NCBI RefSeq assembly: GCF_000708755.2
Contig: NZ_JGVU02000002.1
Coordinates: forward strand, 1,302,001-1,366,000
DNA length: 64,000 nucleotides
Direction: 5' to 3'
Source: Metabacillus indicus LMG 22858
GTDB lineage: Bacteria; Bacillota; Bacilli; Bacillales; Bacillaceae
This document shows positions 1-64,000 of the stretch, piece by piece. The translations under genes and the position numbers were made by a program. The notes beneath the pieces were generated by a model. That model searched no databases and was not told where the DNA came from. It was given only the letters and a program-made list of their open reading frames with translations. Every line of letters begins with the position of its first letter. Positions within the stretch are counted from its first letter, which is position 1.

Positions 1-1511
1 TTTCTGAGCAGAGGATGATTCGGGTTCGACAGCTCAATCAGTTTCATTGTCGAGAGAATTCCGAAACCCGTTTCAAAAAACGGCATGAATCCAATTGTCA
101 GAACAGACGATATGAGTCCGGAAGCAAGAGCCATTATGAAATAAGAGCCCAACTCAATATTTGAGTAGCTTCCGTTTTGTATCAAGGTGATCGCTGTGAT
201 GATCATGATGTTGATCAGCGCCACAAACAATCCCGTCTGCAAAATTCTTGACCTGACATTCTGCTCGTTCAAAAAGAGGACGCCTGCTATACTGCCGAAC
301 AGGAAGTAGATGCCGATCGTGAAATTGAACGTCCCCGTTACGCCTTCATTAAAGATAATGCTGCCGCATACAGCAAAGATAATGCTTGTCAAAATGGCCA
401 GTCTCTCATGGAGAAGCAGCTTGATCAGCATGGCACCCATAGCGACAGGAACGAGATACCCTACGTTATTATAATTGATTTCCTGAAAGAAGCTGATAAT
501 TTTAATCAGCAGGATGGTAATGCTGAATATCAGGACATACAGAATGAGAGAGTGATTTTTTCTGTGCGGCTGTCTGTCAGGAGCCTCAAAATAATAAATG
601 AGCGCCGCAAGGATCAGAAGGATCATCAGCAGCAGACCGGCAAACGGCTTCAAAGCAAGCTTATTGTCGAGAAGACCTACAAGATCAAGTTTGCGGTAGA
701 TATCCCTGCTGATGTAACCGCCTTCTTCAACAAGAATCTGTCCCTGTTTAATCTGTACTTCATTGACATCATCGTATGCCTGCTGCTTTTTCTCTTCCGT
801 CGCATCAAGATCAAAGACATAGTTCGCAATAACGGCATATCTTCCGAGTTCAATCGCTGCTTTCAGTAAGTCCGCCCTTAAATTCGAGGATGTAAGGTCC
901 TCTTCAACCAGATCCTTTGCCTCATCCTGCTTCTGCAGCGGAATTTCCTCGCTCATCACCCGGTTGACTGCCGTGACCGCTGCATCCTTGGCTATATTCA
1001 GCTCATTCTCCGAGGATTCAAGGAGAGCGGTGAATGTATCATCTGAAATTTTTTCTCGGATATCTTCTGTAAGCTTGTCCTTCAGCCGAATGAGTTTTTC
1101 TTCAATTGATACTGTGTAGGCTTCTTCGCCTTCTGTCACATTTTCATTCTGCAGCTTCATTTCATCTGCAGCCTCTTTGTTTGTTTCTTTTACAAAGTCA
1201 AAGATCGATGTTATGACTTCTACGCGGTTTACAACATAATCTTTTCTCAGGACATATTCATCTTGAACGGCATCGTATGCTTCCTGCCGTTTGCTCTCAG
1301 TTTCAAACGTATCTTCCGCCTGAGTCGGAGCTATGATTGTCTGATCAGAGTAAGTAAAAAGTTCAACATCAACCGTTTCCGGCTTTACATTGCTGTAAAG
1401 GGAGACAAAAATGACAGCAGCAAGCAAAAAATACATGGAAATATGTATAAACTTATAATGCTTTAACGTTTCAATGAGCTGACTGAGCTTAGCACTTCGC
1501 TTTGTTTTCAT
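1..1511 (-). CDS. pgpH: 7TM-HD cyclic-di-AMP phosphodiesterase PgpH, N-terminal part (runs off the left edge)
   Basis: Translating the minus strand from the ATG at 1511 gives an open frame of 503 codons that runs off the window. The first residues are basic, followed by one membrane segment (about residues 23-40). A long, acidic, extracytoplasmic, helix-rich region comes next (about 45-290), then a run of membrane helices (about 300-470). This is the architecture of the 7TMR-HDED/7TM family in PgpH (YqfF). The cytoplasmic HD domain that hydrolyses c-di-AMP would lie in the missing C-terminal part. A GGGGGTGATGTT stretch provides the ribosome-binding site. The gene follows phoH, as in B. subtilis, but a terminator-like hairpin separates them. 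Identity is confident from topology and synteny; catalysis cannot be judged here. Confidence 0.88.
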   Translation of the reverse strand, partial: MKTKRSAKLSQLIETLKHYKFIHISMYFLLAAVIFVSLYSNVKPETVDVELFTYSDQTIIAPTQAEDTFETESKRQEAYDAVQDEYVLRKDYVVNRVEVITSIFDFVKETNKEAADEMKLQNENVTEGEEAYTVSIEEKLIRLKDKLTEDIREKISDDTFTALLESSENELNIAKDAAVTAVNRVMSEEIPLQKQDEAKDLVEEDLTSSNLRADLLKAAIELGRYAVIANYVFDLDATEEKKQQAYDDVNEVQIKQGQILVEEGGYISRDIYRKLDLVGLLDNKLALKPFAGLLLMILLILAALIYYFEAPDRQPHRKNHSLILYVLIFSITILLIKIISFFQEINYNNVGYLVPVAMGAMLIKLLLHERLAILTSIIFAVCGSIIFNEGVTGTFNFTIGIYFLFGSIAGVLFLNEQNVRSRILQTGLFVALINIMIITAITLIQNGSYSNIELGSYFIMALASGLISSVLTIGFMPFFETGFGILSTMKLIELSNPNHPLLR

Positions 1512-1542
1512 AACATCACCCCCCGCTCCCCTTTGCATTCCT

Positions 1543-1581
1543 GAAAAAAGTGACCCGAAAACGGGCGCCCGGGTCACTTTG
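1543..1581 (-). terminator. Rho-independent terminator overlapping the end of phoH
   Basis: On the minus strand AAGTGACCCG pairs with CGGGTCACTT across a short GC-rich loop and is followed by a T run. The 5' arm includes the phoH stop codon. It would end phoH transcription before pgpH, or attenuate it. Confidence 0.8.
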
Positions 1582-2533
1582 TCTTGTCATATGCTTCAAT
1601 GATTTTCGCTACAAGCGGATGGCGCACGACGTCTGACTGCTGCAATTCATTAAACGCTATACCGCTTACAGAATTCAGTGTATCCCTTGCTGCAGCAAGA
1701 CCCGACTGGACGCCTCTCGGCAGGTCAACCTGTGTAATATCGCCGGTAATGACCATTTTCGAACCAAATCCGAGTCTTGTTAAAAACATTTTCATCTGTG
1801 CAGGTGTTGTATTTTGGGCTTCATCCAAAATAACAAAAGCATCATCAAGCGTTCTTCCTCTCATATAGGCAAGAGGCGCAATTTCGATGGTGCCTCTCTC
1901 AATCAGCCGCTGCGTATGTTCCGCTCCGAGAACATCGTTAAGCGCATCATAAAGAGGGCGTAAGTAAGGGTCTACTTTTTCTTTGAGGTCTCCAGGCAGG
2001 AAGCCAAGACTTTCTCCTGCTTCAACAGCCGGCCGCGTGAGAATGATCCGCTTTACTTGATTATTCTTAAGTGCGCTGACCGCCATCACAACGGCGAGAT
2101 ACGTTTTGCCTGTTCCTGCAGGGCCGATGCCGAATATCAGGTCCTTGTTTCGGATAGAAGACACATAATGTCTTTGCCCGAGAGTTTTGACTCTGATGGA
2201 TTTCCCCTGAGCATTTTTGCTTACTTCCTCAACATAAAGAGCTTCAAATTCATCAAGCTTGTGTTTTTTAGCCATTTCAATGCCATAGATGACGTCGCGT
2301 TCGCTGATGGCTATTCCTCTTTTCAGAAGAACCTGAAGCGACGCAAGCACATCACCAGCTATATTTGCATTCTCTTCTTCTCCATTTACATAGACAGCTT
2401 CGCCTCTTGATACAATTGTAACGGACAGCTCATCTTCCATCCGCTTCAGGTGTACATCATTGTTTCCAAAAAGAGATGCTGCTTCGTTTGGATTTTCGAC
2501 TTGCAGATTTATCGTAATGAGTTCTTCTGGCAT
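1574..2533 (-). CDS. phoH: PhoH-family P-loop ATPase
   Basis: This 319-residue protein has a Walker A motif GPAGTGKT at about residues 137-144 and a Walker B-type VILDEAQN stretch near residue 235, as in the PhoH/YbeZ family of RNA-associated ATPases. The N-terminal third is the small nucleic-acid-binding region usual for Gram-positive PhoH. The start is ATG at 2533; its GGGAG ribosome-binding site lies inside the last codons of yqfD, so the two are translationally close. It sits in the yqfC-yqfD-phoH order. The cellular role of PhoH is poorly defined, and a part in RNA processing or ribosome maturation is an inference from the family. Confidence 0.93.
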   Translation of the reverse strand: MPEELITINLQVENPNEAASLFGNNDVHLKRMEDELSVTIVSRGEAVYVNGEEENANIAGDVLASLQVLLKRGIAISERDVIYGIEMAKKHKLDEFEALYVEEVSKNAQGKSIRVKTLGQRHYVSSIRNKDLIFGIGPAGTGKTYLAVVMAVSALKNNQVKRIILTRPAVEAGESLGFLPGDLKEKVDPYLRPLYDALNDVLGAEHTQRLIERGTIEIAPLAYMRGRTLDDAFVILDEAQNTTPAQMKMFLTRLGFGSKMVITGDITQVDLPRGVQSGLAAARDTLNSVSGIAFNELQQSDVVRHPLVAKIIEAYDKTK

Positions 2534-2536
2534 GAT

Positions 2537-3721
2537 TTAGTCTCCCTGAACAATTGGTGTTGTTTTTACGATATTTTCTATAACTTGGTAGAGCACTGTT
2601 AGTTTTACTTTACCATTCTCGTTCGTCTGGTGCAAAACTTTTTGACCCTTTACCTCTGCATCTTCTCCTAATTGTCCAAGCAGCTCTTTTTTGCCCTGAT
2701 CAATCGCGGCAGCGCGCGCCTCTTCCTCTGTATATTGTTTTTCATAGACTTCTTTTTCACGGTAGATCTTCTGGCCGAATCCAAGCGGGAGAGTCCATTT
2801 TAAAAACCGGAGCGGCCTGATATCATTTTCCTCTTCATATTTTGCATACAGGTCCTGATTAAATCCCCAAATCTGGAGATCGGCTGACCCAACTGAAAGG
2901 TACGTTTTTCTGACTTCGCTGCCTGAAAAAAGCTGAAAGGTTTGTTTTTTTGGCACAGTTATTTCCGATCTATACCATGTTTCACCCAGAATTTCCGCTT
3001 TAGCCGCAACAAGCTGCTTCTTTTTTTCGCCTCCGATTAAGCCTGATACGAGCAGCTGCCCTTTTTCAACATGATCATGAATGGTCACGGAAGGCTGTCC
3101 TTTTTCAACATACATCTTTGTAATGACCGCTTTCTTTTTCGCTACAATATGCTGAGGGCCTGCTTCTGCTGTTTTTTCGGGTTCATTCTTTTCGACCACC
3201 TCAAAATGAAAATGCGTTCCCCTGAGTTCAACACCCACCCATGTCAATTCACTGATATTGTCTGTCAGCTTTTTCTGGATGGAATCAGGATCAAGCGTCA
3301 TGAACTGCAGCCTTCCTGTTTTCACCCCCATTGCATCCAGCTCTTTCATGATTTTATGCTCCGTGCTCGGCTTTGCGCCTTTTACATCGATTCCCCAAAT
3401 CATATTGGAGAGGAGCAGGATGACAGCAAAGAACAGAGTGAATCCGATAACAAAGCCGCTGTTTTTCAATGATTTCTGGATTAGAAACGGCAGTCCCGAC
3501 ACCTTTTGCAGCGAACATTTGCATTCGCTTTTTCTTGCCGCCCGCCTCAAGGCATGTACATCTTTCAGGCGAATAAAAAAAGAGAGTCCATTCTCTTCTT
3601 TTCTCACATTCCAGACAGGGATTCCCTGTCTGATGCAGTCATTTACAAACCGTTCCGTTCCTCTTCCCGCTGCTGTTACTTTTATCACGCCGTAAAAGAA
3701 ATGCATCCATTGATTTTTCAT
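2537..3721 (-). CDS. yqfD: Sporulation protein YqfD
   Basis: A 394-residue protein starting MKNQWMHFF; I chose the ATG at 3721 because CGGGGGATG lies just before it, whereas upstream in-frame starts have no such site. The N-terminal about 85 residues form a soluble module, followed by one membrane segment (about residues 90-112) and a large beta-rich domain that should face the outside or intermembrane space. The matching B. subtilis YqfD belongs to the mother-cell sigma-E regulon and is needed for efficient sporulation; its molecular role is not settled. It follows yqfC with a few bases between them and its last codons carry the phoH ribosome-binding site. Confidence 0.9.
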   Translation of the reverse strand: MKNQWMHFFYGVIKVTAAGRGTERFVNDCIRQGIPVWNVRKEENGLSFFIRLKDVHALRRAARKSECKCSLQKVSGLPFLIQKSLKNSGFVIGFTLFFAVILLLSNMIWGIDVKGAKPSTEHKIMKELDAMGVKTGRLQFMTLDPDSIQKKLTDNISELTWVGVELRGTHFHFEVVEKNEPEKTAEAGPQHIVAKKKAVITKMYVEKGQPSVTIHDHVEKGQLLVSGLIGGEKKKQLVAAKAEILGETWYRSEITVPKKQTFQLFSGSEVRKTYLSVGSADLQIWGFNQDLYAKYEEENDIRPLRFLKWTLPLGFGQKIYREKEVYEKQYTEEEARAAAIDQGKKELLGQLGEDAEVKGQKVLHQTNENGKVKLTVLYQVIENIVKTTPIVQGD

Positions 3722-3737
3722 CGTCATCCCCCGATTT

Positions 3738-4025
3738 TTAAGATTGTTCCAAGTAATTGACCTGATCAATTTTCCCCTGCAGAAGAATCTCTTCAGGCAG
3801 AATGGTTTTTATGACAAAAGCTTCTCCCTTTATTTGAAGCTGACCCTGTTTTAACAGAAGCCTCAGCTCATTGTCTGTAAATGTAAGCAGCCCTCTGTGA
3901 TTTTCTATATAAATATGTATCTGGCCGATCATGGTGATGCGGGGAAGATCCATCATGACATCCTGGGGTATTTCAATTGTTCGCGTGATCCATTTCGCAA
4001 CGTTCTGCCGCCATTTTTTCGCCAT
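3738..4025 (-). CDS. yqfC: Sporulation protein YqfC
   Basis: A 95-residue protein with a YabP/YqfC-family pattern: a basic N-terminus, then a short beta-strand-rich domain (MIGQIHIYIENHRGLLTFTD). The family is found in sporulating Firmicutes and is usually co-transcribed with yqfD. Here the ATG at 4025 lies directly after a T run, and its only ribosome-binding sequence (AGAGGGGG) forms the 3' arm of a terminator-like hairpin. Translation should therefore depend on which promoter made the RNA (see the hairpin entry and the finding). Confidence 0.88.
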   Translation of the reverse strand: MAKKWRQNVAKWITRTIEIPQDVMMDLPRITMIGQIHIYIENHRGLLTFTDNELRLLLKQGQLQIKGEAFVIKTILPEEILLQGKIDQVNYLEQS

Positions 4026-4074
4026 AAAAAAGAACCCCCTCTCATCTCATATGTATGAGTTTAAAGGGGGTTCT
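4026..4074 (-). terminator. Terminator hairpin between yqfB and yqfC that sequesters the yqfC ribosome-binding site
   Basis: Minus-strand arms GAACCCCCT (at 4065-4073) and AGGGGGTTC (at 4032-4040) pair perfectly around a 24-nt loop and are followed by TTTTTT, which touches the yqfC start codon. It should stop transcripts arriving from nfeD-floA-yqfB. The same 3' arm is the only plausible ribosome-binding site of yqfC. Confidence 0.85.
4051..4057 (-). promoter_or_regulatory. Possible sigma-E -10 element inside the hairpin loop
   Basis: The loop reads CTCATACATATGAG on the minus strand, containing CATACAT, the core of the sigma-E -10 consensus. A transcript starting just downstream would lack the 5' arm of the hairpin and leave the yqfC ribosome-binding site free. 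I could not find a convincing -35 element, so this is tentative. Confidence 0.4.
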
Positions 4075-4085
4075 AACACATTTTT

Positions 4086-4574
4086 TTAAAGTTGCCGCCT
4101 TGCTGCCCTGTGCGGCTTTTTAGAACGCGGCGGTCCGATGATTTCGCTCCAGATAATGCCCCGGACAATATCATCTCTTGCAGCTGCAGGTGTTTTCTTA
4201 GGTGCAGCAGGAGCCTTCTGAGCCGTCTGCTGCACAAACAGATCCGCCTGCTCCTTTAATTCCGTCACATTCCTTGAAGCGGCATCTTCGTCCGCATTCG
4301 GCAAGGTGCTTTTAGCAGACTGATATCTTGCTTCAATTGTTTTAACAGCTTCTTTCATTCGGTCCTTTGCTTCTTCAAACGATTCCCTGCCCGGCTTTTC
4401 AGCCTCCGCTCTATTCGGCGCGGCAGTATTTTGTACAGTAGCAGGTTTTCTTTTTCGATCACGCTGCGCTTCTGCTTTTTTATCTCTCGCTTTTTTTCCG
4501 AACAGGGAAGAAATGGCGAAGATAAGACCTGCTATCACAAGAGGGTTGTTTAAAAGAAAATCAATCCATTGCAT
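4086..4574 (-). CDS. yqfB: Small membrane-anchored protein in the YqfB position
   Basis: A 162-residue protein with one N-terminal membrane segment (about residues 8-24), followed by a lysine- and alanine-rich, charged tail predicted to be helical or disordered. It has no recognisable catalytic motif. The symbol rests on position directly downstream of floA, as in the B. subtilis nfeD-floA-yqfB unit; the tail itself is not conserved enough to argue homology by eye. AGGAGG lies nine bases before the ATG. It probably accompanies the NfeD/flotillin pair at the membrane, which is an inference from operon membership only. Confidence 0.65.
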   Translation of the reverse strand: MQWIDFLLNNPLVIAGLIFAISSLFGKKARDKKAEAQRDRKRKPATVQNTAAPNRAEAEKPGRESFEEAKDRMKEAVKTIEARYQSAKSTLPNADEDAASRNVTELKEQADLFVQQTAQKAPAAPKKTPAAARDDIVRGIIWSEIIGPPRSKKPHRAARRQL

Positions 4575-4604
4575 CCATCAGCACCTCCTGATTTGGGCTG
4601 ATTC

Positions 4605-5594
4605 CTACTCTTCATGATCAGGCTGATCTTTCGAAAGCTTTCCGATCGAATCTCTCATGCCTGTATCAGCATGTATATTTTCAAAATTCATATAGTCCAT
4701 CACGCCGATTTTCCCATTGCGCAGTGCTTCTGCCATCGCGAGAGGAACTGTAGCCTCTGCCTCCACAACCTTCGCTCTCATTTCCTGCGTTCTGGCATTC
4801 ATTTCCTGTTCAAGAGCGACCGCCATCGCACGGCGTTCTTCAGCTTTTGCCTGGGCAATTTTCTTATCTGCTTCAGCCTGATCAGTCTGCAGAATCGCCC
4901 CGATGTTTTTGCCAATATCCACATCTGCGATATCGATCGACAGAATTTCAAAAGCAGTCCCTGAATCAAGTCCTTTGTTTAATACCGTCTGAGAAATCCT
5001 ATCCGGGTTTTCAAGAACTTTTTTATGGTTGTCAGAAGAACCGATCGTACTGACGATTCCTTCTCCTACCCGTGCAATAATGGTGTCTTCGCCGGCACCC
5101 CCGACAAGTCTTTCAATGTTTGCACGGACTGTGATGCGCGCTTTTGCTTTTACTTCGATTCCGTCCATAGCAACCCCTGCAATAAACGGCGTTTCAATCA
5201 CTTTTGGATTAACACTCATCTGTACAGCTTCAAGAACATCGCGTCCAGCCAGGTCAATGGCTGCACAGCGCTCAAATGTCAGTTCGATGTTGGCGCGCTC
5301 AGCTGCGATCAAAGCATTTACAACCCGGTCTACATTCCCTCCGGCAAGATAATGGCTTTCAAGCTGATTGATGGTTACTCCAAGTCCAGCCTTATGTGCT
5401 TTAATGAGCGGATTAATGATTCTGTTCGGACTTACTCGGCGAAGCCTCATCCCGATCAGGGTGAAAATACTGATTCTTACCCCTGCAGCAAGTGCTGAAA
5501 TCCACAGTGTAATCGGCACAAAGGTAAATAAAACACCAAGTACAATGACACCTATAACAATTAAGCCTAACGTGAGCAGCAATGATGGATCCAT
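4605..5594 (-). CDS. floA: Flotillin-like protein FloA
   Basis: A 329-residue protein of usual FloA length. A short hydrophobic stretch (about residues 5-45) inserts in the membrane without crossing in the standard way. The SPFH/band-7-like core follows, then an Ala/Glu-rich flotillin coiled coil (about 235-300, with [18 protein letters not shown]). FloA organises functional membrane microdomains and affects membrane fluidity and signalling complexes. It is preceded by a strong GAAGGAGG site and by nfeD 16 bases upstream, the usual pairing of flotillin with an NfeD protein. Confidence 0.96.
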
Positions 5595-5610
5595 TTTGTT
5601 CCTCCTTCAA

Positions 5611-6939
5611 TTAAATGATTTCTCTTACGACGACCCGGGAGCCCTCTACCTTAATAACCTTTACTTTCTGATCTTTTGCAATAAACGTTCCTTCTGTCAC
5701 CACATCAATGCGCTCATCTTCGATCAGAGCTGTGCCCGAAGGCCTCATTGAAGTTAGTGCCACACCCGTCTTGCCGATCAGCTCGAGCCTGCTGCGGTTC
5801 GAAACATATCCGCTTTCCGTATTGGTTGAATCACGCAATATGAGTTTTTTAAAGATATTCATACGTTTTCCAAACACCTTTACAAATATGATGGCTGCCG
5901 ATACGGCAACTAAAAGCGCAATCCCAAGCGAAAAGGCCATATAGCCTATGTCATCTGTTGCGATGAAGAAACTGAGCAGGATTGCTCCAAAACCAATAAA
6001 TCCTATTATGCCTCCCGGGACGAAAAACTCAGCTGCCACAAGAATGATTCCGGCGGCAAAAAGAATGATGGTCTCAAGCCCGGCAAGCCCTGCAATATAG
6101 TGTCCGTAGAAGAATAGGAAGAGCGAAGACAGTCCCATAATTCCCGGCAGTCCGAAACCTGGACTGTAAAGCTCAACAATTAGCCCGAGGCTTCCAATAG
6201 AGAGCAGAATAGGGATGACAATCGGGTTTGTGACAAACCGCGCGACCTTCTCGGCAAAGCTTACTTCAATATCAATGACTTCTGCTGAGGCAAGATTCAG
6301 CTTTTGGAGCAAACTGTCCAGATTTTCAGCCGTTCCCTCAGAATAACCGACCTCAAGCGCCTGCTCCGAATTCAGTGTCAGAAGATCACCTTTTCCGGCT
6401 CCGTACTCAGGCACATCCACATCAGGATCTGCCATGGCAAGGGCATATTTGGCATTCCGGTTATTTTGCTCAGCTGATTCCTTCATTTCCGCAAGCCAGA
6501 GCGATTCTGCCTTTTTATCTGCTGTATTGCCTTCAAGATCAATGATAGCGGCAGATCCCATTTTCGCACCGGGAACCATATAAATCTGATCTGCATTCAG
6601 GGCAATATACGCTCCGGCAGACAGCGCCCTGCGGTCAATAAAAGCGGTTACAGGGATGTTCGACCCTCTGATTGTATCAGCAATTTCAAGAGCGGCATCA
6701 ACCGCTCCCCCTGGAGTATTGATGTCTAAAATGATATGGTCTGCATTTGCAGCAGCAGCTTCCTTAAACGATCTCTTGATAAACTGCGACAATCCTTTTT
6801 CAACCGTCTCTTCAATGGGGATAACCGCAACTTTATCTGCTGAATTGTCAGCTGCAGGCATATATGCACTTCCAAAAAGCGAAAGGAAAAGAACAATGCC
6901 GAAAAAGATATGAAATAGACGGTTATGATGACTCTTCAA
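5611..6939 (-). CDS. yqeZ: NfeD-family membrane serine protease-like protein (YqeZ)
   Basis: A 442-residue protein with a signal-like N-terminal helix, a ClpP/crotonase-type region (about residues 35-220, with DINTPGGAVDAALEIADTI and the SAGAYIALNAD stretch that carries the serine), four or five membrane helices (about 235-360), and a C-terminal OB-fold NfeD domain (about 375-440). This is the long NfeD1b form. The start appears to be TTG at 6939 with GGGGG 11 bases upstream. It heads the nfeD-floA-yqfB operon behind a sigma-W-type promoter. In B. subtilis this unit contributes to resistance against sublancin. Confidence 0.93.
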   Translation of the reverse strand: MKSHHNRLFHIFFGIVLFLSLFGSAYMPAADNSADKVAVIPIEETVEKGLSQFIKRSFKEAAAANADHIILDINTPGGAVDAALEIADTIRGSNIPVTAFIDRRALSAGAYIALNADQIYMVPGAKMGSAAIIDLEGNTADKKAESLWLAEMKESAEQNNRNAKYALAMADPDVDVPEYGAGKGDLLTLNSEQALEVGYSEGTAENLDSLLQKLNLASAEVIDIEVSFAEKVARFVTNPIVIPILLSIGSLGLIVELYSPGFGLPGIMGLSSLFLFFYGHYIAGLAGLETIILFAAGIILVAAEFFVPGGIIGFIGFGAILLSFFIATDDIGYMAFSLGIALLVAVSAAIIFVKVFGKRMNIFKKLILRDSTNTESGYVSNRSRLELIGKTGVALTSMRPSGTALIEDERIDVVTEGTFIAKDQKVKVIKVEGSRVVVREII

Positions 6940-6978
6940 TGTTCAGCTGGCCCCCTTTCATCTGCAGTCTATCAGTAA

Positions 6979-7005
6979 TACGTTTCTACTTAAGTATAGG
7001 TTTCA
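6979..7005 (-). promoter_or_regulatory. Sigma-W-type promoter of yqeZ-floA-yqfB
   Basis: The minus strand has TGAAAC (7000-7005), a 17-base spacer, then CGTA (6979-6982). This closely matches the extracytoplasmic sigma-W consensus TGAAAC-N16/17-CGTA. It lies about 40 bases upstream of the TTG start of yqeZ, and the B. subtilis counterpart operon is a known sigma-W target. Confidence 0.78.
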
Positions 7006-7025
7006 TTTTTATTAAAAATTCTGCT

Positions 7026-7062
7026 AAAAAACACCCTGTTCAAATGAACAGGGTGTTTTTCC
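7026..7062 (-). terminator. Terminator of rpsU-yqeY
   Basis: Perfect arms AACACCCTGTTC / GAACAGGGTGTT with T runs on both sides, immediately after the yqeY stop. It could act in either direction. Confidence 0.9.
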
Positions 7063-7067
7063 GGTTT

Positions 7068-7514
7068 TTATGATAGCTGTCCAGCTACAGTTTTATTGAC
7101 AAGCGCACCGTCAGCCTTACCTTTAACCTTAGGCATGATGGCAGCCATAACTTTACCCATGTCTGCTTTTGACACAGCATTCACTTCAGCAATCGTTTCC
7201 TGAACGATAGCTGTAAGTTCTTCCTCTGTCAGCTGCTTAGGCATGTATACAGTTAAGATATCAAGTTCAGCCTGTGTCTTTTCAACTAAATCTAAGCGAT
7301 CAGCTTTACTGAATTCCTGGAGGGAGTCTTTACGTTGCTTTAATTCGCGAGAAAACACAGTCAGTTCCTCTTCAGCAGACAACTCCTGTTTACCCAGTTT
7401 GATGGCTTCATTCTGTAATGAGGCTTTCACCATACGGATAACAGCCAGTTTGTCCTTCTCTTTGTTCTTCATCGCTTGTTTCATATCTTGATTCAAACGC
7501 TCAAGAAGACTCAT
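7068..7514 (-). CDS. yqeY: GatB/YqeY-domain protein
   Basis: A 148-residue all-helical protein of the YqeY family, related to the tail domain of the GatB subunit of the tRNA-dependent amidotransferase. Typical features are the N-terminal [16 protein letters not shown] and the terminal [18 protein letters not shown]. Its function is unknown; tRNA binding is suggested by the GatB relation. It follows rpsU by 13 bases, the standard pairing in Bacillaceae. Confidence 0.95.
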
Positions 7515-7527
7515 AAATCCACCCTCT

Positions 7528-7701
7528 TTAGAATTTGCGTTTTCTAGCAGCTTCAGACTTTTTCTTACGTTTTACGCTAGGTTTTTCATAGAATTCGCGC
7601 TTTCTAGCTTCTTGTATAGTACCGCTTTTTGATACTGTACGTTTGAAGCGACGAAGAGCGTCCTCAAGCGACTCGTTTTTACGAACGACCGTTTTTGACA
7701 T
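7528..7701 (-). CDS. rpsU: 30S ribosomal protein S21
   Basis: A 57-residue, highly basic protein starting [20 protein letters not shown] and ending in a lysine/arginine-rich tail, the S21 hallmark. A longer frame extends upstream to 7920, but the ATG at 7701 follows a GGAGGGA site and gives the normal family length. S21 joins the 30S platform near the anti-Shine-Dalgarno sequence. Its transcript has a roughly 80-base leader behind a strong promoter. Confidence 0.97.
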
Positions 7702-7750
7702 TCTTATTCCCTCCCTCCGAATACAACCAATCGACATCATCTGTTTAATA

Positions 7751-7772
7751 AACATGTTTAAAGAAAACATGT
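7751..7772 (-). promoter_or_regulatory. Hairpin in the rpsU leader
   Basis: ACATGTTT and AAACATGT form an 8-bp stem in the rpsU 5' untranslated region. It has no T run, so it is a leader structure rather than a terminator. Autoregulation by S21 is possible but unproven. Confidence 0.45.
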
Positions 7773-7780
7773 ACTTTGCC

Positions 7781-7809
7781 ATTATAATATAACGTGCCTC
7801 AGAGGTCAA
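7781..7809 (-). promoter_or_regulatory. Sigma-A promoter of rpsU
   Basis: TTGACC (7804-7809), a 17-base spacer and a perfect TATAAT (7781-7786) on the minus strand, about 80 bases upstream of the rpsU start. Confidence 0.88.
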
Positions 7810-7907
7810 CTTATATAAAAAAACTTCTAAAGAACAATCGTTTGTCCATAGTATTTCTGTCATGATTCTGCGCGCTTGTCCATATAGTGTGAAGAAGAGG
7901 TGAGCAC

Positions 7908-8855
7908 ATGGCGGCTGCAATGTTCTTTTTGCTGTATTTACTTTTCTTTCTGACAGGTATGCAAATACTTAAAAACGGTCTTTCCATTTTATCAGGAAGC
8001 ACTATGAGAAGCTGGGTGTTTGCCTGTATAGATCACCCGTTCAAAGCGTTTCTTGCAGGCATTGTTTTTACCGGTATTCTGCAGAGCAGTTCAGCTGTTA
8101 TGGTCATTGTGATCGGGCTGGTCTCTGCGGGTATCATTACATTCAGACAAACCATCGGCATCATATTGGGAACGAATATCGGGTCGACTTTTACGACTCA
8201 GCTGATCACACTGGACCTTGGATCACTGATTTTCCCCATGATAGGCGGGGGATTACTTTTCTTTTTAGCGGGTGCGATGATGAAAAGGCAGTCCCTTCTC
8301 AGGATCAGCGGAATTCTTTCCGGGCTTGGCCTGCTGTTTTTATCCATGTCCGGGTTTGGCAAGCTTGCAGAACCTCTATCGCACCTTGAGACCGTAAGTG
8401 AACTGCTGCTGTATTCAAACACCCATGCGTTTGCAGGAGTGCTTGGCGGCACAGTTTTGACTGCCATCATTCACTCAAGCGCTGCAGCCGCAGGCATCAT
8501 TATGAGCTTTATGAATGCAGACCTACTGACTCTCAGCGCCGGCATAGCCTACATTCTCGGAGCTAATATCGGAACGTGCATCACCGGTTTGATGGCATCA
8601 GCCGGAGCCGGGCATGAAGCCAAACTGACAGCCTATGCCCATGTCTGGCTCAATGTCCTTGGAGTCGCTGCCTTTTATCCATTTATTGCTTTCTGCAGCG
8701 GTATTGCAGAGCATTTTGCAGCCGAGCCTGATTTGCAGCTGGCCCATTTCAGTCTCGTGTTCAATGTCGTCAGTTCGATTGCCGTCCTTCCTTTTGCTGA
8801 ACCATTCGGAAGATTTGTGGAGTCTTCCGCCAGGTTTGTTAATAGAAAGCATTAA
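7908..8855 (+). CDS. yqeW: Na/Pi cotransporter family protein (YqeW)
   Basis: A 315-residue integral membrane protein with about eight hydrophobic segments. It has two inverted PNaPi repeats, each with its signature: [17 protein letters not shown] near residue 55 and [16 protein letters not shown] near residue 190. The QSSS / HSSA motifs line the substrate pathway in sodium-phosphate cotransporters. It lacks the cytoplasmic PhoU-like tail of longer NptA proteins. AGAGGTGAGCAC precedes the ATG. It is the first plus-strand gene in the window and is monocistronic between the rpsU promoter and a terminator shared with deoC. Confidence 0.9.
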
Positions 8856-8890
8856 AAAAAGCTGCCGGATTTCTCCGTCAGCTTTTTGCT
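8853..8890. terminator. Bidirectional terminator between yqeW and deoC
   Basis: AAAAAGCTG...CAGCTTTTT arms, with a small internal imperfection, in the gap between two convergent genes. A-rich and T-rich flanks suit both strands. Confidence 0.8.
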
Positions 8891-8894
8891 GTTA

Positions 8895-9566
8895 TTAATA
8901 ATCTGAAGTTGACGTTTCACCATTTACAATGGCAATTCCAGCACTTGCACCGATGCGCGTAGCGCCTGCTTCAACCATAGCCATTGCACCTGCACGGTCA
9001 CGGACTCCGCCTGAAGCTTTAACGCCGATATCAGGGCCTACTGTTTTGCGCATAAGAGCGATGTCTTCTACAGTTGCGCCTCCAGTTGAGAAGCCAGTAG
9101 ATGTTTTAACAAAGTCAGCTCCTGCTTTTACAGAAAGCTCGCATGCTCTGACTTTTTCTTCGTCAGTCAGAAGGCATGATTCAATGATTACCTTCGTAAG
9201 CGCTTTTCCTTTAGCTGCATCGACAACTGCGCGGATGTCACGCTCAACAAGCTCATCGTTTTTGTCTTTTAGGGCACCGATGTTGATGACCATGTCTACT
9301 TCAGTTGCACCTTTTGCAATTGCATCGCCTGTTTCAAATGCTTTCGTTTCAGGAGTAGATGCTCCAAGCGGGAAACCGATTACTGTGCAAACTTTTACTT
9401 CTGTGCCTTTTAGAAGGGCTGCTGCTGTTTCAACCCAAGTCGGGTTTACACAGACAGATGCAAATTTATATTCTTTCGCTTCTGCGCATAATGTTTCGAT
9501 TTGTGATTTAGTTGTTTCAGGCTTTAAAGCCGTATGGTCGATCATACTGCCAATGTTTACTGACAT
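8895..9566 (-). CDS. deoC: Deoxyribose-phosphate aldolase
   Basis: A 223-residue class I aldolase. DeoC cleaves 2-deoxyribose-5-phosphate to glyceraldehyde-3-phosphate and acetaldehyde in deoxynucleoside breakdown. The Schiff-base lysine lies in FVKTSTGF (about residue 150), and the second active-site lysine in [11 protein letters not shown] chose the ATG at 9566 ([14 protein letters not shown]): it has AAGGGG upstream and gives normal family length, whereas a longer frame to 9620 adds an unlikely 18-residue leader. It stands apart from nupC/pdp genes here, so it is probably expressed alone. Confidence 0.95.
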
Positions 9567-9719
9567 ATGTACTACCCCTTTTCCATTATTATAGTCGTCT
9601 GACCTCTTACATCTTATCATTTTTTTGATTGAAATACGAGTACAAGTTTAATTTACACCGGGAAAATAATTATAAACCTGCTTTCGGTAATTCTTTTCAA
9701 TTGGGTTTGTATTTGTACC

Positions 9720-9967
9720 CGCTCCCTTTCGCTCCAGTCACTTGCTTTCCGCGGGGAGTGCCTGAAGCTTCCTCGCTGCGCTTGCGGGATCTTCAGTGCC
9801 CTCTTTATGCCCCAGAAAAGCGGAAGCGCCCGTTTTGCTCCGGCAGTCAGAAAAGAAATCACCCGAAAAGTCCGGTTTTGACTTTTTGGGGGATTTTGTT
9901 CTGACAGAGGAGTTGGGCGCTGGAGCTGGACAAGGAGTCAAGTGCCTTCCGCTGCAGTCCACTGGAG
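9720..9967 (+). repeat. Complete modular repeat element, copy 1 (A-B-C)
   Basis: About 248 bp in the deoC-mtaB gap. The ends read CTCCAGT and ACTGGAG. Module A (about 9720-9814) holds its own hairpin (CTGAAG...CTTCAG). Module B (9815-9932) is the hairpin core beginning GAAAAGCGGAAGCGCCC and ending GAGCTGGACA. Module C carries AAGTGCCTTCCGCTGCAG. Small ORFs across it on both strands are not convincing genes. It is nearly identical to the copy at 14510-14759. The rest of the gap is AT-rich with nothing else recognisable. Confidence 0.85.
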
Positions 9968-10038
9968 TTTTAATTTCGCTCGCTAAAACGTAAGTACTCT
10001 CTAAAATAAAACTTTACTTTTAGGAGCCTTTCAAAAGA

Positions 10039-10080
10039 AAAAAATCCGAACTAAGTAATTCCCAGTTCGGATTTTTCTTT
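10039..10080 (-). terminator. Terminator of the dnaK operon after mtaB
   Basis: AAATCCGAACT / AGTTCGGATTT arms with a T run on the minus strand just after the mtaB stop. Confidence 0.88.
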
Positions 10081-10086
10081 TGCTGT

Positions 10087-11454
10087 TTATGAAATTTGGC
10101 GGACCGCTTCAGCTGTGGTGTCTTCGTCCATGACGCGGACGAATTGTCCTTCTGAGTACGGGTAGCCTGCTTTTGTGATTTTTACTTTTACGATTTTGCC
10201 GACCATTTCTTCAGAAGCCGGGAATACGACTTTCAGATAGTTGTCAGTATATCCTACATAAAGGCCGCTCTCGGGAGATTCTTTGTACTCTTCTTCAGGA
10301 ATGACCTCAAGTACTTCTCCTTCGTAATCTGAAGCATATTCTTTTGCAAGCTGGTCTGACAGTGCAATCAGCTGATGAACGCGTTCGTTTTTAATCTCTT
10401 CGTCCACCTGATCTTCCATTCTTGCAGCAGGTGTTCCGGTACGTTTCGAGTACGGGAATACGTGAAGCTCGGAAAATTTGTGCTCTTTAATAAAGTTGTA
10501 GGTTTCCATGAATTCTTCTTCTGTTTCGCCAGGGAAGCCGACAATGACGTCAGATGTAACAGCAAGGCCCGGCAGCGCTTGTTTCAGACGCGTTAGACGC
10601 TCTGCGAAAAATTCCATTGTGTACTTGCGTCTCATTCTTTTCAGCACTGTGTTAGAAGCGGATTGAATTGGAATGTGCAGATGACGGACAATCTTGTCCG
10701 ACTGATCCAGTACTTCAATCACTTCGTCTGTAATTTGGCTTGCTTCAATAGATGAAATCCGGATGCGTTTCAGTCCTTTTACCCGTGCATCAAGATCGCG
10801 GAGAAGCATCGCAAAGTTGTAATCTTTCATATCTTCGCCGTATCCGCCTGTGTGAATGCCGGTCAGAACAATTTCTTTGTATCCAGCATCAACAAGCTGC
10901 TGAGCCTGATTGATGACTTCCTCAGGGTCACGTGAACGCATGAGTCCGCGTGCCCAAGGAATAATGCAGAATGTGCAGAAGTTATTGCACCCTTCCTGGA
11001 TTTTCAGGGAAGCACGTGTGCGGTCTGTGAAGGCAGGAACGTCCAGTTCTTCATAGACGCGCGCCTTCATGATGTTGCTGACGCCGTTGATTGGCTGTCT
11101 TTCTTTTTTGAACTGCTCGATATAATCAAGCATTTTAATGCGGTCGGATGTTCCAACTACAATATCGACTCCTGGAATAGCCATAATTTCAGCAGGAGAA
11201 GTTTGTGCATAACAGCCGGTTACACAGATGACGCCGTCCGGATTTTTTCTGATGGCGCGGCGGATGACCTGGCGGCTTTTTTTATCGCCCGTATTTGTAA
11301 CGGTGCATGTATTAATAACATATACGTCTGCTTTGCTTTCAAATTCAGACCGCTCATAGCCTGATTCTTTGAACAGCTGCCAGATCGCTTCTGTTTCGTA
11401 ATGATTTACTTTACAGCCAAGTGTATGAAAAGCTACTGTTGGCATGGGATTCAC
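10087..11454 (-). CDS. mtaB: tRNA (N6-threonylcarbamoyladenosine(37)) methylthiotransferase MtaB
   Basis: A 455-residue radical-SAM methylthiotransferase that converts t6A37 to ms2t6A37 in ANN-decoding tRNAs. The N-terminal UPF0004 domain has three cysteines for one cluster (GCK near 14, TCT near 50, GCY near 81). The radical-SAM motif CNNFCTFC is at about 155-162, and the TRAM domain is at the C-terminus (about 380-445). Its start overlaps the end of rsmE by four bases, so it closes the hrcA-grpE-dnaK-dnaJ-prmA-rsmE-mtaB series as in B. subtilis (yqeV). Confidence 0.96.
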   Translation of the reverse strand: MNPMPTVAFHTLGCKVNHYETEAIWQLFKESGYERSEFESKADVYVINTCTVTNTGDKKSRQVIRRAIRKNPDGVICVTGCYAQTSPAEIMAIPGVDIVVGTSDRIKMLDYIEQFKKERQPINGVSNIMKARVYEELDVPAFTDRTRASLKIQEGCNNFCTFCIIPWARGLMRSRDPEEVINQAQQLVDAGYKEIVLTGIHTGGYGEDMKDYNFAMLLRDLDARVKGLKRIRISSIEASQITDEVIEVLDQSDKIVRHLHIPIQSASNTVLKRMRRKYTMEFFAERLTRLKQALPGLAVTSDVIVGFPGETEEEFMETYNFIKEHKFSELHVFPYSKRTGTPAARMEDQVDEEIKNERVHQLIALSDQLAKEYASDYEGEVLEVIPEEEYKESPESGLYVGYTDNYLKVVFPASEEMVGKIVKVKITKAGYPYSEGQFVRVMDEDTTAEAVRQIS

Positions 11455-12206
11455 CTCGATAATTCAAAATGATAGGAAACAGCAGACAAAAGGTATAGAG
11501 GAGCCGTTTCCGTCCTTAAAATTCTTGGCCCAAGTCCGCAAAGGTTGAATCCTGCGGCTGTCAGCTGCTCTGTTTCTTCTTTCGTCAGGCCGCCTTCCGG
11601 TCCAAACACAGCAAGAACCGACTGCCCCGGACTGCACGACTGCAGCACCTTTGCAAGGTTCGACATCTCGCCTGTTTTGGCTGATTCCTCGTAAGCGGCA
11701 ATTTTATAATCATAAGACTCTGAATGTCTTAAAAGCTCTTTAAAACTTTGAGGCTCAGAAACATCGGGAATCACATTCCTGTACGATTGCTCTGAAGCTT
11801 CTTTCACGATCTTTCTCCAGCGGTCCGCTTTCTTGCCTGCTTTTTTTTCATCAAGCTTGACAACGGAACGGGCAGCATTAAAAGGGATAAACGAAGAAGC
11901 ACCAAGCTCAGTGCCCTTTTGGAAAATCCACTCGAGCTTATCCCCTTTAGGCAGCCCGCTCGCAATCGTGACCTTCACAGGCAGTTCATTGTCCGCATCC
12001 TGCCATTCCAGGACAGAACATACAACCGCATCTTCGTGAAGCTCTGCGATTTCACACAGCGCAGAAAAACCGTCTGCTGTACAGCAGACAATTTCATTGC
12101 CGGGCTTCATACGCATGACACGGGAGATGTGATGAACATCGTCTCCCGTGATGGTTATTCTGGATGGACTATTTTCTTTTGTTTCCTCGATAAAATAACG
12201 CTGCAC
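11451..12206 (-). CDS. rsmE: 16S rRNA (uracil(1498)-N3)-methyltransferase
   Basis: A 251-residue SPOUT-class methyltransferase. An N-terminal PUA-like domain (MQRYFIEE start, about residues 1-70) precedes the knotted SAM-binding domain with FGPEGGLTKEE and LGPRILRTETAPL, the RsmE signatures. The start is GTG at 12206 with AAGAGGTG upstream, 13 bases after prmA; a longer frame to 12281 runs back into prmA and lacks a site. RsmE methylates U1498 in the decoding region of 16S rRNA. Confidence 0.95.
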   Translation of the reverse strand: MQRYFIEETKENSPSRITITGDDVHHISRVMRMKPGNEIVCCTADGFSALCEIAELHEDAVVCSVLEWQDADNELPVKVTIASGLPKGDKLEWIFQKGTELGASSFIPFNAARSVVKLDEKKAGKKADRWRKIVKEASEQSYRNVIPDVSEPQSFKELLRHSESYDYKIAAYEESAKTGEMSNLAKVLQSCSPGQSVLAVFGPEGGLTKEETEQLTAAGFNLCGLGPRILRTETAPLYLLSAVSYHFELSR

Positions 12207-12219
12207 CGATGAGCACCTC

Positions 12220-13158
12220 TTATTTTTTTCTGGCGATAAAGGCCACCCAGTCTTCCATGACCACTGTTTCTTCAATCTCAAAACCGGCTTCGATCAGGCC
12301 ATTTCTGACTTCTGCCTTTTTGTTTAGGATAATGCCTGAAGTAATGAATAATCCGTCCTGCTTCAGGATTTGATTGGCGTCACCTGCAAATCTCAGAATG
12401 ACTTCAGCCAAAATATTCGCAACAACAACATCAACCGGCCCTTCGACACCGTTCAGGAGGTTGTTCTGTGTAACCGTGACTGTCTCATGCACTTTGTTGA
12501 GCTTTGTATTAAGCCGTGCCGCATCTACTGCAACCGGATCAAGATCCATTGCCTGTACATGTTTTGCCCCAAGCATTGCGGATGCAATGCTTAGAACGCC
12601 TGAACCGGTACCGACATCGACAACCGTGTCATTTTCTTTTACAGAGCGCTCAAGCGCCTGAATGCATAAAACGGTCGTCGGATGTGTTCCTGTGCCAAAT
12701 GCCATTCCAGGATCAAGCTCAATGATGAGCTCATCCGAATGGACGGGAGTATAGGTTTCCCATGTTGGAACAATTGTGAACCGCTCTGAAATTTTGACAG
12801 GGTGGTAGTACTTCTTCCAGGCTGTAGCCCATTCTTCCTCATTCACTTCACTGATTGATATATCATTCTTCCCTAAATCAATATCATGAATAAGCAGATT
12901 GTTCACAGCTTCTTTAATTTCTTCCACCGTTTCCCCGAGAAAACTGTTTACGGGAAGATATGCTTTAATAATAACACCTTCATCAGGATAATCATCAGAA
13001 TTGAGGTGGTAGATTTCTCCATACACACTTTCGCGCTCTTTTAACAGATCCATCTGATCTTCAATTACGACTCCGCTAGCTCCCGCCTCATGCAGGATAT
13101 TGGAAATCGGCTCAACCGCTTCCTGTGTTGTATGAATACTTAACTCAGACCATTTCAT
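12220..13158 (-). CDS. prmA: Ribosomal protein L11 methyltransferase
   Basis: A 312-residue protein with an N-terminal substrate-recognition domain (about 1-100) and a Rossmann-fold SAM domain. The motif [20 protein letters not shown] is at about residues 177-196 and the NPPY-like motif [10 protein letters not shown] near 240. PrmA trimethylates L11. It lies 20 bases downstream of dnaJ, the conserved Bacillus order. Confidence 0.96.
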
Positions 13159-13178
13159 TCTACCAGCTCCACTTCTGT

Positions 13179-14294
13179 TTATTCACCCTTGAAAGCACGT
13201 TTCACTTTATCAAAAAAACTTTCTTCATGCTCATCCGGTCTGCCGCCGCTCATTTCAGCAAATTCGCGCAGCAGTTCTTTTTGTTTTTCATTAATATTAG
13301 TAGGTGTAAGCACCCGGATAACAATGTGCTGATCTCCCTGGCCATAGCCGCGCACATTCGCGACGCCTTTGCCCTTCATGCGGAATTTGGTGCCCGTTTG
13401 TGTACCTGCAGGCACCTTCAGCTTCACTTTGCCGTGAAGGGTCGGAACCTCAATTTCATCTCCAAGAGCAGCCTGTGCAAATGTCAGAGGCATTTCGCAG
13501 TAGATGTCATCGCCGTTGCGTTCGAAAAACTCATGAGGCCTTACATTAAAGACAACATAAAGGTCTCCTGCTGGACCGCCGTTTACGCCTGGCTCACCCT
13601 GTCCGGATACTCTCAGCTGCTGGCCGTCATCAACACCGGCAGGAATCTTAACCGAGATTTTCTTGCGCTTCTGCACTTTTCCGGCTCCGCCGCATGTTGA
13701 ACATTTGTGTTTGATTTGTTTGCCTGTCCCGCTGCAGTAATGACATACTCTGCGGTTGACAATTCTTCCAAATGGCGTGTTCTGTTCAACGTTCAGCTGG
13801 CCTGAACCGCTGCAGTGCGAACAGGTTTCAGGTTTTGTTCCGGGCTTGGCTCCGGATCCGTCACACGTGTCACATGTTTCTTCTCGCGGAATTTCGATGG
13901 TTGTTTCTTTGCCGAATACAGCTTCTTCAAAGGCAATCGTCATTGTATACTGCAGGTCTGCACCCTGTCTCGGCGCATTAGGGTCGCGTCTTCTTCCGCC
14001 TCCGAAAATAGAGCTGAAGATATCGTCAAAACCGCCGAATCCTCCGCCAAAGTCAGAACCGCCAAAGCCCTGATTTGGATCAGCATGGCCGAATTGATCG
14101 TATTGAGCCCGTTTTTGGTCGTCAGAAAGGACTTCGTATGCTTCTGTAATTTCTTTAAATTTATCTGAAGCGTCTGCTTCTTTGTTAATATCAGGATGAT
14201 ATTTTTTTGACAGCTTGCGGTACGCTTTTTTCATCTCATCCTTAGACGCGCTCTTACTTACTCCAAGCACTTCATAGTAATCACGCTTGCTCAT
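13179..14294 (-). CDS. dnaJ: Chaperone DnaJ
   Basis: A 371-residue type I Hsp40. The J domain (residues 1-70) has the HPD motif (KKYHPDINK). A Gly/Phe-rich linker follows (about 75-105), then four CxxCxGxG zinc-binding repeats ([32 protein letters not shown] at about 145-210) and the C-terminal substrate domains. It stimulates the DnaK ATPase and delivers substrates. Unusually, 567 bp with a terminator and an inserted repeat separate it from dnaK, so it may depend less on the CIRCE promoter than in relatives. Confidence 0.97.
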
Positions 14295-14509
14295 AATTGC
14301 TCACTCCCGAATTCTCACATAAAGTAAATTGTATCACTCGATTTGGCATGATTGCAAGATAATGTTTGTGGGGGTCATTCTGTACCTATACATTATTCTT
14401 GGCAGCTGAAAGTGTCTTTGTTTCTCAATAAAAAATGAACACCTTGTCAGCACGCGCTCTTTGCAGATTGAAGATTGCTTTCGCATAGAGTGCTGTTTTT
14501 GCAATCGTA

Positions 14510-14759
14510 CCCGTTCCTTTCCGCTCCAGTCACAAGATTACCGCGGGGAGTGCCTGAAGCTTCCTCGCTGCGCTTGCGGGATCTTCAGTGCCCTCTTTAT
14601 GCCCCAGAAAAGCGGAAGTGCCCGTTTTGCTCCAGCAGTCAGATAAGAAATCACCCGAAAAGTCCGGGTTTGACTTTTTGGGGGATTTTGTTCTGACAGA
14701 GGAGTTGGGCGCTGCAGCTGGACAAGGAGGCAAGTGCCTTCCGCTGCAATCCACTGGAG
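14510..14759 (+). repeat. Complete modular repeat element, copy 2, between dnaK and dnaJ
   Basis: Same A-B-C structure and orientation as the element at 9720-9967, with only scattered differences. The hairpin core is 14607-14724. It lies inside the heat-shock operon between dnaK and dnaJ. The adjoining 14295-14509 is AT-rich with no gene visible. Confidence 0.85.
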
Positions 14760-14811
14760 TTTGACGGATTCACACTAAAGCAACATTATCTGCGAAAAGA
14801 GCCTCATCAAA

Positions 14812-14845
14812 AAAAGCCAAAGTCAAGACAAGCCTGACTTTGACT
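14812..14845 (-). terminator. Terminator after dnaK
   Basis: On the minus strand AAAGTCAGGCTTGTCTTGACTTT forms a 7-bp stem followed by GGC and a long T run. It lies just after the dnaK stop and upstream of the inserted repeat. Confidence 0.75.
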
Positions 14846-14861
14846 TTCGGGATGGCGACAT

Positions 14862-17313
<2,452 letters not shown>

Positions 17314-17398
17314 TTTCTTTCACCTCCCTTAAAGGATAAACATCATGGAAAGGAGCGGAAAACGGTTTTTCCGCTCTCTTACAATATGGACAATTGTT

Positions 17399-18427
17399 TT
17401 ACGAGTGATACAAATTTGTCAGCGCCTTGGACATGTCTTTTGTCACTCTCTGCAGCAGGCTGATAACCCGCGAATATTCCATTCTCGTCGGGCCAAGCAC
17501 GGCAATGCGGCCGATCTGCCTGTTGTCAACGGAGTAGGTTGCGGTGATCAGGCTGCAGTTTTCCATTGCGATATTTTCATTCTCTTTGCCAATTTTAATT
17601 GTTATGCCTGAATCGTTGGCATTTAAAATATTGTATAGTTCCTGTTCCTGTTCAATCATCGTAAGCAGCGTTCTGACCCTTGAGATGTCATTGAATTCAG
17701 GCTGACTGAGCATGTTTGTCTTTCCGCCGAAATAGATCTTTTCATTGCTGTTCAGCGTAAACGTTCCAGTAAGCACCTTCATGACAGCGTCATAATTCTG
17801 GATATGATTTTTCAGGAGACTGACGATTTCTTTATAGATTTTGTCATGCAGCTCCACAATCGGCACATTAAAGAGCCTCTCATTTAAAATATTGACCATC
17901 TTCTCAATATCCTGGGGAGCTATGCTTTCGGGAAACGAAATCGTTCTGTTCTCTACATGTCCGGTATTTGTCACGATAATGGCAACAGCCGTATCGTCAT
18001 TGATTGGAACGATCTGAATGCGCTTGAGCCGGTTTTCGTTCACCTTTGGACCGAGAATAATCGATGTATAGTTTGTCAGATCCGATAAGATCTGCGCAGA
18101 TTTCTGAACGACTTTTTCAAGTTCAAATATACGTTCTGCAAACACAGATTTAATTGTGACAACATCCATATTCGATAGCTTCTGCGGTGCAAGAAGGTTG
18201 TCGACATAGTAGCGGTACCCCTTTTCAGAAGGAACTCTTCCAGAGGAACTATGTGTTTTCTCAATAAACCCCATATCTTCAAGATCGGCCATCTCATTGC
18301 GGATGGTAGCCGAACTGAACGTGATCGAATCCTTTTTGGACAAGGTCCTTGAGCCTACAGGCTGTGCAGACTGAATAAAATCATCCACAATGACCTGAAG
18401 GATTAAAAGCTGACGATCTGTTAGCAT
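17399..18427 (-). CDS. hrcA: Heat-inducible transcription repressor HrcA
   Basis: A 342-residue repressor beginning [17 protein letters not shown] chose the ATG at 18427 because AGAGGTGA precedes it and it matches the family start; a frame to 18448 would begin inside the operator. The N-terminal winged helix (about 1-75) binds CIRCE, and a GAF-like middle and dimer domains follow. HrcA represses its own operon and depends on GroE for activity. It is the first gene of the dnaK operon. Confidence 0.97.
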
Positions 18428-18441
18428 TATCATCACCTCTG

Positions 18442-18468
18442 TTAGCACTCTGTATGTGTGAGTGCTAA
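18442..18468. promoter_or_regulatory. CIRCE operator
   Basis: TTAGCACTC, a 9-base spacer and GAGTGCTAA form a perfect match to the HrcA-binding inverted repeat. It lies between the promoter and the hrcA start, so HrcA would repress the whole hrcA-grpE-dnaK operon. Confidence 0.97.
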
Positions 18469-18479
18469 ATCTATAATAA

Positions 18480-18508
18480 AAAGTATCAAATCACTCGTGA
18501 AATGTCAA
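18480..18508 (-). promoter_or_regulatory. Sigma-A promoter of the hrcA operon
   Basis: TTGACA (18503-18508), a 17-base spacer and TACTTT (18480-18485) on the minus strand; the start point would fall at the edge of CIRCE. Confidence 0.82.
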
Positions 18509-18570
18509 TTATTTAGACGAAATTCTCATGCCAGATCAGGCAAAAATACAAAGAGGAAGAAAAGAACTGA

Positions 18571-19728
18571 TTACTGTCCGTCCTTTTCAGGAATAACCCC
18601 TAAAAACGCCTGGAACACTTCGTTTCCAAGAAGCTTGCCCTTGTGTGTGAGCGAGAGGAAGTCTCCGTTTTCTTCAATCAGTCCATTAGCAATCTGTTCC
18701 TTTATCTGCTGTCCAAAAACCTGCTCCATGCGCATGCCAAATTTTTCATAAAACCTGGCACGGCTCACTCCGGCGGATTTTCTCAGCCCAAGAAACATTT
18801 CTTCTTCCATTGCTTCCGCTTTAGACACGATGTGCTCACTCGTATACGGAAATCCTTCTTCTTCAACTAAAGACATGTATTTTTTCAGCGGTCCTGCATT
18901 GGCACGGCGTACTCCGCCTCCATAGCTATGGGCGCCTGCACCGATTCCGAAATACTCTTCATTGTTCCAGTACGTCAGATTATGCATGCTTTCATAACCG
19001 GGCTTTGCAAAATTGCTGATTTCATACTGTGCGAAACCGTGCTTGTCCATTTCCTCCATTAGCAGCTCATACATGGCTGCCTCTTCTTCCTGAGGAGGAA
19101 GAAGAAGTTTTCCTTTGGACATTAAATTATAGAAAACGGTTTTAGGCTCCACGATCAGCGAATAGGACGAATAGTGCTGAACATCAAGACTGAACGCTGT
19201 GTGAAGGGTTTCTTTAAAATCATCCATCGTCTGCCCGGGCAATCCATACATTAAGTCAATGCTGATATTGTCAAAGCCCGCTTTTTCTGCAAGGCCAATT
19301 GTTTTCATCACATCTTCAGACCTGTGGCTGCGGCCTATTTTTTCAAGCAGCCTGTCATTAAACGTCTGCACGCCAAAGCTCAGTCTGTTTACTCCAAGTT
19401 CTTTCATGATTTTCAGTTTTTCCAAGGAGACTTCACCGGGATTTGCTTCTGCAGCATATTCATGAAGACCTCCAACCGGAAATTCTTCAGCAATGGACGT
19501 AAGCAGCTTCTCCATCTGAAACTCATTCAGGGCTGTCGGTGTGCCGCCGCCTATAAAGATGGTTTTAAGTCGGTCTGCCGGTGTTTTTTTTACTGTGTTT
19601 TTCATTTCCTTGTGCATGCTGTCCAAATACTCATCTACAGGCTGATTTTTTAAAAAGACTTTATTAAAATCGCAGTAGTGACAGATTTGTTCGCAGAATG
19701 GAATATGAAAATATGCTGCCTGAACCAT
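18571..19728 (-). CDS. hemW: HemW-type radical SAM protein (heme chaperone)
   Basis: A 385-residue radical-SAM protein with CEQICHYCDF near residue 15, in which CxxxCxxC binds the 4Fe-4S cluster, GGGTPT near 65 and a C-terminal HemN domain. The fourth cluster cysteine position of true coproporphyrinogen oxidase HemN is absent (CDF, not CxC), which fits HemW. I chose the ATG at 19728 with AAGGTGA upstream, 3 codons inside the longest frame. It lies between lepA and hrcA, as in B. subtilis. Confidence 0.92.
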   Translation of the reverse strand: MVQAAYFHIPFCEQICHYCDFNKVFLKNQPVDEYLDSMHKEMKNTVKKTPADRLKTIFIGGGTPTALNEFQMEKLLTSIAEEFPVGGLHEYAAEANPGEVSLEKLKIMKELGVNRLSFGVQTFNDRLLEKIGRSHRSEDVMKTIGLAEKAGFDNISIDLMYGLPGQTMDDFKETLHTAFSLDVQHYSSYSLIVEPKTVFYNLMSKGKLLLPPQEEEAAMYELLMEEMDKHGFAQYEISNFAKPGYESMHNLTYWNNEEYFGIGAGAHSYGGGVRRANAGPLKKYMSLVEEEGFPYTSEHIVSKAEAMEEEMFLGLRKSAGVSRARFYEKFGMRMEQVFGQQIKEQIANGLIEENGDFLSLTHKGKLLGNEVFQAFLGVIPEKDGQ

Positions 19729-19745
19729 ATTTCTCACCTTCTAAT

Positions 19746-19775
19746 AAAGAAGCCGCAGTACACGACTGCGGCAGT
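19746..19775 (-). terminator. Hairpin between lepA and hemW
   Basis: GCCGCAGT and ACTGCGGC arms around CGTGT, followed on the minus strand by only a weak T-rich tail. It may reduce rather than stop read-through from lepA into hemW. Confidence 0.55.
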
Positions 19776-19824
19776 AGTTTTTTCTTACAATATCACAGAT
19801 TTCCGGGGACTCAAAATCATTTGA

Positions 19825-21651
19825 TTAGTTGTCATCCATTTTGAGGACCGCCATGAAGGCTTCCTGCGGAACTTCAACAGAACCAACCGTTTTCATCCGC
19901 TTTTTACCTTCTTTTTGCTTCTCAAGAAGCTTACGCTTACGTGAGATATCCCCTCCGTAGCACTTGGCAAGAACGTTTTTGCGCATCGCTTTAATCGTCG
20001 AGCGCGCAACAACCTTCTGTCCAATTGCCGCCTGAATCGGAACTTCGAACTGCTGGCGGGGAATCAGTTCTTTCAGTTTTTCAACAATGATTTTCCCGCG
20101 GTCATAGGCCGAGTCTTTATGCACAATGAACGAAAGGGCATCAATTTTTTCGTTATTTAACAGAATATCCATTTTCACAAGCTTGGATGCTTTGTATCCA
20201 ATCAGCTCGTAATCAAAAGAGGCATATCCTTTTGTATTGGATTTGAGCTGGTCGAAGAAGTCATAGACAATCTCTGAAAGCGGCAGCTCATAAATAATGC
20301 TGACACGGTTCTCATCAAGATACTGCATGTCAATGAAATTGCCGCGCTTAATCTGGCAAAGCTCCATAACCGCTCCAACGTAATCGTTCGGCACCATAAC
20401 GGTTGCTTTTACATACGGTTCCTCGATCCGGTCAATCTTCTGCGGATCAGGCAGGTTTGACGGATTGTCAACACGGACATCCGATCCGTCTGTCAGGAAA
20501 ACATTATAAATAACACTCGGTGCAGTTGTGATCAGGTCGATTTTAAATTCGCGTTCGATCCGCTCCTGGATAATCTCCATATGAAGGAGGCCAAGGAATC
20601 CGCAGCGGAAGCCGAAACCAAGTGCCTGTGACGTTTCCGGCTCAAATTGCAGGGCAGAATCATTCAGCTCAAGCTTTTCAAGCGCTTCGCGAAGGTCATT
20701 GTATTTTGCTGTATCAATCGGGTAAAGTCCGCAGTATACCATTGGATTCAGTTTCCGGTAGCCCGGAAGCGCCTCAACGGCACTGTTTTTTGCATCCGTA
20801 ATGGTATCACCGACACGTGTGTCTCCCACGTTTTTAATGGCAGCCGTTAAAAAACCTACGTCTCCGACATTCAGTTCGTCCATGAGTACAGGTTTTGGCG
20901 TAAATACGCCGACTTCTGTCACTTCAAACTCTTTGCCTGTTGCCATCATTTTGATTTTCTGTCCGACTTTGACGGTTCCCTCTACAACACGGATGTAAGC
21001 AACTACACCGCGGTATGCATCATAAAGCGAGTCAAAGATCAGAGCTTTAAGAGGAGCTTCAGGGTCTCCTTGTGGAGCCGGAACCTTCTCAACAACCTGC
21101 TCCAGAATTTCTTCAATACCGATGCCAGCTTTAGCTGAAGCAAGAACAGCCTCTGAGGCGTCAAGTCCAATCACATCTTCAATCTCCTGACGCACACGCT
21201 CAGGGTCTGCGCTCGGAAGATCAATCTTGTTGATTATCGGCAAAATCTCAAGATCATTGTCAAGCGCCAAATAAACGTTTGCCAGCGTCTGAGCTTCAAT
21301 ACCCTGGGCTGCATCTACAACAAGAACCGCACCTTCGCACGCAGCAAGGCTTCGGGATACCTCGTATGTAAAGTCAACATGTCCCGGGGTATCGATCAAA
21401 TGGAAGATGTACTCTTCCCCGTCTTTTGCTTTATATCGCAGCTGAACAGCATTAAGTTTGATCGTAATGCCGCGTTCCCGCTCAAGGTCCATTGAGTCAA
21501 GAAGCTGATTTTTCATTTCTCTCTGAGTCAAAGCAGACGTCTTCTCAAGAATCCGGTCGGCTAGCGTTGACTTCCCATGGTCAATATGAGCAATGATTGA
21601 GAAGTTGCGGATCTTGGACTGCCTCTTTAATTTATCGTCTTTATTCATCAT
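19825..21651 (-). CDS. lepA: Elongation factor 4 (LepA)
   Basis: A 608-residue translational GTPase. G1 AHIDHGKST is at residues 21-29, G3 DTPGHVD near 88 and G4 NKID near 142, followed by domains II, III, V and the unique C-terminal domain ([17 protein letters not shown]). It lacks the EF-G domain IV, as LepA should. It acts on ribosomes in initiation or back-translocation. The upstream gap is repeat-rich; a TATAAT-like -10 lies about 35 bases before the start. Confidence 0.97.
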
Positions 21652-21729
21652 AATCGTTCTATCACTCCTACTAAACTGGCCAATGCACTAACTTTGATTA
21701 TAACAATAGGGGGGGGAACATTCAACACC

Positions 21730-22105
21730 GAAAAGCGGAGCCTTCCGGTTAGCTCCGACAGACAGATAAGAATTCACCCGAAAAGGCCGGTTTTTGCCTT
21801 TTTGGGGGAATTTGTTCTGGCCGAGGAGTTGGAAGGCGGAGCTGGACATACGAAAAGCGGAATCGCCCGGGCAGCTCCGGGAGTCAGATAAGGAGGCGGC
21901 AGAAAAGGCGCTTTTTGCCTTTACTGACGGATCCGTTCTGACAGAGGAGTTGGGCGATGGAGCTGGACATCACCGAAAAGCGGAGGGGCCCGTTTAGACC
22001 TGGCAGGCAGATAAGAAATCACTGAAAAAGGCAGGGTTTGCCTTTTTCGGGGATTTTGTTCTGACAGAAGGTCTGGGCACCGGAGCTGGACATCACCGAA
22101 AAGCG
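21730..22105 (+). repeat. Tandem array of three hairpin-core (B) repeat units
   Basis: Units start with GAAAAGCGGA at 21730, 21852 and 21975, spacing 122-123 bp, each ending GAGCTGGACA; a fourth stops soon after 22098. No A or C module is present. Each unit folds into the same long hairpin as the dispersed cores, with compensating changes in the arms (GCCTTCC/GGAAGGC, ATCGCCC/GGGCGAT). No gene is visible here. Confidence 0.85.
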
Positions 22106-22149
22106 GAATCGCAACAATTTGTATCTGGATTATGCCCTACAACTTACTT

Positions 22150-22404
22150 CTTCTTCTCTGAAGGGCACATTCTTGCCTTGTCTTCTCCCATCAGTTCACT
22201 TCCTCTTCTCTGAAGGGCACATTCCTGCCTGGTTTTCGACCTTCAGCTTACTTCCTTTTCTCTGAAGGGCACATTCCTGCCTGGTTTTCGACCTTCAGCT
22301 TACTTCCTTTTCCCTGAAGGGCACATTCCTGCCTGGTTTTCGACCTTCAGCTTACTTCTTTTTCCCTGAAGGGCACATTCGTCCCCGGTTTTCGACCTTC
22401 AGCG
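22150..22404. repeat. 52-bp direct tandem repeat, five units
   Basis: CTGAAGGGCACATTC begins at 22158, 22210, 22262, 22314 and 22366, an exact 52-bp period. Units 2-4 are nearly identical, and the outer units have diverged. Each contains CTGAAGG...CCTTCAG, a 7-bp inverted repeat. There are no variable spacers, so it is a minisatellite and not a CRISPR array. The array fills the rest of the lepA-yqxA gap. Confidence 0.92.
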
Positions 22405-22454
22405 ATCATCAAGCATCTTAAGGGCTCAATACACTTTTCACTTCTGCCCTTCAT

Positions 22455-22496
22455 AATCCCCAAAAAAAAAAAAAGGAAAGCAGCTGCCCGCTTCCC
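22455..22496 (-). terminator. Probable terminator after yqxA
   Basis: On the minus strand a GC-rich imperfect hairpin around CAGCTG is followed by thirteen T residues. The stem has mismatches; the T run is the stronger evidence. Confidence 0.65.
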
Positions 22497-22518
22497 TCCA
22501 TCTTATGCAGTATCCCCC

Positions 22519-22860
22519 TTATTGAAACAGGCTTTCAACCATGCCTGCCAAAAAGCTGATCAGGCCTGTAATGACAGCACTCGCAAACGAGGCAAATGTC
22601 TTTCCCAGCTGGGAAAAGAAGTTGAATGCTTCCATGTCTTCGAGCTTTTGCTGTTTTTCTTCAAGGTTGTGTGTGTTTCCGAGGACAGAAGCTTCGAGTT
22701 CGCCTGATGCATCATTTTTCACCTCAAAAGCGCTGCTTAACTTCGGGTCTTCATAGCCTTTCATTTTGACGAGGCCGTGGTTTGCCTGCTGCATGCCGAA
22801 CAGGACTCCAAATAAAAGAACCGAGCATAGGACAAAGCACTTCAGCATGAATTTTATCAT
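22519..22860 (-). CDS. yqxA: YqxA-like small membrane-associated protein
   Basis: A 113-residue protein with an N-terminal signal/anchor helix (about 5-22), a polar middle (EEKQQKLEDMEAFNFF) and a hydrophobic C-terminal segment (about 85-112). It sits 24 bases after spoIIP, the position of yqxA in B. subtilis, and is probably co-expressed in sporulation. No function is known. Confidence 0.8.
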   Translation of the reverse strand: MIKFMLKCFVLCSVLLFGVLFGMQQANHGLVKMKGYEDPKLSSAFEVKNDASGELEASVLGNTHNLEEKQQKLEDMEAFNFFSQLGKTFASFASAVITGLISFLAGMVESLFQ

Positions 22861-22884
22861 CGTACGTCCCTCTAATCTGATTGC

Positions 22885-24084
22885 TTATTTTTTCTCAGCG
22901 GCAGGCGCTCCATTTACTTTTTCAGCCTGCCAGTAATAATCTGCAAAAATGTCGGCCACTGCATCCGCTGTTCTGTTCAGTTCTTCAAGGTTATTATCGA
23001 TTCCGCCAAATTCGATGAGTATAGCGTTTTGCGTTAGATCCTGGTTGTACAGGCTGTTTGACCCCGGCGAGTCTTTCATGAAGACACCACGGCTGAGGCC
23101 CGGGTATTTGCTCTCAATCAGCTTGTGCAATTCAGAAGCAAGATGTTTGTTTTTATCGCGGAGAGGATTCTTCCCTCCAATGACAAATGCCACTTTAGCG
23201 TATTTCTTGCCGCCTATAGTTGCGGTTGTTACATTATAGCGCTGTGAATCCCGGTGAATATCAATCACATACTGAATTTCTTTATTGGAAGCCATCGCGG
23301 TTTCAACTGTAGGCCTGGACATTGTGTAGGCTTTTCCGAAGGACCATCCCTTTTCATTCAGCTTTTTCATAAAATTCGTTTTATCAACATTTGTCCCAAT
23401 TCCCTTGTCTTGAAGTGCTTTCCCAAGCCTGTCGCCTACAAGGGTTACATTAGCTTCTGAGTGATAGGCGCTGTTTGGGTCCTTCACATTTTTCAGCATA
23501 GGCAGATAGGATTCTGTTGTATGGGTGTGATAAATATAGACAACTTTCCGGTCACCAGTCGTTTCGACCGGCGGGGTTTTCGCCTGGTCAGGCTCCTCAC
23601 CCGCTCCCTCCAGGTCAGCGATTGAAGCCTCTCTCTCCTCAAGCAGAACCTCTGTTGGAGGAGGAGATTCAATCGGCATGGTTGTATAGTCGGTTCCTTC
23701 GCCGGCAACTAAAATTTCACTGTCAAAGAGAGTAAAACCCGGAAGCTCTCTACCAAGAAGACTGCGAGGGTCGTCGGGATTAATGCTTGTTGCCGCTTTA
23801 AAAAACAGGGATGACACGCTCGGAAGCTTCGTTTCTTTAGGAAGATCCTTTATGAAATAACGGTTTTCAAAACCAAGCAGGTGAATGAATGCCTGTCCGT
23901 TAATATTGCTTGTCAGTTCGTTTATTGATTTTGAAGTAATCCTGTATTCAGGCTTGAGCGAGGTCAGTGCGCCTGAGAGCAAAAACACGAGCATAAACAA
24001 AGTAAAGCCTAGTGCGAATCCTTTTTTCAAGCTTGTCCCGTTTAGAGTGACAACAATACCGCGAGTTTGACGAAAGTGCTTCAT
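22885..24084 (-). CDS. spoIIP: Stage II sporulation protein P (amidase/endopeptidase)
   Basis: A 399-residue protein with an N-terminal membrane anchor (about 20-45), a linker, then the SpoIIP hydrolase domain (about 175-385). Candidate zinc ligands are in IYHTHTTESYLP, IDIHRDS and ILIEFGGIDN. SpoIIP cleaves septal peptidoglycan during engulfment with SpoIID and SpoIIM. Downstream of gpr, as in B. subtilis, where it is sigma-E dependent. Confidence 0.95.
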   Translation of the reverse strand: MKHFRQTRGIVVTLNGTSLKKGFALGFTLFMLVFLLSGALTSLKPEYRITSKSINELTSNINGQAFIHLLGFENRYFIKDLPKETKLPSVSSLFFKAATSINPDDPRSLLGRELPGFTLFDSEILVAGEGTDYTTMPIESPPPTEVLLEEREASIADLEGAGEEPDQAKTPPVETTGDRKVVYIYHTHTTESYLPMLKNVKDPNSAYHSEANVTLVGDRLGKALQDKGIGTNVDKTNFMKKLNEKGWSFGKAYTMSRPTVETAMASNKEIQYVIDIHRDSQRYNVTTATIGGKKYAKVAFVIGGKNPLRDKNKHLASELHKLIESKYPGLSRGVFMKDSPGSNSLYNQDLTQNAILIEFGGIDNNLEELNRTADAVADIFADYYWQAEKVNGAPAAEKK

Positions 24085-24152
24085 CTTTCTTTTTCCTCCT
24101 TAAAGCCTGCCTGCTAAACTATATGCAGCAGAAGGAGAAAATAGACTGTTTT

Positions 24153-25271
24153 TCAATGGGTATATGATCTTGCGTTTCCTTTGTCCACTTGCTGGTGAAG
24201 TGCTTCGTTCAGGCCGTTGGCAACGACGGTCGCCATGTCTTCAATAAAGGTATCCACTTCTTTCGGTGTTACCATCAGATTATGCCCGAGCGGAGAGAGC
24301 ACCTCATGAATGAGTCTTCTTTTTTCTTCATCTTCAAGCGTGCCGATCACTCCGAGAAACTGCTGTCTGTGTTCATCCGACGGCATATCTTCATCAGTAA
24401 GAACTTTCTTTTTGCCAAATGTCATTCCTGCAGGTGTTAATGCTTTTGAAGGTTTGTCCCCTTCTCTCATCTCTCTGCCGAAATGCTTTAAAATAAAATC
24501 GATGGTATCGCTTGTAATGGATACGGCATCCACTACCGTTGGAATGCCGAGTGCAATAACCGGTATGCCAAGCGTATCCATGCTGAGTTCCTTGCGTTTG
24601 TTTCCTACACCTGAACCCGGATGGATGCCCGTGTCTGATATTTGTATGGTCGTGTTCACACGTTCAATCGAGCGCGCCGCAAGAGCATCGATGGCAATGA
24701 CAAAATCAGGCTTGCTTTTATCAATGATGCCTGTAATGATGTCACTAGTTTCAATGCCTGTAATCCCCATAACTCCGGGGGATATGGCGCTGACCGGCCT
24801 GAACCCTTCCTGAACATTTTCAGGCTGCAGTTTAAACAGATGCCGGGTCACCAGGAGATTTTCCACAACCTGCGGTCCAAGCGAATCAGGCGTCACATTC
24901 CAGTTTCCAAGACCGACAACAAGACAGCTTGCGTCTTTCGATATGTTCAGCCCCTCCATAAACTGGCTGAACTCTTTTGCAAAGACATCAACAACCTGAT
25001 CCTGGAGGGCTGTGTCTTTCTGGCGTATGCCCTGAACTTCAAGCGTCAGATAATTGCCTGGTTTTTTGCCGGTCAGCTCTGCTCCCTGTTCTGTTATTTG
25101 AAGAGATGTTATTTTGATGCCGTTCTCATCCCTCTCTTTAACTATGACACCTTCTATTTCGGGAGATTTCGCCTTCTGTTCGGGAGTTCTGGACTCATCT
25201 GCCATCCCCTTCGCTTCAATGGCTAAATCTGTCCGGACTGAATACTTGCTTAGATCCAATGATTCTTTCAC
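24153..25271 (-). CDS. gpr: Germination protease GPR
   Basis: A 372-residue spore protease that degrades small acid-soluble proteins at germination. I chose GTG at 25271 (then [16 protein letters not shown]): AGGAGG lies 7 bases before it and the family starts there. The N-terminal propeptide is removed before activity. Conserved core stretches include [18 protein letters not shown] and [13 protein letters not shown] sigma-G promoter is expected but I could not assign one. Confidence 0.96.
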
Positions 25272-25475
25272 GTGTTTTCCTCCTGGCAAATTAGATTTAT
25301 TCCTTATTTTTACCGGTTTTGGACCGTTTCATTCCAGGCGGAAAACAGCTGCGAGATTTTCCTTTACAATTATATTGCATTCTATATGCCCGTTTGATAA
25401 AATATCACTTGTTCTTATTGTTGATGAAAATATCGAGTATAATAGATCTCGAATGCTTTTTAGGAGGTGAAACGA

Positions 25476-25742
25476 ATGCCAAACATCAAATCTGCGATCA
25501 AACGCACAAAAACGAACGCTGAGCGCAATGCACACAACGCTACAATCAAATCTGCTATGCGTACTGCTATCAAAAGAGTAGAAGCTCTTATTGTTAACAA
25601 CGATGCTGACAATGCTAAAGCTGCACTATCTGTAGCTGCTAAAAGAATTGACAAAGCTGCTCAAAGTGGACTTATCCACAAAAACGCTGCTGCTCGTTAC
25701 AAATCTCGTTTAACGAAATCTGTAAACGGTCTTTCAGCATAA
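25476..25742 (+). CDS. rpsT: 30S ribosomal protein S20
   Basis: An 88-residue basic helical protein starting [19 protein letters not shown]. The ATG at 25476 has a near-perfect AGGAGGTG site; a frame from 25467 starts within that site. A TATAAT -10 lies about 40 bases upstream. S20 is a primary 16S rRNA binder of the 30S body. It is transcribed opposite to gpr and holA. Confidence 0.97.
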
Positions 25743-25783
25743 TGCAAAAAAATCCTCTTCACGGGAAGAGGATTTTTTTATGC
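25743..25783. terminator. Bidirectional terminator between rpsT and holA
   Basis: AAAAATCCTCTTC / GAAGAGGATTTTT arms around ACG, with A and T runs on both flanks, between convergent genes. Confidence 0.93.
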
Positions 25784-26806
25784 ATTTTTTCTGTTAAATA
25801 GCTTCAGAAGAAACAGTTCAATGGTCAGTTTCTTATCCATCTTTCCCGTTTTCATGACATAATCAGCTTCTGCCAGCTCATTTATGATGGCTGTAAGCTC
25901 GCTGCTTTGAAACAGCTGCGCCTGCCCCAGAGCAAGCTTGACTCTGAAAGGATGCACTTTGAGGTTTCCTGCTATCTGCTGCTGTCCGTACCCAAGTGCA
26001 GCAAGCTCTTTCGCCTGCAGCAGGAGCCTGAACTGATTGATCAGAAGGGACAGAATTTTAATCGGTTCTTCATTTGCTTTCAGCAGGTCATAAAAGATCT
26101 GCATCGCGTTTGCCCGGTCTTTGCGGACGACCTTTTCAATTAGTTCAAAAATATTCTGCTCAAGTGTTCTTGCCACTAAAGACGATACTGTGTCCGCTGT
26201 AATGGTTCCGCCTTCACCTGTATATGTACTCAGTTTTGAAAGCTCCTGCGAGATGGCCATAAGATTTCCGGCAGTCAGCATATAGAGCATGTCCCGGGCC
26301 TCGTTTTGCAGAGTGATGCCATGCGTTTCCGCCAGTTCATTCATCCATTTTTTCGTATCGCCTTCTGAAAATCCGTTCATTTCCACCGTTTCAGCAGTTT
26401 TTTTCAGGGCTTTTGTGATTTTTTTCCGTTCATCAAGCTTTTCATACGGAGCTGCAATCACAAGAACGGTATAAGGTGCAGGGGAGTTTACGTACTCCTC
26501 AAGTTTTTCAATGCGGTGCTCAAGCTTTTCCTTCTTTTTCTCACTAGTTAAAAACGCCGGGTTTTTTAAAATAACCACTCTCCGCTCACCGAGAAACGGA
26601 AGCGTTTCAGCATCTTCTATTGCAGCTTCAAGCAGCGTTTCCGACAAATCGTACTGCGCAAGATTAAAATCCATTTCGGACGGTTCCAGTGCAGCATCTA
26701 TGATCAGCTGAAGGGTTTCCTGAAGAAGATAAGATTCCTTGCCCAGCAGAAGATATACAGGCTTAAGCTTTTTATTTTTCAGGTCTTTCCAGACATTTAC
26801 TACCAT
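25778..26806 (-). CDS. holA: DNA polymerase III delta subunit
   Basis: A 342-residue clamp-loader subunit (YqeN). The N-terminal AAA-like region begins with PVYLLLGKESYLLQETLQLI and lacks a functional Walker A lysine motif, as normal for delta. The C-terminal collar domain (about 215-340) contains LLRLLLQAKELAALG-type helices. Delta opens the beta clamp. It lies downstream of comEC, facing the same way, with yqzM on the opposite strand between them. Confidence 0.95.
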   Translation of the reverse strand: MVVNVWKDLKNKKLKPVYLLLGKESYLLQETLQLIIDAALEPSEMDFNLAQYDLSETLLEAAIEDAETLPFLGERRVVILKNPAFLTSEKKKEKLEHRIEKLEEYVNSPAPYTVLVIAAPYEKLDERKKITKALKKTAETVEMNGFSEGDTKKWMNELAETHGITLQNEARDMLYMLTAGNLMAISQELSKLSTYTGEGGTITADTVSSLVARTLEQNIFELIEKVVRKDRANAMQIFYDLLKANEEPIKILSLLINQFRLLLQAKELAALGYGQQQIAGNLKVHPFRVKLALGQAQLFQSSELTAIINELAEADYVMKTGKMDKKLTIELFLLKLFNRKNA

Positions 26807-27019
26807 GTAATCACCCAGTTTCCATCATGCTTCTCTCATCGTATAGGTCCTTTGCTTTTTTTTCAAGAGAAAAAGCCAAATGGAACAGGGAACCTGATGA
26901 CAAGTCCCCTGATTTATATAAACGCCGCCGCATATGACCCGGGTTCCACATACTGGCTGGCGATCGATCTGATTTCTTATAGTGTCCTCTTGCCCCCATC
27001 TTTCTATAGGTGTAAAGTG

Positions 27020-27048
27020 TTGACAAATGGCCGATTGGAAAATGATAG
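27020..27048 (+). promoter_or_regulatory. Promoter of yqzM
   Basis: TTGACA (27020-27025), a 17-base spacer and TGATAG (27043-27048). The -10 is weak but the -35 is perfect and the spacing optimal. The rest of 26807-27100 shows nothing further. Confidence 0.6.
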
Positions 27049-27100
27049 ATTTTTTGGCGGATTTGACTTATACTATAAGGCATAATAGGAGGGGTAAATT

Positions 27101-27235
27101 GTGAATGAATTTGAAAAGAATGTTCAAAGTAAACGCAACGACGCTGTAGACTCTGGAGTGGGATTTGTTGTATCATTTGGTTTTTTCGCCACGATCTTCA
27201 TCATGGCAACTGTTATTAAGTTAATCGGTTCATGA
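27101..27235 (+). CDS. yqzM: YqzM-family small membrane protein
   Basis: A 44-residue protein, starting GTG after AGGAGGGG, reading MNEFEKNVQSKRNDAVDSG and then one membrane helix (about 20-41). Too short for standard ORF cut-offs. Matches the YqzM family found beside comEC in Bacillus. Function unknown. Confidence 0.85.
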   Translation: MNEFEKNVQSKRNDAVDSGVGFVVSFGFFATIFIMATVIKLIGS

Positions 27236-27247
27236 CAACCCTTACAT

Positions 27248-27275
27248 AGAGGCTGCCGGGCAGTCTCTTTTTCAT
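27248..27275 (+). terminator. Terminator of yqzM
   Basis: GAGGCTGCC / GGCAGTCTC arms (one G-T pair) followed by TTTTTC, 13 bases after the yqzM stop. It overlaps the comEC 3' end by a few bases. Confidence 0.82.
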
Positions 27276-29629
27276 TTTTCCTTTCCTGATACGCTATCGT
27301 ATGGAGGGTGGATAGAAAATGTTCCATTGTCCCCCTTAAATTTATAAGCAATTGACCCATCCCGGTCCGTGCGGTATGTTTTGGTCCCATTTTGCTCAAG
27401 GAGTTTCAGCACATCCGGATGGGGATGATTGTATCTGTTCTTCCTTCCGGCCGAAATCAGGGCGATCTTGGGCTGCAGCTGCTGAAGAAAAGGAACAGAA
27501 GTGGAGCCTTTACTTCCGTGATGGCCAATTTTCAGCACATCCGCCCGTAATCCCCTGTAGGCTTCAAGGATCCGCTTCTCCCCGTCATGTTCAAGATCAC
27601 CGGTAAAAATCCACTTCAGACCACCTATTTCCGCGTACAGAACAAGCGAATCATCGTTTTCACTGTCTGTAATCTCTGCAGGTGATAATACTTTCCACTT
27701 GAAGTATTTGTCATCCATAACATCTCCGCTTCCAAGAGCGGTTATTTTTATCCCTTTTGCCAAAGCTTCCTCCACAATTTCTTTTTCAAAGTCCCCTCTT
27801 ATAAATCCTTTTGGAACGACGATTTCCTTTACCTCTACTTCCCGCAGCAGTTTCAGCGCTTCCCCTGCATGGTCCGCATCCCCATGAGTCAAAATCAGCT
27901 TATCAAGCGTCTTTTTACCTTTAGATTTTAAAAACGGCACCAGCGTATCCTCGGCTATGGAGTAGGACGACCGTTTTTCCTGCCAGGCTTCCCTGCTGAA
28001 CGAGAGAATGCCTCCGGTATCAATCAGATAGGTTCCCTGATTATAAGGCGCAGACACGTATATGGAATCACCCTGACCGACATCCAGAATGACAACCTCT
28101 CCTTCTGCCTGGAAGTGTGCAGATTGATGCTGAAGGAAGAGAAGCAGAAAAACGGCTGCCGCCGCCCCTTTCAGCCTGCTGAAAAGGAAGTGCTTTTCAA
28201 ATGCCACAGCTGCAAAGCAAAACAGGACCGTGTAAAGAGAAAGCACCAGCCATGATGGCTTCCCGAATACAAGCATAAAAGAATATCTGCTGCCTGCAAG
28301 CAGCGCAGCATCATTGCTGATGGCAATGACGGCATCAGTCACTCCAATCAGCACGGTTCCTGCAGAAGGAACAGCTGCCTTTAAAAGAAAAGAGCCCAGG
28401 CAAAGAGGAAGAACGACCGCTGAATAAAATGGCACAAACAGCAGATTCACAAGCACACTTACTGCTGACACCTGATAAAAGCTTTGCAGGATGATTGGAA
28501 GTGAGGAAGCCTGCGCAATCACTGATACAGCTGTGAGCTGATGCAGACGGCTTGAAAATGAGGAAATGATTTTAACGGATAAAAGAAGGGCAAGACTGAC
28601 TGCGAAGGACAGCTGAAAACCGATGTTAAATAAATAATAGGGATCTGCGGCAAGCATCACAATACATGCAATGGAAATCGCATCTGCAGCTGTGAGCTTT
28701 ATTCTCAGCTGTTTAACGGCGAGATAGATCATGCTCATGCCGGCAGCTCTCAGGACAGACGGAGCCCCGCCTGCAAGCAGGCTGTATACGGGAAGCAGCA
28801 AAAGAAGAATACGGGCAGCCCATTCATGGGTCACACCTGAGCGTATGAGAATGAAGTAAATGCAGGAAACAAGAATGCTGACATGCAGTCCTGAAATCGC
28901 CAGCAAATGGATGATGCCCAAATCGCGGTATGCTTTGTTGATCTCATCTGGAATATACTCCCTGTATCCAAAAAGCAGAGCCGCAGCAATGCCTCTTGAC
29001 TGGGGAGAAAATTCCTCGGCAGCAAACTGAATTCCCTTTGCTCTGTACTCAGCCAGCTTTTCGAAAAAAGAGGAAGCCCCGCCGCTGCAGTCTTTGATCG
29101 AATCAGGGGTCATAACCCAGTGAATTCTGCTGTTTCTTAAGTAATCATGGTAGTCAAACGCATTAGGGACAGTCGCTTTTAATGGATGCGACAGATGGCC
29201 ATTAAATGTGCAGGAGGTGCCTGCTTCAAGCTGTTTGGCCAGGTTCATAAGTTCCCCTTCAGACTGAACGTAATAAACGGCAGACAGCTTCTCCCCATGC
29301 GCTTTAATGACACCTTTCATCTGATTTCCGTCAAACTCAGGCGGTTCTAAAAAGGCTGCTCGGAGAACTGTTCTGCCTTCTGTAAATTGTGAAACATTTC
29401 GATTGTCCGTTTGGGTGTAGTGAACGGCAAAAAAGATAAACATGAGAAGTGTAAGAACGAAGAGGGTCTTCATTTTACGAAGGAGAAGAAAGGAAAAGAA
29501 GAAAAACACCAATATGAGCATAAGGGGATGATCAGGAGATTTTGCAGCAGCAACACCTAAACCGGATGCTGCCGCAAAATAGATAAGCCTTCCCTGATAG
29601 CTTATTTTAGAGATCTGCAAGATATTCAC
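27272..29629 (-). CDS. comEC: Competence DNA channel ComEC/Rec2
   Basis: A 785-residue membrane protein that carries transforming single-stranded DNA across the membrane. In order: two N-terminal helices, an OB-like extracytoplasmic loop (about 65-215), the competence-domain helices (about 225-505, with LLAISGLHVSIL), and a C-terminal metallo-beta-lactamase domain (about 520-760). That domain has DVGQGDS, THGDADHAG and IGHHGSKGST, the motifs thought to supply the nuclease that degrades the non-transforming strand. It overlaps comEB by four bases in the comEA-comEB-comEC operon. All motifs are intact. Confidence 0.96.
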   Translation of the reverse strand: MNILQISKISYQGRLIYFAAASGLGVAAAKSPDHPLMLILVFFFFSFLLLRKMKTLFVLTLLMFIFFAVHYTQTDNRNVSQFTEGRTVLRAAFLEPPEFDGNQMKGVIKAHGEKLSAVYYVQSEGELMNLAKQLEAGTSCTFNGHLSHPLKATVPNAFDYHDYLRNSRIHWVMTPDSIKDCSGGASSFFEKLAEYRAKGIQFAAEEFSPQSRGIAAALLFGYREYIPDEINKAYRDLGIIHLLAISGLHVSILVSCIYFILIRSGVTHEWAARILLLLLPVYSLLAGGAPSVLRAAGMSMIYLAVKQLRIKLTAADAISIACIVMLAADPYYLFNIGFQLSFAVSLALLLSVKIISSFSSRLHQLTAVSVIAQASSLPIILQSFYQVSAVSVLVNLLFVPFYSAVVLPLCLGSFLLKAAVPSAGTVLIGVTDAVIAISNDAALLAGSRYSFMLVFGKPSWLVLSLYTVLFCFAAVAFEKHFLFSRLKGAAAAVFLLLFLQHQSAHFQAEGEVVILDVGQGDSIYVSAPYNQGTYLIDTGGILSFSREAWQEKRSSYSIAEDTLVPFLKSKGKKTLDKLILTHGDADHAGEALKLLREVEVKEIVVPKGFIRGDFEKEIVEEALAKGIKITALGSGDVMDDKYFKWKVLSPAEITDSENDDSLVLYAEIGGLKWIFTGDLEHDGEKRILEAYRGLRADVLKIGHHGSKGSTSVPFLQQLQPKIALISAGRKNRYNHPHPDVLKLLEQNGTKTYRTDRDGSIAYKFKGDNGTFSIHPPYDSVSGKEK

Positions 29630-30174
29630 CTTTTAAAAAGCTTGTCTGCTTTTTTTATGAGCATGTCGCGCGTATCCGAATCTTCAGCACTTACTTGCCT
29701 GAGAAGTTCTTCTACGAACTCTCTTTGCTCCGCTTCAAGTGAATCCGTCTCGCCTTCCACTTGCTCTACTGCAACTCCCGCCTGTTCAAATAATTCGATC
29801 GCATAAGGGTGATTCCTATAGCTTTTTGCATAATAAACTTTCTTTATGCCGCTTTGAATGAGAGCTTTGCAGCACTGCAGGCAGGGAAAGTGGGTCACAT
29901 ATATTTCCGCTCCCGCCGCCGGAACCCCGAATTTTGCACATTGAAGCAGCGCATTCATTTCCGCGTGGATGGTTCTTACACAATGGTTGTCGATGACGTA
30001 GCAGCCTTCATCTATGCAGTGCACTCCTCCGGCAATGGAGCCGTTGTATCCGCCTGCTATAATCCTCTTGTCTCTTACAATGGTCGCTCCTACTGCAAGC
30101 CGCGTGCACGTGCTTCTTAATGCGAGCAAGTGGCTCTGGGCCATAAAATACTGATTCCAGGAAATTCTGTTCAT
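29626..30174 (-). CDS. comEB: ComE operon protein 2, dCMP deaminase family
   Basis: A 182-residue zinc deaminase with the HAE motif in TIHAEMNALLQC and the PCLQCCK motif, giving one histidine and two cysteine zinc ligands. I chose ATG at 30174 with GGGGGAT upstream. It should deaminate dCMP to dUMP; in B. subtilis ComEB is not essential for transformation. It sits between comEA and comEC. Confidence 0.94.
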   Translation of the reverse strand: MNRISWNQYFMAQSHLLALRSTCTRLAVGATIVRDKRIIAGGYNGSIAGGVHCIDEGCYVIDNHCVRTIHAEMNALLQCAKFGVPAAGAEIYVTHFPCLQCCKALIQSGIKKVYYAKSYRNHPYAIELFEQAGVAVEQVEGETDSLEAEQREFVEELLRQVSAEDSDTRDMLIKKADKLFKR

Positions 30175-30242
30175 ATTATCCCCCATTTGTAAAAGTGCAT
30201 GATCTTCTTCTAGTGTACTGATAGTTCTAAAACGCAGTCAAT

Positions 30243-30872
30243 TCATTTTACTGAAATACTGTCTTTCACTTTTTCAAACGACTTTTCACCGATCCCTGAA
30301 ACATTCATGAGATCTTCAACGGTTTTAAAACCCCCTGTTTCCTCCCGGTAGGCAATAATGGCCTCTGCTTTTGCCGGTCCGATTCCTGTAAGGGTCTGCA
30401 GTTCCTCAGATGACGCCTTATTCAGATTCACCGTTTTCTCTCCTCCCCCGCCAGAAGGATGTGCCCCTCCCGGCTGCTGAGTGAATTCATTCGGGATTTC
30501 ACCAATCTTCGGAACCTGAACCACCATACCGTCTTCAAGCAGTGCTGCAAGGTTAATCTGTGCTGCATCCGCCTGTTCAGTAAGTCCCCCGGCGGCATCG
30601 ATGACATGATGGTATCTTTCTCCTGGCTTCATTTCATAAACGCCGGGCGCTTTCACTTCACCCTTCACGTCCACAATGAGCTCTTCCGGCTGACTTTCCG
30701 CACTTTGATCGGGCGTAGTTTCTGGAGACTCAGGTTCCATTAATACAGCCTCTCCATCAAGCAATAATGCCTTCTCGCCCCCTGAATCTTGCTCCTGGGA
30801 TTGATAAACAAACAGAAATGCAGCTGCAGCGGCAATCAGAACAGCGATTTTATATTTTTTAAGTAATTTCAT
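30243..30872 (-). CDS. comEA: Competence DNA receptor ComEA
   Basis: A 209-residue protein with one N-terminal membrane anchor (about 8-23), an acidic linker, a SLBB-type domain (about 70-125, VDVKGEVKAPGVYEM) and tandem helix-hairpin-helix motifs at the end (LTGIGPAKAEAIIAY and VSGIGEKSFEKVK) that bind double-stranded DNA. The ATG at 30872 follows AAGGAG; frames reaching 30986 run into the divergent comER promoter region. Confidence 0.95.
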   Translation of the reverse strand: MKLLKKYKIAVLIAAAAAFLFVYQSQEQDSGGEKALLLDGEAVLMEPESPETTPDQSAESQPEELIVDVKGEVKAPGVYEMKPGERYHHVIDAAGGLTEQADAAQINLAALLEDGMVVQVPKIGEIPNEFTQQPGGAHPSGGGGEKTVNLNKASSEELQTLTGIGPAKAEAIIAYREETGGFKTVEDLMNVSGIGEKSFEKVKDSISVK

Positions 30873-30957
30873 TTTCAGCTCCTTAGTTGTATTCATAAAA
30901 GGGAAACAGATTTCATAAAGTGTAGGAGTAAGTATGATAAAAGGAGGGGATGACACA

Positions 30958-31782
30958 TTGAACGCAGGTTTTATTGGAACAGGCAATATGGGGAAGATTC
31001 TGATTGAAGCGTTTATTGAATCTCATGCACTTAAGCCCTCAGACATTCATATTACAAACCGGACCTTTGAAAAAGCGGCAAACCTGAGAAAAGAGCATCC
31101 TAAACTGAACCTGTATTTAACGCCCGAAGAAATTGCTCGGCAAGCTGAGCTTATTTTTATATGCGTCAAGCCGCTTGATATTCACCCCCTGCTGCTGAAA
31201 TTGTCACCCTATCTCCGGCATGATCAATGCATTATTTCCATTACTAGCCCAATCAGTGTCGAGCAGCTGCAGTCGGTTGTCAGCTGTCAGGTTGCCCGTG
31301 TGATACCGAGTATTACAAACCGGGCATTGTCAGGCGTTTCACTGCTGACATTCGGAAGATGCAGCGGGGATATGCGAAAGAAAATTGAAGAGCTCTTCCA
31401 GACCATCTCTCACCCCTTTACAATTGAAGATCAAATTACACGTGTCTCCTCGGATATTGTAAGCTGCGGGCCGGCATTCTTCAGTTATCTGCTTCAGAGG
31501 TTCATTGATGCAGCTGTCAGGGAAACAGACATCACAAAAAATCAGGCGGTCCAGCTTACCAGTGAAATGGTCGTCGGTCTCGGGAAGTTGCTTGAAAGCG
31601 AGAGGTATACACTGCCAACCCTTCAGGAGAAGGTGTGTGTAAAAGGCGGTGTTACGGGAGAGGGAATCAGTGTGATGGAATCTGAACTGGGCGATGTCTT
31701 TGAACACCTGTTTCAGAGGACCCATAAAAAATTTGATCAGGATCTGAGAGAAGTGGGAGAACAGTTCGGGAGATATGAGTGA
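30958..31782 (+). CDS. comER: ComER, pyrroline-5-carboxylate reductase family
   Basis: A 274-residue protein with an N-terminal Rossmann motif GFIGTGNMG and the P5C-reductase helical domain containing GVTGEGISVME near the end. The start is TTG at 30958 with AAAGGAGGGG nine bases upstream. It is divergent from comEA, as in B. subtilis. Its role is unclear: ProC-type activity is plausible, and it has been linked to competence and sporulation only by location and genetics. Confidence 0.9.
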   Translation: MNAGFIGTGNMGKILIEAFIESHALKPSDIHITNRTFEKAANLRKEHPKLNLYLTPEEIARQAELIFICVKPLDIHPLLLKLSPYLRHDQCIISITSPISVEQLQSVVSCQVARVIPSITNRALSGVSLLTFGRCSGDMRKKIEELFQTISHPFTIEDQITRVSSDIVSCGPAFFSYLLQRFIDAAVRETDITKNQAVQLTSEMVVGLGKLLESERYTLPTLQEKVCVKGGVTGEGISVMESELGDVFEHLFQRTHKKFDQDLREVGEQFGRYE

Positions 31783-31827
31783 CTATACTAATCATTCTTC
31801 AAGCAGCCTTCTATTCCTTCTCCATAC

Positions 31828-31862
31828 GAAAAAAAACCATCAAAAAAAATGATGGTTTTTTA
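31828..31862. terminator. Bidirectional terminator between comER and yqeM
   Basis: AAAAAACCATCA / TGATGGTTTTTT arms with A and T runs, between convergent genes. Confidence 0.93.
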
Positions 31863-31865
31863 GTG

Positions 31866-32621
31866 TTAACCCAGTAATCCGTTCTTTCGTGCTGTAAAAA
31901 AGATTCTCTCGGATTCTTCGTCAGGCTGATCCTCCGAAAAATCCGCACTTATCTCAAGCAGTTCCAGCCCTGCAGCCGCAATCATATCTTTATAGCAGTC
32001 AATGGAGTAGGTTCTTTGCATATGGAATTCATCGAAACGCTCATAAAAAGAATCACGCTTCACAAAAAAGGATAAATCGTGCTCGATGCTGCCGGGCTCA
32101 TCGCCCAGGAAGCTGTTCCAAATAAAGCTTACGTCCTCATCATTTCCTGCAAAAGTTGCGCCATTAAAGATTTCATGAATTTTATATAATGAGTGCACAT
32201 CAAAAATAAGCAGACCGCCTTCAGCCAGCTGGTCAAAGGATGCTTTGAAGGTACTTTGGACATCTTCTTTTGACTGCAGATAATTCAGGGAATCACAGCA
32301 AATAAAAACACCGTCAAATGATTGATTAAGATCGCTTTTTTCCCGCATATCATGCTGAAGATACTGGATGCTGAGACCAAGTTCGGCTGTCTTCTGATAA
32401 GCGACTGAAAGCATTTCTTCACTGATGTCCATGCCGGTAACAGCGTATCCCTTTTGCTTCAGCCTGATGGATATTTCCCCTGTACCGCAGCCTAAATCAA
32501 GGATGCGGCTGCCTCCGTTTCCAAATCTCTTCATTCTTTCATGAAGAAAATCCGTCCACTGTCCATACGGGACGTCTTTCATCAGCTCATCGTAAATTTC
32601 TGCGAACCCTTTATAAATCAT
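31866..32621 (-). CDS. yqeM: Class I SAM-dependent methyltransferase YqeM
   Basis: A 251-residue protein with SAM-binding motif ILDLGCGTGEISIRL at about residues 40-54 and a motif II GVFICCDSLNYL near 105. Substrate unknown. Overlaps rsfS by four bases at the end of the yqeG-to-yqeM operon, so co-expression with ribosome-related genes is expected. Confidence 0.9.
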   Translation of the reverse strand: MIYKGFAEIYDELMKDVPYGQWTDFLHERMKRFGNGGSRILDLGCGTGEISIRLKQKGYAVTGMDISEEMLSVAYQKTAELGLSIQYLQHDMREKSDLNQSFDGVFICCDSLNYLQSKEDVQSTFKASFDQLAEGGLLIFDVHSLYKIHEIFNGATFAGNDEDVSFIWNSFLGDEPGSIEHDLSFFVKRDSFYERFDEFHMQRTYSIDCYKDMIAAAGLELLEISADFSEDQPDEESERIFFTARKNGLLG

Positions 32622-32974
32622 GGAGTGAGAACATTCTCCAGATTCTCATGCGGAGCATCTCCCCATAGCTTTTCAAGCTTATAGTAACCCCGCTCTTCTT
32701 TATGGAAAACATGAGCGACAACATCTCCCATATCAATCAGGACCCAGCGTGCTTCATCGAAGCCTTCCAGACGTTTCACGTTAATCCCTTTTTCGCCTGC
32801 CTGATCTTTCATCTCTCTTGCGATTGCCTGAACCTGTTTGTCTGAATTCCCGTGACAAATCAGAAAGTAATCCGCAATTAATGAGATTCCTTCCATTTTA
32901 AGGGCAACAATATCTTCCCCTCTTTTGTCATCTGCTGCTTTTGCCATGATTTCCAATGTTTCTTTACCAGTCAA
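32618..32974 (-). CDS. rsfS: Ribosomal silencing factor RsfS
   Basis: A 118-residue protein of the RsfS/Iojap family (YqeL), with SLIADYFLICHGNSDKQVQA and WVLIDMGDVVAHVF typical of the fold. It binds L14 on the 50S subunit and blocks joining with 30S during starvation. Translationally coupled to yqeK and yqeM by overlaps. Confidence 0.96.
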   Translation of the reverse strand: MTGKETLEIMAKAADDKRGEDIVALKMEGISLIADYFLICHGNSDKQVQAIAREMKDQAGEKGINVKRLEGFDEARWVLIDMGDVVAHVFHKEERGYYKLEKLWGDAPHENLENVLTP

Positions 32975-33549
32975 TAGCTTGTTCCTCCTTTTTCTTCAAA
33001 CACCAAATAATTATATGATTGCAGAGTCTGCGGATAAATGGGCTGATTTTTTTTCAGCAAAAACAGGATCGTATTTTTCATCGATGCCATCAGCGCCTGA
33101 TTCAAATCGGTTTCAGCGATTTTGCGCACTTCCTCGGCACCGGGAAAAATTCTTCCGGGCTCGATGTAATCTGCCACATAAATGATTTTATCAAGCAGGG
33201 TCATGTTTTCTCTGCCTGAGGTATGGTAACGGATTGCATCAAGGATTTCTGCGTCCTCTATCCCCGCTTCCTTTTTCACAAGGTACGCCCCGACAGGAGC
33301 ATGCCACAGCTCAGGACTGTGAATCAGCAGATCAGGGGCCATCTTCTGCTCCGTGATGATCTGCTTCATTTCTTCCTTGCTGCGGAACTTTGCATAATCG
33401 TGAAAAATAGCAGCTGTTTCTGCTTTTTTGAGGTCTCCCCCGTATCTGTCAGCGAGCTCGATCGCCGTTTCCATCACGCCGATTGTATGAACGTATCTGT
33501 GTTCTGTCAATTGTTCTTTTACAATAGCAAGTGCCTGATCACGATTCAT
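32971..33549 (-). CDS. yqeK: HD-domain hydrolase YqeK (Ap4A hydrolase family)
   Basis: A 192-residue HD-domain protein with HTIGVMETA near residue 20, the HD pair in IFHDYAKF near 50 and HAPVGAYL near 83. Characterised YqeK proteins cleave Ap4A symmetrically into two ADP, lowering alarmone levels. Overlaps nadD by 11 bases. Confidence 0.93.
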   Translation of the reverse strand: MNRDQALAIVKEQLTEHRYVHTIGVMETAIELADRYGGDLKKAETAAIFHDYAKFRSKEEMKQIITEQKMAPDLLIHSPELWHAPVGAYLVKKEAGIEDAEILDAIRYHTSGRENMTLLDKIIYVADYIEPGRIFPGAEEVRKIAETDLNQALMASMKNTILFLLKKNQPIYPQTLQSYNYLVFEEKGGTSY

Positions 33550-34108
33550 ATAAATGATTCTCCTCTATATATCCTATCACTTCTTGAGGCAGCAGAAAAT
33601 CCGCTGACTGCTGCTGCCTGAACCGTTCCCTGATCATTGTGGAAGAAATCTCAATAATCGGAGCAGTGACTTCACAGACAGGATAGTCTGTCTCTGTTTG
33701 ATAACCTTCCCGTTTCACCCCGACAAATTGAACAAGTTCAGTAAGCATGTCTATATTATGCCACTTCGGCAAATATTCGATCATATCCGCGCCAATGATA
33801 AAATAAAACGAGCAGTCAGGGTATTGTTCCTTCAAAAGAACGACCGTGTCATACGTATAAGAAGGCCCGACCCGCTCAAACTCAATACTCTGAACCTTAA
33901 ATTCCGGCTTCTTTTCTGTACACAGCCTGAGCATATGCATGCGGTGAAGGCTGTCTGAAATTTCTTCTGAGTCTTTATGGGGAGGGTTCTGGTTCGGCAT
34001 GAACCAGATTTCGTGAAGGTGAAGAGCACTTAGAACTTCATTTGCCATAATTAAATGTCCAAAATGAGGAGGATCGAATGTCCCTCCAAATATCCCAATC
34101 TTCTTCAT
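33539..34108 (-). CDS. nadD: Nicotinate-nucleotide adenylyltransferase
   Basis: A 189-residue nucleotidyltransferase with the GGTFDPPHFGHLI motif at 8-20 (HxGH-type) and the C-terminal ISSTMIRER signature near 166. NadD makes nicotinate adenine dinucleotide in NAD synthesis. Sits between yhbY and yqeK in the operon. Confidence 0.96.
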   Translation of the reverse strand: MKKIGIFGGTFDPPHFGHLIMANEVLSALHLHEIWFMPNQNPPHKDSEEISDSLHRMHMLRLCTEKKPEFKVQSIEFERVGPSYTYDTVVLLKEQYPDCSFYFIIGADMIEYLPKWHNIDMLTELVQFVGVKREGYQTETDYPVCEVTAPIIEISSTMIRERFRQQQSADFLLPQEVIGYIEENHLYES

Positions 34109-34123
34109 CCTTCAGCCTCCTTG

Positions 34124-34417
34124 TTATCTGGGCAGCTTCAGCTGCTTGTTCTCTCTGGACTCTTTGTAAAGAACAATCGTATTGCCGATTACCTGCACAA
34201 GTTCAGCTCTTGCGCCTTTTGAAAGGGCTGCTGCAACTGTATCTCTGTCTTCTTCGCAGTTTTGCAGCACACTTACTTTTATTAATTCTCTCGCTTCAAG
34301 CACATCTGCGATTTGCTGAATCATATTGTCATTGACCCCGCCTTTTCCTACTTGAAAAATCGGGTTCAAATGGTGAGCTTCTGAACGCAAAAAGCGTTTT
34401 TGTTTTCCTGTTAACAT
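34124..34417 (-). CDS. yhbY: CRM-domain RNA-binding protein YhbY (YqeI)
   Basis: A 97-residue single CRM domain with the GKGGVNDNMI loop near residue 23 that matches the GxxG RNA-binding motif. Associates with pre-50S particles in relatives. Overlaps the aroE stop by seven bases. Confidence 0.95.
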   Translation of the reverse strand: MLTGKQKRFLRSEAHHLNPIFQVGKGGVNDNMIQQIADVLEARELIKVSVLQNCEEDRDTVAAALSKGARAELVQVIGNTIVLYKESRENKQLKLPR

Positions 34418-35253
34418 GAATTTCCTCCTAATTGTGCAAATACGAGCTTACTCATTCTTGCAGTATCCGGTTTTTCACCGGTCCATATTTCAAATGAAAG
34501 GGCCGCTTGATAAACAAACATGCCAACCCCGTTCAGGATTCTAGCACCTGCTTTTTCCGCTTCTGTCAGAAAAGCGGTTTTTACCGGATTGTACACGATG
34601 TCGCTTACAATCGTCCCTCTTCGGATATTGCTTGCCGCAAAGGGCTTTTCTGTTTCATTTGGATGCATGCCGATGGCCGTTGTCTGGATGATGACATCAT
34701 AATCAGATAAAAGAGATTCCGCCTCACTTAATGAAAAGACGTTTCCATCGACCTTATGCGGACACTCCTCCATAAGCATGCGAGCTTTTTCAGGCGTCCG
34801 GTTGGCAAGATCAATGGCTGATGCGCCCTCTGATGCGAGTGTGTAAAAAATGGCCCTGGCAGCCCCTCCAGCACCGATAATCAAATACCTCTGCTCATGC
34901 AGTGGCTTTTCCATCAGCTGCTTCAGTGATGCCAAATATCCCTGTCCATCTGTATTATACCCGATCAATCTGCCCTCTTTATTCAAAACGGTATTAACAG
35001 CGCCAAGCAGCTCTGCGCTTTGATCAAGTTCATCCAAAAAAGGGATAATGGAAATTTTATGAGGAATGGTCACGTTGAATCCGGCAATGCCAAGCGCTCT
35101 TGCACCTTCAACCGCAGCTTTGAGGTGTTCTTTTTCCACATGAAAAGCATGATAGGCCGCACTTATTTTCTTATGCTGAAGCTGATCATTGTGAATAAGC
35201 GGCGACATCGAGTGTCCGACCGGACATCCTATAAGACCGTATACTTTGTTCAA
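34411..35253 (-). CDS. aroE: Shikimate dehydrogenase (NADP+)
   Basis: A 280-residue protein reducing 3-dehydroshikimate to shikimate. The substrate domain holds GHSMSPLIHN and the NVTIPHK motif whose lysine is catalytic (about residue 66). The cofactor domain has IIGAGGAARAI near 128, then NRTPEKA at the phosphate-binding position. Lies 15 bases after yqeH. Confidence 0.96.
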   Translation of the reverse strand: MNKVYGLIGCPVGHSMSPLIHNDQLQHKKISAAYHAFHVEKEHLKAAVEGARALGIAGFNVTIPHKISIIPFLDELDQSAELLGAVNTVLNKEGRLIGYNTDGQGYLASLKQLMEKPLHEQRYLIIGAGGAARAIFYTLASEGASAIDLANRTPEKARMLMEECPHKVDGNVFSLSEAESLLSDYDVIIQTTAIGMHPNETEKPFAASNIRRGTIVSDIVYNPVKTAFLTEAEKAGARILNGVGMFVYQAALSFEIWTGEKPDTARMSKLVFAQLGGNSC

Positions 35254-35268
35254 AAGAATCTCTCCCCG

Positions 35269-36375
35269 TTAAATTAAGGATGATCTTAATGTAACATTTA
35301 CGCCTTTAGGCGCGTAAGCCGTTACTTTTTTGTTTCCTTCATTGACAGTTACCCATCCAAGTCCGGAAAAGACAATGTCAGTCTTATCATCCTTAATTGT
35401 AAATTCATGAGCTGTCAGTTCCGGGAAGCTTCCGAGCTGGTCTTTTCTTGGCGGAGTCAGCATGTCTCCTGCATGGCGTTCATACAGCTCGTCTGCATTT
35501 TCAAGCTTTGTGCGGTGAATCGTAATTTCTGCAGGCACATAGCACGTAAGAGACGTTCTTCCGCCGCTCACGTAGTCAAGACGGGCAAGACCGCCAAAGA
35601 ATAGAGTCTGAGACTCGTTCAGCTGAAAAACCTTTGGCTTGATCTCTTTTTTTGGAGACAGCAGTTTTAAGTCTTTTTTATCGACGAAATGGGCCATCTG
35701 ATGGTGGTTAATAATACCCGGAGTATCATATAAAGCTGATCCGTCATCAAGCGGAATTTCAATAAGATCGAGCGTTGTACCAGGAAAATGCGATGTGGTA
35801 ATCACATCTTTTTCACCCGTCACTTCTTTAATAATGCGGTTGATGAAGGTGGACTTGCCGACATTTGTGCAACCGACGACATAGACATCCTGTCCGTTCC
35901 GGTATTCTTCAATCGCTTCAGTGACTTCCGGAATGCCCTGGCCTCTTGCAGAGCTGATCAGAAATACATCCACAGCGTTTAAGCCGAGTTCCTTAGCTTC
36001 CCGTTTCATCCAGTTGGTCAATTTTTGTCTCTTGACCGACTTTGGAAGAATATCCGCTTTATTTCCGACGAGCAGAATCGGGTTGCCTCCGACAAAACGC
36101 TGAAGGCCGCTCAGCCAGCTGCCGTTAAAGTCGAAGATATCAACGATTTTCACCACAAGTGCGTTCGTGTCGCCGATACTGTGAAGGATTTTCAGAAAGT
36201 CATCATCTGTCAGTGAAACATCCTGAATTTCATTATAGTTTTTTAGGCGGAAGCACCTTTGGCAAATGATCTGTTCCTTTTGCAAAGCGCTCTCCGGTGC
36301 ATATCCAAGCTCGTCCGGATGTTCTGTCTGTATTTTCACACCGCAGCCGATGCAGACAAATTGTTCCTCTGTCAC
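35269..36375 (-). CDS. yqeH: Ribosome-assembly GTPase YqeH
   Basis: A 368-residue circularly permuted GTPase. The N-terminal zinc finger is CIGCGVK...CQRCF (about 7-42). G4 NKAD near 105 comes before G1 GCTNVGKST near 168 and G3 DTPG near 219, the diagnostic permuted order. I chose GTG at 36375; GGGAGG is embedded in the last codons of yqeG, so yqeG and yqeH are coupled. YqeH is needed for 30S maturation and 16S processing. Confidence 0.95.
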   Translation of the reverse strand: MTEEQFVCIGCGVKIQTEHPDELGYAPESALQKEQIICQRCFRLKNYNEIQDVSLTDDDFLKILHSIGDTNALVVKIVDIFDFNGSWLSGLQRFVGGNPILLVGNKADILPKSVKRQKLTNWMKREAKELGLNAVDVFLISSARGQGIPEVTEAIEEYRNGQDVYVVGCTNVGKSTFINRIIKEVTGEKDVITTSHFPGTTLDLIEIPLDDGSALYDTPGIINHHQMAHFVDKKDLKLLSPKKEIKPKVFQLNESQTLFFGGLARLDYVSGGRTSLTCYVPAEITIHRTKLENADELYERHAGDMLTPPRKDQLGSFPELTAHEFTIKDDKTDIVFSGLGWVTVNEGNKKVTAYAPKGVNVTLRSSLI

Positions 36376-36377
36376 GT

Positions 36378-36893
36378 TTAATCCTCCCACTGAATCAAGC
36401 CTTTTCTTTTCAGAACAGCAAGAATTCTTCTTTCAATTTTGCGGTTAAGTCTCGTTACAAAACCGTCAGTAGATGCAACAGGCACGACTAAAATCGTATG
36501 AAAACCGTTGCGGTTGCCGCCAAGGACATCTGTCAGCAGCTGATCGCCAATCACAACAACATCCTTTTTATCAAGCTCCATGTTTTTCAGAGCTCTGCGG
36601 AATGCTTTGCCCATCGGTTTTCTTGCTTTATAGATGAAAGGAATTTGAAGGGGATCTGAGAAAGAGCGCACCCGTTTTTCTACATTATTAGAAACAATGG
36701 TAACCTTGATGCCATGTTCTTTTACATCTTTGAACCATTCAATAAGTTTCGGAGTGGCACTTGGACGGTCCCATTCTACCAGGGTGTTGTCAAGGTCGGT
36801 GATGATGCCTTTTACTCCTCTGTCTTTTAATGCCTGTGGAGAGATTTCATAAATATTCTTCACGTACTCTCCCGGCAGAAATAATTTCAACAT
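36378..36893 (-). CDS. yqeG: HAD-family phosphatase YqeG (HAD IIIA)
   Basis: A 171-residue HAD phosphatase. Motif I is GIITDLDNTLVEW, with DxD nucleophiles near 33-35; motif II is VSNN and motif IV GDQLLTDVLGGN. The family acts as phosphatidylglycerophosphatase in some bacteria. First gene of the yqeG-yqeM operon, whose promoter should lie in the gap just upstream, next to the DnaA boxes. Confidence 0.93.
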   Translation of the reverse strand: MLKLFLPGEYVKNIYEISPQALKDRGVKGIITDLDNTLVEWDRPSATPKLIEWFKDVKEHGIKVTIVSNNVEKRVRSFSDPLQIPFIYKARKPMGKAFRRALKNMELDKKDVVVIGDQLLTDVLGGNRNGFHTILVVPVASTDGFVTRLNRKIERRILAVLKRKGLIQWED

Positions 36894-37035
36894 TCTATAA
36901 ACACCTCATCGGACATTTTTTAGCCAAACTACATCATATCTGATTTTAATCTTTCTTTCAAAAGAAACTTGGCATTCTGCAGAAATTCAGAAGAAATCCG
37001 GTAAATTTTTCGACAAAATGTTCGGCCTTCCGTTC

Positions 37036-37135
37036 TGTGGATAAGTCTATTCACATTGTTCACTCATATAGATTCCTCTGCTGATAGGATTATAAACAAG
37101 ATATTAACAGCTTATCCACTTTCTTCTGTGGATAA
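37036..37135. promoter_or_regulatory. DnaA-box cluster upstream of sda
   Basis: Two perfect DnaA boxes in reverse orientation, TGTGGATAA at 37036-37044 and 37127-37135, and one near-perfect TTATCCACT at 37112-37120. They precede sda, whose transcription is DnaA-controlled in B. subtilis. The spacing is too loose for a replication origin. The rest of 36894-37273 shows only a weak sda promoter (TTGTTC / TAGATT). Confidence 0.85.
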
Positions 37136-37273
37136 CAGAACGATTGTTCTATTTTATATTTCGTGTTAGATTGGATTTACTAGAAGAAAATAACATAAAA
37201 GTATATGCATGGTGCTTACTTTATAGAACATTATTTCCATAATGGAGGTGCAAGCCGGCAAGCCGGCGATCCT

Positions 37274-37414
37274 ATGAGAAAACTTTCCGATGAACTGCTC
37301 ATTGAATCCTACTATAAAGCGACAGAAATGCAGCTGAGCGAAGATTTTATAGAACTGATCAAAAAAGAGATCAAACGCCGGTCATTGACTCACGTTTTAA
37401 AAGCTTCGAGCTGA
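37274..37414 (+). CDS. sda: Sporulation checkpoint inhibitor Sda
   Basis: A 46-residue helical-hairpin protein: [19 protein letters not shown] then the second helix ending in [13 protein letters not shown]. It inhibits the sporulation kinase KinA when replication is blocked. I chose the ATG at 37274 for family length. The nearest GGAGGTG is about 24 bases upstream, separated by two GCCGGC palindromes that could fold and bring it closer. A 12-codon frame from 37240 ends in a stop overlapping the sda start (ATGA). A longer in-frame start at 37205 has no ribosome-binding site. Confidence 0.92.
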
Positions 37415-37434
37415 CTTTTAAAACGTGAAGCTCT
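37398..37434 (+). terminator. Terminator overlapping the end of sda
   Basis: CACGTTTTAAAAG / CTTTTAAAACGTG, a 13-bp perfect stem whose loop contains the sda stop, followed by a T-rich tail broken by C residues. The gap on to 37837 (about 400 bp) holds a second A/T-flanked hairpin (AAAAAGGAG / CTCCTTTTT near 37525-37570) and otherwise nothing I can identify. Confidence 0.72.
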
Positions 37435-37837
37435 CTTCTTTTGCGCTTATCAGCCAATCCCGCGAAAACCTTAACCTCTCCCCGAGACTCTGCAAATGCC
37501 GCTTTATTCTTTTCAAAAAGGAGAACAGCAGCCGGTCCAAAAAATAAGCCAGCTCCTCTCCTTTTTCATCCTTTCCTTAGCATGAGTCAATTCAATCGTA
37601 TTTATAAACAGCGCCTGGCTTAACATGGATTGATGATTAACCTGGACGAATCACATGATTTGGGTTATCATCAAATGTTCATGCTTCTTTTTTCATGCTT
37701 ATTTATAAAGAAATCATTGGAAAATTATTGTTATAAATGTTCATCCTCCAAAAAAATATCTTTACTACTGTCAATATCATGCATAGAATAAAAGTAGGCC
37801 TGAATAGGTCATTTATGCTATTTAAGGAAGTGCCATT

Positions 37838-38377
37838 ATGTTTTTAGCAGGCTATATCGATGCCACATTAAAAAAAATAAAAGCAAATACCGCCAACATG
37901 CTGACCCTTGTGAATCTTGGACTGGGCGGCTTCGCCATTATCTATACTCTTAACGACGTGCTGAAGCTGAGTCTTCTGCTTATTTTTCTTGCTGCTCTTG
38001 CTGACAGGTTTGACGGAATGGTTGCCAGAAAATTCAACATCGAGTCCGAACTCGGCAAACAATTGGATTCAATGAGTGATATTATATCATTTGGTGTTGC
38101 TCCGGCACTACTTATTTATAAAGGAATTCTTTTTGAGCTCGGGGCGCCGGGAGCTTTTTTCGCCGTTTTATTTATAGGATGCGGTGCTTTCAGACTTGCC
38201 AGATTTAACATTACAGATAACTGCGGATTTTTCAGTGGACTGCCAATAACAGCAGCCGGATGCATCGCCACCCTCAGTTATTTATGGAAAGACTTCATGC
38301 CGGTGCATTCCTATATGTTCCTTCTGATGATTCTTTCTTTTTGTATGATCTCATCCTTCAGAATCCGCAAAATGTAA
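37838..38377 (+). CDS. pssA: CDP-diacylglycerol-serine O-phosphatidyltransferase
   Basis: A 179-residue membrane protein with about six helices. It has the CDP-alcohol phosphotransferase signature, D-G-x2-A-R-x8-G-x3-D-x3-D, starting DRFDGMVARKF near residue 51 and ending QLDSMSDIISFG. It makes phosphatidylserine, the precursor of phosphatidylethanolamine. No psd (decarboxylase) is adjacent. Its place beside sda differs from B. subtilis. Confidence 0.9.
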   Translation: MFLAGYIDATLKKIKANTANMLTLVNLGLGGFAIIYTLNDVLKLSLLLIFLAALADRFDGMVARKFNIESELGKQLDSMSDIISFGVAPALLIYKGILFELGAPGAFFAVLFIGCGAFRLARFNITDNCGFFSGLPITAAGCIATLSYLWKDFMPVHSYMFLLMILSFCMISSFRIRKM

Positions 38378-38406
38378 AAAACACCTCAGCCGAGGTGTTT
38401 TTTTTT
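38378..38406. terminator. Bidirectional terminator after pssA
   Basis: AAACACCTC / GAGGTGTTT arms around AGCC, followed by eight T residues; the small minus-strand gene ends right behind it. Confidence 0.92.
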
Positions 38407-38408
38407 GG

Positions 38409-38576
38409 CTATTTGCAGCAATAGTTATTGTAGTAATAGCCTCCTCCTAAAACAAGCAGCAGGATCAGCAATACGACAATAAAAGCGTACCAATAGCCAA
38501 AGCCCGCGTAAGGTGCATAGGGATAAGGATAAGGATATGGTGCAGGCGGTCCGTAGAATGGTGTGCAAGAGCGCAT
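38409..38576 (-). CDS. YjcZ-type small glycine/tyrosine-rich sporulation protein
   Basis: A 55-residue ORF with a perfect AAAGGAGG site seven bases before its ATG. The N-terminus is a Pro-Tyr repeat (PYPYPYPYAPYAG), then one hydrophobic helix (FIVVLLILLLVLGGG), then YYYNNYCCK. This resembles the YjcZ/CotX-adjacent family of tiny mother-cell proteins, in which a Gly/Tyr/Pro head joins a single helix. No symbol can be assigned. It was below the usual length cut-off. Confidence 0.78.
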   Translation of the reverse strand: MRSCTPFYGPPAPYPYPYPYAPYAGFGYWYAFIVVLLILLLVLGGGYYYNNYCCK

Positions 38577-38767
38577 GAGTAAGACCTCCTTTTAAACTGT
38601 TCCCTCTAAATTATGTGACACTCAACTAATTGGTATAGGCTATAGCCATAGATTGTCAGCTCATTTAATAAATATTGCCTATTTTTCAAAAAAAGGGTTT
38701 ACAATTTATCCTTTCGTGGATATAATTACCATTGTAATCAAAACTACGAAAAGGGAGGTCGAATCAA

Positions 38768-38848
38768 ATGTCAATCATGTCAGTGTCAGCACAATGGAAT
38801 GCAGCTCAATTGAATACACGTCTATTCGGCCGAACTGGTAAACGGTAA
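38768..38848 (+). CDS. Possible 26-residue peptide
   Basis: An open frame MSIMSVSAQWNAAQLNTRLF and a basic end GRTGKR, preceded by AAAGGGAGG at good spacing and followed 20-odd bases later by a terminator hairpin, giving a self-contained unit. It has no predicted membrane segment. I do not recognise it. It shares strand and setting with the yrzI-type ORFs downstream but not their sequence. Confidence 0.5.
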   Translation: MSIMSVSAQWNAAQLNTRLFGRTGKR

Positions 38849-38866
38849 TTATCCTATTGTCCTTAC

Positions 38867-38905
38867 CGCCGCAGGTTGAGTAGCACTCTCCTGCGGCGTT
38901 TTTAT
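38867..38905 (+). terminator. Terminator after the 26-residue ORF, with a second similar hairpin behind it
   Basis: CGCCGCAGG / CCTGCGGCG followed by TTTTT. A near-copy (CGCCACAGG...CCCTGCGGCG then TTTTTG) lies at about 38928-38958, suggesting a local duplication. Confidence 0.82.
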
Positions 38906-38983
38906 GTCCATTTTTATAAAACGCGACACGCCACAGGTATGCCCTGCGGCGTTTTTGTGTTCTCTGGGGATTTTGAACAGCCT

Positions 38984-39088
38984 CTCCAGTGGATTGCAGC
39001 GGAAGGAACTTGACTCCTTGTCCAGCTGCAGCGAGGAAGCTTCAGGCACTCCCCGCGGAAAGCAAGTTCCTGGAGCGAAAGGGAACGG
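38984..39088 (-). repeat. Modular repeat element without core (A-C form), inverted
   Basis: Begins CTCCAGTGGATTGCAGCGGAA (module C reversed) and ends in GCAAGTTCCTGGAGCGAAAG (module A reversed). It lacks the 118-nt hairpin core and part of A. Same family as 9720-9967, opposite orientation. Confidence 0.75.
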
Positions 39089-39144
39089 CTGCACTGCAAT
39101 CAATATTAAAATTGGTTTTAACCATTTAAAGGAGGTGAGAAAAA

Positions 39145-39285
39145 ATGACGATCAACTTATTATTTGTATCACTTACAATCAACCGCAGAAAACAGACGCT
39201 TGAACAAGTGCAGCATGAAGAACAAGTTTTCAAATCTTACGAAGCCATGCAGAATAAATGCTTCCAAATGTATAACGGCATCTAA
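39145..39285 (+). CDS. YrzI-family tandem small protein, copy 1
   Basis: A 46-residue ORF with AAAGGAGGTGAG upstream: MTINLLFVSLTINRRKQTL, then a charged helix ending KCFQMYNGI. It is about 80% identical to the next ORF. It matches the Bacillus tandem small-protein family exemplified by YrzI, thought to be sporulation-linked; the role is unknown. The amphipathic N-terminus followed by a charged helix suggests membrane association, an inference. Confidence 0.8.
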   Translation: MTINLLFVSLTINRRKQTLEQVQHEEQVFKSYEAMQNKCFQMYNGI

Positions 39286-39328
39286 TGAACAGGAAAAAAC
39301 ATCAAAGAAAAACAGGAGGTGAAACTAT

Positions 39329-39469
39329 ATGACGATCAACCTATTGTTTGTAAGTCTGACAATCGAACGCAGAAAAAAATCAATCGAAGAGATCCACCAC
39401 GAAGAACAAGTCTACAAATCTTATGAAGCCATGATGAACAAATGCTTCCAAATGTATAACGGAAACTAA
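39329..39469 (+). CDS. YrzI-family tandem small protein, copy 2
   Basis: A 46-residue paralogue of the preceding ORF, with MTINLLFVSLTIERRKKSI at the start and KCFQMYNGN at the end, and its own AACAGGAGGTG site 43 bases after copy 1. No separate promoter is seen, so the copies are likely on one transcript ending at the terminator before sigK. Confidence 0.8.
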   Translation: MTINLLFVSLTIERRKKSIEEIHHEEQVYKSYEAMMNKCFQMYNGN

Positions 39470-39508
39470 CACCCCACCATACTTAAAAAACGAAAGGAGA
39501 GAGCGAAA

Positions 39509-39565
39509 ATGATGATTCAAATGAAACTCAGAATGCACCTTAATGTGGAGAAGGATTCTGACTAG
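39509..39565 (+). CDS. Possible 18-residue peptide in the yrzI-type cluster
   Basis: MMIQMKLRMHLNVEKDSD, with GAAAGGAGAGAG upstream. It could be a decayed third yrzI-type copy or an independent peptide. The strong ribosome-binding site is the main support. Confidence 0.4.
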   Translation: MMIQMKLRMHLNVEKDSD

Positions 39566-39606
39566 CACGGGCGGAGCCGACCGTTTAGCCCTGACATAAA
39601 CCAATA

Positions 39607-39644
39607 CAAAAAGCGAAGATCTTTTTAAAGATCTTCGCTTTTTT
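39607..39644. terminator. Bidirectional terminator between the small-ORF cluster and sigK
   Basis: AAGCGAAGATCTTT / AAAGATCTTCGCTT, a 14-bp stem with a 2-3-nt loop and flanking A and T runs, between convergent units. Confidence 0.93.
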
Positions 39645-40384
39645 CATCCCTTCCCCTTTTGCCGGCCCTTCTGCTGGCCCTTTTTTTCCTTTTCCGCCCT
39701 GTAAAATTCATGGAACATTTTCATGAGTGCCCTCTTTTCGATCCTCGACACGTAACTCCTTGAGATGCCCAGCTCCTTTGCGATTTCCCGCTGCGTTTTC
39801 TCTTTTTGCAGGTCAAGGCCGAATCTGCCTACAATGACTTCTTTCTCCCGTTCATCCAGAATATCGATAAATTCTTTTACTTTTTCTAGTTCCATGTTCA
39901 GCTGAATCGTATCGATGACGTCTTCTGACTCTGATTTCAGCACGTCAATCAGGCTGATTTCGTTCCCCTCTTTATCCTGGCCGATCGGATCATGAAGGGA
40001 GACGTCCTTTTTGGTTTTCTTTAATGCCCTCAGATGCATGAGGATTTCATTTTCAATACATCTTGCCGCGTACGTAGCGAGCTTTGTGCCCTTGCCTTCT
40101 GAATAGCTTTCAATTGCTTTTATCAGACCAATCGTGCCGATTGAAATAAGGTCCTCCGAGTCCTCGCCGGTATTTTCAAATTTCTTGACGATGTGCGCCA
40201 CCAGCCGCAGATTGTGCTCGATCAGCATATTACGGGCATGCTCATCCCCTGTTGCCATCAGCCTTAAGTATTTTTTTTCTTCGCTTGCTGACAATGGCTG
40301 AGGGAAGGCATTGTTTTTGACATAAGATACTAAAAAGACCAGCTCTTTTAATAAGTATCCTAATGCAGCTAAAACTCCTGACAT
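39644..40384 (-). CDS. sigK: RNA polymerase sporulation sigma factor SigK, uninterrupted
   Basis: A 246-residue sigma-70 family factor for late mother-cell transcription. I chose ATG at 40384 ([20 protein letters not shown]) with GGAGGTGG upstream. The hydrophobic N-terminus is the pro-sequence removed by SpoIVFB. Region 2 has [18 protein letters not shown] and [15 protein letters not shown]; region 4 has the helix-turn-helix [23 protein letters not shown]. The frame is continuous, so no skin-like element splits it. Confidence 0.95.
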
Positions 40385-40621
40385 TGACCCACCTCCACGA
40401 ACAGATTGTAGGCAGCTGCCTATAATCAAGTCTATGTCCGGAAGGGTGTGAAAGTGTCTGTACTACGAAAGATTGCGGAAGTCCTTCCAGTTTTTCACCA
40501 AAAATGAAGCGCATACATTATGACATTTTTGAAAACTCTATTGATTCTTCCTTCTTTTTCATCAATAATGAATGCTGGTGCTGTCAAGCCCTTGGCCATC
40601 TTATGTTGGAGGTTGTTTTTT

Positions 40622-41368
40622 TTGAAAAAATACTTGTCTCTCGCTGCTTTTCTTTTGTTTTTTCTGCTGCTGATCAGCTGCGGAAACCGATCAGATAGAT
40701 ATACCATTGTTGCCTTTGGCGACAGCAACACGCGCGGAGCAAACTGGACCATCCGAAATTATCAGGATACAGATAAATGGGTAAACCTCGTCAAATCCAC
40801 TCTCCCTGTAAACGATGGACAGACGTTCATTCATAATGCAGGAGTAGGAGGAGAAACGACTGAGGATGCAAGAAAACGGTTTAGACGGGATGTGCTGAAC
40901 ACAAAACCCGATCTTGTTTTCATCATGTTTGGAACGAATGATGCTGTGATTCTGCCAAACGGGCAGCCAAAAGTCACACACAGCCGCTTCAGGGAAAATC
41001 TGCTTTACTATGTAAATGAGATTAAAAAGAACGGCGGAAAACCCGTTCTGATGACATGCCTTCCTATAGTTGAAGGAAACGGCCATGACAAGCTTTACTA
41101 CACGAGATATCCGAAAAAACTCTATTCCCATACAGACGGGGCACGGAACTGGCATAATTCCTATAATGACATTACCCGCGAAATTGCGTTTAAAAATGAC
41201 ATCACCTTAATTGACAACTGGACGACCATGGTGCAGGCTGCCGGAGGCGACTCTGATGAACTGCTGCTTAAAGCAGGAATTATTGACCCATCCGGAAATC
41301 ATATGACTCCGCATGGAGCAAAGCTGATCTATGAATCCATCTTAAAGAGCAAGGTGCTTAACCAATAA
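40622..41368 (+). CDS. yqeF: GDSL-type lipase/esterase lipoprotein (YqeF-like)
   Basis: A 248-residue lipoprotein. I chose TTG at 40622 after GGAGG: it gives a proper signal peptide (KKYLSLAAFLLFFLL) with lipobox LISC. The longer frame to 40520 adds an unlikely 34 residues. SGNH hydrolase blocks: GDSNTRG (Ser), GVGGETT (Gly), FGTNDAV (Asn) and DPSGNHMTPHG (Asp/His). Substrate unknown. Divergent from sigK; ends at its own terminator. Confidence 0.85.
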   Translation: MKKYLSLAAFLLFFLLLISCGNRSDRYTIVAFGDSNTRGANWTIRNYQDTDKWVNLVKSTLPVNDGQTFIHNAGVGGETTEDARKRFRRDVLNTKPDLVFIMFGTNDAVILPNGQPKVTHSRFRENLLYYVNEIKKNGGKPVLMTCLPIVEGNGHDKLYYTRYPKKLYSHTDGARNWHNSYNDITREIAFKNDITLIDNWTTMVQAAGGDSDELLLKAGIIDPSGNHMTPHGAKLIYESILKSKVLNQ

Positions 41369-41402
41369 AAAGAACCCGTTCAGATAAGAACGGGTTCTTT
41401 GT
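41369..41402 (+). terminator. Terminator of yqeF
   Basis: AAAGAACCCGTTC / GAACGGGTTCTTT arms followed by a short T-containing tail; A-rich upstream, so it may also serve the opposite strand. Confidence 0.85.
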
Positions 41403-41415
41403 TTATAGTAGAAGA

Positions 41416-41586
41416 CTATGCCTGATCCTGCTCATCCAGCCGTTTCTTGTATGCCAGAGAACGTTTAAAGCAGTAAAAGGCCCCTATAAGAAAAAGTCCA
41501 GTTGTGACCTGCCTGAATATGTGTCTATAAAAACCTTAACATATCAGAGCAGGCAATGATGCAGGCAAATACAGGCAGCAGAGGAA
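41416..41586 (-). pseudogene. Remnant of a yrhC-like gene
   Basis: Directly after mccB the minus strand still encodes RHIFRQVTTGLFLIGAFYCF, then KRSLAYKKRLDEQDQA and a stop. It has no start codon in frame. A hydrophobic stretch (IPLLPVFACIIACSD) sits upstream in another frame, broken by stops. Hydrophobic segment plus KRS-YKK-L tail and position match YrhC, the last gene of this operon in B. subtilis. The N-terminus is missing. Confidence 0.5.
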
Positions 41587-43654
<2,068 letters not shown>

Positions 43655-43693
43655 TCCTGTGATAAGAATGTCTGCACTCTTATCCTGTTATCC

Positions 43694-43730
43694 TTAAAAA
43701 AGAGGATCATTGCGATCCCCTCTGTTTTTA
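43694..43730 (-). terminator. Intra-operon terminator between mtnN and mccA
   Basis: On the minus strand AGAGGGGATCGCAATGATCCTCT, with paired arms, is followed by six T residues just after the mtnN stop. It should lower expression of mccA-mccB relative to yrrT-mtnN unless bypassed. Confidence 0.75.
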
Positions 43731-44426
43731 GCTTTTTAATGCACGGACAATGCTTAAAACAAGCTCTGCGGAATTTTTTGCAGCTGTTTCCAAGTATTGT
43801 TCGAATGATACATCCGATTCTTTTCCTGCAATATCAGACAAAGAGCGGATGATGACAAACGGTACGCCGAATTGATGGGCAGTCTGGGCTATGGCCGCAG
43901 CCTCCATCTCAACTGCGTATAGGTTTTCAAATTTTGTTCGGATGTATGCGACTCTTTCAGGATCATTCATAAACGAATCACCGGTGGCAATCAGACCTTT
44001 CACAACCTGAATCCCTTCCTGTTCCTGAGCCTGCTCGGCAGCAATTGCAACCAGCTTTTCATCCGGAAGGAAAGCAGCCGGCATGCCGGGCACTTGACCG
44101 TATTCGTAGTTAAATGCTGTCACATCTACATCGTGATGTCTTACTTCTGTAGAAATGACGACGTCTCCAACATTCAGGGAATGATGAAAACCTCCAGCTG
44201 AACCTGTGTTAATGACCACATCAGGTTTGAAGCGGTCAAGCAGGATAGCAGTGCTTACGGAAGCATTTACCTTCCCAATTCCTGATTTCAGAAGGATAAC
44301 GTCCATCCCGCTGTATGTTCCAGTTGTAAATTCGCTTCCTGCGATCGTTTCTGTTTTTGCATGTTCAAGCTGATCTCTTAAAATAGAAACTTCTTCTTCC
44401 ATTGCTCCAATGATGGCTGCTTTCAT
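43728..44426 (-). CDS. mtnN: 5'-methylthioadenosine/S-adenosylhomocysteine nucleosidase
   Basis: A 232-residue purine nucleosidase starting [23 protein letters not shown] at 44426 with AAAGGA 11 bases upstream. A longer frame to 44516 begins inside yrrT. Catalytic residues are E12 (AMEEEV), E in [12 protein letters not shown] and D in SLSDIAG. It frees adenine from MTA and SAH, feeding homocysteine supply for mccA. Confidence 0.95.
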
Positions 44427-44488
44427 TTGTTGTTCCATTCCTTTCAAAAGGGGTTTTTGGCCGGCATCAGCCTGAAACGCTGTCGGTA

Positions 44489-45133
44489 TTATTTTTTTAC
44501 GGCTTCTATCAGCCACACAAATTCGTTGAGCTGCGTGAAGTCGGCAGTGAATGAATGTTTTTCAAGGATGCCGCGCATGACTGAATGTGTTGTGTAATAT
44601 TCTGTTTCAAGGTCGGCTGCCAAGTTTAAGTAGTGCTGTTTTTTTGCTTTTTCAATCATGGACTTGTAAGCCTTCTGATCTTCAAACATTGTGTCAGCAA
44701 ACACTATTTTACCACCTTTGCCGAGAAGACGGGCATAAATTGCGACAGCTTTCTCTTTTTCTTCATCTGTTAAATGATGAAACGCATACGTACTAACAAC
44801 CGTGTCTATTTCCCCTTTTGGAACAGGGAAGGTGAGAAAATCACCGTCGCTGATCTGAGCCTTGTTTCCAAGCTTTTCAGCTGCTTTTTCTCTCATCGTC
44901 TTCGATGGTTCGATTCCGTAGACCTGCTTTCCTTTATTCAGCAGTTCTGCTGTCAGGTTGCCGGTTCCGACTCCGAATTCAAGGACGAATTTACCAGATT
45001 TGGATGCTACAGCTTCAAGAATGGCGCTGTAGCCGCTGAACACATCTTTATATTCTTCATCATGTCCGACTACAGTCGAATCATACGAGTGAGCCCAATC
45101 TTCAAATAGTTCTACAAACTCTCTTCCCATCAT
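44489..45133 (-). CDS. yrrT: Class I SAM methyltransferase YrrT
   Basis: A 214-residue methyltransferase with motif [17 protein letters not shown] near residue 50 and [10 protein letters not shown] as motif II. Substrate unknown. First gene of yrrT-mtnN-mccA-mccB; its start could be 45133 or 45130 (tandem ATGs, AAAGGA upstream). Likely controlled by CymR. Confidence 0.9.
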
Positions 45134-45154
45134 GCACCAATCCTTTGATGATAA

Positions 45155-45195
45155 TTTAAATAATTCCTATGTGTATACTATGATTTAAAAATAGA
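45155..45195 (-). promoter_or_regulatory. Probable CymR-type operator and promoter of yrrT
   Basis: The minus strand reads TAAATCATAGTATACACATA then GGAATT. The ATAGGAATT half and the upstream TAAATC resemble the CymR site of sulfur genes, with spacing that does not fit exactly. TATACA may be the -10, with a TTCTAT-like -35. In B. subtilis this operon is CymR-repressed. Confidence 0.5.
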
Positions 45196-45276
45196 ACTGT
45201 TCTTAATTTACCACACGGTTTGTTTAACAGGCAATGAAAAGACTTTCCAGAAGGGTATTTTATGAGATATTCTATA

Positions 45277-45428
45277 GAAAAGCGGAAGCGCCCGTTTTAC
45301 TCCGGCAGTCAGATAAGAAATCACCCGAGAAGTCCGGGTCCCGCCTTTTTGGGGGATTTTGTTCTGACAGTAGAGCCTGAGCGCTGCAGCTGGACAAGGT
45401 GTCGAGTGCTTTCCGCTAAAGTCCACTA
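45277..45428 (+). repeat. Modular repeat element, core plus right end (B-C form)
   Basis: Hairpin core 45277-45396 begins GAAAAGCGGAAGCGCCC and ends CAGCTGGACA, then a degraded module C (AGTGCTTTCCGC...GTCCACT). Module A is missing. In the yrrT-yrzA gap. Confidence 0.82.
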
Positions 45429-45492
45429 AGTTTAAAACTTTTATAGCGTTACTAAATAGTAGCAGAAGAATATATATTTGGAGGCATCTAAT

Positions 45493-45693
45493 ATGTTTAA
45501 ACTGGAGTTCATTAAAGATAAAGTGGAATTTTTCGAGTCGGAGAAGCTTGCAGATCTTGAGAAGAAGATCAGCGAGCAGATTGAGATCAATAAAGCGATT
45601 TTGCTTGAGGTGCATTCGGTTTCCCACCAGATGCATGTAAGTGAAGAAGGAAGACGGTTTTACAGCGCTGCGGTGCATTTTAAGGCAAAATAA
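45493..45693 (+). CDS. yrzA: YrzA-like small protein (DUF2536)
   Basis: A 66-residue, charged protein with FIKDKVEFFESEKLADLEKK, a coiled-coil-like middle and HFKAK at the end. GGAGG is eight bases before the ATG at 45493. Function unknown; position and sequence match YrzA. It shares a terminator with yrrS. Confidence 0.8.
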   Translation: MFKLEFIKDKVEFFESEKLADLEKKISEQIEINKAILLEVHSVSHQMHVSEEGRRFYSAAVHFKAK

Positions 45694-45722
45694 AAAGGTG
45701 AGACGTTTTGTCTCACCTTTCA
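45694..45722. terminator. Bidirectional terminator between yrzA and yrrS
   Basis: AAAGGTGAGAC / GTCTCACCTTT arms around GTTTT, between convergent genes. Confidence 0.92.
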
Positions 45723-46412
45723 TCAATTTTCAGGCTGTTTCAGTTTTTCGACTCTGACCGGCTTCCAGCCTTCGTTTTCAACCCAGGTAATCTCTACTTT
45801 GTAATTTTGTGTTTTGTCTTTTGAAGAAATGGTTCCTTTTGCATCATTCGGACTGCCGTTGTTTCCGATAAACCAGATGGTCATATCTGATTCGCTCAGT
45901 CCTGTAGCATAACTCATAGCCTTGATCATTTCAGCCCAGTCCTGTGAGCTTTTGTCATATTGGGCAACGTGGGGCTCAGATTGCGAAGTTCCGACCGGCT
46001 TCCAGCCTGGATTTTCAATAATCTGATCTACGTTTGAATTCGGATCGCCTTCTGTTACGACAGGTTCTCCGGCTTCTTCATTTTCTTCGCCGTTTTCTTC
46101 GGCCGTTTCTTCTTTTTCTGCTTCATCTGCATCTTCTGTGCTGTTTTCTTCGCTGTTTTCTTCAGACGCTTCAGCTTTTTCTTTATCTTGTTGTCCTTTA
46201 TTCTCATCATTCTTGACGGTACCTGATGCCGTCTCTTCGTTTGCTTTTTCTGACGCCTTTTCGCTGTCATTTCCGCCAAGCAGCAGCTGTGACCCAATGA
46301 CAAGAATTAAAATGGCTACAATCCCAATTAAAATGTTCAGGACAACATTTGCTTTCCGGCGTTTATCACGGTTTTCAAAGCGTGATCCTTTACTTAGATT
46401 GCTCAAGTGCAT
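45723..46412 (-). CDS. yrrS: YrrS-like membrane protein (DUF1510)
   Basis: A 229-residue protein with a short basic N-terminus (NRDKRRKANVV), one membrane helix (about 25-45), a long Glu/Lys/Asn-rich low-complexity stretch (about 50-130) and a compact C-terminal DUF1510 domain (about 130-225). Encoded just after pbpI, the usual pairing; a role near cell-wall synthesis in sporulation is inferred from that. Confidence 0.9.
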   Translation of the reverse strand: MHLSNLSKGSRFENRDKRRKANVVLNILIGIVAILILVIGSQLLLGGNDSEKASEKANEETASGTVKNDENKGQQDKEKAEASEENSEENSTEDADEAEKEETAEENGEENEEAGEPVVTEGDPNSNVDQIIENPGWKPVGTSQSEPHVAQYDKSSQDWAEMIKAMSYATGLSESDMTIWFIGNNGSPNDAKGTISSKDKTQNYKVEITWVENEGWKPVRVEKLKQPEN

Positions 46413-46466
46413 TACACTCCTTTATCCCTCTAACATTCTGTCTTATTCTATCATTAGATTGCGTTT

Positions 46467-48212
46467 CTATCTAGTAGAAGCATTTTCTAATCGGGATAAT
46501 TCAGCTGCGACATCATAAAAGATGCTGTTGGCCGAGGATGTTTCACTTTGAGTATCCAGTTCAACAACCGCAAGGGCATATTTGGGATTGTTTGAAGGAA
46601 AATACCCTGCAAACCATTTGTGGACAGTTTTATGTCCTGTTTCAGCCGTGCCTGACTTTCCCGAAACTTCAAATGGCAGCGACTGAAATCTTCTGCCGGT
46701 TCCGTCCTTATCTGTTACAACCAGCCTGAGCAAATGCTGCAGCTTGGAGGCTGTGTAAGGAGAGATCCCATCACCTTCCATATCCTGATCCGGAAATTCA
46801 AACATGGTTGTCCCGTTTTTATAAAGAATGCTGTCAGCAATCTTCACCTGCTTTTTTTCTCCTCCCCGCGCAATTGTCGCCATCATGTTCGCTGCAGCAA
46901 GCGGGGTTACGCGGACATTTTTCTGCCCGATTGCCGTCTGTGCCACAGCACGAAACGCTCCTTTATCTCGCGGGTCATCCCAAATGGAAGGAGACTTCTC
47001 TTCAGGAAACTGCCTGAACTGGTTATAATGAAACACATTTCCGCTCCAGCCATTTTTTTCAGTCAGGCCTAATTTCCCTGCAAATTCCTCAATGGTCTTT
47101 TTGTCTTTTTTAATCAATTCTTCAGCTGTCGTTGTAAACGTGTAGTTGCAGCTTCTTGCAAAACTGCGTTCAAAGTTGAGGATTCCCATATCAGAATCAT
47201 CGTCATGTTCACCATACATATCCAGCTGGCAATTATACGAATTTTTCAGCTTCAGCCCGTTTTCAATCGCAGCAGCGGCGATGACCGTTTTAAAAACGGA
47301 ACCGGGAATTTGCGGAGTCAGCATATGGTTTGTGTGTGAACCGGAGTCAGACCTTTCAAGCGCCGGTTTGCTTACCATCGCCAGCACTTCACTCGTTTCA
47401 GCGTCCAGGAGCACAAGTCCCCCTTTTTTAATGCCGTATTTCGTGACGATCGCATCCGCCATTTTCTGTATCCTGCTGTCAATGGTTGTTTTGACGCTTA
47501 CAGGATAAAAAGGATTTGCGTTTGCAATATACTTGACGTTTATGCCAAAGAGCGGATTTCCATCGCCGTCCACATGGTATAAAAGCTTTGTTTCTGCATC
47601 CGGAAGTAAAAATTCATCAAATGCTTTTTCAAGCCCGGTAAAGCCGACCTGCGTTTTGGAGGATAGCTCCTTCTTATCAGGGTAGCGTTCTCTCAGTACA
47701 TCCGGACTTTCTCCCGTGATGCCGATGATATGGTTTGCTGCTTCATCCTTCTTTTTTGCCTGCTGGTAAATGGCGAAAACCCCAGGGATCTCAAGGTCAT
47801 TGATCGTATCCATTTGGGACTCAGTCAAGGTTATGCCCTCTGCAGAACCCATGATCAGCGGTTTGTCAGCATCCTCAAGCATGTTTTTAAGGGCAAAAGC
47901 AGAGTATCCGGTTATCTGCGCCAGTTTTTCTTTCGGCCACTCAATGTTTTTCAAAAACGGGAACAATACGAGTTTGGGTTCCTGAAAATTTCCGACAGGA
48001 AGGAGATTTCTGTCCACAAACCGGCCGCGGCCGTCGTCAATCATGACTTCCTGCGTTCTCTGTCCGACACTCTCTTCAATTAAATTGACATTTTCTCCCC
48101 CAAAGGACTCTGTGTTTATAAGCTGGATGTCTGCAAGCCTTGCAATCAGCACAAGCATGCATATAAAAATAAAAGCGCCCGTCCATTTCATTCTCTTCTT
48201 CATTATCATCAA
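46467..48212 (-). CDS. pbpI: Penicillin-binding protein PbpI (class B)
   Basis: A 581-residue class B penicillin-binding protein. N-terminal anchor (about 8-30), dimerisation and NTF2-like regions, then the transpeptidase domain. Serine nucleophile motif SVFK near 310, SCN near 358, KSGT near 520. It crosslinks peptidoglycan. In B. subtilis pbpI is sporulation-expressed with yrrS downstream; here only 54 bases separate them. Confidence 0.92.
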   Translation of the reverse strand: MMIMKKRMKWTGAFIFICMLVLIARLADIQLINTESFGGENVNLIEESVGQRTQEVMIDDGRGRFVDRNLLPVGNFQEPKLVLFPFLKNIEWPKEKLAQITGYSAFALKNMLEDADKPLIMGSAEGITLTESQMDTINDLEIPGVFAIYQQAKKKDEAANHIIGITGESPDVLRERYPDKKELSSKTQVGFTGLEKAFDEFLLPDAETKLLYHVDGDGNPLFGINVKYIANANPFYPVSVKTTIDSRIQKMADAIVTKYGIKKGGLVLLDAETSEVLAMVSKPALERSDSGSHTNHMLTPQIPGSVFKTVIAAAAIENGLKLKNSYNCQLDMYGEHDDDSDMGILNFERSFARSCNYTFTTTAEELIKKDKKTIEEFAGKLGLTEKNGWSGNVFHYNQFRQFPEEKSPSIWDDPRDKGAFRAVAQTAIGQKNVRVTPLAAANMMATIARGGEKKQVKIADSILYKNGTTMFEFPDQDMEGDGISPYTASKLQHLLRLVVTDKDGTGRRFQSLPFEVSGKSGTAETGHKTVHKWFAGYFPSNNPKYALAVVELDTQSETSSANSIFYDVAAELSRLENASTR

Positions 48213-48254
48213 AAAAACACCTCGCCTTTGACTAGTGTCGACGAGGTGTTTTCT
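48210..48254 (-). terminator. Terminator of greA
   Basis: AAAACACCTCG / CGAGGTGTTTT arms followed by a long T run; overlaps the pbpI start region. Confidence 0.88.
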
Positions 48255-48266
48255 TATTAAACCTTC

Positions 48267-48740
48267 TTACTTAACGTTTGTGATTCTTACTTGCATTTCT
48301 CCGCCCGGAGTCTGCACGTTTACTTCATCTCCAACCTGACGGCCCATGAGGCTCTTTGCGATTGGGGAATCATTAGAGATTTTGCCTTCAAATGGATCTG
48401 CCTCAGCGCTTCCGACGATTGTATATGTTTCTTCATCGCCGTTTGGAAGTTCAATAAATGAAATGGTTTTGCCGAGAGTGACAACATTTGAATTAGCATC
48501 ATCCACAATGATTTTAGCATTGCGGATCATATTCTCAAGTGTTGTAACGCGTCCTTCAACAAAAGCCTGTTCTTCTTTGGCTGAATCATATTCCGAATTC
48601 TCAGACAGGTCTCCGAAGCTGCGTGCAATCTTGATTCTTTCTACTACTTCTTTACGTTTGACCGATTTTAAGTATTCAAGTTCCTGCTCAAGCTTTTCTT
48701 TACCTTCAAGTGTCATAGGAAATACTTTTTCTTGTGCCAT
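48267..48740 (-). CDS. greA: Transcription elongation factor GreA
   Basis: A 157-residue protein: N-terminal antiparallel coiled coil (about 1-78) whose tip holds the acidic [14 protein letters not shown], and a C-terminal FKBP-like domain. It rescues backtracked RNA polymerase by stimulating transcript cleavage. ATG at 48740 gives standard length; an in-frame extension to 48926 is not supported. Confidence 0.97.
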
Positions 48741-48860
48741 GATCTCACTCCTTCTAGTATAACTGCCCCCAAAATCAATTGGTATGTAAGACTGCACTGT
48801 GATAACGGAGGAGCTAGATCTGCTCCCGCCCGGTTTATGCATATTATTTGCTTTATGTAG

Positions 48861-48891
48861 CTTAAAAGCAAGCCCTGGGCTTGCTTTTAAG
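48861..48891. other. Perfect 31-bp palindrome between greA and udk
   Basis: CTTAAAAGCAAGCCC on both strands around a single central base, 15-bp arms with no mismatch. It lies 127 bp after udk and about 120 bp before greA. Lacks a usual loop and T run, so it is a weak terminator at best and could be a protein-binding or cruciform site. Confidence 0.75.
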
Positions 48892-49017
48892 ACATCGTAC
48901 TTTTCCCGATGAAGCTTTCTGAACATAAGAATTTTAAATCCGGTTCATAAAAGCTGTGAGAAACTTTAACAGCCTATACATAATATGGTCACAGTACTCT
49001 TTATCTATGCTATGTTA

Positions 49018-49653
49018 TTACAAAATTGCGTTTAGTTCAAGAATTGTTTGAATCTTTGTAACCATAAGGTCGATGGCCACATGGTTCTGGCCGCCTTCAG
49101 GTATGATAATATCCGCATAGCGCTTTGTCGGCTCAATGAACTGGTTATGCATTGGACGGACAACGGAAACATACTGCTCGATGACAGAGTCAATCGTTCT
49201 TCCGCGCTCTTTTATATCACGAAGCATGCGTCTGATGATCCTGATATCTGCATCTGTATCAACGTACAGCTTAATATCCATTAAATTGCGGAGTCTCTCG
49301 TCCTCAAGAACGAGAATGCCTTCAAGAATAATAACGTCTTTAGGCTCAACGAGCAGGACATCTTCAGAGCGGGTGTGAAGCTTGTAGTCATAGACAGGCT
49401 TGTTGATGGCTTCGTAATTTAAAAGCTGTTTAATATGCTCAATCAAAAGCGTGTTGTCAAAAGCAAGCGGGTGATCATAGTTTGTATTCAGCCTCTCCTC
49501 AAACGGAAGATGACTTTGATCTTTATAATAAAAGTCCTGCTCCAGCATTAAGATGGAATGGCCTTTAAAGTAATCATAAATAGACTTTGTCACACTGGTT
49601 TTTCCGGAGCCTGAGCCCCCGGCTACCCCAATGACAATGGGCTTTTTCCCCAT
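49018..49653 (-). CDS. udk: Uridine kinase
   Basis: A 211-residue P-loop kinase with [13 protein letters not shown] at 8-20 and the [14 protein letters not shown] loop. Phosphorylates uridine and cytidine. Starts four bases after the trhP2 stop, so co-transcribed with the tRNA-hydroxylation genes. Confidence 0.96.
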
Positions 49654-49657
49654 CGGT

Positions 49658-50929
49658 TCACTTCCCCTTCCGCATCATGTTATTTGGGAAGACTTTTCGG
49701 TCTGCTTTAAACGTCACAATTTGCAGAGGGTGGCGGGCTGCATCAAGAACATTTCCGTCTTCATCCCACAGCTGCTCAATTTTTTGCGTGAAGTTTTCCA
49801 TTTCAGGGCCAAAGAATTCAACTTCGTCTCCCGGCTTGAAATAGTTGCGCTGCTGCAGTGTAACCATTCCAGTCTCTTCATTGTAATCAAGAACAAGCCC
49901 AACGAAGTCAAACGTTGTTTTCTTGCCGTGAATGCCGAACATTTGCTCCTCTGTTCCTGGAACACCTTCAAAGAAAGCAGGAGCTGTGTCGCGGTTTGCA
50001 CACTTATCAAGCTCATCAAGCCATTCTTTTTGGATAACAAAGTTTTCAGGATCAGCGCAATAGGCATCGATGACCTTGCGGTAAACACTGACAACCGTTG
50101 CAACATAGTGAATGGACTTCATGCGGCCTTCAATTTTCAGGCTGTCAATTCCAAGCTCGATCATTTTCGGAATCGACTGGATCAAATTTAAGTCTTTCGG
50201 ACTCATGGCAAACGCAGCGTCATCCTGGTCGAACAAAGCTTCTTCACCATTACCTGAAAGCTTATAAAGATCGTAGTCCCAGCGGCATGACTGACAGCAT
50301 CCCCCGCGGTTTGAATCACGCGCAGTCATATGATTGCTCAGTACGCAGCGTCCTGAATACGCGATGCACATCGCTCCGTGGATAAAGGTTTCAATCTCAA
50401 TATCAACTTTTTCTTTCATTTCTTTTATTTCTTCAGCGCTTGTTTCACGCGCAAGCACAACTCGCTCAAGTCCCTCTTCTTTCCAGAACTGAACAGCTTT
50501 CCAGTTCGAGAGAGACTGCTGTGTGCTTAGATGCACTTCAAGTTTCGGAGCTACTCTGCGGCATGTTTCGATAATCATCGGATCAGCCACGATAATGCCT
50601 GAAACGCCTGCTTCCTGAAGGCCCATAAGGTACTCTTCAAGCCCGTCCATGTTTTCGTTATGGGCAAAAATGTTGGTCGTAACATAAATTCTTGCACCGT
50701 ATTTGTTTGCAAACTGTACTCCTTCAGCCATTTCTTCCAATGAGAAATTATCTGCATTAGAACGGAGGCCGAATTCTTTCCCGCCGATAAAAACGGCGTC
50801 TGCACCGTAGTGAACGGCAATTTTCAATTTTTCGAGATTGCCTGCCGGTGCAAGCAATTCCGGTTTTTTCACAATGACGCGTTTGCCGTCTATGATCTGT
50901 GAAATGTTATCTGCAGCAGTCACCATCAT
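49658..50929 (-). CDS. trhP2: tRNA uridine(34) hydroxylase subunit TrhP2 (YrrO)
   Basis: A 423-residue U32-family protein, in which the old peptidase name is misleading. TrhP proteins make 5-hydroxyuridine at tRNA position 34 using prephenate. It has [14 protein letters not shown] near residue 22 and the cysteine cluster CIAYSGRC...GGCCQSCRW for an Fe-S cluster, plus a C-terminal beta-barrel. Lies 31 bases downstream of trhP1. Confidence 0.9.
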
Positions 50930-50960
50930 TTATTCCTCCTTGTTTCTTGCTAAGCTTCTA

Positions 50961-52590
<1,630 letters not shown>

Positions 52591-52605
52591 TTATCTCATG
52601 AAAAT

Positions 52606-52629
52606 AAGAGTTCTTCCGAAGAACTCTTG
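52606..52629 (-). terminator. Terminator-like palindrome after mltG
   Basis: AAGAGTTCTTC / GAAGAACTCTT, 11-bp perfect arms with one central base, then ATTTTC on the minus strand, between mltG and trmR. Confidence 0.6.
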
Positions 52630-52726
52630 GCTGTATTTATCGTTTTGTTTATCTCTGTCTTTGCAACTCGATATATTTTACCACAATAGAAAAGGGAATG
52701 CGAATTTTTTCGCCTTCCCCAGTTTC

Positions 52727-53854
52727 TTATTTATTCGTGATGTGTTCAGCTTTTGCTTTGTTATGTTCTGCAAGTGTTTTTGTGAAGATCACTTCGCCTT
52801 TTTTCGTTGCGAGGAAGTAGAGATAGTCCGTCTTGGCAGGCTCAATTGCCGCCTTCAGTGACTGGCTTCCCGGATTTGCAATCGGTCCCGGCGGAAGTCC
52901 CTGTACTTTGTACGTATTGTAGGGTGATTCTACTTCAAGATCTTTGTAATACACGCGGTCTTTATGCTCTCCAAGTGCATAAAGCACGGTAGGATCAGTC
53001 TGAAGCGGCATTTTTTTGCTGATCCGGTTATAAAAAACGCTTGATATCTTTTCTCTGTCAGCTGACTGGGTCGCTTCTTCTTCGATGAGAGATGCCATCG
53101 TCAAAAATCTGTGAACCGGCATGTTTTTTTCTTCCAGCTGGTCTGCATAAGGCTTGACCACTTCATCTGTTTTCTTGATCATTTCTTCTAGAATCAGATC
53201 AAGCGGAGGTTTTTCCTCATAAAACGGATAAGTTGCAGGATAAAAATAGCCTTCAAGCGGGTACTTAATATCCTGGCCGTAGATTTCTTTTGTCACGGTT
53301 TCCGGGTATTTTTTCTGCATAGCCGAAATAAATTCTTTGCTGTTCATTCTGTTCAGCACTTCTTTTTCAGGGTAGCCGGAGTGCTTGGCAACCTGTGCTG
53401 CAATCTGTGTGAGCTGAATGCCTTCAGGAACGGGAATCTGAAATACAACGTCTGTTATAACCCGGCCTGATTTGAGGCTTGCGATAATGTCTTCAAGTTC
53501 CATCGATGGGGTAAGTTTATAGTCACCCGCCTGAAAACCTGATTCGTTTTTAAATTTCACATAGTATTTGAAAACCCGTTTATCTTTAATAATCTTTTCT
53601 TCTTCCAGAATAGCCGCAATGGATGAGACAGATGAACCTATAGGTATCGTTACATTCACTGCTTTTTTATCTGTTTCATCAGCCGGCTCCAGCGCGGATT
53701 TGATATATAAATAGCCTCCGCCGATCAGCCCTGTCATAGCTATAAGCAGCACAGCGACAACAATCAGGACAATCTTCCGGATGACTCTTGCTTCCTGCTG
53801 TTTTTCCAGGAGTTTGTGCTGCAATGTATGTTTGTTCGAATCTCCCTCTGACAT
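52727..53854 (-). CDS. mltG: Endolytic peptidoglycan transglycosylase MltG
   Basis: A 375-residue YceG-like protein: membrane helix (about 25-50), LysM-like subdomain (about 65-150) and catalytic domain with SLIEEEATQSADREKI (catalytic Glu) and MPLQTDPTVLYALG. It cuts nascent glycan strands. Its B. subtilis counterpart is yrrL. Confidence 0.95.
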   Translation of the reverse strand: MSEGDSNKHTLQHKLLEKQQEARVIRKIVLIVVAVLLIAMTGLIGGGYLYIKSALEPADETDKKAVNVTIPIGSSVSSIAAILEEEKIIKDKRVFKYYVKFKNESGFQAGDYKLTPSMELEDIIASLKSGRVITDVVFQIPVPEGIQLTQIAAQVAKHSGYPEKEVLNRMNSKEFISAMQKKYPETVTKEIYGQDIKYPLEGYFYPATYPFYEEKPPLDLILEEMIKKTDEVVKPYADQLEEKNMPVHRFLTMASLIEEEATQSADREKISSVFYNRISKKMPLQTDPTVLYALGEHKDRVYYKDLEVESPYNTYKVQGLPPGPIANPGSQSLKAAIEPAKTDYLYFLATKKGEVIFTKTLAEHNKAKAEHITNK

Positions 53855-54017
53855 TATGGACGAGCTCCCCCTTTCATCATCATGATTATACTACATAATG
53901 ACCATTTTTTCGCCAAATTCCACCACATTTTTACGGGAGCGCCTGTTCCATCCCGCACAAACAGAGAATTTCAAGTTCTTCTTTGTCAAGAGTGTTCCCT
54001 TAATACGGTTTAAAAAG

Positions 54018-54056
54018 CAAAAAAAAATAAACCGTCAAATGACGGTTTACTTTTTA
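54018..54056 (-). terminator. Terminator of yrrK-yrzB
   Basis: AAACCGTCA / TGACGGTTT arms and nine T residues on the minus strand, just after the yrzB stop. Confidence 0.92.
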
Positions 54057-54065
54057 TCTGACGAT

Positions 54066-54353
54066 TTAGTTTTCTTCCTCTTCGTTGTCAAGGAATGTAT
54101 TCAGCATTTCTTCTACAAGATCCCACTCTTCTTCTGTTTCGATCGGAGCAAGTTCCCCGTCCACGCCGTCTGCAGTAGGCTCGAAGCTTGATGCATGAAT
54201 TTCGATTTCTTCCTCGTCATCCTGTTCGCCAAGCGGATAGTAAAGGACGTAAGACTTTCCGAACTCCTCAGAAGCGAAAGTGAAAAGAATTTCGCAAAGC
54301 TGCTCGTTGCCGTTTTCGTCTACTACTGTAATTTGTTTTTCTCCGTGTTCCAT
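54066..54353 (-). CDS. yrzB: DUF1292 protein YrzB
   Basis: A 95-residue very acidic protein with [20 protein letters not shown] and [18 protein letters not shown]. Start chosen at 54353 with GAGGTGA upstream. Function unknown; conserved after yrrK in the yrzL-yrrK-yrzB series. Confidence 0.94.
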
Positions 54354-54384
54354 GTAAGTCACCTCATCTATAGTTTGCTGCCTG

Positions 54385-54801
54385 TTAGTTCAGGCTGTCA
54401 AGATAGCCCTGAAGGATCATGACGGCAGCCATTTTATCAATTACCTTTTTTCTCTTTTTTCTGCTGACATCCGCTGAGAGCAGAACACGTTCTGCAGCCA
54501 TCGTGGATAATCGTTCATCCCAGAGGATGACCGGGATGCCGAAGGTTTTCTCAAGCTTTGATGCAAACCTCTGGCTTGCTTCTCCCCTTGGTCCGACCGT
54601 TCCATTCATGTTCTTTGGAAAACCGAGGACAAATTTCTCTGCATGATGCTCATTTACAATCTGAGTCAGCCTGGGAAGTCCAAAATTCCCTGCTGTTTCA
54701 TCAATCTTGATTGTCTCGATTCCCTGTGCTGTCCAGCCAAGTTCATCGCTGACAGCGACTCCGATTGTTTTGGAGCCATAGTCAAGCCCGATAATTCGCA
54801 T
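54385..54801 (-). CDS. yrrK: YqgF/RuvX-family nuclease-like protein (YrrK)
   Basis: A 138-residue RNase H-fold protein, [20 protein letters not shown] at the start and [11 protein letters not shown] near 100, with acidic catalytic candidates. The E. coli relative processes the 5' end of pre-16S rRNA. Start at 54801 with GAGAGG upstream, two bases after yrzL. Confidence 0.95.
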
Positions 54802-54802
54802 A

Positions 54803-55069
54803 TTAATCCTCTCTATGATGGTGTAAGTACGATTTGACCAATTCCTCAATGAGTTCGTCGCGCTCAAGCTTGCGGATTAAATTTCTTGCATCGCGATGCC
54901 GCGGGATATAAGCAGGATCTCCGGAGAGAAGGTAGCCGACGATCTGATTGATCGGGTTATACCCTTTTTCCTTTAAGGCATCATAAACAGTGAACAGCAC
55001 TTCATTTACGTTCGTCTCCACTGCTTCCTCAGAAAAATTAAACTTCATTGTTTTGTCAAAGGAACTCAT
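54803..55069 (-). CDS. yrzL: IreB-family regulatory protein YrzL
   Basis: An 88-residue protein with [19 protein letters not shown] and the highly conserved [20 protein letters not shown]. IreB in enterococci is a substrate of the Ser/Thr kinase IreK. Start chosen at 55069 after AGAGGTG. Leads the yrzL-yrrK-yrzB operon downstream of alaS. Confidence 0.95.
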
Positions 55070-55180
55070 CACACGCACCTCTTTCCCAGATTCGCTGTTT
55101 GAATCTGCTTGTCCATTCTTATTACCATTCTACACTAAGTATGGAAATTATAAAACGGATTTCCCTTGCAGGAAGAAAAA

Positions 55181-57814
55181 TCAGACAGTTTTCATCCATT
55201 CTGAAGCATATTCCAGAGCGCTTTCAAGCTTTTCAGGTTCTTTTCCGCCTGCCTGAGCCATATCCGGACGTCCGCCGCCGCTTCCGCCGCAGCGTGCCGC
55301 TACTTCTTTGATCAGTTTGCCGGAATGATAGCCTTTCTTGACTAAATCGCCTGTAACACCAGCTGCAAGACTGACTTTCCCGTCATGGGCCGCACCCAGA
55401 ATGACAACCGCTGATCCAAGTTTCTGCTTCAGCTCATCCACCATAGAACGCAGGCTGTTCATGTCTTTTGCACTTACCTTGCTTGCAAGCAGGGTGACTC
55501 CGTCAATTTCCGCAGCCTGGCTCAGTAAGCTTCCAGCTTCTACGTTACCCAGTTTTGCTGTCAATGATTCATTCTCCCTTTGAAGAGAACGAACTTCTAA
55601 AAGCAGGGCGTCAACACGGTTTGCAGCATCTTTCGGGCTTGATTTAAGTTTACCTGCAACGTCTGAAAGGATAGAAAGCTGATCTTTAACAAGCTGGTAT
55701 GCGCCTTGTCCTGTTACAGCTTCAATTCTTCGGGTTCCGGCGCCAATTCCTGATTCAGCCACAAGTTTAAACATGCCGATGGACGCTGTATTGTCAACAT
55801 GGCAGCCTCCGCAAAGCTCAAGGCTGTAATCGCCGACTTGAACGACACGGACAATATCTCCGTATTTCTCGCCGAACAGAGCCATTGCACCCATTTCTTT
55901 TGCTTCAGCAATCGGCTTAAGCTCAATATTCACTCCGATGCTTTTCCAGATCTGTTCATTGACGATCTGTTCAATTTGCTCAAGTTCCTCAGGCTGCACC
56001 TGACCGAAATGAGAGAAGTCAAAGCGGAGTCTTTCTCCTGTTACAAGAGAGCCTGCCTGATTGACATGTCCTCCAAGGACATCTTTAAGAGCCTGGTGCA
56101 AAAGATGTGTCGCTGTATGATTTTTAATAACGGCACTGCGTGTTTTTTCATCAACAGAAGCTGTTACCTCGTCATTTGTTTTCACTGTCCCGCTAACAAC
56201 AAAGGCCGTATGAAGGTTCTGGCCGTTTGGAGCTTTTTGGACATGCTTGACCTGAAGCTTAACAGCTTCACTTTCAATTGTGCCCTCATCTGCAATCTGT
56301 CCGCCGCTCTCTGCATAAAACGGCGTTTCATTCAGAATCAGCTGAACTTCTTCTCCTTCATGCGCTTCACTGATGATCTCGCCGTTTTTCAAAAGAACGG
56401 AAACAGAAGCTTTTGCTGTAAGGCTGCTGTAGCCGACAAACGTGCTGTCTGCTTTAATTTCTCCGAGCACTCCGCCCTGAACCTGCATGGAATCAACATC
56501 CTGCCTTGCAGCACGTGCCCGCTCGCGCTGGCCTTCCATCTCTCTTTTGAAGCCTTCATGGTCGATTTCCATCTGCTCTTCCTGTGCATATTCCTCTGTT
56601 AATTCAACAGGGAATCCGTACGTATCGTAGAGACGGAATACATCCGCACCAGGAATGACTGAGCTGCCTTTAGCTTTTTGGGCTTTGACCACTTCTGATA
56701 GAATTGCCAGGCCGTCATTCAGTGTTTCATGGAAACGTTCTTCTTCGTTTTTGATCACCTTTTGGATAAATTCTGTTTTCGCCTGCACTTCCGGATAAAA
56801 ATCAACCATAATTTCTCCGACAACCGGAACGAGTTCATACATGAACGGGCGGTTGATGGAGAGCTTTTTAGCATACCTCACAGCACGGCGGAGAAGGCGT
56901 CTAAGTACATAGCCGCGGCCTTCGTTAGAAGGAAGCGCTCCGTCACCGACTGCGAATGTCACTGTCCGGATATGATCGGCAATCACTTTGAAGGCTTCAT
57001 CTTTCTCAGCATCCACGCGGTATTTTTCGCCAGATGCGTTTTCTGTTGCACCAATGATCGGCATGAACAGATCTGTATCGAAGTTAGTCGGCACATCCTG
57101 AATGACCGAAACCATCCGCTCAAGGCCCATGCCTGTATCAATGTTTTTCTTAGGCAGTGGAGTATACGTTCCGTCTGAATTATGGTTGAACTCAGAGAAC
57201 ACAAGGTTCCACACTTCAAGATAGCGCTCATTTTCACCGCCAGGATAAAGCTCAGGGTCCTGCGGGTCATTTCCGTATGATTCTCCTCTATCGTAGAAAA
57301 TCTCTGTATTCGGTCCGCTCGGGCCTTCTCCGATATCCCAGAAGTTGCCCTCCAAGCGGATAATACGCTCTTCCGGAACACCGATTTTGTCTTTCCAGAT
57401 CAGGAACGCTTCATCATCTTCCGGATGAATTGTAACCGAAAGCTTCTCAGGGTCAAAACCGATCCAGTTCTTGTCCGTAAGAAATTCCCAAGCCCATTCA
57501 ATCGCCTCTACTTTGAAGTAGTCGCCGATGGAAAAGTTGCCGAGCATTTCAAAAAACGTATGATGACGAGCCGTTTTTCCGACGTTTTCAATGTCATTTG
57601 TGCGGATTGATTTCTGGGCGTTGCAAATTCTCGGATTTGCAGGAATCACCCGGCCATCAAAGTATTTTTTTAATGTAGCAACCCCGCTGTTGATCCATAA
57701 AAGAGACGGATCTTCATGCGGCACGAGAGATGCACTTGGTTCCACTGCATGCCCTTTTTCTTTAAAGAAGTCCAAGAACATTTGGCGTACTTGCGCTGAG
57801 GTTAGTGTTTTCAT
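55181..57814 (-). CDS. alaS: Alanyl-tRNA synthetase
   Basis: An 877-residue class II synthetase. Catalytic core (1-460) with [20 protein letters not shown], editing domain (about 550-720) with zinc-binding HTATHLLHQ and CGGCHVDNT, and C-terminal C-Ala domain ending in the Gly-rich [15 protein letters not shown]. It charges tRNA-Ala and clears mischarged Gly and Ser. Controlled by a T-box leader. Confidence 0.98.
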
Positions 57815-57841
57815 CTTTGTTCCTCCTTTTAAATGTCTGCA

Positions 57842-58106
57842 AATAAAAAACTCCCGCCTCTGTGAAAATCACGCTTGATTTTCACAGGGACGAGAGATTG
57901 CTCGCGGTACCACCCTGATTATAGACATAATAGTCCATCACTTCATTAAAACCGTAACGTGGTTTCACCGGCAGGGTTTGCCTGCACTCCGGAATAGCCT
58001 TCTGTTTCCCTTCACCTCAGAGCTCTCTCAGCGTACAAGCCCCTCTCTTGTCAGATGGTCTGAAACATACTCGTTCCTTCATCGTTTTCCTATTTGCGCT
58101 TTATAC
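57842..58106 (-). promoter_or_regulatory. T-box riboswitch of alaS
   Basis: The conserved AGGGTGGTACCGCG motif lies at 57903-57916 on the minus strand, followed by the terminator hairpin: a long stem with CTGTGAAAATCA / TGATTTTCACAG arms and a T run at about 57842-57895. The leader of about 290 bases should read uncharged tRNA-Ala. I did not fix the specifier codon; GCN near the 5' part is expected. Confidence 0.95.
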
Positions 58107-58111
58107 GCTGA

Positions 58112-58140
58112 ATTATAGTTTAACGCCAACCCATTGTCAA
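58112..58140 (-). promoter_or_regulatory. Sigma-A promoter of alaS
   Basis: Perfect TTGACA (58135-58140), 17-base spacer and perfect TATAAT (58112-58117) on the minus strand. The -35 overlaps the yrrI stop codon. Confidence 0.93.
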
Positions 58141-59198
58141 TGCTGTCTTCTCAGCTGCATGAGATGCATGAGTGTGACTTTCAGCACAGCAAGCAACGGT
58201 ACAGCCAGAATCAGCCCGACGATGCCGGCTATTTCACCGCCGGCAAGCAAAGCAAGCATAATCACAATCGGATGCATGTGAAGGCTTCTCCCGACGATCA
58301 GCGGACCGAGAATGTTCCCTTCAATAAACTGCAGCGTGAAAATAATGGCCGCAACAATCAAGACGGTGTTTACAGACATCGATGCAGCAATAATGACAGC
58401 CGGAATGGCTCCGATGACAGGCCCAAAATACGGGATGACATTCGTAACACCAATCAGAATTCCGATAACGAGCGGATACTTAATATCAAAAAACCAAAGA
58501 GAAACAAACGCAAGAAGTCCAATAATCACACAGACGAGCAGCTGTCCTCTTATATAGCTTCCAAGCGACTGATCCACATCTCTGACAAATACGGAAGCCT
58601 CCGCTCTCCATCTTTTAGGAGTCAAATACCAGGCTGCTTTTTTCAGCTGCTCATAATCCTTCAGCATATAAAAAACCAGAAATGGAATCAGCGCGAGAAC
58701 CAGGACGTAATCAACAGCCTTGCCCAGACTGCTCAGAATTTTATCAATCCAGTATGAAAACCAGGCTTCAACATTCTGAAATCCCTCTTCAATCCTTGTG
58801 TGTATTTCATCAGGGAACCGGTCCGTCTGGGTGTGAACCATCTCAAGCCAGCCCTGGTATTTCTGCTCAAGCACAGGAAAACTGGCCGACAATTCCTTCA
58901 GCTGAATAATCATCACCGGAATGCCTTTATAGAGGCCGTAGCCGACACCGCCAAAGAACAGGGTGTAGATGATCAGGATGGAAAGTGTCCGCGGAACACC
59001 TGTAGAGTGGAGCTTTTCAATGACCGGATGCAGCAAGTATGTAATAAAGCCTGCAATTAAAAAAGGGATCAGGATGGCCTTTATCATCATGTACAAAGGA
59101 TCCCACAGTACTCTCAGCTTCATAAAGAGAAAAACAGAAAGCAGGATCAGAAGGAATATTGCGATTCTAAGCAGCCATTTGACATATCGTTCTCTCAA
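58137..59198 (-). CDS. yrrI: AI-2E family transporter (YrrI)
   Basis: A 353-residue membrane protein with about seven helices, typical of the PF01594 permeases: the PVIEKLHSTGVPRTLSILI loop and VIPYFGPVIGAIPAVIIA near residue 260. Substrate not predictable; AI-2 export, Na+/H+ antiport and other roles have been proposed for relatives. Confidence 0.9.
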   Translation of the reverse strand: MRERYVKWLLRIAIFLLILLSVFLFMKLRVLWDPLYMMIKAILIPFLIAGFITYLLHPVIEKLHSTGVPRTLSILIIYTLFFGGVGYGLYKGIPVMIIQLKELSASFPVLEQKYQGWLEMVHTQTDRFPDEIHTRIEEGFQNVEAWFSYWIDKILSSLGKAVDYVLVLALIPFLVFYMLKDYEQLKKAAWYLTPKRWRAEASVFVRDVDQSLGSYIRGQLLVCVIIGLLAFVSLWFFDIKYPLVIGILIGVTNVIPYFGPVIGAIPAVIIAASMSVNTVLIVAAIIFTLQFIEGNILGPLIVGRSLHMHPIVIMLALLAGGEIAGIVGLILAVPLLAVLKVTLMHLMQLRRQH

Positions 59199-59289
59199 GT
59201 TGCATCCCCTCCTCGTCTTTAGTTTGGTGATGGAGGGGGGAATTATTCATGGGCGGGAAAGAAGAATGAGTGCTTATTGTATTATGGCC

Positions 59290-59493
59290 GTTTGATTATA
59301 CCCGTTCTCTTGGACTACAGTCACAAGATTACCGCTGGGAGGGATGGGAGCTCGTACTCGTACCCGTTCCCTTTCGCTCCAGTCACTTGCTTTCCGCGGG
59401 GAGCGCCTGGAGCCTCCTCGCTTCGCTTGCGGGGTCTCCAGTGCTCTCTTAATCCCGCAGGAGTCAAGTGCCTTCCGCTACAGTCCACTGGAG
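59290..59493 (+). repeat. Modular repeat element without core (A-C form) plus a truncated extra A module
   Basis: About 59361-59493 starts CTTTCGCTCCAGTCACTTGC and ends AGTCCACTGGAG with A and C modules but no hairpin core. Upstream (about 59297-59340) is a second partial A (CAGTCACAAGATTACCGC) like the copy at 14510, suggesting nested insertion or recombination. Confidence 0.75.
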
Positions 59494-59559
59494 TTTTAAG
59501 TTGTTCTAGGTGCACTCTTTTCTGACCTTCTTTTTACCTGTTGTCCTATACTATTGAAG

Positions 59560-59745
59560 TTTGTATTTATAGGGATGCATTTTCGCTTTTTGGTACCCCA
59601 TATTTCCGCTGCACCTTTTTATGGGACAGCATTTTTTCTTTTTGCTCCCCTATATTTCCGCAACTTCATTTTATATGGATGCATTTTCGCTTTTTACTAC
59701 CCTATATTCCCGCTGCTCCTTTTTATACGGATGAATTCCCCTGTA
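59560..59745. repeat. Degenerate 52-bp tandem repeat, about 3.5 units
   Basis: GGATGCATTTT-type starts at 59573, 59624, 59677 and 59729 (spacings 51, 53, 52), each with a TATTTCCGC-like middle. T-rich, low information. Sequence is unrelated to the array at 22150, though the period is the same. Confidence 0.75.
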
Positions 59746-59797
59746 TCCAAAGCAAAAAAGCAGCCAGGTAATCTGACTGCTTTTCATCATGCGCGCA

Positions 59798-59902
59798 TCA
59801 GAATAGTTTCTTGATGCGTTTTTTCATTTTTTTCATGTCCCGCTTAGAAACGGAAACACGTCCAAGTAAATCTGTAAGCATTGAGGTCATTCGCCGGTTC
59901 AT
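59798..59902 (-). CDS. Small basic protein in the YrzQ/DUF3918 position
   Basis: A 34-residue ORF, MNRRMTSMLTDLLGRVSVSK, then a lysine-rich helix ending KKRIKKLF. GGGGG is seven bases before the ATG at 59902. Adjacent to the yrzR-like gene, so yrzQ-like by position; the overall sequence is too short to be sure. Confidence 0.6.
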   Translation of the reverse strand: MNRRMTSMLTDLLGRVSVSKRDMKKMKKRIKKLF

Positions 59903-59924
59903 ACTCATTTCCCCCTTGCTGCGT

Positions 59925-60116
59925 TTACATGCTGATTGTTCGGTCATCATCTGAGAAAAGATCATCAAGAGAACTTAAGGAACCGTCCTCTTCCACCTGG
60001 TGGGTGAAAATCTGTCCTTTAGATACAGACAGCTCTATGAAGCATCCCCAGCAGTAATACTGGTTTACGCCGATTTTGCCTATATCTTTGCTTTTGCAAT
60101 TCGGGCATTTCAACAA
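59925..60116 (-). CDS. yrzR: Zinc-ribbon small protein (YrzR-like)
   Basis: A 63-residue protein with CPNCKSKDIGK...YYCWGCFIEL, four cysteines of a zinc ribbon in the first 26 residues, then an acidic end. Function unknown. Lies between yrrD and the small basic ORF; the symbol is given from recalled position and sequence. Confidence 0.75.
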   Translation of the reverse strand: MLKCPNCKSKDIGKIGVNQYYCWGCFIELSVSKGQIFTHQVEEDGSLSSLDDLFSDDDRTISM

Positions 60117-60130
60117 TTTGGTGCACCTCG

Positions 60131-60631
60131 CTAATGAATAAAATCCATGACGATTGCATCTTTGCTGATCGTTAAAGTCCCCGGAGGATCAAGTTTCTTC
60201 TTTCCCTCCATCATGTCTGCAAAGAATCCGTCCGTCAGTTCATATGCTACAATGGTGCCCAAATGTTCAGAAAAATATACATCTGCGAGAAGACCAAGCT
60301 TCTCGCCCTCTGCAGAAAAAACCTCTTTGTATTGGATTCGGCGGCGTGATGTCAGGAAATAAGCTTCTCTGAATTCAGACAGCGATTTCAGCGTGCTTCT
60401 TCCTTTCATCATGATCCCGTCCTTGCCGATGGTGCAAATCGATTCACTCGGTACGATGCGCCCTTTTTTAAAAAAGCCTTTTTCATGCAGCAAAAGTCCG
60501 GTGAAACGGCCGTTTTTATCAAGACATGCATCACATACATACCCTGCTATATACCCGTCTTCCAGATCGACTACAGGAAGGCCTCTGAGCTCTGTGAATG
60601 TCCGCAGGAGAAACTCCCCCTTTCCGAACAC
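60131..60631 (-). CDS. yrrD: PRC-barrel domain protein YrrD
   Basis: A 166-residue protein with two PRC-barrel units: FTELRGLPVVDLEDGYIAG at 11-30, and a second around 95-160 starting YKEVFSAEGEKLGLLADVYF. PRC barrels act in RNA processing or as small-molecule scaffolds; no function is known for YrrD. Overlaps nothing but directly follows recD2. Confidence 0.9.
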   Translation of the reverse strand: MFGKGEFLLRTFTELRGLPVVDLEDGYIAGYVCDACLDKNGRFTGLLLHEKGFFKKGRIVPSESICTIGKDGIMMKGRSTLKSLSEFREAYFLTSRRRIQYKEVFSAEGEKLGLLADVYFSEHLGTIVAYELTDGFFADMMEGKKKLDPPGTLTISKDAIVMDFIH

Positions 60632-60633
60632 TC

Positions 60634-63009
60634 TTAGATTCTGCTGTCTTCCATAAAGTCATACGGGGTAATGCCTTCCATTCCGATCATGGCATCTGCC
60701 GCGCCGAATGGAAGCTCTGACTCGAGCTCCTGTTTTTCTTCCTGCTTTTGCGACAGCTTCATGCGAAGGGACGTCTGCCGGCTCAGATGATCGCGGTTTT
60801 CGATACCCCTGAGAAGCGCATCCTGCTCTCCGCAAAGAATCAGAAACTGCTTACTTCGGGTGATGGCCGTATAAATAAGGTTCCGCCTTAGCATCCGGTA
60901 GTAGCTCTTCACAACCGGCACAACCACAATAGGAAATTCGCTGCCCTGGGATTTATGGATGGAGCAGCAGAACGCGTGAGTAAACTGAGTAAAATCTGAT
61001 TTTGTATACGTCACTTCATTACCGTCAAAGGAAATGACGATCATATCTTCTTTTTCTGTGTTTTCCTTCGCATAAAAGATGGAGACAATCTCCCCGATAT
61101 CCCCGTTGTACACATTGCTTTCAGGCTGATTGACGAGCTGAAGCACTTTATCGCCTGAACGGTACACCGTTTCTCCAAACTTCATTTCACGCTTGCCGGA
61201 GGATTTCGGATTGAACAGCTCCTGCAGCATCACGTTCAGCTGGTCTATGCCTGCAGGACCCCTGTACATAGGAGCAAGAACCTGCACATCGCGTGCGGTA
61301 TACCCTTTCTTAATAGCATTCGCAATAACCTTTTCCACCACTTCTTTTACCTGCGTGCCGCTGCACCTGATAAAAGAACGGTCTTTCGTCGGGGCGGCAA
61401 GGTTTTCAGGAAGCCTCCCTTTTTTAATATCATGGGCAAGCTCAATAATGGATGATCCTTCTGCCTGTCTGTAAATATCCGTCAGTCGCACGACAGGAAC
61501 GGCATCCGACTCAAGCAGATCACGCAAAACCTGGCCGGGTCCAACAGAAGGCAGCTGATCTTCATCCCCTACCATAATCACCTGAATCTGTTCAGGCAGG
61601 GCTTTAAAAAGCTGATGGGCAATCCAGGTATCCACCATGGACATTTCATCGACAATCAGGAGCTTGGCCCCGATCGGATTGTCTTCGCCGTGGTCAAAGC
61701 CTTCTGCCCCGTTCCATTTCAGCAGCCTGTGAATCGTGACGGCAGGCAGTCCCGTCGCTTCTGTCATCCGCTTTGCAGCACGTCCGGTAGGCGCCACCAA
61801 TGAAATCGGAAAAGGCTCTTCTTTTTTATAATCCTTTGGGTCAAGAGAACACCCGTGCAGATCGGCATACAGCTCGACAATCCCCTTGATCACGGTCGTT
61901 TTTCCTGTTCCGGGTCCTCCTGTAAGAAGAAGCATCGGCGACATCAAGGCTGTCTGAATAGCCTCTTTCTGACTGGAAGCATACTGAACGTTCATCCGTT
62001 CCTCCAGGTTTCCAAGTGACAGGAGAAACTCTGACTCGGGAAAAAGACTGTCATACTCCGTTTGAAGAAGGACCCGTTGAATGCTTTTCACAAGCCCCTG
62101 CTCCGCAAAATAGAGCGATGGCAAGTACGTTCTGTCCTCTTCAATGATGATGCCTCTGTCTTCGGCCAGCTTAATAATCTGTGCTGAAATATCTGTTTCA
62201 ATCACTCTGATGTCACTGGACTGATTCAGGAGATCCATTGCTTTTACAATAAGCTGTTCGGTTGAAACATATGTATGGCCTTCCTGAAGGCAAAGGTGCT
62301 CAATCGTGTAAAAGCAGGCTGCTTTGATTCGCTCTGGATGGTTTCCCCCAAGCCCCATGCGGCTTCCCAGTTCATCTGCCCGCACAAACCCGATGCCTTC
62401 AATATCCTTTACGAGCTGAAACGGGTTCTCCTGGATGATCTGTACCGTTCTGTCCTGATAGGCCTGATAAATTTTCATGGACAACTGCGGGCCAAATCCG
62501 AGCTGGTTCAGGATAATCATGGCCTGTTCAAGTCCCTGGTGCTCCTTCAGCTGATCGAGTAGCAGTTTCGCCTTGTCTTTGCCAAGTTTCGGGACCTTAT
62601 CAAGAAGGGATGGATCCTCCATCATTTTTGAAATGGCCCCTTCTCCAAGCTCGTCCACAATGGCTTCGGCCGTTTTTCTCCCTATGCCTTTGAAAAGATC
62701 ACTTGATAGATACTGGATGACCCCGTCCCTTGTTTTAGGAATCTCTTTTCTGTAGTGCTCTGCCTGAAACTGCTGGCCGAATTTTGGATGCTGCGTGACC
62801 ATCCCAAAGAAGGTGTACGTTTCATCTTCATGCAGAAGCGGAAAATAGCCTGTCACGGTCATCTCTTTTTGATCAATATTTTCGCTCGTCTCAAGAACCT
62901 CCGTCTTCAGGACGGTGTAATGATTCTGCTCATTCTGAAAAATAACCGTGATGATTTTGCCTTTTAGAAACCGTTCCTGTTCCTGAAACAGATCCGCCTG
63001 TTGCTGCAC
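60634..63009 (-). CDS. recD2: ATP-dependent helicase RecD2
   Basis: A 791-residue SF1B 5'-3' helicase. N-terminal OB-like and HhH regions (GIGRKTAEAIVDELG near 108), Walker A GGPGTGKT at 364-371, DEMSMVD (Walker B), GDEDQLPSVGPG, and late motifs AFCCSIHKSQGSEF and YTAITRSKQFLILCG. RecD2 acts outside RecBCD in mismatch repair and replication-fork maintenance. Upstream neighbour is a TPR gene; 15 bases between them. Confidence 0.95.
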   Translation of the reverse strand: MQQQADLFQEQERFLKGKIITVIFQNEQNHYTVLKTEVLETSENIDQKEMTVTGYFPLLHEDETYTFFGMVTQHPKFGQQFQAEHYRKEIPKTRDGVIQYLSSDLFKGIGRKTAEAIVDELGEGAISKMMEDPSLLDKVPKLGKDKAKLLLDQLKEHQGLEQAMIILNQLGFGPQLSMKIYQAYQDRTVQIIQENPFQLVKDIEGIGFVRADELGSRMGLGGNHPERIKAACFYTIEHLCLQEGHTYVSTEQLIVKAMDLLNQSSDIRVIETDISAQIIKLAEDRGIIIEEDRTYLPSLYFAEQGLVKSIQRVLLQTEYDSLFPESEFLLSLGNLEERMNVQYASSQKEAIQTALMSPMLLLTGGPGTGKTTVIKGIVELYADLHGCSLDPKDYKKEEPFPISLVAPTGRAAKRMTEATGLPAVTIHRLLKWNGAEGFDHGEDNPIGAKLLIVDEMSMVDTWIAHQLFKALPEQIQVIMVGDEDQLPSVGPGQVLRDLLESDAVPVVRLTDIYRQAEGSSIIELAHDIKKGRLPENLAAPTKDRSFIRCSGTQVKEVVEKVIANAIKKGYTARDVQVLAPMYRGPAGIDQLNVMLQELFNPKSSGKREMKFGETVYRSGDKVLQLVNQPESNVYNGDIGEIVSIFYAKENTEKEDMIVISFDGNEVTYTKSDFTQFTHAFCCSIHKSQGSEFPIVVVPVVKSYYRMLRRNLIYTAITRSKQFLILCGEQDALLRGIENRDHLSRQTSLRMKLSQKQEEKQELESELPFGAADAMIGMEGITPYDFMEDSRI

Positions 63010-63024
63010 AAGATCTCCTCCCCG

Positions 63025-63678
63025 CTACATCTCTTGCAATAATTGTTTCAGATTGGCAGCCATCGCGTGACCAGGCTGAATCTCAAGCGCGCGCTCAAGC
63101 ATTTGAAGCGCTTTTTCAGGTTTTTCCTTAAATGCATATCCAACGCCTAGATTGTAAAAAGCATCAGCATGTTCTGGGTCCTTCTCAGCGACAATGCCAA
63201 ATTGCTTGATTGCTTCATCGAGCGCATCCTGCTGGGCAAGACAAAGAGCATACTGAAAACGTGCTTCTGTATCTTCTTCATTTAATTCTGCTGCTCTCTG
63301 CAAATAAGGAAGCGCCGGCAGCGGCTGTTCCGTCACCACATAGCTCATTCCCAGCATAAAGTAGACATCTGAATTGTCCATTCCTTTTTGTATCGCTTTT
63401 ACGAACATGTTTTTCGCCTGCTCATAGCGTTCCTGATCGTAATAAACACTTCCTGCTCCGTAATAAGCCGTAGTTGCCTCTTCATCAAGCCCAATGGCTT
63501 TTTCAAAAAACGAAATCGCTTTTTCAGGTTCTCCCACAGCTGCAAGCAGATTTCCGAAATTCACGTAGCAAACAGCATCATTCGGATTTTCTTCAATGGC
63601 TTCAGAAAAAAATCCTGCCGCCTTTTCAAAGTCGCCTTTTTGCATCGCTTCAATGCCCATTTTGTTTTTATCACTCAT
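63025..63678 (-). CDS. yrrB: Tetratricopeptide repeat protein (YrrB-like)
   Basis: A 217-residue protein of six TPR units, for example AMQKGDFEKAAGFFSEAIEE, then AVCYVNFGNLLAAVGEPEKA, repeated to EKALQMLERALEIQPG. ATG at 63678 with AAGGAAG; the longer frame to 63738 starts in the terminator. Scaffold with unknown partner. Confidence 0.93.
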   Translation of the reverse strand: MSDKNKMGIEAMQKGDFEKAAGFFSEAIEENPNDAVCYVNFGNLLAAVGEPEKAISFFEKAIGLDEEATTAYYGAGSVYYDQERYEQAKNMFVKAIQKGMDNSDVYFMLGMSYVVTEQPLPALPYLQRAAELNEEDTEARFQYALCLAQQDALDEAIKQFGIVAEKDPEHADAFYNLGVGYAFKEKPEKALQMLERALEIQPGHAMAANLKQLLQEM

Positions 63679-63705
63679 CTTTGGCACTTCCTTTCCCTTT
63701 AAAAG

Positions 63706-63740
63706 AAAAACCTCAACCGTTGCTGTTGAGGTTTTCATAA
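63706..63740. terminator. Terminator between mnmA and the TPR gene
   Basis: AAACCTCAAC / GTTGAGGTTT arms with A and T runs on both sides; on the minus strand it follows the mnmA stop. Confidence 0.88.
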
Positions 63741-63747
63741 GTCTGCA

Positions 63748-64000
63748 TTATCCGACATACCAGATTTTATCATCTTTTTTAAACACTTCGTCTATGGTTC
63801 CGCCGCCAAGACACTCGTCTCCGTTATAAAAAACGACCGCCTGTCCTGGTGTAATGGCTCTTACCGGCTTATCAAAGATAACCTGTGCTGTTTCAGCATC
63901 CGTCATTTTAACTTGAACGGCATGATCTTCCTGACGGTATCTGAATTTCGCCGTGCATGTAACCGTGCCCTCAGGCATCTTTCCCGACACCCAGCTGATG
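63748..64000 (-). CDS. mnmA: tRNA-specific 2-thiouridylase MnmA, C-terminal part (runs off the right edge)
   Basis: The last 83 codons of MnmA are visible: [20 protein letters not shown] and the beta-barrel end [19 protein letters not shown], finishing WYVG. MnmA installs 2-thiouridine at tRNA position 34. The internal methionine at 63990 is not a start; the frame continues to the window edge. The catalytic N-terminal P-loop domain is outside. Confidence 0.9.

What the first reader, a model, noticed from the sequence alone, without database searches (positions are those of the whole stretch)
9815..45396. A ~118-nt repeat core whose hairpin is kept by compensating base changes
Seen directly: the core (9815-9932, 14607-14724, 21730-21848, 21852-21969, 21975-22092, 45277-45396) has nested arms. 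At 9815 the outer arms are AGCGCCC / GGGCGCT, the middle GTCAG / CTGAC and AAATCACCC / GGGGGATTT, the inner AAAAGTC / GACTTTTT. In other copies both sides change together: GCCTTCC / GGAAGGC, AATTCACCC / GGGGGAATT and AAAAGGC / GCCTTTTT at 21730; ATCGCCC / GGGCGAT at 21852; AGACCT / AGGTCT at 21975; a G-T pair at 14607. Covariation across copies means the fold, not just the sequence, is under constraint, or is needed for mobility. Possible meanings: a structured RNA, a REP/MITE-type element moved in trans, or a target of single-strand processing. No transposase is present in this window.
Basis: partly seen in the sequence, partly recalled or inferred. Interest (0 to 1): 0.75.

Follow-up and report, generated by a model that had tools for sequence, protein, structure and literature searches.

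The report
Mobile DNA hairpin oriented by replication
A 118-letter DNA repeat that folds into a hairpin, present in over a hundred copies in this bacterium and widespread among its Bacillus-like relatives, keeps its fold by matched mutations, comes and goes between close relatives, and nearly always points against DNA replication, which suggests an undescribed mobile element tied to the replication fork.

Summary
All six copies lie at the stated coordinates and fold better than every shuffle. I count 113 copies at 78 loci in the genome. In 139 distinct sequences from Bacillales, 37 of 39 pairs show two-sided changes; 25 of 39 pass a home-made tree-based null. Watson-Crick pairs change to G-T about twice as often as to A-C while unpaired transitions lean the other way, so the constraint is on one single strand.

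The core moves or is copied between sites. Against a ~95% identical congener it is precisely absent at two orthologous outer-repeat sites and precisely present at two others. New here: orientation follows replication, not transcription. 70 of 75 loci oppose the fork, 8 of 9 even between two lagging-strand genes; 77-78 of 85 do in a closed congener; other genera are weaker.

RAYT/Y1 is not needed: five of six congeners lack Y1 yet have 89 or more copies. Single copies mostly decay.

Best reading: a non-autonomous, fork-coupled structured repeat with an unknown mover. Rfam and my literature searches gave no match.

The parts
9815..9932 (+). 118-nt core, composite type, nested in the outer repeat between deoC and mtaB; absent at the orthologous outer repeat of G004
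9725..9814 (+). 5' part of the outer repeat (33 matches in the genome)
9933..9968 (+). 3' part of the outer repeat (AGGAGTCAAGTGCCTTCCGCT...CACTGGAG); end read by eye
14607..14724 (+). 118-nt core, composite type, nested in the outer repeat between dnaJ and dnaK; absent at the orthologous outer repeat of G004
14516..14606 (+). 5' part of the outer repeat around the 14607 copy
21730..21848 (+). unit 1 of a three-unit array upstream of lepA
21852..21969 (+). unit 2 of the array
21975..22092 (+). unit 3 of the array; G004 also has three units here, in other sequence versions
22098..22112 (+). 3'-truncated unit (GAAAAGCGGAATCGC) that closes the array
   Evidence: by eye; pattern counted
45277..45396 (+). 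core followed by only the 3' half of the outer repeat; partly decayed fold; also present in G004
59370..59459 (+). outer repeat without core; the orthologous G004 site carries the core at the same position
39028..39082 (-). outer-repeat remnant with an internal deletion that joins it to the 3' end of a core (AGCTGGACAAGGAGTC)
39569..39596 (+). fossil part of a unit where G004 has a six-unit array

Best explanation
A member of a Bacillales family of non-autonomous, structured interspersed repeats. SHOWN: a ~118-nt imperfect hairpin with near-fixed ends (GAAAAGCGGA...AGCTGGACA); pairing kept on one strand; intergenic; singles and tandem arrays whose unit number differs between close relatives; precise presence/absence at orthologous sites; orientation against the replication fork regardless of neighbouring genes. 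INFERRED: an unidentified trans-acting activity recognises the folded single strand (ssDNA or an RNA copy) and places copies at the fork, so that the folded strand gets the polarity of the nascent lagging strand (equally, of the leading-strand template), beside an AT-rich TAANAA-like flank or at a fixed place in the outer repeat. Recombination between direct repeats then grows and shrinks arrays, and gene conversion may carry the core between outer repeats. The fold is kept because only foldable copies spread; copies left in place decay.
For: Covariation. One-strand fold: WC to G-T against WC to A-C 93:47, 52:19, 52:27 on three trees, unpaired transitions leaning the other way. Mobility: G000+/G004- at 9815 and 14607, G000-/G004+ at 59370 and beside dnaA, always at CCCGC/AGGAGTC; B-type copy of about 175 nt missing at L024 in G004; unit numbers differ at 17 of 34 shared loci. 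Fork: 70 of 75 loci opposed, p 1e-15, in all three gene settings; G004 77-78 of 85; 38 of 55 and 12 of 16 in two other genera. The 12 of 13 best-scoring copies with known fork direction are already polarised. Fork-linked orientation is known for IS200/IS605, Tn7 and clamp-binding IS (PMC5371812, passages).
Against: The folded strand points opposite to the IS608 active strand. Most comparable loci are shared by G000 and G004 (34 of 37, a sample enriched for filled sites), so fresh insertions are few, and the four outer-repeat cases could be short-tract gene conversion. G021 is not significant (p 0.08) and G032 (69%) does not exceed a gene-orientation effect. At orthologous loci G-T still exceeds A-C (18:6), a hint of local selection. 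The array upstream of lepA is in all seven Metabacillus-type genomes.
Confidence: 0.57

Rival explanations
1. The copies are functional structured RNAs or cis-acting RNA elements made from the given strand and kept at their loci for a host function.
For: Strong covariation with G-U tolerated on one strand; order-wide range; the lepA-upstream array is in all seven congeners; G-T over A-C 18:6 even at orthologous loci.
Against: In 13 orthologous copy pairs 29 of 52 changed stem pairs are broken in one copy and only 4 are two-sided changes. Flanks are not conserved, so no own promoter is visible. Unit numbers vary. No Rfam match. Orientation follows the fork rather than gene strand.
Confidence: 0.2
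2. The hairpin is a polar chromosomal signal (for replication, repair or segregation) and wrong-way copies are removed by selection.
For: Polarity of over 90% toward the origin in two genomes; the composite type also lies beside dnaA in G004.
Against: One sister genus (5 genomes) has none and copy numbers range from 0 to over 100; best-scoring, presumably young copies are already polarised; polarity is much weaker in G032.
Confidence: 0.1
3. The covariation is mutational: hairpin template switching at forks copies one arm onto the other.
For: Blocks of both arms change together; outer-repeat arms differ in both arms between G000 and G004.
Against: G-T against A-C asymmetry opposite to the unpaired columns; internal loops stay open and a tandem GA/AG mismatch is kept in 14 rows; orthologous copies seldom show two-sided changes (4 of 52).
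Confidence: 0.05
4. It is a REP/REPIN family moved by a RAYT (Y1) transposase.
For: One Y1 gene in this genome that resembles the REP-associated model; hairpin, high copy, intergenic, fork link.
Against: That gene is flanked by a different palindrome and scores 67.4 against a cut-off of 80. Five of six congeners lack PF01797. The core is 118 nt without the GT[AG]G foot of canonical REPs (PMC6006769, passages).
Confidence: 0.04

Closest known systems
BOX elements of Streptococcus (PMC3049150, passages read)
   Same: Structured, intergenic, non-coding repeat with a variable number of tandem modules that differs between strains.
   Different: BOX, RUP and SPRITE mirror coding bias with 60.8-63.3% on the leading strand; here over 90% oppose the fork in two genomes. 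BOX is boxA-boxB(n)-boxC with different end modules. No sequence comparison was made.
REP/BIME/REPIN with RAYT (TnpA_REP) (PMC6006769, passages read)
   Same: Hairpin, many extragenic copies, single-strand processing and fork link proposed.
   Different: 118 nt, no GT[AG]G foot, no dependence on a Y1 gene.
IS200/IS605 (IS608) and their non-autonomous derivatives (PMC5371812, passages read)
   Same: Fork-linked orientation, no target duplication seen, short AT-rich left flank, single-strand fold matters.
   Different: No Y1 gene in five of six congeners; the folded strand has the polarity opposite to the lagging-strand template.
bcr1-bcr18 repeats of the Bacillus cereus group (PMC6542083, passages read)
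   Same: 100-400 bp interspersed repeats of Bacillus, bcr1 in tens of copies, mobile features.
Bhal-1 of Bacillus halodurans (PMC2267715, passages read)
   Same: Intergenic stem-loop family with 36 copies in a related genus; could be part of this family.
   Different: Listed as 74 nt; no sequence in the text held, so not tested.

Membership tests
REP/REPIN with RAYT | Short palindrome (20-40 nt) with a GT[AG]G foot | tested here: not met
   Unit is 118-119 nt and starts GAAAAGCGGA or CAAAAG; criterion from PMC6006769 and PMC3733652 (passages and listing)
REP/REPIN with RAYT | A tnpA_REP/RAYT gene flanked by the repeat in genomes that carry it | tested here: not met
   No PF01797 match in G001, G002, G004, G005, G006 with 89-91 matches each, a ceiling; the own Y1 gene is flanked by another palindrome
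IS200/IS605 derivative | Y1 transposase supplied in trans by the host genome | tested here: inconclusive
   Absent from five of six congeners, but it could have been lost after the spread
IS200/IS605 derivative | Active (folded) strand in the lagging-strand template | tested here: not met
   The folded strand, by G-T asymmetry, opposes the fork at 70 of 75 loci
IS200/IS605 derivative | Insertion without target duplication | tested here: met
   Four empty/filled outer-repeat sites, at most one ambiguous base
MITE of a DDE transposase | Terminal inverted repeats and a target-site duplication | tested here: not met
   Ends pair over 3 bp only (AGC/GCT); no duplication beyond one base
Known structured RNA family | Match to an Rfam model at its gathering score | tested here: not met
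   Only a T-box elsewhere in the window; weak FsrA-like hits on the other strand, 27.8 and 21.8 bits against 80
BOX-like modular repeat | Tandem module number varies between relatives | tested here: met
   17 of 34 shared loci differ in unit number between G000 and G004
bcr repeats | Homology to a bcr1-bcr18 consensus | not testable with these tools
   No consensus in the texts seen
Bhal-1 | Homology to the 74-nt Bhal-1 family | not testable with these tools
   No sequence in the text seen

The most novel reading that the evidence does not exclude
A new mode of mobility: a folded single-stranded copy of the element (ssDNA, possibly cDNA of a transcript) is built into the nascent lagging strand like an Okazaki fragment. 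The folded strand would then always run against the fork, the reverse of IS608, without a Y1 transposase, and one host or retron-like activity would serve a repeat family across the whole order.
Probability: 0.15. Interest if true: 0.9.

Novelty: new variant of a known kind. Interest (0 to 1): 0.64.

Why it matters
It looks like an order-wide family of structured repeats without an Rfam entry and without a description in what my searches listed (the library lacks most subscription journals). Polarity against the fork of over 90% in two genomes is far stronger than the 61-63% leading-strand share reported for pneumococcal repeats, and of opposite sign. If confirmed, the copies are a natural record of replication-coupled insertion, could show origins, termini and past inversions in draft genomes, and point to an unknown enzyme that handles single-stranded DNA or RNA in Bacillus relatives.

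Tried and rejected
RAYT/Y1 as the mover: no association. Orientation as a by-product of gene strand: rejected for G000 by the flank table; not separable for G032 and G021. Phages and plasmids: no match with blastn. Viral contigs: 39 pattern hits, best R2 E-value 0.04, taken as chance. FsrA-like similarity is far below cut-off and on the other strand. A recurrent neighbour gene was sought among 500 ORFs within 1.5 kb of copies: the largest clusters span 10, 7 and 7 loci (the second runs through the arrays themselves); I did not profile these clusters, so this is a weak negative.

Rows dropped or capped: the 114th row of A4 is a reverse-strand echo, dropped from orientation, context and orthology counts (113 used) but present and in the A4 tree. 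Three of 78 G000 loci (contigs C8, C9) were left out because fork direction is unknown. One search lists the best 150 matches of G004 (149 on the chromosome used); one search finds 177 in the stretches held, 150 of them in A7. One search covers 37 of 78 G000 loci, those with both flanks in held G004 DNA, a sample enriched for filled sites. In one search the match count per genome is capped at 91.

Weak points: the tree null is my own script with 40 simulations; genes are longest non-overlapping ORFs; fork direction in G000 comes from GC skew of the fetched pieces, by contig arm; in G004 the terminus at 3.96 Mb was chosen from the switch itself, so 77 of 85 is the cleaner figure; chromosome sizes of G032 and G021 are rounded; insertion-flank and empty-site boundaries were read by eye. 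One search (plain DNA) gave 66 matches and missed the 21730-22092 copies, so the model searches replaced it.

Full report
OBSERVATION. Each folds into a long interrupted hairpin that beats all 200 shuffles; in the 45277 copy the outer arms have come apart. A plain DNA search gives 66 matches in the genome, a covariance model (R1, 118 positions, 39 pairs) 121, including a few reverse-strand echoes. From 73 fetched stretches and the window I work with 113 copies at 78 loci. None of the 113 overlaps an ORF of 200 aa or more; three overlap ORFs of 150-199 aa, one of them the 45277 copy.

COVARIATION. In the genome's own copies 93.2% of cells pair, 26 of 39 pairs have changes on both sides (shuffles 18.5) and the covariation score is 0.323 against 0.152. 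In a broad alignment of 145 matches (139 distinct) from the window, congeners and named species (among them Rossellomorea, Metabacillus, Mesobacillus, Neobacillus, Cytobacillus, Priestia, Sporosarcina, Planococcus, Lysinibacillus, Geobacillus) 37 of 39 pairs have two-sided changes; the score is 0.654 against 0.186 shuffled and at most 0.12 with slid partners. My version (FastTree tree, Fitch substitutions re-dealt along branches, G statistic with APC, 40 simulations) gives 25 of 39 pairs at E<0.05, with 5 other column pairs that are neighbours of helix pairs or adjacent columns. It is not R-scape and the alignment was fitted to the structure, but the signal is large.

WHICH STRAND FOLDS. On the given strand, Watson-Crick pairs change to G-T 93 times and to A-C 47 times on the broad tree, 52:19 on the own-genome tree and 52:27 on the G004 tree. 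The corresponding transitions in unpaired columns lean the other way (123:146, 53:78, 36:61; Fisher p 7e-5, 9e-6, 3e-4). So the given strand is the one whose single-stranded fold matters, as RNA or ssDNA. Strand-symmetric processes such as template switching do not predict this. A tandem GA/AG mismatch in 14 rows and internal loops that stay open also speak against simple perfecting of palindromes.

MOBILITY. The copies at 9815 and 14607 sit inside a second repeat (33 matches) that also occurs without the core. Congener G004 (lepA 95% identical) has that outer repeat at both orthologous sites and lacks the core there; conversely the outer repeats at window 59370 and beside dnaA carry the core in G004 and not here. 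The position is the same each time (CCCGC/AGGAGTC), with no duplication beyond one ambiguous base. Outer-repeat arms also differ between the genomes, so short-tract gene conversion is a possible carrier. A second type (B, 20 copies that start CAAAAG, with an AT-rich tail of about 55 nt) is missing, about 175 nt, from G004 at L024. Of 37 G000 loci with both flanks in held G004 DNA, 34 are filled in both, 33 of these in the same orientation and one mixed, and 3 are empty in G004; unit number differs at 17 of the 34. Linkers are short (90 of 113 are 4 nt) and 20 of 43 non-composite loci end in a truncated unit by a strict pattern; the first unit of A-type loci follows a TAANAA-like flank (A at -1 in 74 of 96 distinct flanks). 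Nothing was found in plasmids, phages or viral contigs at the sensitivity used.

ORIENTATION. Of 75 loci with inferred fork direction, 70 oppose the fork (p 1e-15). The effect does not follow transcription: 32 of 35 between two leading-strand genes, 8 of 9 between two lagging-strand genes, 26 of 27 in mixed settings, and 4 of 4 with one flank known. In the closed congener G004 (dnaA at 1.80 Mb) 77 of 85 loci oppose the fork with an antipodal terminus and 78 of 85 with the terminus at the observed switch, while 76% of sampled coding bases run with the fork. Two other genera lean the same way: 38 of 55 (p 0.006) and 12 of 16 (p 0.08); these could reflect gene orientation alone. Of the 14 best-scoring own copies (134 bits or more) 13 have a known fork direction and 12 oppose it; the exception, L048, is a locus shared with G004.

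LOCUS OR LINEAGE SELECTION. In 13 orthologous copy pairs 52 stem pairs differ: 29 broken in one copy, 18 kept through G-T, 4 changed on both sides, 1 unpaired in both. Single steps from a Watson-Crick pair gave 18 G-T, 6 A-C and 18 other. Copies mostly decay in place, so the constraint acts mainly on spreading lineages. The G-T excess at these loci, and the array upstream of lepA that is present in all seven Metabacillus-type genomes (weak, 42 bits, in G003), leave room for some local function.

RANGE. 32 of 40 relatives and 18 of 22 genera have matches; one sister genus (5 genomes) has none. In a phylum sample 6 of 398 genomes match, this one and a congener included, all in the same class (stricter filters).

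MECHANISM. Fork-linked orientation is documented for IS200/IS605, Tn7-TnsE and IS whose transposases bind the sliding clamp (PMC5371812, passages), so fork-coupled insertion is the natural reading. Here, however, the folded strand points against the fork: it has the polarity of the nascent lagging strand or the leading-strand template, opposite to IS608. A Y1/RAYT enzyme is not needed in the present genomes: G001, G002, G004, G005 and G006 have 89-91 matches (91 is a ceiling) and no PF01797 match. I favour a non-autonomous structured repeat placed at forks by an unknown activity. The enzyme and the intermediate are inference.

KNOWN OR NEW. No Rfam family. The literature searches (listings) showed no paper that describes it. 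The bcr repeats and Bhal-1 could not be compared by sequence. I file it as a new variant of a known kind, structured interspersed repeats, with unusual polarity.

Noticed in passing
window 57883-58091 (-): T-box leader (Rfam RF00230, 103.1 bits).
   Followed up: no
L009 1288-1326 and 1961-2010 (G000 C6 near 508 kb): A single Y1 transposase of REP-associated type lies between two GGGGTCAGTCCC-type palindromes, a separate REP-like family.
   Followed up: partly
G000 C5:76891-76980 and G004 C1:1802941-1803058: A copy of the outer repeat lies next to dnaA, in the likely origin region, in both genomes; only G004 carries the core in it.
   Followed up: partly
3' flanks of type B copies, e.g. L038, L058, L091: The AT-rich tail of type B copies often contains TTATCCACA, which resembles a DnaA box (recalled motif), and B copies often start a few bases after a same-strand stop codon.
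   Followed up: no
window 22140-22500: Another tandem repeat (TTCTCTGAAGGGCACATTCCTGCC...) follows the array upstream of lepA; G004 has fewer copies there.
   Followed up: no
L103 and L105, downstream of outer-repeat copies: Further tandem repeats (CGAAAGTGTTCC... and GTTGAGGGCACTTATCAGGAAG...) lie directly beside outer repeats.
   Followed up: no
G000 ends of contigs C5, C6, C8, C22: Contigs end within about 20-70 bases of composite copies, so the assembly breaks at them and the true copy number is probably higher.
   Followed up: no
orthologous outer repeats (window 9815 and 14607 sites, dnaA site): Arms of the outer repeat's small hairpin differ on both sides at once between G000 and G004, which looks like gene conversion.
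   Followed up: no
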